From Aquirufa lenticrescens (GTDB taxonomy: Bacteria > Bacteroidota > Bacteroidia > Cytophagales > Spirosomataceae), in contig NZ_CP049834.1 in NCBI RefSeq assembly GCF_019916085.1, positions 1,162,501-1,226,500 of the forward strand: 64,000 bases of DNA, in the 5' to 3' direction. A model generated the notes under the pieces. It saw only the letters and a list, made by a program, of their open reading frames with translations. It was not told where the DNA came from and searched no databases. A program made the translations under genes and the position numbers. This document shows, piece after piece, positions 1 to 64,000 of this stretch (position 1 is its first letter; every line of letters starts with the position of its first letter).

Positions 1-3000
1 GATTGAGAACCTATAGCTACGTTATATCTGCTATTAGGGAATTTCATAGCTTGATAACCTAAAGCGACATTATAACCACCGGAATTAGATGCAGCTTGCG
101 AGTTGGCCGAATTTCCAATGGCCACATTATAGTCAGACGTATTATTATTTAACGCTAATCTACCTATGGCAATATTATTCGTCTTATTATGAGTTCCATA
201 ACCAAATAAGATTTCTCGAACAGTCATATCATTGCTAAAAGTCTTTGCTCCAGCAAACGTCTGCGTACCATTCGTTACCACACCACCATTCGATGCATCC
301 GCAGGAGTTAAAATCAACTCTGTAGTTCCACTAATCGTTGCACCTTTCGCATTTGAAGTACCAGAAATGGCGCCAATAGAACTTAATCCTGCATTTGCCG
401 CAACAATCGAATTCTTCACGTATTCTGTGGTAGCCACTTTCGTTGAATTATCACTCGTCGCCGGAGTAGGCGCCGTAGGAGTTCCTGTAAATGTCGGTGA
501 AGCAAGAGGGGCTTTTAATAAAATATCGGATGTATTTGCTGTAATACTAGCCGTGTTCGCCGCCACATTCGTAGGCAATGTTGCAATCGTACTTGAACTC
601 ACACCACCCACGGAATTCACGGTCGTTGCAAAAGATCCATTCCCTGATCCTGCAACATCGCCCGTTAAGGTTGTGGTGAAGTTCGCAGCCATCACATCGG
701 TGCCTATCACTAAGCCTAAATTGGTTCTAGCATCAGCGGCATTAGAGGCACCTGTACCTCCTTTTAATACCGCTAACGTACCGTTGATTTTTGCTGAGGT
801 AATACTATTATCCGCCACACCAGCATTCGCACTTTGTTGATCTACGTAGTCCTTAATCGCCTTAAACGAGGGGAATTTCGTAGTGGAATTTCCGTCAATA
901 AGAATATTATTACTCTTATTGTCAGTAGGTTCTGCGCCCAAAGCCACAAGAGCTCCAGTCGCTGTAGACGTACCCGTACCACCATTCGCAATCGAAACAA
1001 TTCCTGTTACGTTGGCCGCATTACCCGTGATATTTCCAGAAGGCGTTACGTAATCTATGCCCGCAGTTAAAGCTGTTTGCTTGTTGTTGAAAGTGGTGAA
1101 ATCAGCCGAACTCAAATAGCCATTCGCAGACGCTGAGGCAGCTGTCATGCTGAAATTACCTGTGGACGCATTATAGCTTAGTGGCCCAGTCGCACTGATA
1201 GCACCCCTTACTCGAGCGTCTGTATAATATTTATTCGTAGCCCCCTCTGGGATTTCATTTGTGGATAAATTCACACTAGGTCCCACCAATCCGTTAATAG
1301 TAGAAACATCGGTCGATGCAGCTAGCTGAATCCAGTTCGATAAAGTGGTAGCTGGCAAAGCGCTCAACACGTAGTTAATGTTTTGGTCTGATCTGATAGC
1401 AATACTTCCCACTTGAGCACCTGAAATAGCCGTCATGGTCGCATCAGAATTGACTACAGAAACGCTTTGAAAAGAGATCGATGGAATTTGAGCAGATGGG
1501 ATTTTTCCATTAACACCTAAGGTAGCTACCCCATTATTTGCACCTTTCTCTGTGACAGCTACAAAGTCTGTCGCAGCGCTATTTGCCGCTGTACCAAACG
1601 TTCTTTGGGCTAATACATCTGTACCAATGACCAATCCTAAATTCGTTCTTGCGCCAGCCGCCGTTGTAGCTCCCGTTCCTCCATTTGCAATGGCAATGGT
1701 ACCAGATATAGTGGAGGCACTTGTTGAAATGGTGATATCAGACGATCCATCAAAAGGAACGCCGTTGATATTTTTAGTGGCTGCTAATTTCGTAGCCGTG
1801 GCTGCATTACCCGTCGTACTTTGATTTAATAAAGGGAAGTTAGTCAGGTTTGCTGCGCTGCCGTTTGGACGAAGGTAATCCGTTCCTGCCACGAGTGGCG
1901 CTTGCACATTAGTCCCTATCACTAAGCCTAAATTCGCCCTGGCTCCAGCTGCAGTAGAAGCTCCTGTTCCACCATTAGCAACAGCGATCATTCCTGTTAC
2001 ATTGGTTGCATTGCCCGCAATATTTCCAGTTACTTTCGATCCAGCAATAGACGTAATTTTTGTATCTGTGACAGCTCCATCAATGATTTTAGCCGTGGTA
2101 ATCGAGTTCGCCGCAATGGCAGGAGCATCCGCCGTTCCCGTTAAATCACCCGCTAATTTGACTAACCCTTTCGTGGTTGCATTTGCATCTGGAGGGGTTA
2201 CCCCTACCGGAATCGTGATATTCGCTGTACCGTCAAAAGGAATTCCGTTGATGGTGCGCGGGGTTTCTAAAGCTGTGGCTTTGGCCGCTAAATTAGCGCG
2301 GTTTGCTTGATTTGCTAGATTCGAATTCCCCGTACGATTATCAATATAGTCCTTAATCGCCTTCACAGAAGGGTACTTCACGGACGAAGCAGAGTCCGCA
2401 ATGATATTCGTTGATTTATTTGCTAAAGATTCTTTGGTGTCTAAAATGGCCAAAGTAGGAATGGAAACTTGCTTGTCCACATCCGCCGTGTTGTCCACAT
2501 TGCCTAGGCCTAAATTTGTTCGTGCAGCGATGGCATTCGTCGCACCCGTACCGCCTGAAGCGATCGGTAAAACCCCTGATAATTTCACCGCAGTCTCCGC
2601 TAACAGGGTGTAAGGAACGTACGTAAATTTCTGATTGCTCACCTCGGTGTAGCGGCCACCTTGGTCAAAACTCACATTCGTAATGATGCTTTTTGTAACG
2701 CCGTCCCAGCTCAAGGAAGTAAAAGTCCCCGCTTTCCCCGTATTAACGCCACCGCCAATAATCAGGTTTACAAGGCCGTATTCGTCGGTTTTAGTTTTGT
2801 GAAGTTCCTCGTATTGCAAAGTCGTTCCCGCATAAATCCCAAAACGGATCCACACGTCTTTGCTCACGTAAGGTTGCGCGGTGACGTCTTTTCCCGGAAT
2901 TTCAATCGGATTCGGGTCGATGATCACGGCTTGATAACTGATTCCTTTGTTCTGCGAAAAACCCACGAAGGAAATCAAGGAGAATGCGATGAATGATAAA

Positions 3001-3011
3001 AATTTCTTCAT
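1..3011 (-). CDS. Long secreted repeat protein with tail-fibre-like and YadA-head-like motifs (3' end outside window)
   Basis: Open minus-strand frame of about 1003 codons with no stop before the window edge. It starts with a signal peptide (MKKFLSFIAFSLISFVGFSQ) and an N-terminal region containing GISYQAVI, typical of Bacteroidota surface repeat proteins. The middle has repeated phage-tail-fibre-like motifs: ANGGTGTSTATGAL, KGGTGASNAADARTNLGLV and SPTFTGTPTAPT followed by VATTEYVKN. Near the window edge it turns into YadA-head-like repeats (NIAIGRLAL, NVAIGNSA, NVALGYQA, NVAIGSQ). I infer an exported, probably trimeric, surface fibre or adhesin. A C-terminal intramolecular chaperone (peptidase S74 type) could follow but is not visible. 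The start lies 10 bp after the stop of the upstream beta-barrel gene, so the two are probably co-transcribed. I translated several stretches along the frame and met no break. Confidence 0.8.
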   Translation of the reverse strand, partial: MKKFLSFIAFSLISFVGFSQNKGISYQAVIIDPNPIEIPGKDVTAQPYVSKDVWIRFGIYAGTTLQYEELHKTKTDEYGLVNLIIGGGVNTGKAGTFTSLSWDGVTKSIITNVSFDQGGRYTEVSNQKFTYVPYTLLAETAVKLSGVLPIASGGTGATNAIAARTNLGLGNVDNTADVDKQVSIPTLAILDTKESLANKSTNIIADSASSVKYPSVKAIKDYIDNRTGNSNLANQANRANLAAKATALETPRTINGIPFDGTANITIPVGVTPPDANATTKGLVKLAGDLTGTADAPAIAANSITTAKIIDGAVTDTKITSIAGSKVTGNIAGNATNVTGMIAVANGGTGASTAAGARANLGLVIGTNVQAPLVAGTDYLRPNGSAANLTNFPLLNQSTTGNAATATKLAATKNINGVPFDGSSDITISTSASTISGTIAIANGGTGATTAAGARTNLGLVIGTDVLAQRTFGTAANSAATDFVAVTEKGANNGVATLGVNGKIPSAQIPSISFQSVSVVNSDATMTAISGAQVGSIAIRSDQNINYVLSALPATTLSNWIQLAASTDVSTINGLVGPSVNLSTNEIPEGATNKYYTDARVRGAISATGPLSYNASTGNFSMTAASASANGYLSSADFTTFNNKQTALTAGIDYVTPSGNITGNAANVTGIVSIANGGTGTSTATGALVALGAEPTDNKSNNILIDGNSTTKFPSFKAIKDYVDQQSANAGVADNSITSAKINGTLAVLKGGTGASNAADARTNLGLVIGTDVMAANFTTTLTGDVAGSGNGSFATTVNSVGGVSSSTIATLPTNVAANTASITANTSDILLKAPLASPTFTGTPTAPTPATSDNSTKVATTEYVKNSIVAANAGLSSIGAISGTSNAKGATISGTTELILTPADASNGGVVTNGTQTFAGAKTFSNDMTVREILFGYGTHNKTNNIAIGRLALNNNTSDYNVAIGNSANSQAASNSGGYNVALGYQAMKFPNSRYNVAIGSQ

Positions 3012-3021
3012 AAAATAGAAT

Positions 3022-3618
3022 CTATTTCGACTGGATCTTTATGCCAAAAGAAACCGTCGAGGGTACAAAGTTCAGGGTTGATGTCCCGAACTGAATGGTG
3101 TCTAAATGTTGATATTGCGTGTATACGTACAGATTTGAATTTACTTTCTTCTCAAGCTCGAGCGAAAAACCCGCGAAGTAGCGAAGTCCACTGAACTGCT
3201 CATCTTCCGATAAATCTTCATAGTGGTTTTGTAAGAATTGGTTACCGTTGATCATTTTTTGGACCGCACCTCTCGCTTTCAGCATCAAGGTGAAATCATT
3301 TCTGAATTCTAGCTTCGGACCGATACCTCCGCTAACACCCATAAAATCGGTTTGGTAGGAAAAGGGAATGTTCTGCACATCACCCACCGCGTTGTATTGC
3401 GAATAGGCTAATCCTAGATCGTATTGGAAACGACGGGACATCGATTTTTCGTAACCTAGCGTCATATTTATACCTGACCCAGGTTTTAAAAATGTAGGAT
3501 TTACCCCAGCAGAATTCGTGAAAATGAAATTCGTGGTGTTTGCCCCGAAAGACAAATTCCAAGTTTGAGCTGATACTGAGCTCGCTACGAACAACAAAAG
3601 AAGCGTAATTCTTTTCAT
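3022..3618 (-). CDS. Small outer-membrane beta-barrel protein
   Basis: 198 aa with a clear signal peptide ending SSVSAQ. The rest alternates short hydrophobic and polar stretches rich in aromatic and glycine residues (WNLSFGANTTNF, GLAYSQYN, LYVYTQYQHLDTIQFG), and the C-terminus TVSFGIKIQSK fits a barrel-closing strand. This suits an 8-to-10-stranded outer-membrane barrel of the broad PorT/OmpA-barrel type. It is the first gene of a two-gene unit with the tail-fibre-like protein, so it may help anchor or export that protein (inference from position). It diverges from an AraC regulator across an intergenic region that carries TTTGGACTAGTC repeats. No specific family was identified. Confidence 0.75.
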   Translation of the reverse strand: MKRITLLLLFVASSVSAQTWNLSFGANTTNFIFTNSAGVNPTFLKPGSGINMTLGYEKSMSRRFQYDLGLAYSQYNAVGDVQNIPFSYQTDFMGVSGGIGPKLEFRNDFTLMLKARGAVQKMINGNQFLQNHYEDLSEDEQFSGLRYFAGFSLELEKKVNSNLYVYTQYQHLDTIQFGTSTLNFVPSTVSFGIKIQSK

Positions 3619-3716
3619 AATTTTCCTTGTAAATGGCCATTAAATGTGGTTTTGGCCTAGTTCAACAAGCAAAATTCGAATTAATAATGCGATAGTTCTT
3701 TATATGATAAAACCGA

Positions 3717-3776
3717 TTTAGTCCAATATGTGTTTTTTTGGACTAGTCAGAAAATGAAATTTTTTTGGACTAGTCA
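3717..3776. promoter_or_regulatory. TTTGGACTAGTCA repeat pair, candidate regulator-binding region
   Basis: The intergenic region between the divergent barrel gene and AraC gene holds TTTTTTTGGACTAGTCA twice (3733-3749 and 3760-3776), exactly 27 bp apart. Upstream, TAGTCCAA (3719-3726) forms a perfect 8-bp inverted repeat with TTGGACTA (3738-3745). Paired direct and inverted copies are typical operator architecture. Related motifs lie beside the other AraC genes of the window. Binding by the adjacent AraC protein is an inference. Confidence 0.55.
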
Positions 3777-3825
3777 AATATTTTACAATTTTAATCGGTT
3801 AAATTGCAATGCATTCATTTATTAA

Positions 3826-4980
3826 ATGATTTTATACATATCCCTGTTCTCTATCATCACCTCTGCGATTATCGCCATTTACAACTGGCGCATTAATCCG
3901 AATGCGTTATTATTAACAGGGATTTTCGGGATATTCTCCACGTATGGCCTGACGCATTATTTCACGGTTTACCACCACGACATTTTTTGGACAGCTATCT
4001 TCTACGGAAACTTATCCCCTTTATGGTATTTACCTGGCCCGATGTTGTATGTGTATACGCGGAATACCATCACCGACAAAAGCCTATTTTCGTCTAAAAA
4101 AGACTACCTACATCTGCTGCCTTTTCTCATTCAGGCCATCAATATTTCCCCTTATCTATTCAGCACATTTGACTTTAAATTACAAACGGCCAGGCTCATC
4201 ATTGAAAATATCAACAATGTCCGCACCTTAGGAAGTGGCTTCTTTATTCCGCCAAGTATCTCCTTTGTGACACGGCCCAGTTTGGTAATTATCTATGCTA
4301 TCGCCAGCGTATTCCTTTTGCAAAAATACCACAGGAAAGAGCATAAAAACTTAGAGGCAAACAAGCAAAATAAACTCGTTTATAACTGGTTATTTACCCT
4401 CATTTTAGTCACCTTAATCGTGGCACTAAATTTCTTAGTTATGACGCTTGATTTGTATGGCGCACCCGTTAATCGCGTCATCATGGAATCCGAGCCTACT
4501 TACAACATTTCTGGAATTGCTTTCGCATTGCTACCACTTGTTTTGATTGTATTCTTCCCTCAAATATTGTACGGGATGCCTATCGCAACCTCGACTAAAA
4601 AGGCGGCTAAACTAACTATCATGGCGGCTGACCCATCTGATCCTTTGGCAGAAACCGCCCAAATCATCGTCGACTACATCAACAACGAGAAACCCTATTT
4701 AAACCCAGATTTTGATTTAGAAGATTTATCTGAAAAACTGGATATTCCAAAGCACCATATCATTTATTGCTTCACCATCATCCTTCAGAAAAAATTCACC
4801 GCTTACCGCTCTACCGTTCGCATCGAATATGCGAAAACATTATTGAACTCAGGAACGGCAGATACCCTCTCCATTGACGGAATAGGTTCACAATCTGGCT
4901 TCTCTTCTCGTTCTGGTTTCTATGCTACATTTAAAGCCGAAACAGGAATGACGCCGAGTCAGTATTTGGAAACGCTATAA
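3826..4980 (+). CDS. Membrane-embedded AraC-family transcriptional regulator
   Basis: 384 aa. The first two thirds hold about six or seven hydrophobic helices (MILYISLFSIITSAIIAIYN at the start, a LITLILV-type segment near 190, LLPLVLIVFFPQILYG near 250). The C-terminal 110 residues form an AraC/XylS helix-turn-helix domain, with the second HTH around SIDGIGSQSGFSSRSGFY and the signature end FKAETGMTPSQYLE. This class of seven-TM-like one-component regulator is common in Bacteroidota. Presumably the membrane part senses a signal and the cytoplasmic HTH binds DNA. It is a clear paralogue of the protein at 14451-15578 (YNWRIN versus YNWRVN, FYGNLSPLWYLPGP versus FYGNLTPFWLLPGP, near-identical ends). 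It converges on the last gene of module A and diverges from the barrel/tail-fibre operon. The target is unknown. Confidence 0.85.
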   Translation: MILYISLFSIITSAIIAIYNWRINPNALLLTGIFGIFSTYGLTHYFTVYHHDIFWTAIFYGNLSPLWYLPGPMLYVYTRNTITDKSLFSSKKDYLHLLPFLIQAINISPYLFSTFDFKLQTARLIIENINNVRTLGSGFFIPPSISFVTRPSLVIIYAIASVFLLQKYHRKEHKNLEANKQNKLVYNWLFTLILVTLIVALNFLVMTLDLYGAPVNRVIMESEPTYNISGIAFALLPLVLIVFFPQILYGMPIATSTKKAAKLTIMAADPSDPLAETAQIIVDYINNEKPYLNPDFDLEDLSEKLDIPKHHIIYCFTIILQKKFTAYRSTVRIEYAKTLLNSGTADTLSIDGIGSQSGFSSRSGFYATFKAETGMTPSQYLETL

Positions 4981-5013
4981 AAAAGAGGCCTCTTTTCAGA
5001 AGCCTCTAGTTTT
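4981..5013. terminator. Bidirectional intrinsic terminator
   Basis: AAAAGAGGC and GCCTCTAGTTTT form an imperfect stem with flanking A and T runs, located exactly between the stop of the AraC gene (4980) and the stop of the convergent OmpA gene (5015). The A-run/T-run symmetry allows termination on both strands. Confidence 0.6.
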
Positions 5014-5014
5014 A

Positions 5015-6379
5015 CTATTTCGTGATTTTCAATTCCACTCTTCGATTAAGTTTCATCCCATCCACCGTCTTATTAGGTGCAGCTGGCACTAGCTCTGAGA
5101 ACCAAGCTAATTTCATTCGCTTATTCTTCACACCATGCTGGATGAGGTAGTTGCGTGCCTCGAATACACGGTTCTTCGAAAGTTCGACGTTGTATTGTAC
5201 TGTTTGGCGAGAATCCGTGTGACCCGTCACTTTCAGCTTTAGACTAGGCTGAGCTTTTAATAAGGCCAACGCAATATCCAAGGTGCTTATCGACTCTGCC
5301 GTTAAGCTAAATCTATTCGTATTAAAGTAGATCACTAAGTTCTCTGGCACCCCTTGAAGAGCAACTAAACCGGCTACGTTTGGCATCAAATCATCAGCAT
5401 CGATTACACCGTCACCATCCGCATCTTTAGGCGCAGGACAGCCTTTTAGCGAGGCAATTCCGGCTAGGTTAGGACACGCATCTTCGCTGTCAATCACACC
5501 ATCGCCATCCGAATCTGCTGGGCAACCTTGGTTTGCTTTAACACCTGCAACCGTAGGGCAACGATCTTCACTGTCGATGATTCCATCGCCATCTGTGTCT
5601 GCAGGACATCCTTGATTTTCCTTCACACCTGCTACCGTTGGGCATTTGTCTTCTGCATCAATTACGCCGTCTCCATCTGTATCTAGAGGGCAACCGTTGT
5701 TCGCGCGAACGCCTTTGACCGTAGGGCATTTATCTTCTTTATCTACGATGCCATCGCCGTCGGTATCGATGGCAACTGGCTCGGTAATTTTAGCTGGTAC
5801 AGGAACCGGTTTGTTCCCCCATTCGTACACTAGACCTGCGGTATAATGTGCATAAGTTCCACGACCGTCCGTGAAGTCTACTTTGCCTAGTTGGAAGAAA
5901 GGGAAACCCACATTTACCATGGCACGACCGTAAAGAGAGCCTAAAATTTTAAAGTCAAAACCGGATCCTACGGATCCTGTTAAATCAACATCACTATAGG
6001 TCGAACGCGTTGAGTTATCTGCCACGACTTCACCACTGAAATTCGCAAAAGGTCTAAACTTTTTGTGTGTCTCGCGATCCAATAAATAATAACGAAGACC
6101 TAGGCCGGCTGAGGCCATATCCTTGGCATCACGAATCCCATAAACTAACGTTCCATACACATCGACATTCGGCTTTACTTCAGCCGCATATTGAATCCCA
6201 AAATGCGTGTAGCTTTGTACGTAGTCTCTGCGGGTTGGGTAGTTTTGGTACCACATATCAGAAACGCCACCGATTAGGGCGAAAGACTGGCGCTTAGGTG
6301 TTTTCGATTCTGTGCTATCCTGCGCAATAGCAGGCGATAGTAAACTAGTTAATATAAAAAATAGTATATATTTCTTCAT
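5015..6379 (-). CDS. OmpA-family protein with five TSP3 repeats (module A, third gene)
   Basis: 454 aa from the ATG at 6379. A longer frame to 6436 exists, but only the internal start gives a signal peptide (MKKYILFFILTSLLSPAIAQ), and it lies one base after the stop of the upstream PorP gene. Residues about 25-200 resemble an outer-membrane beta-barrel. Residues about 205-346 are five 28-residue TSP3 units of the form DTDGDGIIDSEDRCPTVAG, expected to bind calcium. Residues about 347-454 are the OmpA peptidoglycan-binding domain, with GHTDSR and LNRRVELKI holding the usual Asp and Arg ligands. It probably anchors the module A envelope complex to peptidoglycan. Transcription should end at the terminator just downstream. 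Confidence 0.9.
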   Translation of the reverse strand: MKKYILFFILTSLLSPAIAQDSTESKTPKRQSFALIGGVSDMWYQNYPTRRDYVQSYTHFGIQYAAEVKPNVDVYGTLVYGIRDAKDMASAGLGLRYYLLDRETHKKFRPFANFSGEVVADNSTRSTYSDVDLTGSVGSGFDFKILGSLYGRAMVNVGFPFFQLGKVDFTDGRGTYAHYTAGLVYEWGNKPVPVPAKITEPVAIDTDGDGIVDKEDKCPTVKGVRANNGCPLDTDGDGVIDAEDKCPTVAGVKENQGCPADTDGDGIIDSEDRCPTVAGVKANQGCPADSDGDGVIDSEDACPNLAGIASLKGCPAPKDADGDGVIDADDLMPNVAGLVALQGVPENLVIYFNTNRFSLTAESISTLDIALALLKAQPSLKLKVTGHTDSRQTVQYNVELSKNRVFEARNYLIQHGVKNKRMKLAWFSELVPAAPNKTVDGMKLNRRVELKITK

Positions 6380-6380
6380 G

Positions 6381-7292
6381 TTATTTGGCTGTTTCGGTTT
6401 TGGCCTCTTTCTTAAAAATCGACAAGCGGATCGCAATCTCGTGAGACTGCATCGTTACTTTACTTAAAGAAGAAATAGGCATTTCATAGATGTATCCCAG
6501 GTAGATTTTAGGACTCGCTTGAATTCCTAAACGGGCGCCGTAACTGTCCTTATGGCGGTAAGATAATCCTGCCTCGAAGGCATTGCCAAAACGCGACATC
6601 ACATTCACATCCCAGCTAACTGGTACATCCTTTGCGATACGCGCCATGAACGAGGGCATTAGCGTGATAAATTCTGACATACGAAGCGTAGTCCCCGCGT
6701 TCACATAATGATAGGTAACGTCTTTGTATCCTCCGTTCACATTCCCAAAATCATAACTAATCACCCGAGGCTGCGAAATCGCCACAAACGTCCCTTTACT
6801 ATTTCCTAAACGCAATCCCCAACCGGTATTGAATTTAATACCTGTCGAGCGATCTCCCTGAAAAACCGGGTCTGTTTGATCCACCACTTGAATTCCATCG
6901 TAATCAAGGCTAAGCGTCGAAGCGCCTACTCGAACACCACCAGATATCTTCCAGTTATCATTCAACTTTACTTGGTAAGCAAAATCTCCTGCAACCGTTG
7001 AAATCTTAAGTGGCCCTGCGATGTCAGACATGGCTAAAATCGCCAATCCCGTCTTAGGCTTCCACTTAAAGTTTCCTGTAAATGCCATCGTCCGAGGAGC
7101 CCCTTGAATCCCCACCCATTGCTGGCGGTTCATCGCAGTAATTTCTGCTTGATGCTCTACTTCTCCAGCAAACGCTGGCGAAGTAATTACTGGATTTAAA
7201 CGATACATTGAATACATCGTCTCAATCTGCGCTTGCACTAGAAAAGTCCCTAAAAGTAAACCTGCTAGTAGTATAAATCTTATCTTTTTCAT
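6381..7292 (-). CDS. PorP/SprF-family type IX secretion outer-membrane protein (module A, second gene)
   Basis: 303 aa with signal peptide ending VQA, followed by the family hallmark QIETMYSMYRLNPVITSPAFAG and MNRQQWVGIQGAPRT. The rest is barrel-like, ending in HEIAIRLSIFKKE. PorP/SprF proteins are outer-membrane partners of T9SS. In Flavobacterium johnsoniae, SprF is needed for surface delivery of its neighbour SprB, and type B C-terminal domains are typically encoded beside a SprF-like gene. The gene lies 2 bp after the giant and 1 bp before the OmpA gene, so the three are almost certainly co-transcribed. Inferred job: dedicated export or anchoring partner for the 2309-aa giant. The paralogues in modules B and C share the same N-terminal signature. 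Confidence 0.92.
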   Translation of the reverse strand: MKKIRFILLAGLLLGTFLVQAQIETMYSMYRLNPVITSPAFAGEVEHQAEITAMNRQQWVGIQGAPRTMAFTGNFKWKPKTGLAILAMSDIAGPLKISTVAGDFAYQVKLNDNWKISGGVRVGASTLSLDYDGIQVVDQTDPVFQGDRSTGIKFNTGWGLRLGNSKGTFVAISQPRVISYDFGNVNGGYKDVTYHYVNAGTTLRMSEFITLMPSFMARIAKDVPVSWDVNVMSRFGNAFEAGLSYRHKDSYGARLGIQASPKIYLGYIYEMPISSLSKVTMQSHEIAIRLSIFKKEAKTETAK

Positions 7293-7294
7293 CT

Positions 7295-10200
7295 CTATTT
7301 AATCGTGCGGTCTACTGATAAATAATTACTGATTACTGGTTTTTTGCCAAAGAAGTCAAGGATGTAATAATACGTTCCATCCGGCAACAAGGTCCCTGTA
7401 AAACTATTATCATAGCTTTCCATCTCGAACACCAGCGTGCCCCATCGGTTGAAGATCGACAAGTGATTTGGAATCTTACGTAGGAATAATCCTTTAAAGA
7501 CTAATCGATCATTCTTACCATCGCCATTAGGTGAAATCCCTTGTGGTGCGAAAATCTCACATTCATCCGGATCTAATCGATTCACAATGCCATCCTTATC
7601 ACAGTCTGCGAAGTCCGCATCCTCATTAAATTCTTCATCGTAATCCAAGATGCCATCTCCATCAGAATCCACATCATATGGATCTAACTTCCCATCGCGA
7701 TCTGTATCTGGCGGCGTTAAGCCTTTGTTCGCTGAGCTAGGAATTCCTTTCTCATCGATGTTTCCATCAGCGATGCCATCCTTGTTATAATCCGAACCAC
7801 TCGCTTCGATGACATCGGAGATTTGATCTGCATCAGAATCCAAATCACGGAAGTTAGGCATTCCATCTGCATCCGTATCACATAGAATTCCGGTTCCCGT
7901 ACATACCTTATTTTCTATTGAATCTAGGATGCCATCGTTATCAGAATCCAAGTCCAAATAATCTGGCTTGCCATCCTTATCCGTATCAACCGTCGTCTCT
8001 AATTTATCAGTGATGCTATCCCCATCCGAATCCGTATCCAAACAGTTTGGAATACCGTCTCCGTCAAAGTCCTGCGTTCCTTCCACCTTATTCGTGATAC
8101 CATCTGAATCGCAATCTAAAAGCAACCAAGCAGCGCTAGGGGCTAGTGTGATGCTTCCGGCCTTAAATGAACATGCATCTGCAGCCGAAGTACCATCCGC
8201 TAATTCGGTTCCATTGGTCACACCATCACCGTCGCAATCCAATGCTTTCCAATCATCGGATACATTCGCTTTTACTTGCCGAGTTGGCTCATAAACGCAA
8301 GGATCCGTTGGGGCTAAATCTGTTCCGTTAAGCTCTCCGTCACCATCACAATCCGCTAATGGATCTTGTAAGTCGCAGGCCATAATCGTTACAAATGCAG
8401 TAGAAAATACCTCCGTATTACCGATCTTGTAGCTAACTCGGTAACCCATCGTTACTAAGCCACTCTCAAATGGAGCACGCTTGTAAGTCATCTCACCGGT
8501 TAATGGGTTGAATGTTACGGTACCTCTAGCCGTTCCTTCGTTAGGGGTAGCCTGGCGGACAATGATCGTATTTGGCCCAGGTAAGAAGTCGTCGTTCGTT
8601 AAGATATTTATCGTTACCGTACCAGAGTTCCCTACGGTCACAACATCATTGCTGGCCACTGGAGTATCCTTATTGGGATCGGTTGCGTTCGGGTTACCAT
8701 CGTTATCACAATCTAAAGCTCCCCAGTTCATGGTAGGGGTTAATGTTTTAGAGGCAGCTGTGAAAGAACAACCGCTTCTAGGATCTGTTCCGTCATCCGT
8801 CTCTTTTCCATTCGTCACTCCATCTCCATCGCAGTCCGCTGCACGCCAAATAGCGTTCGTCGTTACTGGTGTTGCACCTGCAGCGTGAACACATGGGTCT
8901 TTAGGATCTGTATCTGTTCCGTTAGGTGTACCGTCCCCGTCACAGTCTAAAGCATTCCAAGCTGTACTTGGAGTTAAGGTCTTGCTGGCAGCTACGTAAG
9001 AGCAGCCATCGTTAGGATCTGTGCCGTCATCGGTTTCTTTTCCATTCGTAACGCCGTCTCCGTCGCAGTCCGCTGCACGCCAAATCGCATTCGTCGTTAC
9101 TGGTGTGGCGCCTGCTGCGTGTACACATGGGTCTTTAGGATCCATGTCGGTCCCGTTAGGAGTGCCGTCGCCATCACAGTCTGTCGAGTTCCAGGCAGAA
9201 CTTGGTGTCAAGGTCTTGCTAGCAGCTACGTATGAGCAACCATCGTTAGGATCAGTGCCGTCATCCGTCTCTTTTCCATTCGTTACTCCATCTCCATCGC
9301 AGTCCGCAGCACGCCAAATCGCATTCGTCGTTACTGGTGTGGCGCCTGCTGCGTGTACACATGGGTCTTTAGGATCCGTGTCGGTCTTGCTAGCCGCTAC
9401 GTAGGAGCAGCCGTCGTTAGGATCTGTTCCGTCATCCGTCTCTTTTCCATTCGTTACTCCATCTCCATCGCAGTCCGCAGCACGCCAAATCGCATTCGTC
9501 GTTACTGGTGTGGCGCCTGCTGCGTGTACACATGGGTCTTTAGGATCCGTGTCGGTCCCGTTAGGAGTGCCGTCGCCATCACAGTCTGTCGAGTTCCAGG
9601 CAGAACTTGGTGTCAAGGTCTTGCTAGCCGCTACGTAGGAGCAGCCGTCGTTAGGATCTGTTCCGTCATCCGTCTCTTTTCCATTCGTTACTCCATCTCC
9701 ATCGCAGTCCGCAGCACGCCAAATCGCATTCGTCGTTACTGGTGTAGCACCTGCTGCATGAACACATGGATCTTTAGGTGCTGTATCTGTTCCGTTAGGT
9801 GTTCCGTCGCCATCACAGTCCGCCGTTGACCAAGCAGAAGTGGGCGTCAACGTTTGACTGGCTACTAGGTATGAGCAAACATCGTTAGGGTCCGTGCCAT
9901 CAATTACCTCTTGTGCATCGGTGACTCCATCACCATCTGTATCTGCTGGTGCAGCTGAAGTAACCGTTACCGTTACGGAAGTTGTACCTGAACATGATGT
10001 ATTAGATGTGCCAGTTATAGTGTAAGTCGTCGTTACAGTAGGCGATGCTGTAACTACTGCTGTATTCATTGCAGATAAACCAGTAGAAGGAGTCCAGCTG
10101 TAGGTATTCGCTCCTGAGGCTGTCAATGAAACGCTTGACCCCGAAGTAATCGATGGCGCTGATGGTGAGACCGAAATAACTGGCAGTGCATTAACAGTCA

Positions 10201-13200
10201 TCGATGCAACAGAACTATTCACCGCACTACATGACCCTAAAGTAATTACTGCACGGTAATAGGTGGTCGCCGTTAAATTAGTTGCTGTGATACTAGCTGT
10301 CGTACTCGCGATATCTGTTACCGTTCCGGAGAAGTTTGCCACTAAAGCTGATTGCCATTTCGTGATAGATCCTGTTTGGCCTGATAAAGTCAATACCGTA
10401 CTATTTGTACCAGCACAAACTGCAGCAGAACCCGCAATCGATCCACCCACACTCTCTTGAACCGTAATTAATATAGCCGATGTATAAACCACCACATCAG
10501 TTGCTGTGCTCACTCCGCGTCTAAAATAGGTATTCACTGAAATTGCTCCAGGGGAATAGGTCGATGAAGTAGCGCCCGAAATCGTATTAAAGGTTGTACC
10601 ATCAATACTAGACTGCCATACATAAATGAACGACCCAGTTCCTCCGCTTGCATCAGTAGCTGAGCTTAAGCTAGCCGGCGTAGCGCCAACACAAATTGTT
10701 TGATCCGCTGAAATACTTCCTGCGGTTAAGGCTGCATTTACGGTTACTGACACCGTTGCAGTCGAAGAGCAAGTGGTCGTTGAGTTAGTCCCCGTAACCG
10801 TATAAGTTGTCGTTGCAGTAGGAGATGCAGTTACCACTGCGGTATTTGTTGCGGATAAGCCCGACGAAGGTGTCCAGCTGTAAGTATTCGCTCCAGAGGC
10901 AGTCAAAGACACAGAAGATCCCGTGGTAATGGTTGCCGAAGAAGGTGAAATAGAGATAACTGGTAAAGCATTGACTAAAACTTCAACTGGATGAGTAATT
11001 GCAAATGAGGATCCAATGGTCGCTTTTCGCCTAAAATGAGTCGTGGCCGTTAATGCAAAAGGATGCGTATACGATGCTGAGGTAGCCCCCGAAATATCCG
11101 TATATGTGCCAGAATGACCATTGGTTGAAATTTGCCAAATATAAGTAGGGGACCCTACTCCTGCGTCTGCTGTACTCGTTATTGTTGCTGCAGTATTTCC
11201 GTAGCATATCGATTGATCAGGGCTTAATGTGCCAGGCGTTATATCGGTAACACTTAACACAAATGGTACAACGGCTGATGTACAACCCGTCGTACTATTC
11301 TTTACCGTTAAGTTAAAATCATAACTATTTTGAGCACTAGCCGGAATCGAAATAGTTAATGGACTCGTTGTAATAGATGCATTTGAAACCGCGACAAAAT
11401 TCGCCATGGCTGTAGTCCCCGCAGTTAATGAGTATTGATCTGCACCTGCACTTAAATTAGCATAAGGAAGCGAAAAGCTTGTTGCAGATGTCGTCACATC
11501 TGGAATGACATTGACAGAAACCGTAGGCAAAGGATTCACAGTAACGGTTGCTACCGAACTATTTACTGCAGTACAAGATCCTAGCTTAACCACTGCGCGA
11601 TAATAAGTAGTTGATGTTAGGTTTGTTGCTGTTATACTTGCCGTCGTACTGGCAATATCTGTAACCGAAGAGAAATTAGAGGTTAGTGATGATTGCCACT
11701 TTGTGATAGATCCTATTTCGCCAGATAAAGTTAAAATAGTGCTGTTCGTTCCGGCACAAACTGCCGCAGAGCCTGAGATCGATCCGCCTACACTGCTTGT
11801 CACTGAGGCATTCCCAGTTGCTAAATTTTGTGTTATGGCATCCGTAGATGTGATAGCAATATTTCCAGATTGTCCATCAATGGCTGTAGATGCCAAACGT
11901 ACATATATTAACCTTGCACTTACGGTTCCAGAGGATGGTGCAATGCTAATAGTAGATGAATAGGTCCCCCCTGCACTCGTTGCTATTTCATATCCAGTCG
12001 GAGCTGTTAAGATTAAATTTGCCGTTAAATATTGAGCACTCACTGTAAATGTCTGGGATGCAGATGCCGTACCTAAACAAGAATTAAATGCAGTTAAAGA
12101 ACCCGATGTTGTAATGGTTGGAATAACAACAGTAACTAATTTAGAAACCGTTTTATCACACACTATATAAGTGATGGTACTTGAACCAGCATTCACACCG
12201 GTAACCACTCCGGTTGTTGGATTAACCGTCGCAATATTAGTTGCTGCAGAAGACCAAGATCCACCCGTTAATCCATTTGTATAGTTTGTCGTTAAACCTT
12301 TATTTAAAATAGATTCGCCAGAAATTTCTGGGATTAAGCCAGGGACAAAATTGGATGTGTTACCAGACATGGCAAAACCTTGTAATGTTCCATTAATATT
12401 GGCAACATTTGTTCTATTGGTGATAATATCATTAATCGAATTCGTACCATTTAGGACTCCTTGGTTAAAATTATAATAGGCAACCAAACCTGTTTCATTT
12501 CCAGCTAATTCAGTTAAATAGGAATTTTGAATTTGAGTTAAATTTCGAGCAATATTCCAAATGCGAACTTCATCCATTTTACCTTTAAAGAAACTCACTT
12601 TTGACGTAGTACCACCAACAGTATTATCGGTTGCTCCTATATATACTTTTACTGCTGAAACACTTGAAGCTACGCTTTCTGCTGTATTTACAGAATTACT
12701 CAATACACCATCTACATAGATTTTCATACTCGTGCCATCAAACACTCCAACTACATGGTGCCATTCATTAATCGGAATACTATTTGAACCTACAATACTC
12801 CAAGGAGATGCCTCTCTCGCAAAAACAGGTTTGCCGTCGCTATTAATGAATAAACGATAATTACTGTTTACACCACCGTTATTTTTTGAAATTATATCGG
12901 CTGAATTCGCATTGGTTTCTCTATTTATCCATGCTTCAAGTGTAAAACTTGTAGTACCGGTAAAAGCTAAATTAGCATTGCTTCCTACATTGTCCAGTAC
13001 CACATAATCGTTAGTACCATCAAAATGCATAGCATTATCCGTATTAGTGGTTACAGTCAATGTCTTACTTGTTGCACCGGTAGATGTGACAGAAAGTACA
13101 TCTGAAGCCACTGTTGTTGAGTTAGTAGTTAATTTAACATAAACAGTCGTAGTGGTAACCGCATTTGAAACTTGACTAATTGTTACGGAGCTTTGATAGC

Positions 13201-14224
13201 CAGTATTTTGACTTGTGGAAACCTGAACTCCAGTAGGGGCAGTAACAACAATGCCCGCTGTTAAATTAGACCCTGAAATGGTAAACGTTTGAGGACTAAC
13301 GGTACAGCCTGAACAGGTTGAAAATGTTTTTAAAGTTCCTGAAGTGGTAATTAATGGTGATGGCAAAATAGTACCTATTCCATATGCACCATCACTATTC
13401 AACACATTACTACCAGCAATGGCTCCAGTATTTAAATTAAAAGTTCTATTAGAAGCTGCGCCAGCGTTCAAAATAGGGACCCTAATTTGAATACTTGTTG
13501 CTCCTTGCGCTATTGAAACTGAACTTGAAATGTTTACCCAAGCACTCCCATTATAATACTGCATACTACTTGTGTAATCAGTATTAAGTGTAGCAGTTAC
13601 AGCCGTTAAAGATGGAGTAAATGTAGAATTTGCATTCGCTGCACTGGAAAGGCTAACCGTAAAAACTGCATAGGAATCTGTATTATTGACAGTTACATCA
13701 TTTACAGTAATTTTTGGTTGGCTATTTTGCGCTGTTAGAACAGCATCCATAGCAGCTAAAATTGGATCCGATGACGTGGAAACGTTAGTATTCGAACTAT
13801 AAGAAGTTACACCTGGTATTACTAATAAATAGGCTTCGTTTGTATTGGTATAAAAATACAACCCTACCGTTGTACTTCCATTCTTATCTTGTCTAGATAC
13901 TTGACCGGTTATTGATTGTTTAACTCCGGAAGAATTGACATAAGTTAAGACACCTGCAACATTGTTGCCTGTTAATCTAAAAGTTACATCTGCAGGATCT
14001 AAAGAGGTAAAAGTAAATCCAGAACCTGTTATAAATTGAATATTGGAAATACTACTTGTTTGCTCTGCATAAGAACTACCGGTTCCTTTATACACATCAT
14101 TAAAGAAAATTCTTGCGGCATTTGCTTTTTCTGAAGAAAAGATAAATGAAACTAGCAATAATAGAATAAAGGATGATTTATGAATAGACTTTGAAAAGCC
14201 TTTCCATTGATTGAAAATCGACAT
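7295..14224 (-). CDS. Giant T9SS type B secreted repeat protein, 2309 aa (module A, first gene)
   Basis: Signal peptide at 1-36, ending KANA. Residues about 395-590 form a LamG/concanavalin-like domain (MHFDGTNDYVVLDN, FTLEAWINRE, WHHVVGVFDG, GLVAYYNFNQG). A BIG2-like segment follows (IATVNPTTGVVTGVNAG), then repeated Ig/PKD-like modules with GSAAVCAGTNST and ANTYSWTPSSGLSA, the pair being present twice. Residues about 1420-1840 are tandem 78-aa units, each with two DCDGDG calcium loops. After a cadherin-like domain (SNDVVTVGNSGTVTINILTN) comes a second TSP3 block. The C-terminal 85 residues are the type B T9SS signal (QGISPNGDGKNDRLVF, LPDGTYYYILDF). Predicted to be exported by T9SS and displayed as a surface adhesin or fibre. 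LamG suggests glycan or protein binding. The ligand cannot be named. Confidence 0.9.
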   Translation of the reverse strand: MSIFNQWKGFSKSIHKSSFILLLLVSFIFSSEKANAARIFFNDVYKGTGSSYAEQTSSISNIQFITGSGFTFTSLDPADVTFRLTGNNVAGVLTYVNSSGVKQSITGQVSRQDKNGSTTVGLYFYTNTNEAYLLVIPGVTSYSSNTNVSTSSDPILAAMDAVLTAQNSQPKITVNDVTVNNTDSYAVFTVSLSSAANANSTFTPSLTAVTATLNTDYTSSMQYYNGSAWVNISSSVSIAQGATSIQIRVPILNAGAASNRTFNLNTGAIAGSNVLNSDGAYGIGTILPSPLITTSGTLKTFSTCSGCTVSPQTFTISGSNLTAGIVVTAPTGVQVSTSQNTGYQSSVTISQVSNAVTTTTVYVKLTTNSTTVASDVLSVTSTGATSKTLTVTTNTDNAMHFDGTNDYVVLDNVGSNANLAFTGTTSFTLEAWINRETNANSADIISKNNGGVNSNYRLFINSDGKPVFAREASPWSIVGSNSIPINEWHHVVGVFDGTSMKIYVDGVLSNSVNTAESVASSVSAVKVYIGATDNTVGGTTSKVSFFKGKMDEVRIWNIARNLTQIQNSYLTELAGNETGLVAYYNFNQGVLNGTNSINDIITNRTNVANINGTLQGFAMSGNTSNFVPGLIPEISGESILNKGLTTNYTNGLTGGSWSSAATNIATVNPTTGVVTGVNAGSSTITYIVCDKTVSKLVTVVIPTITTSGSLTAFNSCLGTASASQTFTVSAQYLTANLILTAPTGYEIATSAGGTYSSTISIAPSSGTVSARLIYVRLASTAIDGQSGNIAITSTDAITQNLATGNASVTSSVGGSISGSAAVCAGTNSTILTLSGEIGSITKWQSSLTSNFSSVTDIASTTASITATNLTSTTYYRAVVKLGSCTAVNSSVATVTVNPLPTVSVNVIPDVTTSATSFSLPYANLSAGADQYSLTAGTTAMANFVAVSNASITTSPLTISIPASAQNSYDFNLTVKNSTTGCTSAVVPFVLSVTDITPGTLSPDQSICYGNTAATITSTADAGVGSPTYIWQISTNGHSGTYTDISGATSASYTHPFALTATTHFRRKATIGSSFAITHPVEVLVNALPVISISPSSATITTGSSVSLTASGANTYSWTPSSGLSATNTAVVTASPTATTTYTVTGTNSTTTCSSTATVSVTVNAALTAGSISADQTICVGATPASLSSATDASGGTGSFIYVWQSSIDGTTFNTISGATSSTYSPGAISVNTYFRRGVSTATDVVVYTSAILITVQESVGGSIAGSAAVCAGTNSTVLTLSGQTGSITKWQSALVANFSGTVTDIASTTASITATNLTATTYYRAVITLGSCSAVNSSVASMTVNALPVISVSPSAPSITSGSSVSLTASGANTYSWTPSTGLSAMNTAVVTASPTVTTTYTITGTSNTSCSGTTSVTVTVTSAAPADTDGDGVTDAQEVIDGTDPNDVCSYLVASQTLTPTSAWSTADCDGDGTPNGTDTAPKDPCVHAAGATPVTTNAIWRAADCDGDGVTNGKETDDGTDPNDGCSYVAASKTLTPSSAWNSTDCDGDGTPNGTDTDPKDPCVHAAGATPVTTNAIWRAADCDGDGVTNGKETDDGTDPNDGCSYVAASKTDTDPKDPCVHAAGATPVTTNAIWRAADCDGDGVTNGKETDDGTDPNDGCSYVAASKTLTPSSAWNSTDCDGDGTPNGTDMDPKDPCVHAAGATPVTTNAIWRAADCDGDGVTNGKETDDGTDPNDGCSYVAASKTLTPSTAWNALDCDGDGTPNGTDTDPKDPCVHAAGATPVTTNAIWRAADCDGDGVTNGKETDDGTDPRSGCSFTAASKTLTPTMNWGALDCDNDGNPNATDPNKDTPVASNDVVTVGNSGTVTINILTNDDFLPGPNTIIVRQATPNEGTARGTVTFNPLTGEMTYKRAPFESGLVTMGYRVSYKIGNTEVFSTAFVTIMACDLQDPLADCDGDGELNGTDLAPTDPCVYEPTRQVKANVSDDWKALDCDGDGVTNGTELADGTSAADACSFKAGSITLAPSAAWLLLDCDSDGITNKVEGTQDFDGDGIPNCLDTDSDGDSITDKLETTVDTDKDGKPDYLDLDSDNDGILDSIENKVCTGTGILCDTDADGMPNFRDLDSDADQISDVIEASGSDYNKDGIADGNIDEKGIPSSANKGLTPPDTDRDGKLDPYDVDSDGDGILDYDEEFNEDADFADCDKDGIVNRLDPDECEIFAPQGISPNGDGKNDRLVFKGLFLRKIPNHLSIFNRWGTLVFEMESYDNSFTGTLLPDGTYYYILDFFGKKPVISNYLSVDRTIK
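8730..9925 (-). repeat. In-gene tandem repeat, 234-bp unit, with one 171-bp unit
   Basis: The register point corresponding to the sequence at 8793 recurs at 9027, 9261, 9432, 9666 and (degenerate) 9900. Spacings are 234, 234, 171, 234 and 234 bp. Each 234-bp unit encodes 78 aa with two DCDGDG loops. The 171-bp unit lacks exactly 63 bp (21 codons), so the frame is kept and SKT joins directly to DTDPKD. The 9261, 9432 and 9666 copies look almost identical at DNA level, which suggests recent duplication and contraction. Confidence 0.9.
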
Positions 14225-14319
14225 ATTTATAAAATTTAGAACACGGGGTTAACTCCGTTATTATAATCGTGAGACAAACGCTTAATAAACGAATGACTCA
14301 AAATTTCATTTACTCGAAT

Positions 14320-14327
14320 CAAAAGTA
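14320..14327 (-). promoter_or_regulatory. Candidate -7 element (TACTTTTG) for module A
   Basis: On the minus strand this reads TACTTTTG, a match to the Bacteroidota -7 consensus TAnnTTTG. It lies about 95 bp upstream of the giant gene's ATG, in the only intergenic space before module A. No convincing -33 TTG at the usual spacing was found, so this is tentative. Confidence 0.3.
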
Positions 14328-14366
14328 CGTCAATTAGAAATCAATCGACGAAAACCCTAATGAGTA

Positions 14367-14382
14367 ATTAGTCCAAAAAAAA
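14367..14382. promoter_or_regulatory. TTAGTCCAAAAAAAAA motif between module A and its divergent AraC gene
   Basis: TTAGTCCAAAAAAAAA is the inverted form of TTTTTTTGGACTA found before the AraC gene at 3826. It lies about 70-85 bp upstream of the AraC start at 14451 and about 145 bp upstream of the giant gene, so it could act on either. GGAC occurs again at 14385-14388 in CCGGACAC. Candidate operator (inference). Confidence 0.45.
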
Positions 14383-14450
14383 ACCGGACACCTTTACTCT
14401 TGGGAATTGAAGATTTTTTGTGGAAATTTAAATGTGTTCTAAATAAGTTT

Positions 14451-15578
14451 ATGCTTTACTACTTTGCACTACTTTCGGTATTGTTAGCTTTAATACTGTC
14501 CATTTATAATTGGAGAGTGAATAAAAACACGTTTTACATTAGCGGAATTTTAGTTATTCTCTCTGCTCACGGACTTACCCACTTTTTTACTGATCCGTCT
14601 CAAAGTGATTTTTCATTGGCCCTATTTTATGGGAACTTAACTCCGTTTTGGTTATTGCCCGGCCCATTACTTTATTTTTATTTTAGATCTGTCTTCTTTC
14701 CTGGAAGACCTAAATGGACAACAATAGACCTCTTACATTTCATTCCTTTTGCCGTTCAGCTAATCAATATTTTCCCCTATTTGATAAGTCCTTTTGACTA
14801 TAAATTACAAGTAGCACACGCCATTCACTTAGATCTAAATAACTTACAAAAAGTACGTATTTATTCGTTTTGTTCTTTTAGTGCCTCTTTATTAAGCCGA
14901 CCCATTATTATGTTAGCCTACCTAGTTTGGTGCTCCTTATTAATGCTTCGACAGAAAAGCTCATTAAGTAAATCAAAACATAATTGGCTAGTGTTCTTCC
15001 TAGGCGGTCTTCTAATACCTACTATTGCCTACCTATATATTGCATTAAAGTTGTTTAATGCGCCTATACCACGCATTTCGATAGATAATTATTCCACTTA
15101 CTTTATCTCCGGAATAGCTTACATAGCATTACCTATCATTTTAATTACGCTATTCCCTGAAGTGCTTTTTGGCATAAAACCACTAAATCTAAAACACGCT
15201 GAGGAGGGCTCGAAAGTAATTAAGGAGGACAATGACTATTATCTCGAATTAACCAAAAAAATAGATCAATATTGTCATAAAGAAAAGCCCTACCTGCAGC
15301 CATCATTTGAGATAGCTAATTTAGCTAAAGCCATGCAAGTGCCACAAAAACAAATCTCAAACGCCTGCAAAATTGCCTACAATAAAAAATTTACCGAAAT
15401 CCGTAATCACATGCGTGTAGAACATGCGAAACAATTGCTACAAAATGGGCTTACAAACAATAATACCATTGAAGCGATAGGAGCATATTCAGGATTCAAA
15501 TCAAGATCTACCTTCTATGAAGCTTTCAAAGCCGAAACAGGAATGACCCCTAGCCAATATTTGGAAAAATTAGCTTAA
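14451..15578 (+). CDS. Membrane-embedded AraC-family regulator, paralogue of the one at 3826
   Basis: 375 aa from the ATG at 14451. The frame can be extended to a TTG at 14400, but alignment with the paralogue (MLYYFALLSVLLALILSIYN against MILYISLFSIITSAIIAIYN) supports the internal ATG. It has about seven hydrophobic helices, then a cytoplasmic AraC HTH domain ending FKAETGMTPSQYLEKLA. The HTH second helix region (NTIEAIGAYSGFKSRSTFYE) matches the paralogue closely, which suggests related DNA sites. It diverges from module A across about 230 bp and heads a plus-strand operon with the gene 24 bp downstream. Likely controller of module A (inference from position only). Confidence 0.85.
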   Translation: MLYYFALLSVLLALILSIYNWRVNKNTFYISGILVILSAHGLTHFFTDPSQSDFSLALFYGNLTPFWLLPGPLLYFYFRSVFFPGRPKWTTIDLLHFIPFAVQLINIFPYLISPFDYKLQVAHAIHLDLNNLQKVRIYSFCSFSASLLSRPIIMLAYLVWCSLLMLRQKSSLSKSKHNWLVFFLGGLLIPTIAYLYIALKLFNAPIPRISIDNYSTYFISGIAYIALPIILITLFPEVLFGIKPLNLKHAEEGSKVIKEDNDYYLELTKKIDQYCHKEKPYLQPSFEIANLAKAMQVPQKQISNACKIAYNKKFTEIRNHMRVEHAKQLLQNGLTNNNTIEAIGAYSGFKSRSTFYEAFKAETGMTPSQYLEKLA

Positions 15579-15602
15579 TTTTAGCTCTGACTCTGGAGCT
15601 AC

Positions 15603-16985
15603 ATGAAAAAATTCATCTTCTTTCTTCTACTGATTTCTGCAACTATTATTAAGGCAGACAATCTCCGCCTATCCTATCTAGGAGAAGCAAACATTTCCTA
15701 TACAAAACCATATATCTATTTAATTGAAAAAAATTATTACAAAACCATCAAGATTCCTGAATTAACAGAATCAGAGCCCATCTACTTTAAATTTTCAGAT
15801 TCCACATTTTATAAGAAATTTACCCCTTCCTCTTTCCAATTAAATATCATTAATAAGAAACTATATATAACCCAGAATTTAGGGGGAATTGTTTATGAAA
15901 TTCGTGGGAATGAATTAATTAGAATTGACCACTCTTTCGAGCATAAAATGCAAATTAATAGTCAGCAATTTATTCATGATAATCGCATTTTTCGTTTCGG
16001 GGGATATGGCTTCTGGTCTGCTCGGAATTTCTTCACTTATTTTGATATAAATTCCAAAGAATGGGAAAGCTATTCCCCCGTTCAAGGCGACAAAATTCCA
16101 CCTGGAATGTTCGATGTAAATCAGTTTAAAAACGGCGACGATATCACCTATTTTAATGGTATGGTAATCAATGCTTTTGACTACCTAAAATTTGAAAGAA
16201 ATCAGGATATCTGGCATTTTAATTTACGATCAAAAACGTGGGAAAATAATGGGAAAACGGCCCTGTTTTTTGGCAATAGCCCTCAAAATTTTCAATACGA
16301 AAATTATTATGTTGCTTTCAATGATGAACGTAGAATTGTACGCGTAAACTTCAATGATGAAACCTATGAAATATTTGAAAACGAGGCTGTTTCATCTAAA
16401 CTATCTCCTCAATTAAAACCATTTGTAGAAAAGGGTATCATCTATTATTTTGCGAACAATCATGCGAATGGCGAGATAGAATTAGTAGGCCTTCCTATTG
16501 AGAAATTTTTAGGAAAATCCATCTTAAAAGCTGCCTTTATAGAACGAAATCTTTGGGCCACATATTCTGCCTATATCATTGCAATCATTGCCCTACTTAT
16601 TTTCGCTTTGCTCATTTATTTCGGGTTGAAATTGCGCCCATCGAAGGCCACTAAAATCACAGACAAAGACGGCCTTCTCTACCTAGGAAAAGCAGCCATC
16701 AATTTCGACGAAACAGAATTAAAAGTCATTAAATATTTATTGAAAAACGATGACGTACCTAACTCAGAATTACTCGAATTAGTAGAGCAAAAAGGCGTCC
16801 ATTTTTCGCACAATATTCGGGTCAAAAATGATATTTTAAATCAGCTAAATTTAAAGCTTAAAGCGATTCTCCAGGTCGATGTGAACTTCATCATATTCAA
16901 AAAATCAGACACCGATTCTCGCCTTAAAGTGTATCGTTTAAATAAGCAATACTTCAAGGTGAGTGAGGAGTTTTTGAACACTTAA
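15603..16985 (+). CDS. Transmembrane one-component regulator: periplasmic sensor, one TM, winged-helix output
   Basis: 460 aa. Signal sequence ending IIKA. Residues about 20-310 are an exported domain with repeated aromatic short-strand patterns (YITQNLGGIVYEIRG, FRFGGYGFW, DIWHFNLRSKTWENNG) like a Kelch-type beta-propeller. A single TM helix spans about 321-344 (YIIAIIALLIFALLIYFGL), followed by basic RPSK. The cytoplasmic 116 residues resemble an OmpR/PhoB-type winged helix (FDETELKVIKYLL, VPNSELLELVEQ, IRVKNDILNQLN, RLKVYRLN). I read it as a membrane-spanning transcription regulator with a periplasmic sensor, although the fold assignments come from pattern only. It sits 24 bp after the AraC gene and 3 bp before the asparaginase-like gene. 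The protein at 33170 has the same topology but an AraC-type output. Confidence 0.65.
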   Translation: MKKFIFFLLLISATIIKADNLRLSYLGEANISYTKPYIYLIEKNYYKTIKIPELTESEPIYFKFSDSTFYKKFTPSSFQLNIINKKLYITQNLGGIVYEIRGNELIRIDHSFEHKMQINSQQFIHDNRIFRFGGYGFWSARNFFTYFDINSKEWESYSPVQGDKIPPGMFDVNQFKNGDDITYFNGMVINAFDYLKFERNQDIWHFNLRSKTWENNGKTALFFGNSPQNFQYENYYVAFNDERRIVRVNFNDETYEIFENEAVSSKLSPQLKPFVEKGIIYYFANNHANGEIELVGLPIEKFLGKSILKAAFIERNLWATYSAYIIAIIALLIFALLIYFGLKLRPSKATKITDKDGLLYLGKAAINFDETELKVIKYLLKNDDVPNSELLELVEQKGVHFSHNIRVKNDILNQLNLKLKAILQVDVNFIIFKKSDTDSRLKVYRLNKQYFKVSEEFLNT

Positions 16986-16988
16986 TGT

Positions 16989-17474
16989 ATGATCCAAATC
17001 TTTGTAACCGGCGGCACTTTTGACAAGGAATACAACGAACTAAATGGGTCGTTGTTCTTTAAAGATACACACTTACCGGAAATGCTCGAAAAGGGCCGGA
17101 GCAGACTCGATGTTTCGATCGATACTTTGCTCATGAAAGACAGCTTAGAGTTTAGTGACGTGGATCGCCGGTTAATTTCCTTTGCCTGCGCGTCTGCCGG
17201 CGCTAATCGCATCTTAATTACTCATGGAACAGATACGATGGTCCAAACGGCTCAATATTTGGCCGCGCAGAATTTGGCTAAAACCATCGTCCTCACCGGC
17301 GCCATGATTCCCTATAAATTTGGTAGCTCAGATGGGATGTTTAATCTGGGTAGTGCTTTGGCATTCCTCCAAATTCTAGAGCCCGGAGTCTACATTTCGA
17401 TGAATGGGAAGATTTTTGCGACGAATAACGTCCGCAAGAACCTAGAAAAAGGTGAATTCGAGACAATTAATTAA
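16989..17474 (+). CDS. One-domain asparaginase-like protein
   Basis: 161 aa, about half the length of a classical type I/II L-asparaginase, corresponding to the N-terminal domain. Visible motifs are VTGGTFD (first catalytic Thr), ITHGTDTM (second Thr-Asp pair), VLTGAMIPYKFGSSDG, and NGKIFATNNVRKN, whose Lys aligns with the catalytic Lys of the family. The C-terminal domain, which in the E. coli tetramer completes the neighbouring active site, is absent. The stop falls naturally after this lysine region with no sign of frameshift, and short one-domain relatives are known in bacteria. Activity on asparagine is plausible but not assured. The start is 3 bp after the upstream regulator's stop, so it is in the same operon. 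Confidence 0.8.
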   Translation: MIQIFVTGGTFDKEYNELNGSLFFKDTHLPEMLEKGRSRLDVSIDTLLMKDSLEFSDVDRRLISFACASAGANRILITHGTDTMVQTAQYLAAQNLAKTIVLTGAMIPYKFGSSDGMFNLGSALAFLQILEPGVYISMNGKIFATNNVRKNLEKGEFETIN

Positions 17475-17505
17475 TACCTTGCATCTACATAAAACCCTGT
17501 TAATC

Positions 17506-18006
17506 ATGAAGAACAAAATCATCGTTGGATTAATCGTTGTATTAATCGCCATCCAATTCGTTCCTACGGAAAAGAACCTTTCGAACGACAACACTTACGC
17601 TATCGAAACGAAGTATGAGGTTCCTGCAGACGTTAAGGTCTTGCTAGAAAATGCCTGCAACGATTGCCATTCAAATAAATCTACCTACCCTTGGTACAGT
17701 TCGGTTCAGCCGGTGGGATTTTGGTTAGATCACCATGTGAATGATGGTAAAAAGCACTTGAATTTCGCGACGTTCACGAAGATGCCTATCGCGGTGCAAA
17801 ACCACAAATTGGAAGAAACGATCGAACAAGTAGAGTCTGGCGAGATGCCTATGCCGTCTTACACGTATTTTGGTTTACATAGTAATGCCAAATTATCAGA
17901 GGCAGACCGCTCTAAAATCATCAACTGGGCTAAGTCTCAAATGGCGATGTTGAAATCAAGCTATCCGGCGGATAGTTTGAAGATGAAGCCAAGACCGCGC
18001 GGCTAA
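17506..18006 (+). CDS. Haem-binding-domain protein (CxxCH), membrane-anchored or secreted
   Basis: 166 aa from the ATG at 17506. An upstream in-frame ATG at 17452 overlaps the asparaginase gene and gives no export signal, so I prefer the internal start, which gives MKNKIIVGLIVVLIAIQF (signal anchor or signal peptide). Residues about 45-55 contain CNDCHSN, a single CxxCH c-type haem motif, followed by TYPWYSSVQPVGFWLDHHVNDGKKHLNF, split by conserved Trp and His residues typical of the Bacteroidota 'haem-binding domain' family. The conserved EMPMPSY further supports this. It probably acts in the periplasm. It is the last gene of the plus-strand run that begins at 14451, 31 bp after the asparaginase-like gene. 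Confidence 0.8.
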   Translation: MKNKIIVGLIVVLIAIQFVPTEKNLSNDNTYAIETKYEVPADVKVLLENACNDCHSNKSTYPWYSSVQPVGFWLDHHVNDGKKHLNFATFTKMPIAVQNHKLEETIEQVESGEMPMPSYTYFGLHSNAKLSEADRSKIINWAKSQMAMLKSSYPADSLKMKPRPRG

Positions 18007-18071
18007 GCGCTGCTGCGCTGCGCAGTCGAACAGTCGCCTACGGCTTAGTCAGCGCTGCTGCGCAGCGATTA
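18003..18071. repeat. Modular hairpin repeat, locus HR1
   Basis: Short space between the convergent haem-protein and alcohol dehydrogenase genes, overlapping both stop codons. On the minus strand it reads as hairpins (CGCTGC-GCA-GCAGCG; GCC-GTA-GGC) joined by GACTAAG and CGACT linkers. The GACTAAGCCGTAGGCGACT segment matches HR3 (36321-36338, GACTAAGCCGCAGGCGACT) except in the loop, so this is the same family as the loci at 19355 and 36302, in opposite orientation. It may also end transcription from both genes. Confidence 0.7.
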
Positions 18072-19112
18072 CAGCGTCTTCATATCAATCACAAAGCGGT
18101 ACTTCACATCTGACTTGATCACACGCTCGTACGCCTCGTTCACATCTTTCATGTCAATCATTTCGACATCAGAAAGGATGTTATGTTCCGCGCAGTAGTC
18201 TAGCATTTCTTGTGTTTCCTCGATGCCGCCGATCATCGATCCGATGATGGAACGTCTTTTGGAAATCAACGTAGCCGCGTAAACTTGAGCTGCCTCTGGA
18301 GGAATTCCGACTAAAAGCATCTTGCCTTCGACCTTCAAAAGGCCCAAAAACTTATTCAAATCATGTGACGCCGCCACCGTATTCAAGATGAAGTCAAATG
18401 AGCCTTTCAAAGATTCCATCGTTGCAGGGTCAGTAGACAAAGCGAAGTGGTGAGCGCCTAGGGCTTTTGCGTCTGCTTCTTTGGAAGGAGAAGTACTCAA
18501 CATGGTCACTTCCGCGCCAAAAGAAGCCGCAAATTTCACCGCCATGTGGCCCAAACCACCCAAACCTAAGACCGCCACTTTGTGACCCTTACCTACCCCA
18601 GCATAGCGCAAAGGCGAATATGTCGTGATGCCGGCGCATAATAGAGGAGCGACGCGCTCTAGCTCTTTGGTAAACGGAATGTGCAATGTATAGGCTTCAT
18701 CGATGACATACGTCGAGGAATATCCGCCAAAAGTCTGCGTCACCCCATCGCGGTAATAGCCATTATAGGTAGGCGTCATCTCCTCGTCGCAGTATTGCTC
18801 CTGACCCTTTTTACACGATGGACACTCGCGGCACGAGTCCACAAAAACACCCACACCTGCCAAATCGCCCACTTTAAACTTCGTTACTTCGGCACCTACT
18901 TCCGTGATCGTACCCACAATTTCGTGGCCTGGAACAATCGGATACACAGACGGCCCCCACTCGGAGCGCACCATGTGAATATCTGAGTGACAAACCCCGC
19001 AATAGAGGATGTCGATTTTAACGTCTTTAGGACCTACATCGCGTCTTTCAAAATCAATCGGTGCAATGGGCGCCTGCGGATTTACCGCGCCATATCCGTG
19101 TACTTTTATCAT
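18069..19112 (-). CDS. NAD(P)-dependent zinc alcohol dehydrogenase (YahK/cinnamyl-alcohol type)
   Basis: 347 aa, full length for the medium-chain dehydrogenase family. Catalytic zinc site: YCGVCHSDIH, then GHEIVG, with the third Cys in PLLCAGITTYSP. Structural zinc site: CRECPSCKKGQEQYC. Rossmann motif GLGGLGHMAVKFA binds the cofactor, and the following STSPSKEADAKALGA pattern is usual for NADPH-preferring members of this group. It reduces aldehydes or oxidises primary alcohols in the cytoplasm, with broad specificity in known relatives. It stands alone on the minus strand between a hairpin repeat locus (downstream) and the module B 3' flank (upstream). The context suggests no link with the giant-protein modules. 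Confidence 0.93.
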   Translation of the reverse strand: MIKVHGYGAVNPQAPIAPIDFERRDVGPKDVKIDILYCGVCHSDIHMVRSEWGPSVYPIVPGHEIVGTITEVGAEVTKFKVGDLAGVGVFVDSCRECPSCKKGQEQYCDEEMTPTYNGYYRDGVTQTFGGYSSTYVIDEAYTLHIPFTKELERVAPLLCAGITTYSPLRYAGVGKGHKVAVLGLGGLGHMAVKFAASFGAEVTMLSTSPSKEADAKALGAHHFALSTDPATMESLKGSFDFILNTVAASHDLNKFLGLLKVEGKMLLVGIPPEAAQVYAATLISKRRSIIGSMIGGIEETQEMLDYCAEHNILSDVEMIDMKDVNEAYERVIKSDVKYRFVIDMKTL

Positions 19113-19250
19113 AGTTTCGTTTTTTAGTATAAGGTAAAATTACTCGTTTAATACTCACATTTGTATCACGATTTAACCTTTATATTGTAAAATGGATTTA
19201 GGCCAAATAAGGGGTGTATTTGTTCGAAAACCTTCAAGGTACTGAGGCCA

Positions 19251-19279
19251 CTTTTGGACTATTGACACTTTCTGTCAAT
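19251..19279. promoter_or_regulatory. CTTTTGGACTATTGACA motif with hairpin, copy 1
   Basis: CTTTTGGACTATTGACA followed by CTTTC and TGTCAATA. The arms ATTGACA/TGTCAAT form a 7-bp stem with a 5-base loop directly after the TTTGGAC motif. The same stretch, continuing through CCTGAAAAGCCCTCTG, is repeated at 36198 in the flank of module C. Here it lies between the module B terminator and the alcohol dehydrogenase gene. Role unknown: it could be an operator or part of a dispersed repeat. Confidence 0.5.
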
Positions 19280-19354
19280 ACCTGAAAAGCCCTCTGAGTG
19301 CCTCGACGTTTATTTCACACCATAGTGCCCTCAGGGGCCTTAATAAGCATATTA

Positions 19355-19456
19355 GACTAAATCGCGAAGCGATGACTAAGCCATGGGCGACTCATTGACT
19401 AAACGACACATTCGTGACTAAGCCACGAAGTGGCGACTAAGGCGCTTCGCGCCGAC
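19355..19456. repeat. Modular hairpin repeat array, locus HR2 (five hairpins)
   Basis: Five small stem-loops joined mostly by GACTAAG: ATCGC-GAA-GCGAT (19361-19373), GCC-ATG-GGC (19380-19388), ACGA-CACAT-TCGT (19403-19415), GCCAC-GAA-GTGGC (19422-19434) and GGCGC-TTC-GCGCC (19441-19453). Locus HR3 (36302) has the same outer units but lacks the third and fourth. Non-coding; lies just 3' of the module B terminator. The rest of the 408-bp gap (19113-19520) holds no gene that I can support. Confidence 0.8.
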
Positions 19457-19461
19457 CATAA

Positions 19462-19495
19462 CAAAAAAACCCTTCAGCCAGTAGCCAAAGGGTTT
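19462..19495 (-). terminator. Intrinsic terminator of module B
   Basis: Read on the minus strand, AAACCCTTTGG...CTGAAGGGTTTTTTTG: an 8-bp stem AAACCCTT/AAGGGTTT with a 12-base loop and a T-run, 26 bp after the OmpA stop. An identical terminator occurs at 36372-36405. Confidence 0.85.
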
Positions 19496-19520
19496 CAAAA
19501 CTCCGTGTTCTAAATAATCT

Positions 19521-20600
19521 TTAACGCCAAATCCGGACTTCCACCCGGCGATTCAGCTGTAAATCTGTTCGAGAAGCAGGTGCCTCTTCTGAAAAGGCCT
19601 CTGCTTTAAATCGCGCCGCTGCAACGCCGTGTTGTACTAAATACAAGCGCACGTTTTGGACACGTTTCAATGATAGTTTTAAATTATAATCGTCCGATTT
19701 TCGGTAATCCGTATGTCCTTTTAAGTGGATTTTCACATCGGGATATTCGGCCATTAATTCGATGATGCGATCTAATTTTTTGGCAGATTCTGGGCCTACC
19801 CAAGACTTATCCGTTTTGAAATAGATTTGGGTATTAAATAAGCTGTCCAAATCTACATCCGCTTTCGCGACAGAAGCGACAGATGCAACAGTAGCAACCG
19901 CAGTAGCTGGCGCAACTGCAGGTGCAACCGCAACGACTTCAGCCGAAGAACCACCAGCCGGAGCCGCAACCACAGGAACAGGAGCGGCAACAGCAGTCGC
20001 AGGCGCCTCAGCAACCACAGCCGGAGCAGCAGCCACGATAGCCTCAACCGCCATAGCCGGCGCCTTAACCGGCGATGGCAAACGAAACACCACACTCAGC
20101 CCCGCAAAGACATTCGATCCACTATTCGTAAACGGACTTAAAGACCCAGACGAAAAGAAAGGCAAACCTAAAGCCACCGAACCACGCAAAGAAACAGCCG
20201 AAGCCGCTTTGAAGTCAATCCCTAATCCAGCAGAACCTACAAAATCAGCATCGCGATTCGTCAGCGCATAGGAATTATCGAAAAGTAATTCGCCAGAAAA
20301 TTGCCCAAAAGGCACAAAGCGTTTGGAAAGAGGCTTCAAAAAATACCGCATACCCGCAGAAGCGGAAGCAGATCGCGCCGGAGAAGAAAGGTCAAAACCA
20401 TAAGAAACTCCGCCAAAAACCTCCGCCGTAGGCTTCAAAAAACGACCATATTGCCCCCCTAAAGAAGTATAATGCAACAACACATCTCTTCGAGTCGCAG
20501 CCTGTTGAAGCGTGCGATCTGTGCCTCCTACCAGAAACGAGAGGGAAGACTGCGCGAAAGTGCCAAAACTGATAAAAAGTAAAAGTAGAATTTGTCTCAT
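19521..20600 (-). CDS. OmpA-family protein with Ala/Val/Pro linker (module B, third gene)
   Basis: 359 aa. Signal peptide ending FGTFAQ. Residues about 20-180 are barrel-like and related to the module A and C counterparts (TRRDVLLHYTSLGGQYGR, AGMRYFL). Residues about 180-255 are a low-complexity Ala/Val/Pro linker (APAVVAEAPATAVAAPVPVV) in the place where the two paralogues carry TSP3 calcium repeats. Residues about 255-359 are the OmpA peptidoglycan-binding domain (IYFKTDKSW, HLKGHTDYRKSDDYN, LNRRVEVRIWR). The ATG overlaps the PorP stop by 4 bp (ATGA), indicating translational coupling. Probable role: periplasmic anchor of the module B complex. Confidence 0.9.
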   Translation of the reverse strand: MRQILLLLFISFGTFAQSSLSFLVGGTDRTLQQAATRRDVLLHYTSLGGQYGRFLKPTAEVFGGVSYGFDLSSPARSASASAGMRYFLKPLSKRFVPFGQFSGELLFDNSYALTNRDADFVGSAGLGIDFKAASAVSLRGSVALGLPFFSSGSLSPFTNSGSNVFAGLSVVFRLPSPVKAPAMAVEAIVAAAPAVVAEAPATAVAAPVPVVAAPAGGSSAEVVAVAPAVAPATAVATVASVASVAKADVDLDSLFNTQIYFKTDKSWVGPESAKKLDRIIELMAEYPDVKIHLKGHTDYRKSDDYNLKLSLKRVQNVRLYLVQHGVAAARFKAEAFSEEAPASRTDLQLNRRVEVRIWR

Positions 20601-21487
20601 TTTTGTTTCTCGAATAAGGATAATTTAAGCGCCAGCTCGTGGGTTTGGACCCCGATGGGATTCAACGTAGCTAAAGGAAATTCCGCCGTATATGCGACAT
20701 ACACTTTCTTAGAAAAGGGGACCCCGAGGCGCGCGCCGTAGGAGATTTTGTCGCGATAAATTACACCCACATCAATCTTTTCAGATAGATTAGCCAGCAA
20801 ATTCACATCCCAGCTAAGCGGCACAGAAGAAGCCATACGTAGCATCGCAGAGGGGGAAATACGAATCCCCGGAGCAGCCTGAATCGAAGTTCCCGCCTGC
20901 AAGTATGTGTAAGCGACATCTTTAAAGGCCCCAGATAAATTGCCAAAATCATAGGTCAGCACCCGCGGCTGAGAAACCGATATAAACGAACCATTACGGT
21001 GAGCGAAATGCAATCCCCAGCCTGTGTTTGGCTTTAATCCAGTCGATTTATTGACCTGGATATAGGGATCATTGATATCGATGGCCGTTAAACCTGCATA
21101 ATCGATGGAAACGGAGGAAACGGAAAGCCGAAGTCCTCCATTCATTTTCCAATCCGTATTTAAGCGTACGGAATACCCTAAATCGCCGGATAAACTTGTG
21201 ATGCGCAAAGGGCCGGCTTGGTCAGCAGCGAAAACGCCGGCGATGCCGATTTTAGGCTTCAGCTGGTAATTCCCGGTCAAAATAGACGTGCGTGGCGAGC
21301 CCTGCACTCCTATCCATTGCTGGCGGTTTATCGCCACGAACTCCCCTTTTGCGTCACGGGAAATAATTCCGGAATGAGCGGGAGAAGTGACCAAAGGATT
21401 GATTTGGTACATCGAATACATCGACTCGATTTGGGCGGAAGCGATGTGGCCTCCTAATAGTAAAAGCAATAGAATTATCTTTCTCAT
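20597..21487 (-). CDS. PorP/SprF-family type IX secretion outer-membrane protein (module B, second gene)
   Basis: 296 aa with signal peptide ending HIASA and the family start QIESMYSMYQINPLVTSPAHSG, then INRQQWIGVQGSPRTS and a barrel-like remainder ending HELALKLSLFEKQK. It overlaps the giant upstream and the OmpA gene downstream by 4 bp each, the tightest coupling in the window. It is expected to work with the 3832-aa giant as SprF does with SprB (known for that pair, inferred here). More diverged from the module A protein than the module C protein appears to be, judged by eye: module C shares RHKDSYG and KIYLGYIYEMPIS with module A, whereas B has RDKISYG and KVYVAYTAEFPLA. Confidence 0.92.
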   Translation of the reverse strand: MRKIILLLLLLGGHIASAQIESMYSMYQINPLVTSPAHSGIISRDAKGEFVAINRQQWIGVQGSPRTSILTGNYQLKPKIGIAGVFAADQAGPLRITSLSGDLGYSVRLNTDWKMNGGLRLSVSSVSIDYAGLTAIDINDPYIQVNKSTGLKPNTGWGLHFAHRNGSFISVSQPRVLTYDFGNLSGAFKDVAYTYLQAGTSIQAAPGIRISPSAMLRMASSVPLSWDVNLLANLSEKIDVGVIYRDKISYGARLGVPFSKKVYVAYTAEFPLATLNPIGVQTHELALKLSLFEKQK

Positions 21488-24400
21488 TTTCCGGTGCGAT
21501 CTAAATAAATAAAGTTCGTGATAGTAGGTTTAGCCCCTTTAAAGTCCACCACATAATAATAAGTGCCATCTGGCAGCTCGCCAGAGACGCCGTTGCCGCC
21601 CCAGGTGTTTTGGTAATTTTCTTGCTCAAACACGACACTACCCCAGCGATTAATAATGGTCAGATGGTTCGGCTGAAGTCTGAAGATTCCAGGAATTTTC
21701 AACACATCATTTAGCCCATCACCATTAGGAGTAATGATTTGCGGCAAGATTAAATCGCACACATCTGGATCGATGCGGTTTTCGATTCCGTCGTGATCGC
21801 AGTCTTTTAGATTGCCAAAATCCAAGTCATCCTCCACTTTGTCCAGAATACCATCCCCATCAGAATCGGTATCTTGGAAGTCTGGAATTCCGTCTTTATC
21901 CGTATCGATGTTCTTCTCATAGGTATCTAAATAGCCGTCATTATCCGCATCTAATTCGCGGTAATCTGGAATACCATCACCGTCAGAATCGAGTGGTTTC
22001 AATGGATTAGAACCCGCTTCGATTTTGTCCAAAATACCATCACCATCCGAGTCCGTATCGAGGTAATCAGGGATACCATCTTTGTCCGTATCACCCGTTG
22101 TTTCTAGTAAATCAGGGATACCATCTCCATCAGAATCCGTGTCTAAATAATCCGGGATTCCATCTTTGTCCGTGTCGATTGGATTCAATGGATCAGAACC
22201 TATTTCCACGTCGTCTAAGATGCCATCGTTATCCGCGTCGATGTCGATGATGTTAATCGTGAACACCGCGTGATCCGTTTTGCCACTTAAGTCTTTCGAT
22301 TGAATATCGAGTGTATAAACGGCCTTATCATCGAAATTAGGGCTCTTCACGAAGCGTAAAATACCCGTTACTGGATCGATGGTAAAGGATGAACCATCTA
22401 AACCTGGCAAAATAGTGAAGCTTGTTAAATCCTGATAATCCGGTAAAGTTTGAACCTTGATGACAGCTACCGAAGTAGGTTGTTTTTCGCGGTACGAAAC
22501 CGTTTTACCCGAAATAATTCGAGGGAATTCATCTACGTTTGTGATCTCTTGCGTGAAGCTCGCCAGGTCGTAATTACCATCTATATCAGTGGCACGAACC
22601 ACAATCGTAAAGCGCGCATTTCCATTCGCATCCACGAACGATTCATAATCAAATCCAGAGGCGTCTCTCACCGTGATCGCGCCAGTTAAGGAATCGATCG
22701 CCACGGCTGCGCGGATCGCGGCAGAGTTCGTAGAGTCTAGCGTGTAGTAGAGTTTTTGGCCCTCTTCATCCTTATCCACTGACGAATTCACATCATTCAC
22801 GTTGTATAAAAGCGTCGCCGCAACCGTGCCTTCCGGACGAGAAACAAGCGCCGCATCGTTAATCACCGGCTTAATAATTCCCAACCCGCCCGGGTCACTA
22901 ATGGAGTTATTCACTAAAGTATCCCTATCCCCGAAGGCCCCATCCGTAAAGGTCAACACAATACGCTCAATCGTGCTCGGGTCATTATCTAAGTCGATTA
23001 AGGTCGCCCCGTCGTCATAGGTCTTTAAGTCTTGGTCATCCTTAAAGCTCTTCCACTCTCCAGCGGTATTCTTCTTCAAATAAGTAGAACCCTTCATTCC
23101 CACTGGGAATTCTAAGACTGCACGCACCTGTAGACCCGGTCTGTTCGGATCTAAATCGCGTAATGGTAAACGCGGTGAAAGTGTATCTGCTGCGTTCGTT
23201 AATAAGCCCTCAATCGTGAACTGGTACAAGTCTGATGAGAACTGGCGATCCGTGTTCGCGATGTTAGGCGTAGGCAATAAGGCTACGTTTCTGAACTTCG
23301 CGTTCGGGTCAAGATCTAGCGAATCTAAACCACTTTTTCCACCAGGTAATGAACCAATTAACAACGATCCCACCTTAGAAGTCGCTGGTCTTACTGCACC
23401 CGGCACTCCATTTGCCCAATCGATTCCGGCTTGGTAATCCGCGTAAGAACCCAAAGGAACGTTCGTGATATTGTTTTGCTTTCTGTCAGGAATTCCGTCG
23501 CCATTTACGTCGCCTCCGTTAGGTGCCACCTCTTCCAGTTTCGAAGGAATGCCGTCGATATCAGGGTTTTCCGCAATCACAATTTTCACTTTGTAAGGTC
23601 CATTTAAGACCCCACTTTGGTCCTTAATGTAGTAGTCAAACTCTTGTTCTCCGTAGTAATTCGGATCTGGCAAGAAGTTAAATGAACCATCTGGGTTGAA
23701 GACGAATTGACCGTTTGATACGCTGGAGTTTTGGTCCAAAGTATATTCCACCGAATCATCGTCCGGATCAATTCCCGGCACGTTCGTACTCACACCCACG
23801 CCCTCAGTTAACGGAATACCCATATTTTGGCCATTAATCACGACCTGATTCAAGGTAACCGCCGCACCCGTAGGCTGGTCATTTGCCCCTATGATATTGA
23901 TCACCGCATTCGCATTCAGGTTATTATTCCCGTCGGTTACCACGTAGGCAATATTGATTTGGCCTTTTTGCGAACCATTTAAGAACTTCGACTTGCTCAT
24001 CTCGATGAACAAATTCGTTCCTGATAAATCCGTCGAAGACACCACATCCTGGAACTTCGTCACCGTCGTCGAATTGATAATGACCGGCTGATTTGTGACT
24101 ACATTTTCGATCGAATAGGTAATGACCACGTTGCTGACGGTGAGCGGGTCGCCCTCGGGGTCAGTGATGCCGGCTAATAAATCGAGATTGAAATCTGGTG
24201 AATCTTGAGAAATCGTAACCGGAGCCGTATTATCAACCGGAGTTTGATTCTTTAAGACAGAAACAGACGACCCATCTGTAGAAGCCGAAACGGTAGTTCC
24301 AGCATTTCCAGCTATGTCTGTGTAGTCAATGGCAAAACCTAAAACACCATCATTCGTACTATTGATAATGACATAACTAGCTGTCCAATTAATACCGTCT

Positions 24401-27400
24401 CCTGAAACAAAGGCTGTCTGGCCATCCATCGTAACGATTGGAGTATTCACCGTTTCAGATGTCACGAAATCGATGGTCACCACGTCGCCTATATTTCCTA
24501 ACGTAGCATCGGTGTTACTACTGTAAATCGTCGCAGAAGAAACACTAGGCGCACTTGCGTCTATCGTAACCGTAAACGTATTATTTGCATCTGCGCCGTC
24601 TGTATTGCTATTGCCCACCGTGTCACTGAAGGTATTACTTGCCACTGAAATGGAAGCGTTTCCGTTGAAATTCGCCGCCGGAGTGAACACAATCGAGTAG
24701 CGACTTCCTGATCCTGTTAATGATCCCAAAGTTCCATTCGTAGCCACGATATCTGATCGCGTAAATCCACTCACTGATTCGTTAAAGGTGAACGAAATGG
24801 TGGCGGTTTCGTTTGCATTTAAGGAGCTCACGTTGCTCGTTAATGCGACTGTAGGACGGAACGTGTCGATGATGAACGAGACGTTATTGCTTGCCCCGTT
24901 TTCGTTGCCCGCTGCATCGGTAAATTTAGCTCCAGATACACTTAAGTTCCCGTTCGCTGCCGAATTTACGGCAGGCGTAAAGGTTGCTCTATAAACCGTG
25001 CTTGAAACCACTGTCCAGCCACTTAAAGTACCGCCAGTCACCGTCACGTCACTTTGGATAAAGTTCGAGGTCGCTTCTGAAGCCGTGAATGTAATCGTGG
25101 AAGTTGTTCCTATCTTAAAGGTGCTAGCACTGCTTGATATCATCATTCCAGGTGCCGTTCTATCCACTCTAACTGTAGAGTTATTGGTGGTAGCTGTGGC
25201 AGCCGTTCCTGGGTTTCCTGCTAGATCCGAATAATTGATCGAGATCGCAGCGATTCCATCCGTTGTTGTAGCCGTCGCTGCATAAGTCGCCGTCCAACTT
25301 GTTCCTGATCCAGCAACAGTCGCTGCATTTCCAGCGATTGTCACTAAAGGTGTTGCGATCGTTTCAGAAGACGTAATGGAAAGGGTAATGTTGTTACCTG
25401 ATTTCGCCAAATTCGTCACCGCATTATTACTCACAATCGTCACCGCCGATAAACTAGGAGCCGTCTTATCTACCGTAAACGTGATTGTTCCCGCTGGAGC
25501 AGCATTGCCCGCTAGATCACTCACATTCGAAGTAATCGTGTAAGTGCCGCCGTTTGTTAACGCTGTTAAAGCGGATGCAGGTACAGAAAGAGCTGCAGTG
25601 CCTCCGCCACTAACTGTGCTCGTATACGTCTGGCTATTTAAGGTGGTTGATACGATTTGACCTGCCTGAACATTAGTTAAGGCAATATTAACCGTCCCAT
25701 TTGTCACAGATTCCGCTTGGTTTATTGACGTTCCAAAACTCACACTCGAAATCGAAAGCGTAGGCACTTGTGTATCGATGCTGACAGACGGAGCGCTTGC
25801 TGAAGCCGCATTATCGTTACCCGCTAAGTCAGTAAATCTCGACGTAGCTATGCTGATCGCGGAGGACCCCTCGAAAGAGGCCGTAGGCGTAAGCACAACC
25901 TCATAAACCGCCCCTGCCGTTTGAGTCAAGGTTCCAAAGGAACCGTTATTCATCGACACATCCGTCAAATCAAAACCTAAAATGGCTTCCGAGAAAGTAA
26001 ACGTGATCGTCGCCGTTTCACCTGCTTTTAAGGCCGTAGCACTCGACGTAATTGCGACCGTAGGAACGGTATTATCAATCGAAATGTTCAATGTACTGCT
26101 CGCTGCCGAATTCGTATTTCCTGCCGCATCCGTGAATTTCGTTGTCGCTACATCGATCACACCGTTCGCATTTGAATTCGCTGTAGGGGTGAAGTCAGCG
26201 GTGTAAGAAGTTCCACTCACCGCCGTCCAGTTTGCTAACGTTCCGCCACTCACCGTCACATCTGACTGCACAAAATCAGCCACCGATTCTGAGACCGTAA
26301 AAGTGATTACAGAAGTCTGACCAGAGCGAAGATTCGCCGGGTTACTCGATACGGTAATGGTAGGTGCTTTTGTATCTACGGCGACCGAAATGGTATTAGC
26401 CGTATTTGCACTCTCGTCATTCGGGTTCGCGTTTGGATCCGTATAAGAACCACTCGCGATAGAAATTGCAGCTGTTCCCTCGAAATTAGCCGTCGGTGTA
26501 AACGTCGCGGAATAGTTTCTGCCGCTGCCCGTTAACGCACTAATGGTACCTCCGGTAACCGTCATATCACCTGCTACAAAATCCGTTGCCACCTCTGACA
26601 GGGTGATAGATAAGGTGGCGCTTTGGCCTATTTTCAAATTAGCCGCATTCGAAGTGATCGCTGCGGTCGGTTTCGTTTTATCAACGGTGATAGTGAACGT
26701 ATTCGCGCTCGCCGCATTCGAAGCCGCATCGCTTACATTCGTCGTGACCGTGTACGTTCCCCCATCCGCTAAGCCCGTTAAGGCAGAAGCAGGAATCGTA
26801 ATCGTAGCGGAGTTATTGTTAACTGTCGCGCTATAGGTTTGGCTATTCAAATTAACGCTAACTACCTGTCCATTTTCTGTTCCTGAGGTGGTGACTGTAA
26901 CCGTCGCATCTGTTGCCGATTCGCTCGCATTAATGATGGTTCCCGCGCTTGTGGAAACACTAGAGATCGTCGGTACCGTTTTGTCTACCGTAAATGTGAC
27001 CGTTCCTGCCGGAGCCGCATTGCCTGCTGCATCACTCACATTCGTGGTTACCGTGTAAGTTCCTCCATCCGTGAAAGCAGACAAACGAACTGCCGGAATG
27101 GTGATGGTTGCGGCATTGGAAGCAACCGTCCCTGTATAGGTTTGGCTATTAATCGAGACACTTACCGTGCGACCATTTTCTACATTCGTTAAGCCTACTG
27201 TAATAGTACCTGCTGTCGCTGTTTCTGAGGCATTCAGTGACGTTCCCCAGCTCAAACTATTTGACCCTATACTTGGGATTTTTGTATCGATTGCCAAAGC
27301 AGACATACTAGCCGTCGCGCCATTATCATTACCCGCTAAGTCCGTAAATGTAGTCGCAGCTATACTAATTGCTGACGTTCCTTCTAGATCAGTGGCTGGC

Positions 27401-30400
27401 GTAAATAACACCGCATAGGCCGTCGATGACGTTTGGGTTAATGTACCAAAACTTCCATTATTCATCGTCACATCCGTCAGGTCAAAACCCAACACAGCCT
27501 CCGAGAATGTAAACGTAATTGTCGCCGTTTCACCCGCTTTAACAGCCGTTGTGCTCGAAGTAATCGCCACGGTAGGAAGCGTATTATCGATCGAAATCGT
27601 CACCGTACTGCTAGCTGCCGTATTCGTATTTCCAGCCGCATCTGTGAATTTCGAAGTCGCCACATCGATCAAACCATCCGCATTTGAATTCGCCGTAGGG
27701 GTGAATTCTGCGGTGTAAGAAGTTCCACTCACAGCAGACCAGTTCGCTAACGTTCCACCACTCACGCTCACATCTGACTGCACAAAATCAGTCACTGATT
27801 CTGAGACCGTAAAGGTGATCACGGACGTCTGACCTGAGCGAAGATTTGCTGGATTGCTCGCGACGGAAATAGTAGGAGCCGTTCTATCAATGGTCACGGT
27901 AGAGTTATTCGTCGTCGCTGAAACAGCTGTTCCTGCATTCCCCGTTAAATCGGAATACGCAATCGTGATGGACGCCGTTCCTTGCGGAGTCGAGCTAGTC
28001 ACCATATAAGTCGCCGTATATGTTCCACCCGATCCAGTGATACTAACTGTCCCACCAGCAATCGAAATACTTGGTGTCGTTATAGATTCAGAAGCCGTGA
28101 TGGATAGGGTAATAATGTCCCCTATTTTGGCCAAAGCCGAATTCGCATTCGAACTCGTCACCAGCACCGAACCTAAGCTAGGAGTCGATCGATCCACCGT
28201 AACCGCCGAACTATTTGTCGTCGCTGATACCGCCGTTCCTGCGTTACCTGCTAAGTCGTTATAGCTAACGGTAAATGTTGCCGTGCCTTCTGGCGTTGTA
28301 TTCGTCACCGTATAGGTCGCCGTATAAGTTCCGCCCGTTCCAGTTACGGTTGCTGATTGACCCGCAATGGTTACTATAGGGGTTTGAATAGATTCACTTG
28401 CGGTTAAAGCAACGGTAATAACGTCTCCTTCTTTTGCCTTTGCAGGGTCCGCGTTGTTACTTGAGATAGTAATAGAGCTCAGTGTTGGAACTTCCGTATC
28501 AATAATAATATTTGAAGACCCTCCTAATGAGCTTACCGCGTTTGTTGCAGGCAATGTAATTGTTGCAGGGTTATTTCCTAAGTCTACAATCGTTCCTCCA
28601 TTTAAGGCTAATGAAGTTGTTGCAGCGTAATTCAAATCTCCCGCCGTTTCACCTGCACCGACTGTATAGTTAAAGGTCAAAGTGCTTGTTCCGCTTCCTG
28701 AAGAATAGCTAACAACTGCATCCGTAGTTCCTGTTTCTAACGTTATTTGTGGGGATCCTGTAACTGTAACTGGTTCAGAGAATGATACCAAAATAGGAAT
28801 TACTTGACCTGCTTTATAATTCCCGTTTGCTAAACTAGTACTTACCGAACTTATTGTTGGAACTACAGCATCTTTATTAACTGTTTGCGTAACCGCTGTA
28901 CTTGTATTGCCACTTCCATCAGTTAATGTCAGGCTATACGTTAATTGACCATCAGCTAAACTTGTTACATTAATATTAGAAATCGTTTGAGAGGAAGAAG
29001 TGATGGCACCTGTTCCTGTAACCGTTCCAGAACCAATAGATATAGTATAATTATAAGTAGAACCAACCTCGGCTCCTGTTAAACTAATGGATGTTACCGT
29101 TTGATTTGCTTGTGTGATGCTTGCTTGATCAATGGCAAAAGAGTATCCTGTTGGTGCGGTTCTATCTACGGTAACCGAAGAACTATTCGTTGTAGATGAA
29201 ACAGCCGTTCCTGTATTACCAGATAAATCAGAAAAATTATTAATTACAATAGCAACCACTCCCTCTGTTGTAGAAGAACTTACGGTATAAGTAGCCGAAT
29301 ACGTTCCGCCATTTCCTGTTACTGATATTGTTTGTGAAGCAATAGAAACAGTTGGTGTTTGAATAGATTCACTTGCGGTAATAGAAAGTGTGATAACATC
29401 GCCCACTTTTGCTTTTGAAGTATTGCTATTATTAGATAAAATTTGAACTACTGTTAAGGTAGGTGCCGTTCTATCCACCAAAACTGACAAACTATTTGTC
29501 GTTGTCGTAACTGTCCCACTATTACCTGCTAGATCTGAGAAAGAAATCAACAACGAAGCCGTTCCTTCAACCGTTGAACTAGCCACCGTATAGGTTGCCG
29601 TATAAGTGGCCCCTGTACCTGTTACGATAGCAGATTGTCCTGCAATGGTAACCGTTGGGGTTTGGATAGCTTCACTAGCTGTAATGGATAGTGTGATTAC
29701 ATCCCCCTCTTTTGCCCTTGATGTACTTGAATTATTACTTGCGATACTTGCTGCACTTAATGTGGGAATTGTATGGTCTACTGTAACTGAAGACGAATTT
29801 GTGGTACTCGACACAGCAGTTCCTGCGTTACCTGCTAAATCATTATACGAAATCGCTATGGCCGCTGTACCTGTTGTTGTAGAACTTGTTACTGTATACG
29901 TTGCAGTAAACGAAGTACCTGTACCGGTTACAGCCGCAGCTTGACCTGCAATCGTAACAGTAGGCGTATTGATGGACTCATTAGCGGTCAAGGAAACAGA
30001 GATTACATCTCCCACTTTCGCAAGCGTGCTAACTGGGTTGTTACTTGAAATAGAAACAGTAGTCAAACTAGGGTTTGTTCGATCAATCGTATATGTTTGG
30101 CCACTGCTAAACCCTCCTGAAATGGGAGAAGTTAATGCATCAATGATGTTTGTCCCACTATTATTCAAATTCAATCGTAATGTACCATCTCCCGAGAATG
30201 ACACAACTGTAACGGTATAGGTGGCTCCAGAGCCAGTTATACTCGAAATTGTACCAGAAGTTACCGATCCTGTATAAGCAAGTGCAAAATCACTTACATC
30301 GACCCCAGTAACTGATTTGCTAAAGTTGACCGTAAAATCAAGGGAGGTTACATTCGTATTCTCATTGGATACGCGATTGATACTAGTAACTGAGGGTAAG

Positions 30401-32982
30401 ATAGCATCCACCAATACCCCGGTAGTCGCAGCTACACTATTCAAATTTAAATTCAAATGATTCCCTGCTCCATCTGTCAAAGTTCCTGAATTTAAAATAA
30501 TAGCAGAACCCAAAGCAATACCGTTTGCATCTGAATCGCCATTTACAACAGTATACGTAAAGGTTAGGCTTGTGGTCCCAGAGCCAGCAGCATAAGTGGC
30601 TTGAACCACATTCGAGCCAATAGTTACAGGAATGTTAGGAGATCCTGTTACAAATACATTTTCCGATATATTTACCTTAAAAGTTAATACGTTTGAACCT
30701 ATATAAGTGCCATTTGTCGGCACGGTTACGGAACTTACCGTAGGAGCCGTATTATCAATTGTAATGGATGAAGCATCAGTCGTGGTTGTAACTGCGGCTG
30801 TTGGGGCATTACCGGCTATGTCTGTAAATGAAACTGAATACGTAAGTGTTCCAGAACTAATCGTATTAGGGACTGTAAAGGGGTAAGTCCAAGACGTGCC
30901 ACTCCCAGTAGCTGTGTAGGTAGAGCCTGCAATGGTAATGGTAGGGGCAGTGATGGATTCAGACGCTGTCATACTAAACGTAACAACATCTCCTGTCTTA
31001 GCCCTGGAACTATTCGAGTTTCCAGAGGACACTGTAAATGTAGGTAACGTAGGTCTTACCCCATCGTAATTCAAGGTAAATGTTCTTGTGGCATCACCAC
31101 AAATTCGAAAAGCATTACCACCTATTGCACAAGTACCTCCCGTTGAAATTAATCTTCTTGCCGTATTATCTGTCAAACTAAAACTAGCCCCACCTCCACC
31201 AGGAGATGCTGAAATTTCATAGCCAGTAAATTCTAAACTTGTCCCTGAGAAATTTTCAGGTATCGTATAGTAAAACGTATGCACATTTGTCCCATTACCT
31301 GCCCCAGGTGTTGCTGCGGTAGCCCATTTCCAGTTAGAAGATAAACTACTGCCAGTTAACAATTGATATGTATTAGCAACACCTGGTGCGGTAGTATAAT
31401 GAAACATTGGTTTATTATACTCAATTGACACAGGAACAACATCCCCAATCTTAGCGGCAACTGTCCAAGTGGATTTAATTTTCACTACACTTGGTTGAAC
31501 CTTATCTAGTATAACATCACTTTGCCCGGAAAGCGAATTAGCTGAACCTGGCGCGGGTAGTGTTAACGATGCATTAACTGTACCATTTATAATCGTACCT
31601 CCATTTAATTCTAATGCAGCGGAAGATTGATAGTCTAAATCTTCAGAATAAGCATTTGCTGCGGAAGAATTACCTGAGTTGTCTTTATTATTGTCATACT
31701 CAAAAACTAAGGTATTAGATCCGGAGCCAGAGACATATTTTGCATAAGCAGAATTCTGTAAATTCACATTAAGTGCTAATCTTGGTGTACCTGTTACAGT
31801 TACTGCATTATTAAACAAAACATTAAATCGAATTGCATCAACTGTCGCATTACTTCCTGAGATACAAGCGGTTCCTTGAGGGAGCACTGTAAAAATATTA
31901 TTGCCTCTAAAATAATACTCTTTTAATGAAACCTTAATTGGAAATGGTTTTCCGTCTGATTGAATATTGATGTTCTCTTGTCCAGCTAATGATTTAGCCG
32001 AGTTTAAATCAGGTAATAAAATTGGGGCATCTACATTAGGTCCCACATTATTTTTTATGGTCCCTGTAGTAATCTGCAAGGCGCTAGTAGAAGCATAGTT
32101 TATGTCTCCCCCCTGCAAACTAGAGCCCACTATATACTTAAATCGCAAAGTTTTTGAATCAGGCTGACTATCATAATTAGCTGTTACTTCTATACCTCCT
32201 ACATCGAGCTTAAGAATAGCGACAAGCCCAGAAACAACTACAGGCCATGTATAGTGAACGTCAATAAAAAAACTTTGGCCTTCAGAATAATTTTGCCCAT
32301 CATAAGCATCAGAATCGACAAATATTTCTTGTTTTGACGCAATTAAGATTTTCTTTGAATTCCAAAATCCTTTATTTGGATTATCTCTAGAGTAGGCAGA
32401 ATAATACCAAAAATTTTGATTCCCGCTTTCCGGAAATATAGGAAAACTTCCATTAATGAGCTCTTGATTCGAATTCATTACACCTATTATCCCTCCATTA
32501 GCTTGTAGCGTACGAGGAGCAATGGCAGTACTGGTATTATATTGACTGCCATTAGAATAGTAGGTTAAGAAATTTCCGAACGAATTATCTCCGTCAATAA
32601 CTACATATTCAAAAACCAAGCTTTTTGCTCCGTGACCAGAAACATAATTGGCGTAGTACCAGACACTTGGAATTGCAGACGAAGTTAAAATGATGCGTGG
32701 CGAACCATTACTAGTATTTACGTGCCAATTGAAGCTTCCAGAAAGCTCAGTACTGGTTAACACAATTTGAACAATATCGCCTGTCTTTAAATAAGTAGGA
32801 TTGTTGACATCTGTACTTGGAGTAATTTCAACCCGAGAGGAATTGAATAACTTAATTGTTGTAGACAGATTTGCCTGCACATTATTAACACTTTGTGAAA
32901 ATGCCTCACCTACAGGCAATACTAGGAAAAGAAATATGAAAATTGATTTATAAAGCGACTTATGGGAGAAAATCATTTCCAT
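21484..32982 (-). CDS. Giant T9SS type B secreted Ig-repeat protein, 3832 aa (module B, first gene)
   Basis: Signal peptide ending VGEAFSQ; an in-frame second ATG two codons later (32976) is equally possible as start. The first 600 or so residues hold domains of the NGGTI...SGSGSNTLVFEY type. Residues about 640-2910 are more than 20 bacterial Ig-like repeats of about 70-110 aa (AKVGDVISVSLTANESI, TPTVTIAGQ, TATYTV, SYNDLAGNAGTAVS). Residues about 2910-3480 include cadherin-like domains (FNFLPDPNYYGEQEFDYYIKD; YESFVDANGNARFTIVV). A short TSP3 block (DTDGDGIPDYLDTDS) and the type B signal follow (QIITPNGDGLNDVLKI, LPDGTYYYVVDF). Expected to be a long, flexible, surface-exposed fibre or adhesin secreted by T9SS. 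It contains a 504-aa multi-domain internal duplication. Confidence 0.9.
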   Translation of the reverse strand: MEMIFSHKSLYKSIFIFLFLVLPVGEAFSQSVNNVQANLSTTIKLFNSSRVEITPSTDVNNPTYLKTGDIVQIVLTSTELSGSFNWHVNTSNGSPRIILTSSAIPSVWYYANYVSGHGAKSLVFEYVVIDGDNSFGNFLTYYSNGSQYNTSTAIAPRTLQANGGIIGVMNSNQELINGSFPIFPESGNQNFWYYSAYSRDNPNKGFWNSKKILIASKQEIFVDSDAYDGQNYSEGQSFFIDVHYTWPVVVSGLVAILKLDVGGIEVTANYDSQPDSKTLRFKYIVGSSLQGGDINYASTSALQITTGTIKNNVGPNVDAPILLPDLNSAKSLAGQENINIQSDGKPFPIKVSLKEYYFRGNNIFTVLPQGTACISGSNATVDAIRFNVLFNNAVTVTGTPRLALNVNLQNSAYAKYVSGSGSNTLVFEYDNNKDNSGNSSAANAYSEDLDYQSSAALELNGGTIINGTVNASLTLPAPGSANSLSGQSDVILDKVQPSVVKIKSTWTVAAKIGDVVPVSIEYNKPMFHYTTAPGVANTYQLLTGSSLSSNWKWATAATPGAGNGTNVHTFYYTIPENFSGTSLEFTGYEISASPGGGGASFSLTDNTARRLISTGGTCAIGGNAFRICGDATRTFTLNYDGVRPTLPTFTVSSGNSNSSRAKTGDVVTFSMTASESITAPTITIAGSTYTATGSGTSWTYPFTVPNTISSGTLTYSVSFTDIAGNAPTAAVTTTTDASSITIDNTAPTVSSVTVPTNGTYIGSNVLTFKVNISENVFVTGSPNIPVTIGSNVVQATYAAGSGTTSLTFTYTVVNGDSDANGIALGSAIILNSGTLTDGAGNHLNLNLNSVAATTGVLVDAILPSVTSINRVSNENTNVTSLDFTVNFSKSVTGVDVSDFALAYTGSVTSGTISSITGSGATYTVTVVSFSGDGTLRLNLNNSGTNIIDALTSPISGGFSSGQTYTIDRTNPSLTTVSISSNNPVSTLAKVGDVISVSLTANESINTPTVTIAGQAAAVTGTGTSFTATYTVTSSTTTGTAAIAISYNDLAGNAGTAVSSTTNSSSVTVDHTIPTLSAASIASNNSSTSRAKEGDVITLSITASEAIQTPTVTIAGQSAIVTGTGATYTATYTVASSTVEGTASLLISFSDLAGNSGTVTTTTNSLSVLVDRTAPTLTVVQILSNNSNTSKAKVGDVITLSITASESIQTPTVSIASQTISVTGNGGTYSATYTVSSSTTEGVVAIVINNFSDLSGNTGTAVSSTTNSSSVTVDRTAPTGYSFAIDQASITQANQTVTSISLTGAEVGSTYNYTISIGSGTVTGTGAITSSSQTISNINVTSLADGQLTYSLTLTDGSGNTSTAVTQTVNKDAVVPTISSVSTSLANGNYKAGQVIPILVSFSEPVTVTGSPQITLETGTTDAVVSYSSGSGTSTLTFNYTVGAGETAGDLNYAATTSLALNGGTIVDLGNNPATITLPATNAVSSLGGSSNIIIDTEVPTLSSITISSNNADPAKAKEGDVITVALTASESIQTPIVTIAGQSATVTGTGGTYTATYTVTNTTPEGTATFTVSYNDLAGNAGTAVSATTNSSAVTVDRSTPSLGSVLVTSSNANSALAKIGDIITLSITASESITTPSISIAGGTVSITGSGGTYTATYMVTSSTPQGTASITIAYSDLTGNAGTAVSATTNNSTVTIDRTAPTISVASNPANLRSGQTSVITFTVSESVTDFVQSDVSVSGGTLANWSAVSGTSYTAEFTPTANSNADGLIDVATSKFTDAAGNTNTAASSTVTISIDNTLPTVAITSSTTAVKAGETATITFTFSEAVLGFDLTDVTMNNGSFGTLTQTSSTAYAVLFTPATDLEGTSAISIAATTFTDLAGNDNGATASMSALAIDTKIPSIGSNSLSWGTSLNASETATAGTITVGLTNVENGRTVSVSINSQTYTGTVASNAATITIPAVRLSAFTDGGTYTVTTNVSDAAGNAAPAGTVTFTVDKTVPTISSVSTSAGTIINASESATDATVTVTTSGTENGQVVSVNLNSQTYSATVNNNSATITIPASALTGLADGGTYTVTTNVSDAASNAASANTFTITVDKTKPTAAITSNAANLKIGQSATLSITLSEVATDFVAGDMTVTGGTISALTGSGRNYSATFTPTANFEGTAAISIASGSYTDPNANPNDESANTANTISVAVDTKAPTITVSSNPANLRSGQTSVITFTVSESVADFVQSDVTVSGGTLANWTAVSGTSYTADFTPTANSNANGVIDVATTKFTDAAGNTNSAASSTLNISIDNTVPTVAITSSATALKAGETATITFTFSEAILGFDLTDVSMNNGSFGTLTQTAGAVYEVVLTPTASFEGSSAISIATSRFTDLAGNDNAASASAPSVSIDTQVPTLSISSVSFGTSINQAESVTNGTVNIALTNVQAGQIVSTTLNSQTYTSTVSGGGTAALSVPASALTALTNGGTYTITSNVSDLAGNAAPAGTITFTVDKTAPSLSAVTIVSNNAVTNLAKSGNNITLSITSSETIATPLVTIAGNAATVAGSGTSWTATYAATATTTDGIAAISINYSDLAGNPGTAATATTNNSTVRVDRTAPGMMISSSASTFKIGTTSTITFTASEATSNFIQSDVTVTGGTLSGWTVVSSTVYRATFTPAVNSAANGNLSVSGAKFTDAAGNENGASNNVSFIIDTFRPTVALTSNVSSLNANETATISFTFNESVSGFTRSDIVATNGTLGSLTGSGSRYSIVFTPAANFNGNASISVASNTFSDTVGNSNTDGADANNTFTVTIDASAPSVSSATIYSSNTDATLGNIGDVVTIDFVTSETVNTPIVTMDGQTAFVSGDGINWTASYVIINSTNDGVLGFAIDYTDIAGNAGTTVSASTDGSSVSVLKNQTPVDNTAPVTISQDSPDFNLDLLAGITDPEGDPLTVSNVVITYSIENVVTNQPVIINSTTVTKFQDVVSSTDLSGTNLFIEMSKSKFLNGSQKGQINIAYVVTDGNNNLNANAVINIIGANDQPTGAAVTLNQVVINGQNMGIPLTEGVGVSTNVPGIDPDDDSVEYTLDQNSSVSNGQFVFNPDGSFNFLPDPNYYGEQEFDYYIKDQSGVLNGPYKVKIVIAENPDIDGIPSKLEEVAPNGGDVNGDGIPDRKQNNITNVPLGSYADYQAGIDWANGVPGAVRPATSKVGSLLIGSLPGGKSGLDSLDLDPNAKFRNVALLPTPNIANTDRQFSSDLYQFTIEGLLTNAADTLSPRLPLRDLDPNRPGLQVRAVLEFPVGMKGSTYLKKNTAGEWKSFKDDQDLKTYDDGATLIDLDNDPSTIERIVLTFTDGAFGDRDTLVNNSISDPGGLGIIKPVINDAALVSRPEGTVAATLLYNVNDVNSSVDKDEEGQKLYYTLDSTNSAAIRAAVAIDSLTGAITVRDASGFDYESFVDANGNARFTIVVRATDIDGNYDLASFTQEITNVDEFPRIISGKTVSYREKQPTSVAVIKVQTLPDYQDLTSFTILPGLDGSSFTIDPVTGILRFVKSPNFDDKAVYTLDIQSKDLSGKTDHAVFTINIIDIDADNDGILDDVEIGSDPLNPIDTDKDGIPDYLDTDSDGDGIPDLLETTGDTDKDGIPDYLDTDSDGDGILDKIEAGSNPLKPLDSDGDGIPDYRELDADNDGYLDTYEKNIDTDKDGIPDFQDTDSDGDGILDKVEDDLDFGNLKDCDHDGIENRIDPDVCDLILPQIITPNGDGLNDVLKIPGIFRLQPNHLTIINRWGSVVFEQENYQNTWGGNGVSGELPDGTYYYVVDFKGAKPTITNFIYLDRTGK
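24245..31065 (-). repeat. Ig-like repeat array inside the module B giant
   Basis: About 6.8 kb encoding consecutive Ig-like modules with recurring signatures: SNN...AKxGDVI, TASESI, TVTIAGQ, SDLAGNxGTAVS and TFTVDKTxPT. At least four subtypes alternate. One mixed block recurs at a 1512-bp offset: the GACTG of the GACTGCACAAAATCAG text ends at 27780 in one copy and 26268 in the other. Repeats are diverged enough at DNA level to be older than the 234-bp array in module A. Confidence 0.85.
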
Positions 32983-33011
32983 CGAATATTATTTTGGTTT
33001 TATTTAACCCA

Positions 33012-33019
33012 CAAAAATA
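33012..33019 (-). promoter_or_regulatory. Candidate -7 element (TATTTTTG) for module B
   Basis: The minus strand reads TATTTTTG, an exact TAnnTTTG match, 29 bp before the giant's ATG. A TTTTG lies 25 bp further upstream, longer than the usual spacing for a -33 element. Plausible but unproven promoter of module B. Confidence 0.45.
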
Positions 33020-33108
33020 CCCCTTCCTATTCACCTAATCAGTACAAAAGACAAAATCTAAAATCCTATTTAAAACATCATTTAGTATGATATAATCAAA
33101 TTTAGGCC

Positions 33109-33116
33109 TATATTTG
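33109..33116 (+). promoter_or_regulatory. Candidate -7 element (TATATTTG) for the regulator at 33170
   Basis: TATATTTG matches the Bacteroidota -7 consensus exactly and lies 53 bp before the ATG of the divergent regulator, giving a 5' leader of about 45-50 nt. No clear TTG at -33. Unlike the AraC genes, this divergent region has no TTTGGAC motif. Confidence 0.45.
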
Positions 33117-33169
33117 ACTTAAATAAAGATTCTGTTTAACCATACTCTGGGAATCGGATAAGATAAAAA

Positions 33170-34843
33170 ATGCGTGTTTTACTAAAACATCTTCGAGGTT
33201 TAGGGCTTCTAGGTGCCATATTCCTGATAAGCACGAAATGCTTGGTGGCAGATAATTTATCCGATTTTCAGCTCATTTCAGTGAACTCGGAATACTTCTA
33301 TTACAACTTTGAGTACAAGAATAAGGCGCTGTTTTTGGGGAGTAGTGAGGGGGTTTTGGCCTATAAAGATCCTACTCACGTTCAGTTGATTGATAAAGAA
33401 AAAAAGGGGTATGTCTATTTGGAAAATGAAGAACTGAAATCCTCCATTTACCTAAAAGGCAACATCTATACACCCCATTATAAATTGCTTTTGCCGGAGG
33501 AATTTAGACACAACGCGATCCTAGGAACCACCTACCAGAATAAGTTGATGCTCATTTCTAAAGGGCAACTATTCATCTTTAAAAAGACGATTAAACCTAA
33601 AGCGGACACGCTGAGTATTCGAACCATTTCTTCTCATTTTTTAGGAACCTACGGTGGTATTTTTCAAAATGGAAAACGATTCACCTATCCAGAATATACG
33701 AACGGCTATATCCGCGAATTCCCAGGGGAAACATTCATTTGCTATGATGGACTGTTGCGCTTAAAGGGTATCGATACCCTTCGCTATGAAGCAAATGGCG
33801 GGAATACGCAAATAGGCAAAGTCGACATTGGGAAAGTAAAAGATGTTTTCAAAATTGATAGTAGCCGATACCTCTTGTTCTCAAGTAAAGGTTTGAGCAT
33901 TAGTGATTTGAAAACGAATGTCCGTTGGATTGAACGAAACAATTCAGATAGAGAGCCCCGTTTTTTAAAGTCCTACAACCGCGATAATTTGGCAATTGTC
34001 ATCTATTACGCGTATGGAAATAAAATCCAAAAATTCAACCTCCTAAATAATTCTTACACCACCTTATTTCAAATTAATCCCAGTCTAGGGAATATAGAAG
34101 ACGCCTATTTTAACTCCGCCTCTAACATCTATTTATTAACTGAGAACAAATTAATTAAGGCTATTTCTGACTCTGAGGGGAAAAACTTTTTGTTTGAAAC
34201 TTTGGCAGAAAACCTCATCGGAAACCACCATATCATTCCATACGACGCGAATCATTTATTGGTTACTTCAAATGACGGACTTTCCACTTACAACCTAGAC
34301 ACCCACGAGTGGATTCCTCATCTGATTCGCGACGAGTTCAACCACCGTGCCGTTTTTATGAACGGCAACACCCTATTATTAGGAACCATTCACGGATACT
34401 ATGAACTATCCAAGACCCAAATTGAACAGCTCATTTCCTCCCGTCTAGAAGAGCTCGTACAGGAGCGCGAGCCGTCTTTTGCGGATCACAGAACGGAGAT
34501 TATATATGGCCTTACCGCCATTTGCGTTTTGCTTTTAAGTCTAACCCTTTACCTGATTACGCGTCCATCTAAATCCGCGATTGATAACAAGGCCAAAGCC
34601 TCAGCCATCCTCTCCTACATCGACGACAACCTAAAAGACGTCACCATCGTTAACATCTGCCACGAGTTCAACATCAACCCGCTACAGCTAAACGATATTT
34701 TGAAGACAGACAAACCCGGCGAACTCATCCGCTCAAAACGCCTCGACCTCGTCCGCAAAATGCGCAAAGACCGTCGCCGCGAAGAAGATATCGCCCAGGT
34801 AACCGGCTTCTCCGTTTCCTATTTGAAGAAAATCAAGGCCTGA
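33170..34843 (+). CDS. Transmembrane one-component regulator: periplasmic sensor, one TM, AraC-type HTH
   Basis: 557 aa. Signal sequence near 10-27 (LGLLGAIFLISTKCLVADN). Residues about 28-440 are an exported domain with short repeated strands (ALFLGSSEGVLAY, YLLFSSKGLSISDLKTN, HLLVTSNDGLSTYNLDTHEW), suggesting a beta-propeller like the sensor part of hybrid regulators. One TM helix spans about 444-464 (IIYGLTAICVLLLSLTLYLI). The cytoplasmic 92 residues look like a shortened AraC-type double HTH (SAILSYIDDNLKDVTIVNIC, EEDIAQVTGFSVSYLKKIKA). It diverges from module B, sharing a 187-bp intergenic region, and is a good candidate for its controller (inference). It shares topology, but not the output domain, with the protein at 15603. 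It ends 15 bp from the convergent Fic gene. Confidence 0.7.
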   Translation: MRVLLKHLRGLGLLGAIFLISTKCLVADNLSDFQLISVNSEYFYYNFEYKNKALFLGSSEGVLAYKDPTHVQLIDKEKKGYVYLENEELKSSIYLKGNIYTPHYKLLLPEEFRHNAILGTTYQNKLMLISKGQLFIFKKTIKPKADTLSIRTISSHFLGTYGGIFQNGKRFTYPEYTNGYIREFPGETFICYDGLLRLKGIDTLRYEANGGNTQIGKVDIGKVKDVFKIDSSRYLLFSSKGLSISDLKTNVRWIERNNSDREPRFLKSYNRDNLAIVIYYAYGNKIQKFNLLNNSYTTLFQINPSLGNIEDAYFNSASNIYLLTENKLIKAISDSEGKNFLFETLAENLIGNHHIIPYDANHLLVTSNDGLSTYNLDTHEWIPHLIRDEFNHRAVFMNGNTLLLGTIHGYYELSKTQIEQLISSRLEELVQEREPSFADHRTEIIYGLTAICVLLLSLTLYLITRPSKSAIDNKAKASAILSYIDDNLKDVTIVNICHEFNINPLQLNDILKTDKPGELIRSKRLDLVRKMRKDRRREEDIAQVTGFSVSYLKKIKA

Positions 34844-34858
34844 ACCTAAAACGAAAAT

Positions 34859-35974
34859 TTACACTCTAATTATTTTCATATAAGGTTCAAAAGAGTATAC
34901 TGCGGAGCGCCTACCAGAAGCCTCTTGTACTACCCTGAGTAGCCCATAATCATGTAGTACGCGTGTAAATCTGGAAGCAGTGGGAGTAGGTATGCCACTC
35001 CTGGTTGTAAACTTACTGTTTAAAAAAACGGGATTCGTAAATATATAATCTAATGCTGTTACACTCCATTTAGAGGCTAGTAAGTCAGAGAAAGTGGTTT
35101 TCATTTGATTATATAATTCATTAATTTTTTCAACAACTTCTAAATTAGAAATGGCTTGTTCTTCCACTGCCTTAAAAAAGAACTCACACCACTCGTTCCA
35201 ATGATTTAAACAAGATACATTCCTCATCAAATCGAGGTACTCATCCTTATGTGTTTCGAAATAGGCACTTATATAAAAATGGGGCTGTAAAATTAAACCC
35301 GCTTTCCATAAATATAGCGTAATCAGCATCCTTCCAATCCTTCCATTCCCATCCTCGAATGGATGTAGCGCTTCGAATTCTACATGCATCAACGCAATTT
35401 TTATAATATCCGGAAAACTATTTTGATCCATAAAATGAAACAAATTATCTAAGCCCTCAGGTAACATTTCGGGACTTATTGGAACAAATAAAATCTTCTT
35501 TTTGATCTTATCTGCTAAATAATTTTGCTCTTTCTTAAACGAACCTGGAGACTTTTCTGCACCTCTTCCAAAAAAAAGTAATTGTTGATGAATCGTTCTA
35601 ATCAGATGACTTGAGATAGGATATCCTTTTTCTACTGAACTTTGAGCAGTTTGAAGTGCTCTTCGATACATGATCGTCTCTAGTACCTCTGAGCGAAAAT
35701 TTTTGGAAGAATTTTCCTCACTTTCACTTTCGGCTTCAAACAATAGAATTTCATCCATTGTACTAATCGTACCTTCCATTCTAGAGGAAATAACCGCTTC
35801 CTGATTTCTTAATGGAGCGAGTAATAATTCACTATTATGCATACTCTTTAGCATTTGGTCATATCTTGCCAAAGCACTAGTAGCCTTTATCAATTGAGGC
35901 AAAAAACCTCGTAAATCTAATTCTACTGGAGGAAATTGGTTATAATGATAAGAAACAGCGCCGTTTAAATCCAT
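34859..35974 (-). CDS. Fic-domain protein with N-terminal inhibitory motif and winged helix (probable AMPylase)
   Basis: 371 aa from the ATG at 35974; the frame opens at 36028, but that ATG sits in a duplicated AT-rich element, so the internal start is preferred. Residues about 40-60 carry the autoinhibitory signature SSRMEGT (form S/T-x-x-x-E-G/N), placing it in class II, where the helix is in the same chain N-terminal to the Fic core. The catalytic motif HPFEDGNGRIGR is complete at about residue 205, with His as general base. The C-terminal 80 residues resemble a winged helix (SGIPTPTASRFTRVLHDYGLLR). Family members transfer AMP to hydroxyl side chains of target proteins; the target is unknown. 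It is a single gene on the minus strand. Confidence 0.9.
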   Translation of the reverse strand: MDLNGAVSYHYNQFPPVELDLRGFLPQLIKATSALARYDQMLKSMHNSELLLAPLRNQEAVISSRMEGTISTMDEILLFEAESESEENSSKNFRSEVLETIMYRRALQTAQSSVEKGYPISSHLIRTIHQQLLFFGRGAEKSPGSFKKEQNYLADKIKKKILFVPISPEMLPEGLDNLFHFMDQNSFPDIIKIALMHVEFEALHPFEDGNGRIGRMLITLYLWKAGLILQPHFYISAYFETHKDEYLDLMRNVSCLNHWNEWCEFFFKAVEEQAISNLEVVEKINELYNQMKTTFSDLLASKWSVTALDYIFTNPVFLNSKFTTRSGIPTPTASRFTRVLHDYGLLRVVQEASGRRSAVYSFEPYMKIIRV

Positions 35975-36014
35975 CGTTTTTTGTTTAAAATTACCGAAAA
36001 ATACAAGACAAACA

Positions 36015-36121
36015 ACTTTGTTTATCATATTTTTGAAATTTTAAACAACAAGCTATCTAGACCTCAAACCATTCACATCTACGCACTTTGTTTATTATAT
36101 TTTTCAATTTTTAAAGAACAA
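36015..36121 (-). promoter_or_regulatory. Duplicated 37-bp AT-rich element upstream of the Fic gene
   Basis: ACTTTGTTTATCATATTTTT with its continuation to 36051, and ACTTTGTTTATTATATTTTT with its continuation to 36121, form a direct repeat at exactly 70 bp offset with few differences. On the minus strand each copy offers a TATGAT or TATAAT box preceded by TTGTT about 20-25 bp upstream, so they may be tandem promoters or operators. Confidence 0.4.
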
Positions 36122-36197
36122 AATACCTACTAGGCCTAGTCCGCAAATTGTCCCACGATTACAGTTTTGTTAAATAAATCAAGAGGCACGTAAGCCG

Positions 36198-36365
36198 CTT
36201 TTGGACTATTGACACTTTCTGTCAATACCTGAAAAGCCCTCTGCATACCTCGCACTTTATATCACACAATACTAACCTCAGTCACTCTAATCGACATATT
36301 CGACTAAATCGCGAAGCGATGACTAAGCCGCAGGCGACTCATTGACTAAGGCGCATCGCGCCGAC
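36198..36365. repeat. TTTTGGAC element plus hairpin array, locus HR3 (three hairpins)
   Basis: 36198-36243 repeats the CTTTTGGACTATTGACA hairpin segment of 19251 almost exactly. After a diverged spacer, 36302-36365 carries ATCGC-GAA-GCGAT, GCC-GCA-GGC and GGCGC-ATC-GCGCC, again joined by GACTAAG-type linkers. Relative to HR2, two central units are missing. Non-coding; with the duplicated element near Fic and the terminator, this explains most of the 395-bp gap between the Fic gene and the 84-aa gene. Confidence 0.8.
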
Positions 36366-36371
36366 CATAAC

Positions 36372-36405
36372 AAAAAAACCCTTCAGCCAGTAGCCAAAGG
36401 GTTTC
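36372..36405 (-). terminator. Intrinsic terminator of module C / 84-aa gene
   Basis: Same stem-loop and T-run as at 19462-19495, including the adjoining AACTCCGTGTTCTAAAT. It lies about 20 bp after the stop of the 84-aa gene on the minus strand. Confidence 0.85.
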
Positions 36406-36423
36406 AAAACTCCGTGTTCTAAA

Positions 36424-36678
36424 TTATCGTATGACTTCGAACTCTGCGAGATCAAAAAAGATCTCTTCCGAAGCCTCAAAACGCGACCAGCGCTGATTAA
36501 ATACATCCAAAGTTTCCGCACCACTTAAAAGCGAAACCGATTCTCCTGTTTTTAAAGTCAGTTCAATACAAACAGACCCTTTCTTCTCGACTACGTCGAA
36601 ACGCTTAATATTCGCCCGATTAACAAACTTAAACGTGCAACCGTTATTCGTACAGTATTTTAATCGTATTGATTTCAT
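36424..36678 (-). CDS. Hypothetical small protein, 84 aa
   Basis: Begins MKSIRLKYCTNNGCTFKF and ends FFDLAEFEVIR. It has no signal peptide or TM helix, mixed alpha/beta character and two Cys in the first 14 residues. I do not recognise a family. It lies 92 bp after the module C OmpA stop and just before the shared terminator, so it may be a fourth gene of module C. Module B has no equivalent: its OmpA stop lies directly beside the matching terminator. The overlapping frame at 36339-36524 looks like a shadow. The sensible start codon and position support a real gene. Confidence 0.6.
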   Translation of the reverse strand: MKSIRLKYCTNNGCTFKFVNRANIKRFDVVEKKGSVCIELTLKTGESVSLLSGAETLDVFNQRWSRFEASEEIFFDLAEFEVIR

Positions 36679-36751
36679 CGTAAAAGAGAAATAACAATCA
36701 AAACTACATTACCGCAAAATCACTCTTTGTCAAAAATCCTGCCAAGCACAG

Positions 36752-36764
36752 TTTTTGGACTAAA
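36752..36764. promoter_or_regulatory. TTTTTGGACTAAA motif between OmpA (module C) and the 84-aa gene
   Basis: TTTTTGGACTAAA in the 92-bp gap, the same core as the motifs next to the AraC genes, about 75 bp upstream of the 84-aa gene's start. It may give that gene separate control. Confidence 0.35.
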
Positions 36765-36770
36765 TAAATC

Positions 36771-37931
36771 TTACTTCCAAATATGCACCTCCACACGGCG
36801 ATTCAACTGCAGATCCGTCTTCGAAGCCGGCACTAACTCAGAGAACGCCTCGCCTTTAAAGCGATTTGCAGAAACTCCGCGCTGCATCAAGTAGCGGCGA
36901 ACAGATGCCACACGACGCTCAGCTAAACCGGTATTATACTGCTCGGTCTGGCGGTAATCCGTATGACCTTGAAGCTTCACATTCACAAACGGGTATTCCT
37001 TCAACAACTCAATTATGCGGTCTAATTTACGCGCATTCATCGGCCCTATCCACGACTTATCCGTGCGGAAATAGACGACGGTATCGAAAAGCGAATCGAG
37101 ATTCACCTCGCGACGAGGCTCAACAGCAGCAACTACAGGAGCAGGAGCAGCAGCCACCGGAGGACAACCTTTCAACTCCTTCAAACCCGCAACTACTGGG
37201 CAATCATCCAGCGCATCGATCACCCCATCGCCATCTTTATCAGATGGACAGCCTTTATTTTCACGTACCCCTTTCACGGTAGGACAATCATCCTCAGAAT
37301 CTAAAACTCCATCGCCATCAGTATCTAATGGAGCAGGCTCAGCCACAACCACCGCCTCAGCAATAGGTGAGTGACCCCACTCAAACACCAGCCCTAAAGT
37401 CGCACTAAAATTCGTCCCTCTATGATTCAGTGGATCTAGTTTACCTGACACAAAAAACGGGAATCCCACCTGCGTGAGACCGCGCAAAAGCCAGTGTTCC
37501 GCCACCTTGTAATCCACACCAGCGGCGATGGATCCGGCGAAATCTACATCGCGGTAGGTTTGGTTATAATTATTATCGAAAACAGCATCCCCCGCAAACT
37601 GCCCGAACGGTTTCAGGCGAAACTTGTCCCTATCACGTAGGTAATAACGAAGACCCAAACCCGCGGAAGCATAGCGATCACGCGACCCATTGAGACCGAA
37701 TAATAAGGTCCCAAAAACGTCCACATTCGGCTTCGTTTCGCGGGCATATTGCAACCCTAATTCGGTATAATTAACTAAGAAATCACGGCGGGATGGCAAC
37801 TCCTGCATCCAGCGATTCGTGCCCCCTAAAAGAAGAGCCATGCTGTGGCGCGGAGTGTATTTTATCTCTTCCACGGTGCTTTGCTGAGCAAAAGCAGAGA
37901 AACTTAACAGGATAAAAAATAGCTTCTTCAT
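36771..37931 (-). CDS. OmpA-family protein with two TSP3 repeats (module C, third gene)
   Basis: 386 aa. Signal peptide ending SAFAQ. A barrel-like N-terminal domain to about residue 200 resembles the module A protein (SRRDFLVNYTELGLQYARE, GLGLRYYLRDRDKF). There are two TSP3 units (DTDGDGVLDSEDDCPTVKG and DKDGDGVIDALDDCPVVAG) and a short Pro/Ala/Val linker. The OmpA peptidoglycan-binding domain fills about 280-386 (VYFRTDKSWIGP, KLQGHTDYRQTEQYN, LNRRVEVHIWK). Its start shares one base with the PorP stop (TAATG). Its C-terminal domain is closer to module B (VEVRIWR/VEVHIWK) while its TSP3 content links it to module A, so it is intermediate between the two. Confidence 0.92.
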   Translation of the reverse strand: MKKLFFILLSFSAFAQQSTVEEIKYTPRHSMALLLGGTNRWMQELPSRRDFLVNYTELGLQYARETKPNVDVFGTLLFGLNGSRDRYASAGLGLRYYLRDRDKFRLKPFGQFAGDAVFDNNYNQTYRDVDFAGSIAAGVDYKVAEHWLLRGLTQVGFPFFVSGKLDPLNHRGTNFSATLGLVFEWGHSPIAEAVVVAEPAPLDTDGDGVLDSEDDCPTVKGVRENKGCPSDKDGDGVIDALDDCPVVAGLKELKGCPPVAAAPAPVVAAVEPRREVNLDSLFDTVVYFRTDKSWIGPMNARKLDRIIELLKEYPFVNVKLQGHTDYRQTEQYNTGLAERRVASVRRYLMQRGVSANRFKGEAFSELVPASKTDLQLNRRVEVHIWK

Positions 37932-38824
37932 TATTTCGGACGATTTAAAATAGACAGGCGAATCGCGATTTCGTGCGTCTGGTTACTCACTTTGCTTAGG
38001 CCGGAAATGGGCATTTCGTAGATGTAGCCGAGGTAAATTTTGGGGTTTGCTTGCATCCCAAAACGAAGACCATAACTATCCTTATGTCGATAGGCCAAAC
38101 CCGCATCAAATGCCTTTCCTACCCGTGCCATCAGATTCACGTCCCAGCTGAGTGGAACGTCCTGTGCGGCGCGCGCCATAAACGAGGGCGAAAACGACAA
38201 CTGATCGTTCACGCGCACGGTCGTTCCCGCATTAATATACAAATAGGTCACATCCTTGTAGGCGCCAGAAAACCCGCCAAAATCATAGCTCAACACCCGC
38301 GGCATCGACAAGCTCGCAAAGAATCCGCCCTTGTGATTAAAGCGCACGCCCCAGCCCGTGTTTCCTTTCAATCCTGAGCCTTTATTCGTCGCTAATATCG
38401 GATCATTCGGGTCCACCACTTGAATACCGTCATAATCTAAATAAACCGAAGAAACGCCCAAGCGAATCCCGCCAGCCATACTCCACTCCGGATTAAACTG
38501 CACGTGGTAGGCTAAATCCCCCGCCATCGTCGAGATGCGCAAAGGTCCCGCCTGATCTGCGAGCAATAAGAAGCCTCCGCCTATTTTGGGTTTGTATTGA
38601 AAGTTCGCCGTTAAGGCCAACGTCCGCGGCGCACCCTGAATACCTAACCATTGCTGGCGGTCCATCACCACGATTTCGCCGCGGTGCCCGTCCTCCATCG
38701 TTCCAGCGTAAGCCGGTGATGAGATAATCGGGTTAATGCGGTACATCGAATACATGGTTTCAATCTGCGCAAACGAGCGCAAACTAACCAGCAAAAACAA
38801 AATCAGTATATAACTCTTTTTCAT
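37931..38824 (-). CDS. PorP/SprF-family type IX secretion outer-membrane protein (module C, second gene)
   Basis: 297 aa, signal peptide ending RSFA, family start QIETMYSMYRINPIISSPAYAG and MDRQQWLGIQGAPRT, barrel-like remainder, end HEIAIRLSILNRPK. It is very close to the module A paralogue throughout (PRVLSYDFGGFSGAYKDVTY against PRVISYDFGNVNGGYKDVTY; shared RHKDSYG and KIYLGYIYEMPISGLSKV). It has one-base TAATG junctions at both ends, so giant, PorP and OmpA are one translationally coupled unit. Inferred partner for export or surface retention of the 6785-aa giant. Confidence 0.93.
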   Translation of the reverse strand: MKKSYILILFLLVSLRSFAQIETMYSMYRINPIISSPAYAGTMEDGHRGEIVVMDRQQWLGIQGAPRTLALTANFQYKPKIGGGFLLLADQAGPLRISTMAGDLAYHVQFNPEWSMAGGIRLGVSSVYLDYDGIQVVDPNDPILATNKGSGLKGNTGWGVRFNHKGGFFASLSMPRVLSYDFGGFSGAYKDVTYLYINAGTTVRVNDQLSFSPSFMARAAQDVPLSWDVNLMARVGKAFDAGLAYRHKDSYGLRFGMQANPKIYLGYIYEMPISGLSKVSNQTHEIAIRLSILNRPK

Positions 38825-41800
38825 TAGTTCGAAGATCTATCTAAGTACACATAATTGCCTAGGTTTGGCCTAGCACCAAAGAAGTCAAGGATGTAATAAT
38901 ACGTTCCATCCGGCAGCTGACTGTCTGTCGCAAGCGCGCCAAAAGCATTGTCCGTTTGACCTGACCAATTGTTTTGGTAATTACCCGTCGAGAACACGAT
39001 GTTACCCCAACGGTTGTAAATCGTCAAGCGGTTTTCGATGTTTAATCCTGGCAATCCACGGAAAATCAAGGTGTCATTTTTACCATCCCCATTAGGCGTG
39101 ATGGCCTGTGGCGCGATCATATCTGGCACCGGTAAAACGGTAATGTGCAAGGTCGCTTGCGTACATTTTCCGTCTGCGCTGCACACCGAGTAAATGATGT
39201 CCACTGGTCCTACATAACCCGCCGCTGGAGTGAACGTATACGCTCCCGAAGGACTCAAGCTGAAGCTTCCTTTCGCCGGATCCACGTTCGTCACCGCCGT
39301 CGCTGTTAAGGCGCTGCCCGTCGAACTCTTATCGTTTCCTAACACGTTTCCGCTCACTAAACCTCCCTGCGTCGTCGCAAAGTCATCTGAGGCGAGCAAG
39401 TTTTTCGATGCTGAAGCTCCTACCGTGTAGTACACTTTTGCCGTCTTGCAAAGTGCCGGCTGGCTGTTATCGCAGACCGTATACGTTAACACGTCTGTTC
39501 CCACAAATCCTGGCGCTGGCGTGTACGTGATTGTTCCGTCCGCATTGACTTTCGCGGTTCCATTAAGAGGTGCGTTGGTGATCGCCAAAGTACTATAAAC
39601 TAGCACTCCTCCCACATTCGCCGCCTGGTCATTCGCTAACACATTCGTTGTCACCGGAGATCCTGCTGCCACTGAAACCACATCTGCATTTGCGATCGGT
39701 GGATTCGTAATCGCGTTAGGATCGCTCACCGTGATGACTAATGGAACGAGAGGACAGTTGGTCGTTTGAGCTTTGGCACACACTGGAACCAAATACTCAT
39801 ACGTTCCCGGCGTCGTCGAACTGAAAATATACGTTCCATCCGGATTCATTTGCAGACTCGCGCCGCTAATCGAAGTCGGCTGGCCATAGGTCGATCCCGC
39901 AGGCACCACGTCATTCGTCGACACACTACCATTCACCGGAATCCCTATCAAGGTCGCGTTAAAGTCTGGCGTGATGACTGGCGCCGGATTCACGACTAGG
40001 TGAAGCGTCGCTTTCGCACACACATTGCTCGCAGAACACACGGTGTACACCACATCCACCGGACCAGAGAATCCTGGCGCTGGCGTGAAGACATAAGTTC
40101 CGTCCGCATTAAACACGAGCGTTCCTTCGGCCGCAGAAACCCCACTGACAATCGTCGCGGTTAAGGTCTCCCCAGCCGTATTTTTATCATTCGTTAACAC
40201 AGATCCCGTTACCGGCGTACCTGCTGGACTGCTGTTATAATCATCCGTCGCAAAGGTCTTCGAAGGTTCCGCCACTGGCTGAACAGTGTACGTAACTTTC
40301 GCCGTCGCACAAAGTGCTGGTGTCGAATTATCACAGATTTTATACGTGATTTCATCCACTCCGGTGAAGCCTGCTTTTGGCGTATACGTTATCGTTCCAT
40401 CCGAGTTCACTACGGCTGTTCCGTTTGCTCCGTTAGTTACGATTGCCAAACTCGCTGGATTCAGACTCGCCGCTGGATTCGCCGCTTTGTCATTTGCCAA
40501 AACTTTCGTCGTCACAGATGATCCCGCATTCACCGTCGCCACATCCCCATTCGCCACCGGACTGTTGCTATCTTTTAACGGATCGCTAACCGTAATCACG
40601 AGTGGAACCGTAGGGCAATTCGTCGTTTGACCCGCAGGACAAGCTGGAACTAGATACGTGTAAACTCCCGGAATCGTCGCCGTGAAGCTGTAGGTTCCGT
40701 TCGCATTGACTGTGATTGTCGCCCCCGATTGTTGCGCTGGCTGACCATAAGTCGCACCCGGCGCATCATTCGTCGACACATTACCGCTCACCGGCACATT
40801 GATGTTTGTCGCATCGATGTCTGGATTCGTGGAAGGTGCTGTATAAGGTACCACCGGTGGCACAACTGGATCCGTCACCGTAATCACCAAAGTCTGCGTA
40901 GGACAATTGCTCGTCTGACCCGGTGCACAGACTGGAATCGTGTACGTATACGTTCCTGCTTTTGTCGCTGTGAAGCTATACGTGCCGTCTGGATTCACCG
41001 TGATCGTCGCACCCGTTATGGCAGCTGGTTGACCGAAGGTCGTGCCGGCAGGGTTGTTATCGTTCGTTGCTACATTACCCGTGATGGCCGCGTTTATGGT
41101 CGTCGAAGCCGTGTCGTTCACTGGTGTCGGTTCTGTCACCGTGATCACCAATGTTTCCGTAGGACAATTGCTCGTCTGACCCGGTGCGCAAACTGGAATC
41201 GTGTAGGTATACGTTCCGGCAGTAGTCGCTGTGAAGCTGTACGTTCCGTCCGCATTTACAGTGATCGTTGCACCTGTTATGGCAGCTGGTTGTCCGAAGG
41301 TCGTACCCGCTGGATTACTGTCGTTCGTAGCTACATTTCCTGTTTTAGGAACATTCGCGAAAGCTGTCGCCGTGTCGTCCACTGGGCCTGGCGCCGTTAC
41401 CGTGATCACTAACGTTTCCGTAGGACAATTGCTCGTCTGACCCGGTGCACATACTGGAATCGTGTACGTATATGTTCCGGCCACAGTAGCTGTGAAGCTG
41501 TACGTTCCGTCTGGATTCACCGTGATCGTCGCACCTGTTATGGCAGCTGGTTGACCGAACGTCGTGCCAGCTGGGTTGCTGTCGTTCGTAGCTACATTTC
41601 CGGTTTTAGGAACGTTCGCGAAAGCCGTCGCCGTGTCGTCCACTGGGCCTGGCGCCGTTACCGTGATCACTAACGTTTCCGTAGGACAATTGCTCGTCTG
41701 ACCCGGTGCGCATACTGGAATCGTATACGTGTAAGTTCCGGCAGCTGTTGCTGTGAAGCTATATGTTCCATCTGCATTCACCGTGATCGTCGCACCAGTT

Positions 41801-44800
41801 ATCGCAGCCGGCTGACCGAAGGTTGTACCCGCTGGGTTGCTGTCGTTTGTTGCTACATTTCCTGTTTTAGGAACATTCGCAAAAGCCGTAGCCGTGTCGT
41901 CTACTGGGCCTGGCGCCGTCACCGTAATCACCAAAGTCTCCGTAGGACAATTGCTTGTCTGACCCGGTGCACATACTGGAATCGTATACGTGTAAGTTCC
42001 TGCCAAAGTAGCTGTGAACGTGTAGGTTCCATTAGCCGCGACTGTTATCATTGCACCCGTTAAGGCAGCTGGTTGACCGTACGTAGAACCGGTAGGAATC
42101 ACGTCGTTCGTCGAAACATTTCCTGACTTAGGCACGTTCGCAAAAGCAGATACTGCATCATCCACTGGCGCAGGCGCAGTCACCGTGATCACCAAGGTCT
42201 CCGTAGGACAATTCGCGGTCTGACCCGGTGCGCATACTGGAATCGTATACGTGTAAGTTCCGGCAGCGGTCGCTGTGAACGTGTAGGTTCCGTTAGCCGC
42301 GACTGTTATCGTTGCACCCGTTAAGGCAGCCGGCTGACCGAAGGTCGTACCCGCTGGATTTAAATCATTAGTCGAGACATTGCCCGTTTTCGCCACATTA
42401 GCAAATGCAGTTTCCGTGTCATTCACTGGACCTGGCTCATTAACCGTAATCACTAACGTTTCCGTAGGACAATTCACGGTCTGACCCGGTGCACATACTG
42501 GAATCGTGTACGTATAAGTTCCGGCCACAGTGGCTGTGAACGTGTAGGTTCCACTAGGCCCCACTACAATAGTAGCACCCGTTAATGCAGCCGGTTGACC
42601 GTAAGTCGTGCCCACACGAACCACATCATTCGTCGAAACATTTCCACTAACTGGCACATTAGCAAAACCAGATGCCGTGTCATCTACTAAGACTGGCGCC
42701 GGATCCACTAAAATGTGAAGCGTCGCTTTCGAGCAGATATTTCCCGTCGTGCATGCTTGGTACACGATATCGACTGGGCCACTAAATCCGGCTGTCGGTG
42801 TGAACGTATACGTACCATCAGCCGCCATCGTAAACGTTCCTTGCGCAGAGCTAGGTCCGGTTACTAAACTAGTTGTTAAGGCTGCACCAGAGGTGTTGCT
42901 GTCATTTCTAAGCAATGCGCCAGTTGCAGGACTGCCTGCAACTACGTTATTGTAATCATCCACCGCCGTCGTTACCGCTGGAGCGCCGGCTGCTTCTACG
43001 GTGAAGTAGAGAACAGCGGTTTTGCATAAGGCAGGATTTTGGTTATCACAAATGCTGTACACTAAGCTATCCGTTCCTACAAAATACGGACTAGGTGTGT
43101 AGCGAATCGTTCCGTCACTATTAATCAGTGTCGCGCCATGAATAGGTGCGGTCGTGATGCTTAAGCTTGATGGAACCAACGCGTTATTTACTTCGCCAGC
43201 TTTGTCGTTCGCTACTACATTCACCGTCTTCACGGTTCCTTGTTCCATCGTCACATGATCATTATTCGCCACTGGAGCATCCGCTACCAATGGATCTAAT
43301 ACCGTGATCTCTAATGGGGTCTGAGGGCAACCGGACGTTTGGTTTGGCCCACAAACCGAAACATAGTACACGTATTTGCCTGGCACTGCCGAAGTGAAAG
43401 TGTACGTTCCGTTCGCATTCATCGTTAAGGTCGCGCCGGCTAGTTGGGCTGGTTGACCATACGTGGTTCCGGCAGGAACTGGATCATTCGTTTTCACGTT
43501 GCCACTTACTGGAACGGATTTGTTCGTCACGTTCACATCCGGCTTGCCTAAATTTTCTACATCGCGGTAATCAGGAACGCCGTCGCCATCGCTGTCCATT
43601 GGGGTCGCGCTTGGGCCTTTTTCGACCGCATCGGTTTTGCCGTCGCCGTCTGTATCTAGGTCTAAGTAATTCGGGATTCCGTCGCCGTCTGTATCGGTAG
43701 GCGTGCAAGGCGCAGTGCCGGTGCAGCCATCGTCTTCGATGCTGTCTAGGATGCCGTCACCGTCAGAGTCCGTGTCGAGGTAATTTGGAATACCATCTCC
43801 ATCCGTATCTGTTGTACCTTCTACTGCATCAGGGATGCCATCGCCGTCAGAATCTAGATCTTTGTAGTTTGGAACGCCATCACCATCCGTGTCGACAGGA
43901 GATGCTGGGTTAAATCCTTTTTCGATGCTGTCCAAAATTCCGTCGCCATCACTATCCACATCGATATAATTCGGTTTGCCATCGCCATCCGTATCGACTG
44001 TTCCTTCGGTCGCATCGGTCATGCCGTCACCATCCGAATCGAGGTCGCGGTAGTTCGGAATGCCATCTAAATCCGTATCTAATGGAGTCGCGCCAGATGG
44101 GCCTTTCTCCACTGCATCCGTGATGCCGTCGTTGTCTGAATCCGTATCGCGGAAGTCTGGAATACCATCGCCGTCCGTGTCTAAGATCGCCGCACCCGTT
44201 CCGCGTTCTACGCTGTCTGGGATGCCGTCATTATCCGAATCCGTATCACGGTAATCTGGGATGCCGTCGCCGTCTGTGTCGACTGGGGCGTTTCCGTTCG
44301 GTCCTTTTTCCAAAGCATCCGAAATGCCGTCGCCATCGCTATCCGTGTCGTAAGGATCAGGCAAGGTGGTTCCGTCGGTATTTGGAGGAGTTAAACCACC
44401 ATTCGTCGAACTAGGAACTCCATCTGCATCGACTCCGCCATCTACTTTTCCATCTCCATCTACATCCGTACCATTGGACTCTCTCACGTCTGAAATGCCG
44501 TCGTTATCACTGTCTGGATCTAATCGATTCGGAATGCCATCGCCGTCGGTATCGCAATCCGGTGCCGAAGGCGAACAAGCTGCAGCCTCCGCCGAATCAA
44601 TAATTCCATCATTGTCATCATCTAGGTCATTGATATCATAAATACCATCCGCATCTGTATCTAATGGGCAACCATTATTGCCAACAATTCCCGGTAATAA
44701 TGGACACTGATCCACGTTGTCATTAATGCCATCGCCATCAGAATCTGGATCTAGGTAATTCGGAATGGTATCTCCATCATAATCCGTTTCACCCTCCGAT

Positions 44801-47800
44801 AGATCCGATTTATTATCGCCATCCGAGTCCAAATCTTTGTAATTCGGAATACCATCACCATCCGTATCCGTAGGGGTACAAGGAGCCGTTCCGGTACAGC
44901 CTGCGTCTTCCACAGAATCTAAAATTCCGTCATTATCCGAATCCGTATCGCGGTAATCTGGAATACCGTCGCCGTCTGTGTCGACCGTTCCTTCTACTGC
45001 ATCTGGGATACCGTCATTATCTGAATCGATCTCTTTGTAATCCGGAATGCCGTCGCCGTCGGTATCTAATGGACTATTTCCATTGATCCCGCGCTCTATT
45101 GCGTCTAAGATTCCGTCATTGTCTGAATCTGTATCAAGGTAATCTGGTCCTAATGCGCCGTCCGTATTATCTGGCAAAGACCCATTCGCGCCTTTTTCTA
45201 CGCTGTCTGGAATTCCGTCGCCGTCAGAATCTAAATCTCTATAATTCGGGATGCCGTCACCATCTGTGTCCGTAGGAGTACAAGGCGCGGTGCCTGAGCA
45301 ACCGGCATCTTCCACGCTATCCGGAATACCATCACCATCCGTATCTAAATCTAAGTAGTCAGGCGTGCCATCATTGTCCGTATCTACCGGTGTAGACGTA
45401 GGCCCTTTTTCAATGCTATCTGGGATACCATCGGCATCGCTATCTAAGTCTAAATAGTTAGGAATGCCGTCGTTGTCGCTATCGATATTACCTTCCAAAG
45501 CATCGGAAATACCATCCCCGTCACTATCCACATCTAGGTAGTTTGGTCTTCCATCATTATCGGTATCGGTTGTTCCTTCAATCGCATCCGTTATACCGTC
45601 TCCATCTGAGTCTAAATCTCTAAAGTTCGGAACACCATCTCCATCCGTATCCGTAGGAGTACAAGGCGCCGTGCCGGTACAACCCGCATCTTCTACGCTG
45701 TCTAAAATTCCATCACCGTCACTGTCTAAATCTAGGTAATCAGGCTTTCCATCACGATCCGTATCTACCGTTCCTTCTATTGCATCTGGAATACCGTCGC
45801 CATCTGAATCTGGGTCTAGGTAATTAGGAGTGCTGTCGCCATCCGTGTTCGTTGTTCCTTCAATCGCATCTGCAATGCCATCACCATCTGAATCTAGATC
45901 TTTGTAATTTGGAATACCATCGCCATCCGTATCGGTTACCCCTTCATTTACGTCAGGTATACCATCGCCGTCTGAATCAAGATCTCGGAAATTCGGAATA
46001 CCATCTCCATCCGTGTCGATGGAACCTTCCACCGCATCCGTGATGCCATCGCCTTCAGAATCTGGATCTAAATAATCAGGGATGTTGTCATTATCAGTAT
46101 CTGCCAAAGCTGATCCAGAGCCTTTCTCGATTGCATCCGAAATTCCATCGCCATCTGAATCCAAATCGTATGGATTGCTATTACCTGTTCCGTCTGTATT
46201 AGGCGGCGTTAAACCTCCATTTGCAGACGCTGGAACACCGTTGCTATCAGGCGTACCATCCGCAATGCCATCGTTATTTGCATCTGTTCCATTGGCTTCC
46301 GTGATGTCTTTAATGCCATCGCCGTCAGAGTCTAAGTCCAAACGATTCGGGATACCATCGCCATCCGTATCACAATCTACCACAGATGGGCTGCATGCAG
46401 CTGCCTCCACGGTATCCAGGATGCCATCATTGTCATCATCAGAGTCATCCACATCAGCTAGACCATCGCCATCACTATCTGGAGGACAACCAGTCGTAGA
46501 GCCATTTCCAGAAATCAGTGGACATTGGTCTACCGCATCTAACACACCATCACCATCCGAATCCAAGTCTAAATAGTTAGGCGTATTATCGCCATCCGTA
46601 TCCACATTTCCTTCTGTCGCGTCTGATTTCCCGTCACCGTCCGAATCTAAATCACGGTAATTCGGAATGCCATCGCCGTCCGTATCGGTGGTTCCTTCAA
46701 TCGCATCTGTGATGCCATCGCCATCAGAATCTAAGTCTCTGAAATCCGGCGTGCCATCACCGTCTGTATCCAGCGGAGTGGTTCCTGATCCTTTTTCAAC
46801 AGCATCCGTAATGCCATCACCATCACTATCTAAGTCGATGTAATCTGGGAATCCGTCGCCATCCGTATCCACCGGAGTGCCCGTTGGACCTTTTTCGATG
46901 TTATCCGAAATACCATCTCCATCTGAATCTAAGTCCAAGTAATTAGGCGTGCCGTCTCCGTCAGTATCCGTTGGAGTGCAAGGTGCGGTGCCGGTGCAAC
47001 CTGCGTCTTCGATGCTGTCCAAAATTCCATCGCCATCACTATCCGTATCCAGGTAATTTGGAATGCCATCTCCGTCTGTATCCACGGTTCCTTCTACGCG
47101 ATCAGGAATACCATCGCCGTCACTATCAACATCTAAGAAATTAGGCGTGCCATCACCATCCGTATCAACGGTGCCCTCTGCCCGATCGGCAATGCCATCA
47201 CCGTCACTATCCAGATCTCGGAAATTTGGAATACCGTCTCCATCCGTATCCGTTGAGCCCTCTAGGCTATCTAAAATACCGTCGTTATCTGAGTCCAAAT
47301 CTTTGTAATCCGGCGTACCATCTCCATCCGTATCCACTGGAGTTCCGGTAGGTCCTTTTTCAATCGCATCTGTAATGCCATCGCCATCAGATTCGGTATC
47401 AATGTAGTTAGGGTTTCCATCTCCATCCGTATCGACTGTTCCTTCGATCGCATCCGAAATGCCATCGCCGTCACTATCTAGATCCAAGTAATTAGGTGTT
47501 CCATCGCCGTCCGTATCTGTCGTTCCTTCGATTCGATCTAAAATACCATCGCCATCGCTATCCGTATCTAAATAATCTGGCGTTCCATCATTATCCGTAT
47601 CGCGCGGAGTAGAGGTAGGTCCTTTTTCAATCGCATCCGTAATTCCATCACCATCTGAATCTAAATCCAAGTAGTTAGGTGTTCCATCTCCATCCGTATC
47701 CGTAGGTGTGCAAGGTGCCGTTCCGGTGCAACCGCTGTCTTCAATCGAATCAGCAATTCCATCGCCGTCGCTATCTAAATCACGGTAATCTGGAGTTCCA

Positions 47801-50800
47801 TCTCCATCCGTATCCGTAGGCGTACAAGGTAAGAACCCGATACAAACAGCGTCTTCTAGGCTATCTGGAATTCCATCATTATCAGAATCCGTATCTAGCC
47901 AATCCGGCGTTCCATCATTGTCCGTATCTCTTGGAGTGCCTGAGCCTTTCTCCGTTGCATCTGGAATTCCGTCACCATCCGCATCGATCGGAGTGATGGT
48001 TAAGCTTAAGGTTCCTGTGCTCGTCGCCGTTCCATCTGAAACCGTATAACTAATCGCTGGAGCGGATCCATAATAATTTAAAGCCGGTGTAAACACGAAG
48101 CTTCCATCCGCATTGATGATGATGGTTCCTACCCCTGTGATGGTCGTTAATTGACCTGCTGGGTAACTCACGCCACCTATCGAATACGCTGTAACACTTA
48201 ACGCAGAACCCTCCACATCACGATCGTTTGCTAACACGTTATTCGTGATAGGCGTATTAATCGGTTCGGATAAATTCTCATTTGCCACGATAGGCGCATC
48301 GTTCACAGGCGCTACCACAATCGTCAAATTACCATTCGTCGATGCCCCTTGGCCATCACTAACGGTGTATTCGATCATCGGAACAATGCCATTATAATTC
48401 GCCGTAGGCGTAAAGGTAAAGGTGCCATTCGCGTTGATCGTAATCGTTCCCACACCAGGAATAGTCGCTGTAGAAGTAAACGTTCCCGTGATACCCGCAA
48501 TGGTAAATTGAGTGATCGTTAATGGATTAATTTCTGGGTCTGAATCGTTCGTTAATAAATTCCCCGTAGCGACCGCATCTTCCTGCATATTCACCGTTTC
48601 TGGAGCCACCACTGGCGGATCATTTACCGGTGTAACCGTAATGCTTAACGTACCTGAAGTTACTCCTCCGTTTCCATCTGAAACAGCATAAGTAATCACT
48701 GGAACCGTGCCAAAATACCCGCGGTTAGGCGTAAACGTATACGTCCCGTTCGCATTGACAATCACAGATCCTATGCCTGTTAATTCCACAATGGATCCCG
48801 CTGTATAGGTCACTCCACTGACCGTAATTTGGGTGATTGTTAAAGAAGCTGTTGCGGTTTCTACATCTGTATCATTTGTTAAAACACTCAAGCCAGTGAT
48901 CGCTGTATTTTCTGGCGTTGTTAGCGTTTCATTCGTTACGACTGGCAAGTCGTTAACTGGTGTAACTGCGATGTTAACATTGGCTGTATTCGTAGCAACA
49001 CCATCTGAAACCGTATATGTAATGGTAGGAACCGGACCATTATAGTTAGCGAACGGAGTAAACGTTAAATCTCCAGTAGGCGTTAGTGTCACTGTTCCTA
49101 TTCCTGGAATAGTAGCAATCGAAGACGTACTAAATGATCCATTAATTCCGGCAATCGTAAACTGAGTTACGGTCAGTACGGTATTTCCACCATCAATATC
49201 TGAATCATTCGCTAACACATTCACCGTGACTGGTGTGTCTTCTGGCGTTGTTTTATTGTCATCATTTACTGCGATAGGTGAATCGTTCATCGCGGTCACA
49301 TTGATGTCCAATGTTCCTGTATCTGTACCCCCATTTCCATCACTAATCGTATACGTAATGGTAGGAACGATCCCGTTGTAATTAGGGAATGGCGTGAACG
49401 TGTACGTTCCGTCTGCATTCATCACGAGGGTTCCTGCGCCCGGAATCACATTCGTAGAACCGGCTGGATATGTATAGGTAGTTGAACTATTGCCAGAGAT
49501 TACAGTAAATGAATATTGGGTTACGACTAATGAAGCATTTGAAGTTTCCGCATCCGTATCATTTGAACGAACATTTCCGGAGACAGGCGTATCTTCCTGA
49601 GTAGAATTCACATCATCTACTGCAACTGGATTCGCATTTACAGGCGCCACAAAAATATCTAAATCACCCGTATCGGTTCCACCTTGTCCATCGCTTATAG
49701 TATAGGTGATTATTGGAATTGTCCCTGAATAAGAAGGATCAGAGATAAAAGTATAAGATCCATCAGCATTAATTGTAATCCAACCTTTCCCTGCAATTGC
49801 AAATGTTGTGCCTATAACTGGCCCTGTTACACCTGCAATGGTATATCCTGTCACAGTAAGCGTATTTCCATCTACATCCGCATCATTCGTCAATATATTG
49901 CCAGTCACTGTGGTATTTTGGTTCATCCTCACAATATCATCCGTCGCTAAAGGCGCATCATTTACCGGGTTAACGGTTATCGTTAAACGACCCACATCTG
50001 AGCCACCGTTACCATCGCTTAGCGTATAATCTAAATACGGAACAGCTCCAGAATAACTTGCCGTAGGCGTGAATGTATACGAGCCATTTGCGTTCATGGT
50101 GATCGAACCTTTGCCCGGAATATTCGCGACATCTCCTGGGTTATAGGTGATTCCGTTGATCGTGAATTGCGTAATGGTTAAGGTATTTCCGTCTGCATCA
50201 GAATCCGGTGTTCCGGTAGTTAAAACATTGCCAGAAACTGGGGTATTTTCATTCGTAGCAATGACATCATCTACCGCCACTGGCGCGTCGTTTACTGGGG
50301 TAATAGTTAAAGCCAAAGCCCCTACATCCGACCCTCCATTCGCATCCGTCGCTGTGTATTCGATCGCCGGAACCGAGCCATTGTAATTCGCCACCGGCGT
50401 AAATGTGAAGCTGCCATCAGGATTCATCACGAACGTTCCCACATTCGCAATCGTCGCTGTTTGGCCAGCATTATACGAAACACCTCCTACCGTAAACGTC
50501 GTAACTGTTAAGGCTGCGGCAGGCGAACCTGATCCTGTATCATTCGTCAAAACATTGCCTGTCAGAGGTGTGTCTTCTGTTCCTGTTTTGGCATCATCGA
50601 CGATCGATGGAGTGTTAGACATGAGGATTTTGGCAGCAGCCGACGTCACATTTCCGCACACATAATTCGACTGCGATAACAGCAATTGATAGCGGTAACC
50701 TTTCATCGCAATGGACACATTACTCACCGTCAAAGTACTCGTTCCTGCGCCGGCATAGGTCGAAGAATTCGTCACGTTTGACCAGGTATTTCCACCGTCT

Positions 50801-53800
50801 GAACTCACTTGCCATTGGTAGGTAGTCGTGCCCGTTCCCGCGGTAACATTCGCAGAGAATACAGCAGAACCACCAGGCGTCGTAGATTGATCTGCCGGTT
50901 GTGTCGTGATGACACTGGCCGCTCCAGCACTTAAATAATTACTATTCGTGCCGGTATAAGTCGCGCTGGTAATCTTACCTGTGGCGTCGACCGTGATTGG
51001 ATTTGTGCCAAATTGTTGGTTGCCATCCGTCCCCTGCGTCAACGAATTGTTGTAGGCTTCGTTCGCATCTGAACAGCCATCGCCATCGGAGTCAAGATCC
51101 AATTGATTCGGAATACCGTCTCCATCTGTATCTGGACAACCAATTGGTGTTATTGAAATATCGTCAATAGAAAAATCATTACCACTTGCATTAACGGAAA
51201 CATTTTTTATAATGAATGATACCGTTTGGTTGATTGGCGACGTATAATCTATCGTAGCTAATTTCCAGCCTAATGAATTTTGGGGGCCTGTATTCGCCTG
51301 AACCAAAGTTCCACCCCCTGCCGAAACAACCTCAGCCGCTAATTGGTAATCGTTGGCTGCCGAAGCCGCTTGGTGCCAGAACGAAATTCTGTATTTTGCC
51401 CCTCTAAGTAAATCAATGTTTTCCCGATAAAAAGTACCCATTGTCGTACTTCCATTCACTGCCAAATAGGCATCGGTAGATGTTCCGGTTGTGTGACCTA
51501 GATATCTCCAAAAAGCAGTTGAACCTGCAAAATATGGCGTAGTTTGATTAACAATTGCATACTGAGCAGCTCCTGTATTTGAACCTGAATAAACATAGCC
51601 TCCAGTAACTGTTGTATTGGCTGTATTTCTTGGAGCTGCAGCCGTTCCAAATGTTCCATTAGATTCATTAGTATTCAATGGAAGCGTAGGACACTCATTA
51701 GAATCTAATATTCCATCATTATCATCATCTAAATCGTCTAAATCCGATACGCCATCAAAATCTGAATCCAAACAAGCTTTGATTGTAGGATCAATAGCAC
51801 GTTCATAGAAATAGGTTCCCGAGAATAATCCGCTTTCGGTGGCTGTTTCAATGGAGTTAGCAAATCCGTTATTTCCATATCCACCACTGACAGTAGTAGC
51901 CGTTAATAAACTAACTGTTTTCGCTTCAGCGGCATCAGAACATCCATCACCGTCTGAGTCTAGATCCAAATGATTTAAGACTCCATCATTATCTGTATCA
52001 TTTGTACAAATACTTTTAGGATTCAAACTTGCTTGAAAGGAGTTTGGTAAAACTAAACGTAATTCATAAACTCCGCCATAATAAGATGTACCAGCTACAC
52101 CAACAATACGGAACAAGGTATATTTAACCGTAGGGTTCAAGGTGTTTGAAACAGTGAATAATCCTGATGCTGTTGTTGAGCTCACTGCTGCAGATAAGTC
52201 TGCCCAAGTTGTACCATTGTCTACACTTCCTTGTAATTTAAAGGTATTAGCGGTTGAACTAGATAGTGCCCAATTGTATAACTGAAATTGTACTCCACTA
52301 ATGGCGATAGGACCTACAACACTTGGGGTAATTCTAAATAATTCTTTTCCGACCCAATTTTGTGCATTACCAAATGCAGAATAGGTTGCGGCATTATTAT
52401 CTATGGCATTTGTTATGGAATTCGTACTATATATTAATAAATCCGTTGTTAATTTCGCGGGTAAGCTTGCCTCCGAATTAGTGAAAAAACAAGTGGGTGA
52501 TTCCACTGCGTCTAGAACACCATCATTATCATCATCAATATCAGAAATATCAATTACACCATCATTATCAGAATCCAAACAGACATTTAATGCTGAACTT
52601 GCCGCATAATAATACGAATATAAACCTGTGTAAATGCCGTTTCCTGATGTTTCTAATGCATCCGCAAAACCATTCGTACCATAAGGCCCGTTAGCTATTG
52701 TATTAGCTACGTTTGCAGTGGTTGTCGTGGTGGAAGTAGAATCTGAAGCTAAATTAATAATGCTGCCTGAATTCAATGTTCCGGTTACACCTGCTTCTTT
52801 TGCATCGCTACAACCATCTCCATCAGAATCTAAATCAAGCTCGTTTGGTATTCCGTCTTTATCAAAATCACAATCTGGCGGAATAATCACACCATAATCA
52901 CCTGTGATAAACGTTTGACCGATTACTACTTGACCTATTTGAAAGGTATTTGTAGAATTCGTATTTAAGGTTATTCGGTTAAAAGACCCGGACCTTAGAC
53001 GCATTTCTTCTAAAGGGCCATTGGACGTACGAGCCCCGAAAATCCTTACTTCACCAAATTTATTTATGTAGATACGAGAAAGAGGTCGCTGTTGATTTCC
53101 TGCGACGTCCCACACAGCCGTATATGATGTCCCATCTAAAAATTCTACAACCGAATTAGATGTATTGGTGACGAAATATTCTAATTCCTGAGGATTCACT
53201 AAATGGGTACCATTGATACGAACATTGTATGAATTATCTAATGACCAAACATTTACTAACAATCCATCAGGTGCTGCAGGAAAGGTTTGAGAGGCGGAGG
53301 CTCCATTCGTAACGGTAAAAGACTGTCTTGAATAATTCACATTATTAGGGTCAAAAGGCGCACATTCTTGTGTGTCTAATACCCCATCATTGTCATCATC
53401 TAAATCATAAATGTTACCTACCCCATCGTTATCAGAATCTAGACAACCATTGTAATTAATTGACAGTGCATATTTGTAGACAAGCGTGCCACTGTAAACG
53501 GCACTTTCTGTTGCCGTTTCTAGACCATCCGCAAAACCATTAAGCCCATAGGTGCCTGATGCAATAGCGCTTGCTACGTTGGCTGTCGTTGTTAAATTAG
53601 TAGGCGTTCCATTTACAATTGAACCAGATAATAAGGCCCCTAAAACACCTGCTTCTTTAGCATCCGGACAACCATCGCCATCAGAGTCCAAATCAAAATT
53701 ATTGGCAATCCCATCACTATCCGTATCTGTCGCTGTACACGTTTCTTTGGGATAGAAACTTGGCTCATAATTAATTGATGTGGTGAAATAAAATTCGGTA

Positions 53801-56800
53801 GCATACCCATTCACATTAACGGTTCCTGCGGTTCCATATAAACGGTAAAATTTATATCGAGCTTCGTTTTGTGTAACCCTGAAAATTTCGTTGGGTGTAT
53901 TTGTTGTCCAAAAAGGAGCAACAATCGTATTGTCTGTAACAGTATTAAATGTGGTTCCTGTATTTAAATCTGTCCAAGTTGAATTATCGTTACTACCTTG
54001 AACCTTTACAATTGCACCTGAATTAAAATGGCTGTTACCATCAGCAAAACGAAGGGTTAATTGTGATAAAGAAACAGGATCATTAAATGTGATTTTATAT
54101 AATTCTTTGTTTACAATAGATGAGCTATTCACAAACCCAATGGCTATAGTTGCACCATCTCCATCGATTAGATTTTTTGGTTGATTAATTGAATTAACTC
54201 TAGGAATTTCTGACGAAATTGTAACGATAGTTTGTCTGTTACCACTTGAAAAGAATGAAGCAGGATAATAACAATTGGGAGATTCAATCGCATCTAAAAT
54301 ACCATCATTATCATCATCAATATCAAATATGTCAGATACTCCATCATTATCAAAATCACTACAAACATTTACAGTAGCACTTTTTGCATAATTACTGTAA
54401 GTAGATACATAATTAATCAATCCTGAATTAGCGCTCGTTTCCACACCGTCTGCTAAACCATTTGTCCCATATACTCCCTGAGCTATCGCGTTCGAAACGG
54501 ATGTGTTTGTTAATGACCCGTTTACTTTATTGACAAGGGTACCTGAAATTAAAGTTCCAGAAACGCCCGCTTCTTTAGCATCACTACATCCATCACCATC
54601 CGTATCTAAATCCAAACGATTGATAATCCCGTCGCCATCAATATCTGGGTTACAGGTAGCGGCAATATTGTCTGAAAAATCAGTGCCTCTTTCAAAAGGA
54701 TTAAAAACATAGACCGCTCTATTTTGAGTTGATCCATCTCCAAATGCCCCTGAAACATTATGCCCTACGTTCCCGATCTCCCCTTTGTCATTTAACATAG
54801 GAGTAACGTGACCTCCATTTTCCACGACATAAATTTTATCTGTGGGTAAAATTCCGTCGGGGGTTTTTGGAACTAAGGTACTTGCATTACCTAAACCAAT
54901 CATGTTATTCCCACCAGCATCACCCCATGATAGAGGTTGACTAGTATTTAAAATCACTGACGCTGTGGGATAGCTATCTGTTGAATTTTGGGCACTTAAA
55001 TATTCTACATTTTCTAAAAATCCTATACCGTCTTTCCCTTTAACTTGTAACCAAGAATTTGAATTGGATGTACTATTTTGTCCCAAAATACCCGCAGCAC
55101 CAGACCCCATCGCATACAACTTTTTATTGGTACCTAATAATAGGTATGTCATGCTTGTGCTGTAGGTTGCATCAATCATCGCAATTCCAGTTCCGCCTGG
55201 CAAGGGGTTGGTCATTTCTGTTGCGAAATTTAACGTGGTTGGAACTGAACCATTTCCTACATACACGTTAGTACCCCAAGTGTATAGCTTGTTATTCGTA
55301 ACATCTGCTGCGATTGAACCCCCTGAAGTAGCTTCAATCTGATCAATATTAGCTAATGGTGCATTAGGTGCCACTAACACTTTCGTAAACCCTTTCGTTG
55401 TTGCGGTTAAACCTGCACCATTTAAAGAAGGATATGTCAATGCATTAGCATACACCGTTCCATCATGTAATAAAATCAAGAAATTATTCGTCGAAGCGCT
55501 AATAGATTTGATGTTTTTAGGATCAATTTCTGATGGTAATGCCACTTTTTGAAATGCACTGGGAGCTCCAGCTACAATACCAGGAAGCGAAAAATTAGTA
55601 CTCAAATAGCCCCAAGCCCAAATTCCTTCCGTTGTAGCTAATATATAAGAACTGTTTGAACCTACGGCTGCCATATCAATTATTTCACCCGTATAATTAT
55701 AGCCATTAGCAGGTGTAACGAGGGTTGGTATTACTTGGTCTGTGCCGTCTGGTTTAGCATATTGCCCTGCTACATAATACTTTCCGCTTTTACTTCTAAA
55801 TAAGGTTCCGTGAAAGGCAGAACTCATTATTTTCGATTTAAATTTTGCTTCATCTGTCCAACTTGCAAAAGACGGTGCATCACATTCTTCCGTATCTAAT
55901 ACGCCATCATTGTCGTCATCTAAATCAAATACGTCGCTGATGTTGTCACTGTCAGAATTCAAACAAGCTTTCGTGTTTATATCGATAGCGAAAAGGAAGT
56001 TATATGTCCCGCTATAAGTACCATTATCAGCTGATGTTTCTAATGTATTTGCAAATCCATTTGTTCCAACTCCGGAAGTAGGATGAGAAAAGTTTTGTGT
56101 TGTATTCGTGGTCGTACCTGCTTCTAACGCATCGCTACAACCATCCCCATCGGAATCCAAATCTAAACGGTTTGGTATACCATCGTTATCTGTATCACGA
56201 TCAAAACAGATTGATTTTTCTGAATAGGTCGAATTAGTTAAACGAATATTGGAAAATAATGAGGAGGTAGTACTTCCAGAAATCGCCAATTTATAAGCAG
56301 AGTTGGTACCCTGATATGCTGTTTTTTGCACACCATTTATTTTCACCGTCACATAACCAGTTGCAGAAATATCAATGCTATATTCCTCGGAACCTGTTAT
56401 AGCTCCATGATTAAAGCTCCATACACCGCCATTAAAATACCCATAGGCTTGTGTCGCTGCTAAATAAAACTTAGCTCCGTTATCATTATAATTGGCTGGT
56501 GTTTGTGCCGCGGCTGCTGGCAATAAACCAAACATCGCTGATCCTTCCGTGGTGAATTTGTTGAATTTCAGCGAAAGAGGTAAAGAAAAATTTTCAGATG
56601 AATAAGATGAATTCCAGCCATTGGTATTCGTAGTAATTGAGTTGCTTGTTTTATTTACAACTGAAACGCCATTAAAGTTTACATTTTCCAAATTTACGCC
56701 ATATGGCATACACGAAACTTGTTCTTGGCTATCTAAAACTCCATCATTATCGTCATCTAAGTCATTTACATCTAATATATTATCAGAATCCGTGTCTCTT

Positions 56801-59181
56801 AAATTTTGTTTGACAGCAAATCCTATCACTGCATTATTAGGTAAAACTTGGGCAAGTTCCCATTTAGCAACCACCCCTATCCCCACTTTAGTCATAGCGG
56901 TAAAAGTTGCATTCGAAAAGTCTCCATCTCCATCAGTATCAACTACTAGATAAACTGTTTCTGCATCATATTTTTGGATATTTGAAAAAGGCAATGCATT
57001 TACAGCTGAATTCCCAAAAGCAGGGACACTAATTTTACTAGCATCAGATATCCCAACATTACTTACTTTCCATTTACGGTTAAGTGGATAATAAATTCCT
57101 GTTAACGTCTCTGAATACAATAAATTTGCATTATTATCTCCAAGTAAAATGTACGTATTATCTGTTGTAAGATTGTTTCCGACACTTAAAGCATTGCTTG
57201 AACCTATGATAGAATTATTTCCAAGCGTAATAAATTTACCCGTGTAATCAGAAGAGTTTGCTTGTCGCTGATGTAATCCTTGTGCATCTGAACGTGCAAT
57301 ACCAAACACGTGATTATGGTAAGAAGCATTATTCGTCTTATTCCATATAGTTGTTCCATCAACTGTTATATAATCATGGTTTACAGAAATACCATATTTT
57401 AAACCTAAATAGGATTCAACGATGTTTTGTTGCGATGCGGTATTCGTATTTTGAAAGGTAATAATTTCAGCGATGGGCCCATTCCAATATCGATTTGTAC
57501 CTGACTGAAAAGAAATGGAATTAGCAGAAAAAGGGGCAGCATTGGATAATGAAAAAGCAGAAATCAAGTTAGGTTGCCCATTGGGCCCGAAATCATAAGT
57601 TGAAGAGGCGGAACCAACGGCTCCATCTTTTCTCCAAGAACCTTGAGTCGAACTCATTAAACCCGTAAATTGTAACGTACTTCCTGTGCCACCATGAAAA
57701 GCGGGTGCTACTCCTGATCCATAAAGAACGTGGTAATAATCTCCTCCAGCCGTTGCATTGACATCTTGAACCACCCAATAACTTTGACGAATATTAGCTA
57801 GATCCGGGATATTTAAAGAGTATAAGGACGAAGTATTAAAAGTTAAAGCAGGATTGTAGTTTAACACATTTGTATTAAAGACCGGCTGCTTTGCAACTAT
57901 GGTGTTATAAGCATCTATTTCATTCCCCGATAAATCATCCCAAAAAGGCACTTTGTCGTTATTGTTATAACTAGTTGTAGACGACTTAGTATAGACATCT
58001 AAACGCATCGCCCTATAAGTAGCAAAACTGGATGGTATAACGCGAACATAACGACAAGTGACTGGTGCAGCAAAGTCAGCATATACAAGATCAGTATTCG
58101 TTTCATTACCATTAAAAAGACCCAAGTCAGTGTAAGTAATATTGTCCGAAGAAACACGAACTTGAAAATCTTTTACAAAATAAGAACCACTAGCTGCACC
58201 AAGTAAGGCAATACCATCAATAGTTTGTTCACTTGATAAATCTAAAGTAATATTTCCAATAGGATTGCTACCGGTAGGATTTGCGGCCCCACCTTCTGTT
58301 GAACCGGGAATCCAACCATAGGAACTTGATAATATGGAAGCAGAAGCGGGCCAAGCACTACCCCAATCACTAGATGAAGTTCGTTTATTAGCTGGCACAT
58401 TTAGTAAAGTACGTGTAGTTTTGATGGCGCCATCTGCTTTTAACCAAAAGGAAGGTTTGTTCTCTAAACCAAGAGGAGAAATAGATGGGATAGTGGGCTC
58501 AAATAAATATTTTCTTCCTGCACCTACACCTGGGAAAATGGTATTACTACTATACTCGGCTTTACTACTTAAAATGTGGTTAAAGGTGTAAATAGAGATG
58601 TATTCATTTGCTCCAAAATTTCCTAGACCAGCACTTGCGCTTATCGTGCCTATAGGAACCGTATTACCATAGATATATTCGATATTATTAGACGTCTCGT
58701 AAATTTTTATTTGATAACTAAAACCAGTCGAGGCATTCGAAGTGTAAGCCACTTTCCATTGAACAGTTAATACTCGATTAGGGGCTGAACCACTTAAACT
58801 GTAAGTAACACCTCCACCAGAAGCAACGGAGCTCGTATAGGTTGCATCCCACCAGGCATATAATTTAGGCGTATTCGTAATAGAGACTGCACTGTTAACA
58901 CTTTCCGTAGAAACAGCAGACGAACCTAATTTCAATAAGCCAGCTGCGTTTACAGAAAAACTAGAATAAGTATTGCCCTGAAAAACAAAGTTAAATCCAA
59001 TGGGTGTAACCGAAGAAGCCGCTGCTATTGCAGAACCTCCATTAATTAAGCTCGACCCAGAAACAAGTTCAGTATAGGTGGCAGAGGCAGTACTAAATTT
59101 TAAATTAGTGAGCTGCGCATTTGATAAAAATGGAAGTAAAAAAACCAGTAATACAAAGTAATACTTTAAGAATAGACGCAT
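38824..59181 (-). CDS. Giant T9SS type B secreted protein, 6785 aa (module C, first gene)
   Basis: A 20.4-kb single open frame. Signal peptide 1-22 (FLLPFLSNA). About 260-400: discoidin (F5/8 C)-like domain. About 600-720: HNHVFGIARSDAQGLHQRQ region, common in Bacteroidota surface proteins. About 795-2710: seven TSP3 cassettes separated by different cargo domains, including an RCC1-like propeller (about 1110-1490) and discoidin-like domains. About 2755-2850: Ig-like. About 2855-3728: eight cadherin/CshA-like repeats (EDTPLTGNVLTND, FTPVANYNG). About 3729-5207: a continuous DxDxDG TSP3 array. About 5208-6690: CshA-type repeats, seven almost identical. About 6690-6785: type B T9SS signal (QAITPNGDGKNDTLIF, LPDGTYYYILDFFG). 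Predicted as an extremely long calcium-dependent surface fibre or adhesin. The frame appears intact. Confidence 0.92.
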   Translation of the reverse strand: MRLFLKYYFVLLVFLLPFLSNAQLTNLKFSTASATYTELVSGSSLINGGSAIAAASSVTPIGFNFVFQGNTYSSFSVNAAGLLKLGSSAVSTESVNSAVSITNTPKLYAWWDATYTSSVASGGGVTYSLSGSAPNRVLTVQWKVAYTSNASTGFSYQIKIYETSNNIEYIYGNTVPIGTISASAGLGNFGANEYISIYTFNHILSSKAEYSSNTIFPGVGAGRKYLFEPTIPSISPLGLENKPSFWLKADGAIKTTRTLLNVPANKRTSSSDWGSAWPASASILSSSYGWIPGSTEGGAANPTGSNPIGNITLDLSSEQTIDGIALLGAASGSYFVKDFQVRVSSDNITYTDLGLFNGNETNTDLVYADFAAPVTCRYVRVIPSSFATYRAMRLDVYTKSSTTSYNNNDKVPFWDDLSGNEIDAYNTIVAKQPVFNTNVLNYNPALTFNTSSLYSLNIPDLANIRQSYWVVQDVNATAGGDYYHVLYGSGVAPAFHGGTGSTLQFTGLMSSTQGSWRKDGAVGSASSTYDFGPNGQPNLISAFSLSNAAPFSANSISFQSGTNRYWNGPIAEIITFQNTNTASQQNIVESYLGLKYGISVNHDYITVDGTTIWNKTNNASYHNHVFGIARSDAQGLHQRQANSSDYTGKFITLGNNSIIGSSNALSVGNNLTTDNTYILLGDNNANLLYSETLTGIYYPLNRKWKVSNVGISDASKISVPAFGNSAVNALPFSNIQKYDAETVYLVVDTDGDGDFSNATFTAMTKVGIGVVAKWELAQVLPNNAVIGFAVKQNLRDTDSDNILDVNDLDDDNDGVLDSQEQVSCMPYGVNLENVNFNGVSVVNKTSNSITTNTNGWNSSYSSENFSLPLSLKFNKFTTEGSAMFGLLPAAAAQTPANYNDNGAKFYLAATQAYGYFNGGVWSFNHGAITGSEEYSIDISATGYVTVKINGVQKTAYQGTNSAYKLAISGSTTSSLFSNIRLTNSTYSEKSICFDRDTDNDGIPNRLDLDSDGDGCSDALEAGTTTNTTQNFSHPTSGVGTNGFANTLETSADNGTYSGTYNFLFAIDINTKACLNSDSDNISDVFDLDDDNDGVLDTEECDAPSFASWTDEAKFKSKIMSSAFHGTLFRSKSGKYYVAGQYAKPDGTDQVIPTLVTPANGYNYTGEIIDMAAVGSNSSYILATTEGIWAWGYLSTNFSLPGIVAGAPSAFQKVALPSEIDPKNIKSISASTNNFLILLHDGTVYANALTYPSLNGAGLTATTKGFTKVLVAPNAPLANIDQIEATSGGSIAADVTNNKLYTWGTNVYVGNGSVPTTLNFATEMTNPLPGGTGIAMIDATYSTSMTYLLLGTNKKLYAMGSGAAGILGQNSTSNSNSWLQVKGKDGIGFLENVEYLSAQNSTDSYPTASVILNTSQPLSWGDAGGNNMIGLGNASTLVPKTPDGILPTDKIYVVENGGHVTPMLNDKGEIGNVGHNVSGAFGDGSTQNRAVYVFNPFERGTDFSDNIAATCNPDIDGDGIINRLDLDTDGDGCSDAKEAGVSGTLISGTLVNKVNGSLTNTSVSNAIAQGVYGTNGLADGVETSANSGLINYVSTYSNYAKSATVNVCSDFDNDGVSDIFDIDDDNDGILDAIESPNCYYPASFFSSGNRQTIVTISSEIPRVNSINQPKNLIDGDGATIAIGFVNSSSIVNKELYKITFNDPVSLSQLTLRFADGNSHFNSGAIVKVQGSNDNSTWTDLNTGTTFNTVTDNTIVAPFWTTNTPNEIFRVTQNEARYKFYRLYGTAGTVNVNGYATEFYFTTSINYEPSFYPKETCTATDTDSDGIANNFDLDSDGDGCPDAKEAGVLGALLSGSIVNGTPTNLTTTANVASAIASGTYGLNGFADGLETATESAVYSGTLVYKYALSINYNGCLDSDNDGVGNIYDLDDDNDGVLDTQECAPFDPNNVNYSRQSFTVTNGASASQTFPAAPDGLLVNVWSLDNSYNVRINGTHLVNPQELEYFVTNTSNSVVEFLDGTSYTAVWDVAGNQQRPLSRIYINKFGEVRIFGARTSNGPLEEMRLRSGSFNRITLNTNSTNTFQIGQVVIGQTFITGDYGVIIPPDCDFDKDGIPNELDLDSDGDGCSDAKEAGVTGTLNSGSIINLASDSTSTTTTTANVANTIANGPYGTNGFADALETSGNGIYTGLYSYYYAASSALNVCLDSDNDGVIDISDIDDDNDGVLDAVESPTCFFTNSEASLPAKLTTDLLIYSTNSITNAIDNNAATYSAFGNAQNWVGKELFRITPSVVGPIAISGVQFQLYNWALSSSTANTFKLQGSVDNGTTWADLSAAVSSTTASGLFTVSNTLNPTVKYTLFRIVGVAGTSYYGGVYELRLVLPNSFQASLNPKSICTNDTDNDGVLNHLDLDSDGDGCSDAAEAKTVSLLTATTVSGGYGNNGFANSIETATESGLFSGTYFYERAIDPTIKACLDSDFDGVSDLDDLDDDNDGILDSNECPTLPLNTNESNGTFGTAAAPRNTANTTVTGGYVYSGSNTGAAQYAIVNQTTPYFAGSTAFWRYLGHTTGTSTDAYLAVNGSTTMGTFYRENIDLLRGAKYRISFWHQAASAANDYQLAAEVVSAGGGTLVQANTGPQNSLGWKLATIDYTSPINQTVSFIIKNVSVNASGNDFSIDDISITPIGCPDTDGDGIPNQLDLDSDGDGCSDANEAYNNSLTQGTDGNQQFGTNPITVDATGKITSATYTGTNSNYLSAGAASVITTQPADQSTTPGGSAVFSANVTAGTGTTTYQWQVSSDGGNTWSNVTNSSTYAGAGTSTLTVSNVSIAMKGYRYQLLLSQSNYVCGNVTSAAAKILMSNTPSIVDDAKTGTEDTPLTGNVLTNDTGSGSPAAALTVTTFTVGGVSYNAGQTATIANVGTFVMNPDGSFTFTPVANYNGSVPAIEYTATDANGGSDVGALALTITPVNDAPVAVDDVIATNENTPVSGNVLTTGTPDSDADGNTLTITQFTINGITYNPGDVANIPGKGSITMNANGSYTFTPTASYSGAVPYLDYTLSDGNGGSDVGRLTITVNPVNDAPLATDDIVRMNQNTTVTGNILTNDADVDGNTLTVTGYTIAGVTGPVIGTTFAIAGKGWITINADGSYTFISDPSYSGTIPIITYTISDGQGGTDTGDLDIFVAPVNANPVAVDDVNSTQEDTPVSGNVRSNDTDAETSNASLVVTQYSFTVISGNSSTTYTYPAGSTNVIPGAGTLVMNADGTYTFTPFPNYNGIVPTITYTISDGNGGTDTGTLDINVTAMNDSPIAVNDDNKTTPEDTPVTVNVLANDSDIDGGNTVLTVTQFTIAGINGSFSTSSIATIPGIGTVTLTPTGDLTFTPFANYNGPVPTITYTVSDGVATNTANVNIAVTPVNDLPVVTNETLTTPENTAITGLSVLTNDTDVETATASLTITQITVSGVTYTAGSIVELTGIGSVIVNANGTYTFTPNRGYFGTVPVITYAVSDGNGGVTSGTLSITVTPVNDPPVVAPETVNMQEDAVATGNLLTNDSDPEINPLTITQFTIAGITGTFTSTATIPGVGTITINANGTFTFTPTANYNGIVPMIEYTVSDGQGASTNGNLTIVVAPVNDAPIVANENLSEPINTPITNNVLANDRDVEGSALSVTAYSIGGVSYPAGQLTTITGVGTIIINADGSFVFTPALNYYGSAPAISYTVSDGTATSTGTLSLTITPIDADGDGIPDATEKGSGTPRDTDNDGTPDWLDTDSDNDGIPDSLEDAVCIGFLPCTPTDTDGDGTPDYRDLDSDGDGIADSIEDSGCTGTAPCTPTDTDGDGTPNYLDLDSDGDGITDAIEKGPTSTPRDTDNDGTPDYLDTDSDGDGILDRIEGTTDTDGDGTPNYLDLDSDGDGISDAIEGTVDTDGDGNPNYIDTESDGDGITDAIEKGPTGTPVDTDGDGTPDYKDLDSDNDGILDSLEGSTDTDGDGIPNFRDLDSDGDGIADRAEGTVDTDGDGTPNFLDVDSDGDGIPDRVEGTVDTDGDGIPNYLDTDSDGDGILDSIEDAGCTGTAPCTPTDTDGDGTPNYLDLDSDGDGISDNIEKGPTGTPVDTDGDGFPDYIDLDSDGDGITDAVEKGSGTTPLDTDGDGTPDFRDLDSDGDGITDAIEGTTDTDGDGIPNYRDLDSDGDGKSDATEGNVDTDGDNTPNYLDLDSDGDGVLDAVDQCPLISGNGSTTGCPPDSDGDGLADVDDSDDDNDGILDTVEAAACSPSVVDCDTDGDGIPNRLDLDSDGDGIKDITEANGTDANNDGIADGTPDSNGVPASANGGLTPPNTDGTGNSNPYDLDSDGDGISDAIEKGSGSALADTDNDNIPDYLDPDSEGDGITDAVEGSIDTDGDGIPNFRDLDSDGDGIPDVNEGVTDTDGDGIPNYKDLDSDGDGIADAIEGTTNTDGDSTPNYLDPDSDGDGIPDAIEGTVDTDRDGKPDYLDLDSDGDGILDSVEDAGCTGTAPCTPTDTDGDGVPNFRDLDSDGDGITDAIEGTTDTDNDGRPNYLDVDSDGDGISDALEGNIDSDNDGIPNYLDLDSDADGIPDSIEKGPTSTPVDTDNDGTPDYLDLDTDGDGIPDSVEDAGCSGTAPCTPTDTDGDGIPNYRDLDSDGDGIPDSVEKGANGSLPDNTDGALGPDYLDTDSDNDGILDAIERGINGNSPLDTDGDGIPDYKEIDSDNDGIPDAVEGTVDTDGDGIPDYRDTDSDNDGILDSVEDAGCTGTAPCTPTDTDGDGIPNYKDLDSDGDNKSDLSEGETDYDGDTIPNYLDPDSDGDGINDNVDQCPLLPGIVGNNGCPLDTDADGIYDINDLDDDNDGIIDSAEAAACSPSAPDCDTDGDGIPNRLDPDSDNDGISDVRESNGTDVDGDGKVDGGVDADGVPSSTNGGLTPPNTDGTTLPDPYDTDSDGDGISDALEKGPNGNAPVDTDGDGIPDYRDTDSDNDGIPDSVERGTGAAILDTDGDGIPDFRDTDSDNDGITDAVEKGPSGATPLDTDLDGIPNYRDLDSDGDGMTDATEGTVDTDGDGKPNYIDVDSDGDGILDSIEKGFNPASPVDTDGDGVPNYKDLDSDGDGIPDAVEGTTDTDGDGIPNYLDTDSDGDGILDSIEDDGCTGTAPCTPTDTDGDGIPNYLDLDTDGDGKTDAVEKGPSATPMDSDGDGVPDYRDVENLGKPDVNVTNKSVPVSGNVKTNDPVPAGTTYGQPAQLAGATLTMNANGTYTFTSAVPGKYVYYVSVCGPNQTSGCPQTPLEITVLDPLVADAPVANNDHVTMEQGTVKTVNVVANDKAGEVNNALVPSSLSITTAPIHGATLINSDGTIRYTPSPYFVGTDSLVYSICDNQNPALCKTAVLYFTVEAAGAPAVTTAVDDYNNVVAGSPATGALLRNDSNTSGAALTTSLVTGPSSAQGTFTMAADGTYTFTPTAGFSGPVDIVYQACTTGNICSKATLHILVDPAPVLVDDTASGFANVPVSGNVSTNDVVRVGTTYGQPAALTGATIVVGPSGTYTFTATVAGTYTYTIPVCAPGQTVNCPTETLVITVNEPGPVNDTETAFANVAKTGNVSTNDLNPAGTTFGQPAALTGATITVAANGTYTFTATAAGTYTYTIPVCAPGQTANCPTETLVITVTAPAPVDDAVSAFANVPKSGNVSTNDVIPTGSTYGQPAALTGAMITVAANGTYTFTATLAGTYTYTIPVCAPGQTSNCPTETLVITVTAPGPVDDTATAFANVPKTGNVATNDSNPAGTTFGQPAAITGATITVNADGTYSFTATAAGTYTYTIPVCAPGQTSNCPTETLVITVTAPGPVDDTATAFANVPKTGNVATNDSNPAGTTFGQPAAITGATITVNPDGTYSFTATVAGTYTYTIPVCAPGQTSNCPTETLVITVTAPGPVDDTATAFANVPKTGNVATNDSNPAGTTFGQPAAITGATITVNADGTYSFTATTAGTYTYTIPVCAPGQTSNCPTETLVITVTEPTPVNDTASTTINAAITGNVATNDNNPAGTTFGQPAAITGATITVNPDGTYSFTATKAGTYTYTIPVCAPGQTSNCPTQTLVITVTDPVVPPVVPYTAPSTNPDIDATNINVPVSGNVSTNDAPGATYGQPAQQSGATITVNANGTYSFTATIPGVYTYLVPACPAGQTTNCPTVPLVITVSDPLKDSNSPVANGDVATVNAGSSVTTKVLANDKAANPAASLNPASLAIVTNGANGTAVVNSDGTITYTPKAGFTGVDEITYKICDNSTPALCATAKVTYTVQPVAEPSKTFATDDYNSSPAGTPVTGSVLTNDKNTAGETLTATIVSGVSAAEGTLVFNADGTYVFTPAPGFSGPVDVVYTVCSASNVCAKATLHLVVNPAPVITPDFNATLIGIPVNGSVSTNDVVPAGSTYGQPTSISGASLQMNPDGTYIFSSTTPGTYEYLVPVCAKAQTTNCPLVPLVITVSDPNAITNPPIANADVVSVAAGSPVTTNVLANDQAANVGGVLVYSTLAITNAPLNGTAKVNADGTITYTPAPGFVGTDVLTYTVCDNSQPALCKTAKVYYTVGASASKNLLASDDFATTQGGLVSGNVLGNDKSSTGSALTATAVTNVDPAKGSFSLSPSGAYTFTPAAGYVGPVDIIYSVCSADGKCTQATLHITVLPVPDMIAPQAITPNGDGKNDTLIFRGLPGLNIENRLTIYNRWGNIVFSTGNYQNNWSGQTDNAFGALATDSQLPDGTYYYILDFFGARPNLGNYVYLDRSSN
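40873..42699 (-). repeat. In-gene tandem repeat, seven units of 261 bp
   Basis: 87-aa CshA-like units (AFANVPKTGNVATNDSNP, GTTFGQPAAITGATITV, GTYTYTIPVCAPGQTSNCPT). The GTGTCGTC landmark recurs at 41372, 41633 and 41894, exactly 261 bp apart. The central three units are nearly identical at DNA level and the outer ones diverge, the pattern expected from unequal crossover. Confidence 0.92.
43560..47995 (-). repeat. Continuous TSP3/DxDxDG repeat array, about 4.4 kb
   Basis: About 1480 residues of unbroken units such as DTDGDGIPNYLDLDSDGDGI, with short spacers (DAIEGTV, DSVEDAGCTGTAPCTPT, DAIEKGPTGTPV). Spacer types recur in different orders, so a higher-order pattern lies over the 20-22-aa basic unit. 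Each DxDxDG loop is a potential calcium site; I did not count them exactly. Confidence 0.92.
47996..50615 (-). repeat. Eight cadherin/CshA-like repeats in the module C giant
   Basis: Eight copies of about 100-120 aa with the pattern VNDAPV-x-DD...T-x-ENTPVSGNVLTNDxDxDG...TVTQFTI...INANGTYTFTPxxNYNGxVPxITYTVSDGxGG. Diverged at DNA level. They form the rod between the cassette region and the TSP3 array. Confidence 0.85.
51050..56800 (-). repeat. TSP3 cassette series carrying different cargo domains
   Basis: Conserved frames (xDTDxDGIPNxLDLDSDGDGCSDAxEAG ... YGxNGFADxxET ... CLDSDNDGVxDxxDLDDDNDGVLDxxEC) start near 56215, 54650, 53742, 52870, 52010 and 51140. Between the end of one frame and the start of the next lies a different domain each time: an RCC1-like propeller, discoidin-like domains and a carbohydrate-binding-like domain (KYRISFWHQAA). 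Confidence 0.8.
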
Positions 59182-59298
59182 ATATCAATCGGATAATTGT
59201 AAATCATATTTCATTGCCGATGTTGAAATAATACAATTCGGCAAACAAATAAAGTAAATCACGATGGGGGGATTTGTCAAAAAAAGTGTCTTTGACAG

Positions 59299-59314
59299 AA
59301 TTTGGACGAATATT
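59299..59314. promoter_or_regulatory. TTTGGAC motif between AraC gene and module C
   Basis: AATTTGGACGAATATT lies directly after the stop of the AraC gene and about 125 bp upstream of the giant's ATG, preceded by TTTGACAG. It is a weaker member of the recurring TTTGGAC family. No TAnnTTTG box was found in this 133-bp gap. Confidence 0.3.
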
Positions 59315-60472
59315 CTAACCTATTCTGGAGTTGAAATACTCCTTAGGGGTACAGCCTTTGGCTTTCTTAAAGGCGGTGTAGAAGCTTTGGCGAGAACCGA
59401 AACCGGACGCTTCTGCGATCGTTTCGATGGATGCTTTGGCCAAATAAGCAGGGTCACTCAACTTTTCTTCGATGTACGCAATCCGGTAATTGTTCAAATA
59501 ATCGCGGAATGAAATACCGTGCGTATGTTTGATTGCCTGCCCTATCAGTCGGTGCGGATGACCTGTCAGAGAACCTAATAATTCCGCTGTCAATTGTGAA
59601 TTCAAGAACACCTCCGTGGTTTTAAAGTACTCGTCCACTTTTGATGCTAAGGCTTTCAATCTCATTTCCTCTTCGTCACTAAGAACAAGTTCCTCTTTTT
59701 CCGGGCCGCGTAGATTCTCAGCAAGGATTTTGACATCCAGTAGTTTGGGATTAATAGCAAGGTAAAACAGATGGAAAACAAACTCCGCGATTAAAAGATA
59801 ATCCGTCGTGATAAAGGACGATTTGCCGCTGTCTGTATAGATGAAAAGATACCACAAATAAAAAATGGTACAGAACCGAAAGAGCAGAATCCCGATGATC
59901 CAGAAATGGAAAACCCCTTTTTGGAACAAAATCTCATTCTGTTTATCCCGTCTAAATTGAATATAATAATACACCATCGCAATGTAGAACACGAAGTACA
60001 TCAACACTTTTGCATACACGTGGTAGTAGGGATCGAACCACAAAAAACGCGGATTATAAGCGAAATAATCTCCCTGTGCGAGCATCCACTTCACCTCTTC
60101 TATTTTCACTTGTTTGGAACTCAAATAGTAAGGCGTATTCTCTATGAGTTGTAGCAGGAATGGTAAAAAGAAGATCAAATGAATCCATTGGAATTTTGCG
60201 CGCGGATGTAACAAATACCACAAGAACATGAAATTTAAGGGCGGCAAAATATAAAAAAGCGGAGCAGAAGTCCGATAGAAGTAGGGGGTCACCACAATCA
60301 CTTCCGGCATTAAATAATAAGCCGCAACCACTAAATAGGCAAGGATTAAAAACTGTACCGCTAAGATTTTAGCAACAACTAAATTCCCTTTTCTGATCAA
60401 AAAATTCAGACCAAAGAGCAAGCACAGCGAGCTCACTAAAGAGAAAAGGTACAAGGATCCGACGTTTGACAT
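59315..60472 (-). CDS. Membrane-embedded AraC-family regulator upstream of module C
   Basis: 385 aa. Seven hydrophobic segments (LYLFSLVSSLCLLFGLNFLI, ILAVQFLILAYLVVAAYYL, FYILPPLNFMFLWYLL, LIFFLPFLLQLIE, and others to about residue 255), then a cytoplasmic AraC HTH domain (SIETIAEASGFGSRQSFYTA, FKKAKGCTPKEYFNSRIG). It resembles the neighbour at 60561 in overall plan and in the SGFGSRQ/AGFGSRQ helix, and is more distant from the pair at 3826 and 14451. It is the gene nearest module C, same strand, 133 bp upstream, so read-through or direct control are both possible. TTGGAC repeats lie in its own promoter region, suggesting autoregulation (inference). Confidence 0.85.
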   Translation of the reverse strand: MSNVGSLYLFSLVSSLCLLFGLNFLIRKGNLVVAKILAVQFLILAYLVVAAYYLMPEVIVVTPYFYRTSAPLFYILPPLNFMFLWYLLHPRAKFQWIHLIFFLPFLLQLIENTPYYLSSKQVKIEEVKWMLAQGDYFAYNPRFLWFDPYYHVYAKVLMYFVFYIAMVYYYIQFRRDKQNEILFQKGVFHFWIIGILLFRFCTIFYLWYLFIYTDSGKSSFITTDYLLIAEFVFHLFYLAINPKLLDVKILAENLRGPEKEELVLSDEEEMRLKALASKVDEYFKTTEVFLNSQLTAELLGSLTGHPHRLIGQAIKHTHGISFRDYLNNYRIAYIEEKLSDPAYLAKASIETIAEASGFGSRQSFYTAFKKAKGCTPKEYFNSRIG

Positions 60473-60500
60473 TTAGAACAGTTGAATGATAAGCTAAATA

Positions 60501-60557
60501 ACAAAAATTGGACAAGTGCATCTGTAACATATTACGCCTGTTACAAAAATTGGACAA
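60501..60557. promoter_or_regulatory. Paired ACAAAAATTGGACAA motifs before the AraC gene
   Basis: ACAAAAATTGGACAA occurs at 60501-60515 and 60543-60557, exactly 42 bp apart (four helical turns), 29-85 bp upstream of the AraC start at 60472. Same TTGGAC core as the repeats at 3733-3776. Confidence 0.55.
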
Positions 60558-60560
60558 AAA

Positions 60561-61721
60561 TTATTCTACGTCTTTTTGAGCAAAAAAAGCGGCCGGAGTG
60601 ATATGATGAAGCTTATTAATGGCATTATGAAGTCCTTGTCTAGACCCAAAACCGGCTTGTTCCGCCATCAAGTCCTGAGACATCGTCCGCCATGATTCGT
60701 GCTGTTTACGCTGCTCCACGATATAATTGATCCGCCACGAATTGACAAAATCTGGATAGTTTAACTCGTAGATATACTGTGTGGTACGCGATAATTCTCG
60801 CGCTGAAATACCAATCGATTTAGCGGTATTATCCAAGCTGGCATCGCTTTGTAAAAAAGGTTTTTGAGCTACGAAATACTCCTCTAATCGCTGGGCAAAT
60901 CCCTCGTATTTTTTCAATTTCTCCGCATCTTCATCTGGCTCAGGATGACGTTGCTCTGGTTGCAAGCGATTCACTAGGCTTTGGAAAGTTACAGCATCTA
61001 ACAAGTCAGGACGATATAAAACAATCCCTACATTCAGGAATGCGGCTAAATGCATCAAGAGATCCGCATAAGAGAATTGTAGATTATTAAACCCAATGAT
61101 GCCCATCACATAGGCGATAATAAATACAATGGACAGCAGACTTAAGCTAGTGTAGGCAAGCAACCAATTGATAACGAAGCTTCGCTTGTAGCTGTTTTTA
61201 CGAATGAAATGGAGGACCAGGAGGAATGACGCAATGGCATAAATCGTAGATCCGCTAACCTTCAAAAAGGACAAGATTCTAGGTGGAAAGTAGGTGACCG
61301 TACCCGGATAATTAACTAAAGATTTATATTTCATCACGAGTTGAATCTCGCTTAGCTTATTCTCAACTGGGCCAAAATAAAACGGCAATAACTCTGCCAG
61401 ATGCAAGACAAAAGGAAGAAATAATAAGCAATGCCAAATCTTACATTTTTGGGCAGGATACAGCATAAAATAAACAAACAAGAAAGCAACAGGAGGCGCT
61501 AAGAAATGAATAGGAGAACCTACCATATACAAATGCGGGTACTCTTGTAGGCGACCGCCCGTAGCAAAATACGCTAAAATAATACGAGCGCAAAAGATCA
61601 AAAAATACAGCCCTAAAAACTTCGACGCCAGCATACCCTTCTTCGTAATCAGGTGCAGCCCAAACAATCCCACCAGCGTGGAGATCACGAAATCATAGCA
61701 TAGTTCAACGATAGTTAGCAA
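60561..61721 (-). CDS. Membrane-embedded AraC-family regulator with TTG start
   Basis: 386 aa starting at a TTG (61721). The start is supported by co-alignment with the neighbour at 60472: both reach the LFGL motif and a basic K-G turn at the same distance from their first residue. Seven hydrophobic segments run to about residue 230, then an acidic-basic linker (EQRHPEPDEDAEKLKK) and an AraC HTH domain (MAEQAGFGSRQGLHNAINKL, HHITPAAFFAQ). It is encoded 88 bp upstream of the second AraC gene, so the two are probably tandem duplicates with separate promoters. The target is unknown. Confidence 0.83.
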   Translation of the reverse strand: MLTIVELCYDFVISTLVGLFGLHLITKKGMLASKFLGLYFLIFCARIILAYFATGGRLQEYPHLYMVGSPIHFLAPPVAFLFVYFMLYPAQKCKIWHCLLFLPFVLHLAELLPFYFGPVENKLSEIQLVMKYKSLVNYPGTVTYFPPRILSFLKVSGSTIYAIASFLLVLHFIRKNSYKRSFVINWLLAYTSLSLLSIVFIIAYVMGIIGFNNLQFSYADLLMHLAAFLNVGIVLYRPDLLDAVTFQSLVNRLQPEQRHPEPDEDAEKLKKYEGFAQRLEEYFVAQKPFLQSDASLDNTAKSIGISARELSRTTQYIYELNYPDFVNSWRINYIVEQRKQHESWRTMSQDLMAEQAGFGSRQGLHNAINKLHHITPAAFFAQKDVE

Positions 61722-61757
61722 GGTGGTGTTTTGTTTTCGGTTGCAAAATAGTAATAA

Positions 61758-63020
61758 TTAGGGAATGAAAGCCATACGGAACGCATTTGCTTTTAAATCA
61801 CGGTCTAATAAAGGAATTCCAACAGCTTTTGCTTCTTTCTCCCAGCCCTGAACGGCTGTTTTCACTTCTACAATAATCTTTTCTGCTTGCTCTGCTTCTA
61901 TTCTAAAGAATGGCGCGGTCTCTCTGAGTAGATCCCAATCCAACGCATTATCCACATCAGAGATATTTAAATGAAGACCTGTACCTGTTTCAACGGGATT
62001 AATATCATAAGCCGGGGATAAAATCCATCCTTCTTTGGACCACAAAAAACCGTGATTTCTAAGGTGGTCATCCACATTAGAAACGGCAATAGAAAAGGCC
62101 ATTCGTCTCCACAATTGAACTAAATCACTCGAAACATTCGCACCCTGTTGTATGATAAAATCAGCTAATTCAAGATAACTAGCGCCATCTTGTCCATCGG
62201 AATAGCCTAAAAGTGTCATCGCAGAAGCAAAATGTTTTCTTTTGCCAGCACTTGTTCGATCAAAGCGTTTCGTTAAAAAAGTATGGTGCTTTGTTGAATA
62301 GATTTTAGCTTTTGCCTCAGCCATTTCAAGGCCCACTTTTAATGCCAAACGATGCGTTACCAATTCCCAGCCACCTACATCAAACGTATCTTGTCCACTG
62401 GGGAATTTGGCGATCCAAAGGTGCCCGTTCACATCTGCAACACTTGCTTTTGGGCGAGCGCCCCCTAAGGAAGATCCAGGCGCCACTAATAAGCTTAACC
62501 ACCGCAAATAATCAGGATCCTGAACCGCTTCCTCGCTTTCTAAACGCAAACTTATCTGTTCTAATTCTCTAATGGAAGTCCAGGCCGGAACCGCGTATTG
62601 TTTGTTATCGTCCAAAAAAGGTCCATCCATTTCCCTTTTATAACGCAATCCTCCCATCCGATTTCCGTCAAAAACACCCAACAAAAAATCCAGTTCGGTC
62701 AAATTTTGCATAGCCCTTTTCTCCAAACGCGCCATAGCCGCCTCCCTCCTACGCAACAAAACTCTTCCCCAGCGATCCGGCGATGAATCTAAAAACAATC
62801 CAAAATTCGTTTTATCATCACTCAAATACTGCAACCCCTCACTAAAAACTAAATCGGGATCCAATATTTGCGCAAAATTACTCGACAACCATTCCTTCGA
62901 ATAAACAAAAGAAAATACCTCTTTTCCTCGCAATAGTTCCGATTGCAGTTGACCCATGAGCATTTTCTCCTCTGGCAAACCCTCCCAATCAGCATATACA
63001 AAAACACTTCGATAAGCCAT
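61758..63020 (-). CDS. hipA: HipA-family serine/threonine kinase toxin
   Basis: 420 aa with the HipA layout. N-subdomain: FGLFLDSSPDRWG and DFLLGVFDGNRMGGLRY. ATP-site region: GARPKASV, then LWIAKFPS with the ATP-contacting Lys. Catalytic loop: SNVDDHLRNHGFL. Metal-binding segment: LSPAYDINP. Known HipA proteins phosphorylate a translation factor, in E. coli the glutamyl-tRNA synthetase, and cause growth arrest when not held by HipB. The gene starts 5 bp after the stop of the upstream HTH gene, the usual antitoxin-first order. The key motifs look intact, so it is probably active. The target here is not known. Confidence 0.92.
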   Translation of the reverse strand: MAYRSVFVYADWEGLPEEKMLMGQLQSELLRGKEVFSFVYSKEWLSSNFAQILDPDLVFSEGLQYLSDDKTNFGLFLDSSPDRWGRVLLRRREAAMARLEKRAMQNLTELDFLLGVFDGNRMGGLRYKREMDGPFLDDNKQYAVPAWTSIRELEQISLRLESEEAVQDPDYLRWLSLLVAPGSSLGGARPKASVADVNGHLWIAKFPSGQDTFDVGGWELVTHRLALKVGLEMAEAKAKIYSTKHHTFLTKRFDRTSAGKRKHFASAMTLLGYSDGQDGASYLELADFIIQQGANVSSDLVQLWRRMAFSIAVSNVDDHLRNHGFLWSKEGWILSPAYDINPVETGTGLHLNISDVDNALDWDLLRETAPFFRIEAEQAEKIIVEVKTAVQGWEKEAKAVGIPLLDRDLKANAFRMAFIP

Positions 63021-63025
63021 CTTTC

Positions 63026-63337
63026 TTATTTTTTAGGCGCGCGTTGCTTTGTCACTAATTCCAAATCCTGTAATCTCCTTCCCAGCACATCATCCTTTGC
63101 AAGTAGCAAAAAATCAGAGGATAAATTTAGCACGTGCAATACCATAAAATACGCCCCCATACTGACAGAATCCACCCCTTTTTCAATCGAAACAAGCGTA
63201 GGACGACTAATCCCTGCCCGCATAGCCACTTGCTCAGCGCTCAATTTTCTGCGCAAACGCGCTAGCTTAATATTCTCACCCATACCACTCAAAATTCGTT
63301 GGTATTTAGGCATAAGTGGAAATCCCGAATTCGCCAT
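63026..63337 (-). CDS. hipB: HipB-like XRE-family antitoxin/repressor
   Basis: 103 aa with a Cro/CI-type HTH at about residues 22-75 (NIKLARLRRKLSAEQVAMRA, GISRPTLVSIEKG). The C-terminal tail is basic (LVTKQRAPKK). It lies directly upstream of hipA with a 5-bp gap. In the family, HipB binds HipA and operator DNA and represses its own operon. A near-perfect dyad (TGTTAATT-AA-AATTAACA) upstream of its promoter-like box fits that role. Confidence 0.88.
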   Translation of the reverse strand: MANSGFPLMPKYQRILSGMGENIKLARLRRKLSAEQVAMRAGISRPTLVSIEKGVDSVSMGAYFMVLHVLNLSSDFLLLAKDDVLGRRLQDLELVTKQRAPKK

Positions 63338-63355
63338 AACATTAAATATAATTTA

Positions 63356-63389
63356 CAAATATAGCCTATTTTGTTAATTAAAATTAACA
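63356..63389 (-). promoter_or_regulatory. hipBA promoter with dyad operator
   Basis: On the minus strand TATATTTG (63363-63356) matches the -7 consensus 18 bp before the hipB ATG. TGTTAATT-AA-AATTAACA (63372-63389), with 8-bp perfect arms, overlaps the expected -33 position. This suggests autorepression by HipB. Confidence 0.5.
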
Positions 63390-63425
63390 TTATAAATTTG
63401 ATTCTGTCTAAAAACTAAATTTTCC

Positions 63426-63433
63426 TATATTTG
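63426..63433 (+). promoter_or_regulatory. Candidate -7 element (TATATTTG), possibly giving a leaderless transcript
   Basis: TATATTTG is an exact consensus match, with only CCCCC between it and the ATG at 63439. If used, transcription would begin at or next to the start codon. TTTG occurs 25 bp upstream, longer than the usual spacing. Confidence 0.35.
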
Positions 63434-63438
63434 CCCCC

Positions 63439-64000
63439 ATGAACAGATTCTTTGCCCTTTTACTTTTCATCCCGCTTTTTACCCAGGCGCAGTTTAAAAT
63501 CACTGTTTCTCGCACAAAAGACCCCGTTTATTTCCGTGGAACCCTGTTTGATGAGAAGAATTATTTGGCCAAAGACACTGTGCGCGGCACGCTTTTAACA
63601 TCGAAAACTCCCATCAAAGGCGGTATTTATTACCTACAATTCGCTCCGTCTAAGGAGCGCATCTACTTCAATATCGAGAACAACGATAAATTCACTTTGA
63701 CCTTTTCCGGCCCGGCCTATTTAGATTCAGCACACTCCTCAGACCCAAAAAACGAAGTCTTTTTAAACTACCAAAGACTCGAAAAATCCTTTGCCGTCAT
63801 CGACTCCCTGTACCAGGTAGAAATTGCCCGCGGTCGCAAGTTCAAGTTCGCGGAGAAAGCTGCCTTTTTCCAGTCCAAAACGACTGCCTTAGTAGCCTTC
63901 CGCAAGAAAGCACTTTTGTCGCTTCCCCCCACTTCTACGCTTGCACTCTATTTTAAATCACTGAATTCGCTGGACGAATCCGTACCAAGCCGTACGGATT
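63439..64000 (+). CDS. Secreted protein of unknown function (3' end outside window)
   Basis: 187 codons to the window edge, no stop. Signal peptide MNRFFALLLFIPLFTQAQ. The following region (IYYLQFAPSKERIYFNIEN, KFTLTFSGPAYLDSAHSSDP, NEVFLNYQRLEKSF) resembles the N-terminal part of Bacteroidota exported thioredoxin-like (TlpA-type) proteins with a DUF4369/DUF5106-type domain, but the thioredoxin domain would lie outside the window. The family is a guess; the exported nature is clear. It diverges from hipBA across a 101-bp gap. Confidence 0.7.
   Translation, partial: MNRFFALLLFIPLFTQAQFKITVSRTKDPVYFRGTLFDEKNYLAKDTVRGTLLTSKTPIKGGIYYLQFAPSKERIYFNIENNDKFTLTFSGPAYLDSAHSSDPKNEVFLNYQRLEKSFAVIDSLYQVEIARGRKFKFAEKAAFFQSKTTALVAFRKKALLSLPPTSTLALYFKSLNSLDESVPSRTD

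Follow-up and report, generated by a model that had tools for sequence, protein, structure and literature searches.

Three giant–PorP–OmpA operons at one locus

We analyzed a 64,000-nt stretch of the genome of the freshwater bacterium Aquirufa lenticrescens, hereafter the window, which spans positions 1162501–1226500 of the 2.5-Mb single contig. Its ORF listing contains three minus-strand operons, termed w1 (5015–14224), w2 (19521–32982) and w3 (36771–59181; window positions), each running from a giant gene through a gene for a PorP/SprF-family barrel to one for an OmpA-type protein. The genes of w1 are separated by gaps of 2 and 1 nt, those of w2 are joined by ATGA overlaps and those of w3 by TAATG overlaps. 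These coordinates and junctions bear out the shared order, strand and near-zero spacing described in an earlier note made from the sequence alone. The second and third genes are also paralogous, as claimed there: the w3 PorP is 61% and 51% identical to its w1 and w2 counterparts, respectively, and the w3 OmpA protein is 50% identical to both of its relatives.

The giants measure 2309 aa in w1 (7295–14224), 3832 aa in w2 (21484–32982) and 6785 aa in w3 (38824–59181, all minus strand). All three scored over the Pfam cut-off for the type B C-terminal domain (CTD) CHU_C (PF13585), and a PorP/SprF gene lies directly downstream of each, which confirms their earlier description as T9SS type B substrates with PorP/SprF partners. 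The CTD was located at aa 2226–2299 in w1 and aa 3745–3827 in w2. Hydrophobic N-termini were recognized by eye, that of w1 being signal-like. Further domains include a laminin-G/ConA-like lectin domain (aa 402–566, Pfam), TSP3_bac and Big_9 in w1, Big_12 repeats and Big_9 in w2, and an F5/8 type C (discoidin-like) domain (aa 268–387), cadherin-like/Big_9 repeats and TSP3 repeats in w3. Bacterial Ig-type domains are present in all three giants and, together with the lectin-like and F5/8 type C domains, suggest that these proteins are adhesins.

The second genes encode proteins of 303 aa (w1, 6381–7292), 296 aa (w2, 20597–21487) and 297 aa (w3, 37931–38824; all minus strand), each over the cut-offs of PF11751 and TIGR03519. 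The predicted w3 model (pLDDT 80.4) forms a barrel of 14 strands, the last of which stops at residue 293, four residues short of the C-terminus, and Foldseek related it to FadL- and OmpG-type barrels and to chain F of the T9SS substrate complex 8gl6. A sequence check found no cysteine anywhere in the three proteins, and none of them (w1 ends in SIFKKEAKTETAK) has a PR[YF][FL] end, a cysteine tail or a fused OmpA or SPOR domain. According to the accessible text of PMC12635249, SprF tail cysteines bond GldK and are required for movement; this C-terminal cysteine motif of SprF-type gliding carriers is missing from the window PorPs. With no cysteine and, in the w3 model, almost no periplasmic tail, they are therefore without the connection by which SprF is known to join the gliding rail. 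If anything connects them to the wall, it would be the adjoining OmpA protein.

The third gene encodes a predicted barrel–OmpA protein

The third genes, encoding putative OmpA-type wall anchors, specify 359 aa in w2 (19521–20600) and 386 aa in w3 (36771–37931; both minus strand). In w1, a TTG start at 6436 gives 473 aa, and an ATG at 6379 gives 454 aa (5015–6379, minus strand); the ATG is the more likely start because the TTG start overlaps PorP and the ATG start appears signal-peptide-like by eye. The w1 protein combines an N-terminal barrel region with TSP3 repeats and an OmpA domain, w2 has an Ala/Pro/Val-rich linker in place of TSP3, and w3 comprises eight predicted strands, a TSP3 linker and an OmpA domain of peptidoglycan-binding type. 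In Pfam, OmpA (PF00691) exceeded the cut-off in all three and TSP3 in w1 and w3, with nothing more; no TPR, PD40 propeller or CarboxypepD_reg match over cut-off was found in these proteins. The PorE model NF052230 gave 44–73 bits against a cut-off of 600 and covered only the C-terminal domain. With only OmpA and TSP3 in Pfam and NF052230 far under its cut-off, we rejected an assignment of the third gene as PorE.

Structure prediction of this gene family covered the w3 member (mean pLDDT 66.9), in which eight long strands (aa 29–185, mostly 77–91) precede a linker (about 30–50) and an OmpA fold. Foldseek matched the barrel to OprF (4rlc), NspA (1p4t) and OmpA (1bxw), and the C-terminal domain to PorE (6top), Pal, OprF and the A. 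baumannii peptidoglycan-pentapeptide complex 3td5. Across nine aligned members, the Gly, Asp, Asn and Arg of a GHTD..N..R motif are invariant in all nine, the His not. The Asp and Arg are the residues of this motif that would bind peptidoglycan. The third gene product is, by prediction, an OprF/OmpA-like eight-stranded barrel with a peptidoglycan-binding domain and a different protein from PorE. It shares the eight-stranded barrel with OmpA/OprF, and the combination of TSP3 linker and OmpA domain with the periplasmic part of Capnocytophaga gingivalis OmpA (5wtl). Unlike OmpA/OprF-type proteins, it is tied genetically to a type B giant and the PorP of that giant.

We searched for the barrel part across the family and detected it in 11 of 222 genomes; ten of these belong to the genus (10/38 genomes, 4/16 of high quality), and the eleventh, from another genus, matches marginally and in part (E 4.8e-4). 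Among the 21 barrel–OmpA members of the genus, 17 adjoin a type B gene, two do not and two lie at contig ends. Nine of the 17 belong to ordered trios, and the other eight precede the gene for a type B protein of 956 aa, with contig ends truncating two of these. The two members without a type B neighbor are tandem copies in genome G023, which lacks the 956-aa protein. This co-occurrence within one genus points to a putative dedicated partner of the giant and PorP.

Type B genes elsewhere in the genome

Whole-genome profile searches returned seven type B CTDs, seven PorP/SprF proteins and nine OmpA domains in 2.5 Mb, totals so small that the clustering of three trios is not attributable to chance. 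PorP lies directly downstream of four of the seven type B genes, namely those of the window operons and one at 629 kb. Barrel–OmpA genes accompany three of these four giant–PorP pairs, the 629-kb pair having none. A fifth type B gene (956 aa, 1141–1144 kb; TIGR04131 score 34.0, cut-off 35) has a paralogous OmpA gene directly upstream and no PorP. The sixth (927 aa, 1643–1646 kb) is divergent from a PorP/SprF gene whose product ends in the cysteine tail ACPKF (1642–1646 kb), and the seventh (937 aa, 791–794 kb) has no adjoining PorP or OmpA match. The OmpA anchor had been presented in the earlier note as a fixed addition, a view contradicted by the OmpA-less pair at 629 kb, the 1144-kb OmpA without PorP and the occurrence of the family in 10 of 38 genus genomes.

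The genome also encodes the SprA translocon and, after the core PorP, genes that we take to be gldK, L, M and N. An unlinked gene at 922 kb is PorE-like and matched in two pieces (244 and 107 bits) under the cut-off. GldJ likewise matched in pieces under the cut-off; a gliding rail is, therefore, not firmly established in this genome. At 1141297–1145392 (L024:3298-7393), the OmpA gene and the 956-aa type B protein form a pair of their own, with RCC1-type repeats and an invasin D3 domain in the latter. The pair is present in eight genomes; in G023, two tandem OmpA genes and no type B gene occupy this place.

Cassette content varies between species

The same site was placed in relatives, most of them draft assemblies, by its flanking genes, and barrel–OmpA counts per genome agree with the cassette placements. 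Genome G001 has w1 and the 1144-kb OmpA; its interval between the alcohol dehydrogenase and HipA-like genes, the site of w2 and w3 in A. lenticrescens, holds a single 372-aa gene. In G013, w3 adjoins the dehydrogenase and neither w1 nor w2 is found at the site. G029 likewise has w3 by the dehydrogenase, with one small ORF in between. In G023, w2 and a w3-like OmpA lie on different contigs, the latter near the dehydrogenase, and w2 is also present in G037. The earlier suggestion of a multi-cassette locus is upheld by this pattern, in which content differs between species as whole cassettes.

Within a cassette, the giants change faster than their PorP and OmpA. The G029 copy of w3 has a PorP 99% and an OmpA 92% identical to those of the window, while residues 1–852 of its 7784-aa giant match nothing in w3 and 4800 residues match at any identity (2506 at ≥60%; BLAST, E 1e-10). 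The G013 giant (7317 aa) matches w3 over 7097 residues at any identity and 5991 at ≥60% under the same threshold.

Phylogenies of the cassette components

The earlier note had proposed comparing separate trees of the components. We built the PorP tree from 25 sequences after dropping five duplicate copies (L031–L034 and L036) of cassettes already under G labels; L098, with a partial OmpA, was removed before all trees. The nine PorPs with an OmpA gene form one clade (100/100) apart from the 16 without, and within it w1 falls outside w2 plus w3 (97/94), with the alternatives w1+w3 (p = 0.048) and w1+w2 (p = 0.043) weakly rejected. The OmpA-domain tree also unites w2 and w3 (82/85; w1+w3, p = 0.033). 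In the OmpA barrel tree, w1 again lies outside w2+w3 (91/96); a long-branched w2 falls inside w3, and the test did not reject w1+w3 (p = 0.10). An alignment had hinted at OmpA as a w1/w3 domain mosaic, an idea that we dropped because both OmpA trees place w1 outside w2+w3. On the simplest reading of these phylogenies, OmpA would have joined the window PorP lineage once and the pair then duplicated together.

The CTD tree of the giants (29 rows, 116 columns) did not recover the trio clade and did not reject it (p = 0.18); in it, w1 groups with the 956-aa (1141-kb) type B protein (88/81). The PorP and OmpA trees broadly agree, and the CTD tree is too weak to speak for or against co-descent of the giants. 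Free shuffling of partners, named in the earlier note as the outcome that would count against its proposal, is not what the PorP and OmpA trees show.

PorP/SprF C-termini and their partners across a wider sample

For a broader view, we surveyed 60 PorP loci class-wide and 60 order-wide from the best-scoring matches listed; since only best-scoring matches were used and long-ORF loci were deliberately added, the frequencies are not representative. The loci yielded 125 PorPs, reduced to 120 by setting aside five for which the sequence downstream was too short. Among the matches listed, 25/120 have a cysteine close to the C-terminus, and an OmpA-domain partner or fusion was found in 1/25 of these as compared to 27/95 of the other PorPs (Fisher p = 0.008). 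By sample, this contrast gave p = 0.31 for the class, with four cysteine tails, and p = 0.079 for the order; the order value fell to 0.003 when gldK-linked genes were left out and five provisional SPOR calls were counted, three of them confirmed by Pfam over the cut-off. A control for kinship left three independent pairs, of which none pointed the same way, a mean of 0.6 the opposite way and 2.4 showed no difference; with relatedness taken into account, the contrast cannot be demonstrated.

A second feature was a PR[YF][FL] end on 20 survey PorPs, all of which (20/20) have a separate OmpA-domain (PorE-like) neighbor, as against 3/100 untagged ones. In a hold-out of 20 further loci, such a neighbor occurred beside 13/13 tagged and 0/7 untagged PorPs; for survey and hold-out together (loci L131–L270), a PorE-like gene lies directly downstream in 33/33 tagged and 3/107 untagged cases. 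The hold-out drew 20 of 30 class-search loci, leaving out L105 (contig start), L117 (near-duplicate) and L123–L130. Its tails were seen before the corresponding OmpA domains, partners were recognized from their OmpA domain and their length, and some genomes contributed different loci to both discovery and hold-out. An initial pattern, [STNKV]PR[YFH][FL]Y?F?$, found partners in 11/11 tagged and 2/9 untagged hold-out cases and missed two HPRYF ends; the simpler PR[YF][FL]$ was adopted. The tag changes about five times on the tree, where typically two of three independent pairs go the same way, none the opposite way and one shows no difference. Because independent pairs are too few, we treat both the tag and the cysteine rule as correlations and docking by the tag as a hypothesis.

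In the class and order samples, a PD40 propeller and OmpA occur together in each of the 23 separate OmpA-domain proteins that accompany PorPs. Six loci encode PorP::OmpA fusions (L054:9989-11605, L170:3481-5097, L233:2840-4381, L235:3041-4462, L236:3500-4921 and L243:3456-5396), their OmpA domains assigned by Pfam in all but L236, for which our own profile was used; TSP3 repeats lie between the PorP and OmpA parts in L054, L170 and L243. PorP::SPOR fusions exceeded the Pfam cut-off in L172:2198-4360, L239:3121-4473, L245:3527-4801 and L242:2636-4420, with SPOR under cut-off on the PorPs of L241 and L171. SPOR is, by prediction from sequence, a second kind of wall-binding module fused to PorP/SprF. 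A word search found neither 'SPOR' nor 'PRYF' in PMC12618676, PMC12635249 and PMC9143113, and no report of PorP fused to OmpA or SPOR appeared in the literature searched, which covers subscription papers and preprints little. In L193, L208 and L190, PorP/SprF genes are clustered in twos or threes.

Relationship to known type B systems

The general plan of a type B substrate with a PorP/SprF and an OmpA-domain protein is already known. In the accessible parts of PMC12618676, five Flavobacterium johnsoniae operons combine a PorE homolog with a type B substrate and an SprF-like shuttle; the authors propose a static anchoring to the wall. As described there, type B export requires the cognate PorP/SprF, with some crosstalk between substrates and partners, and a PorE-like gene accompanies the static Fjoh_3952 but not the moving type B proteins. 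Fjoh_3952-3951-3950 has the same order as the Aquirufa operons, namely substrate, PorP/SprF and OmpA-domain protein, and is proposed in these parts of the text to form a static wall-anchored complex; its third gene is PorE-like, unlike the barrel plus OmpA of Aquirufa. The Aquirufa PorP tails also lack the PR[YF][FL] end found beside PorE-like genes in our survey samples.

For P. gingivalis, the available portion of PMC9143113 reports that PorP-like proteins anchor type B proteins and that PorE, PorP and PG1035 were captured as a complex. Here, too, a type B protein is held by PorP and tied to peptidoglycan via an OmpA-domain protein. As far as that portion extends, P. gingivalis has one set with a lipoprotein PorE and a far smaller substrate, whereas Aquirufa has three sets, giants and a predicted integral barrel as anchor. 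The SprB/SprF pair of F. johnsoniae, used as the model in the earlier note, resembles the window operons in that a large type B adhesin adjoins its PorP/SprF shuttle. It is not the closest model: in the source texts as accessible, SprF is disulfide-bonded to the moving rail by tail cysteines, which the window PorPs lack, and SprB/SprF has no PorE-like neighbor. The idea of an unnamed multi-fibre locus stood as regards cassette content, which varies by species, but the trio itself is already published for F. johnsoniae and PorE, as the consulted parts indicate.

A proposed model of static, wall-anchored adhesin stands

We propose that each operon probably encodes a static wall-anchored type B adhesin stand with its own PorP barrel and an OmpA/OprF-like wall tie. 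The type B CTD of the giant would be handed to the PorP/SprF-like barrel encoded alongside, and this barrel would stay bound and hold the giant at the outer membrane. Beside it, the OmpA/OprF-like barrel would pin the stand to the cell wall through a flexible or TSP3 linker and the peptidoglycan-binding domain, and a pull on the fibre would be borne by the wall. So pinned, the adhesin would be static, unlike SprB on its moving gliding rail. Export, giant–PorP binding, PorP–OmpA contact, wall binding and immobility would follow the published relatives; adhesion we infer, as we do the direction of cassette gain or loss. At this locus, stands may be acquired or lost, and their tips replaced, from one species to another.

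The giants could instead be SprB-like gliding adhesins that travel on the moving rail via PorP/SprF, with the OmpA genes unrelated. In favor of this, the published SprB is likewise large, of type B and encoded next to SprF; gliding on soft agar is reported for Aquirufa species, with the exception of one strain (PMC11861422 and PMC12528234); and a GldJ-like gene is present under the cut-off. The GldK bond, however, needs SprF tail cysteines in the accessible account of PMC12635249, and because the window PorPs have none, we rejected the rail adhesin as best reading; with the ACPKF-tailed PorP/SprF by the type B gene at 1642–1646 kb offering a better rail candidate, it is quite improbable. Alternatively, PorP alone might hold the giant, and OmpA might be an ordinary envelope-stabilizing porin that merely lies downstream. 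Its fold in the w3 model is indeed the common one of OprF/OmpA, and giant–PorP pairs occur without barrel–OmpA at 629 kb and in at least 11 of 28 named loci of relatives. The association of 17 of 19 assessable barrel–OmpA members with type B genes, the OmpA starts that overlap or abut PorP stops, the broad agreement of the OmpA and PorP trees and the six PorP::OmpA fusion loci elsewhere argue against such an incidental neighbor, which we regard as rather unlikely.

Compatible with static stands is a reading of the locus as mainly a variation device, in which recombination swaps cassettes and tips so that the cell presents a different surface to phage or grazers, and the manner of anchoring matters less. 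One site does hold varied content, with w1 only in G001, w3 only in G013 and G029, and w2 in G023 and G037, the former also with a w3-like OmpA, and the first 852 residues of the G029 giant are without match despite the near-identical PorP. The differences observed are between species, however, and no invertase or integrase was recognized among the window proteins read by eye or domain-scanned; we consider this function possible and incline against it.

To our present knowledge, three things are new: the connector protein, its confinement to a single genus of the family that we searched, and the turnover of cassettes. They suggest that type B secretion, whose wall-anchoring step has so far been credited to PorE-like proteins, achieves this step here with a different protein, and that whole stands and exchangeable tips turn over at one locus. 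More tentatively, and with some leaning to the contrary, PorP/SprF might be a general type B socket whose exchangeable periplasmic connector sets the fate of the substrate: a CPxF-type cysteine tail would serve the moving rail, a PR[YF][FL] tag would dock PorE-like wall anchors, a fused OmpA or SPOR domain would form a third type and the separate OmpA/OprF-like barrel of the Aquirufa cassettes a fourth. The last PorP/SprF residues would then predict moving versus static adhesins. If this rule is true, the two could be separated by sequence across Bacteroidota, and the question of why a given type B adhesin moves or stays in place would become directly testable.

Regulators and neighboring genes

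Several putative regulatory genes border the operons. An AraC-type regulator with a hydrophobic N-terminal half (3826–4980, plus strand) lies beside w1, as it does in G001; none was found in the stretches of G013, a genome without w1. A second AraC-type gene (14400–15578, plus strand) is divergent from giant w1, and a third (59315–60472, minus strand) lies upstream of giant w3, likewise in G013 and G029. The recurrence of AraC genes by w3 in G013 and G029 and by w1 in G001 suggests that some regulators travel with their cassettes. Divergent from giant w2, a 557-aa protein (33170–34843, plus strand) without Pfam match appears by eye to combine a sensor, TM and HTH. A similar by-eye architecture of periplasmic sensor, TM and HTH was noted at 15603–16985, with weak kelch/propeller matches under cut-off.

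Between w2 and w3 lies a gene for a Fic-domain protein (34859–36028), and a HipA_C protein gene (61758–63020) marks the right border of the variable region. At the other end, window positions 3–3011 and genome positions 1147–1163 kb (L024 and L025) contain a row of secreted-looking, repeat-rich proteins with IANGGTGAS-type repeats and GIGTTTP starts. The same row occupies this place in G001, where it is conserved less than its flanks.
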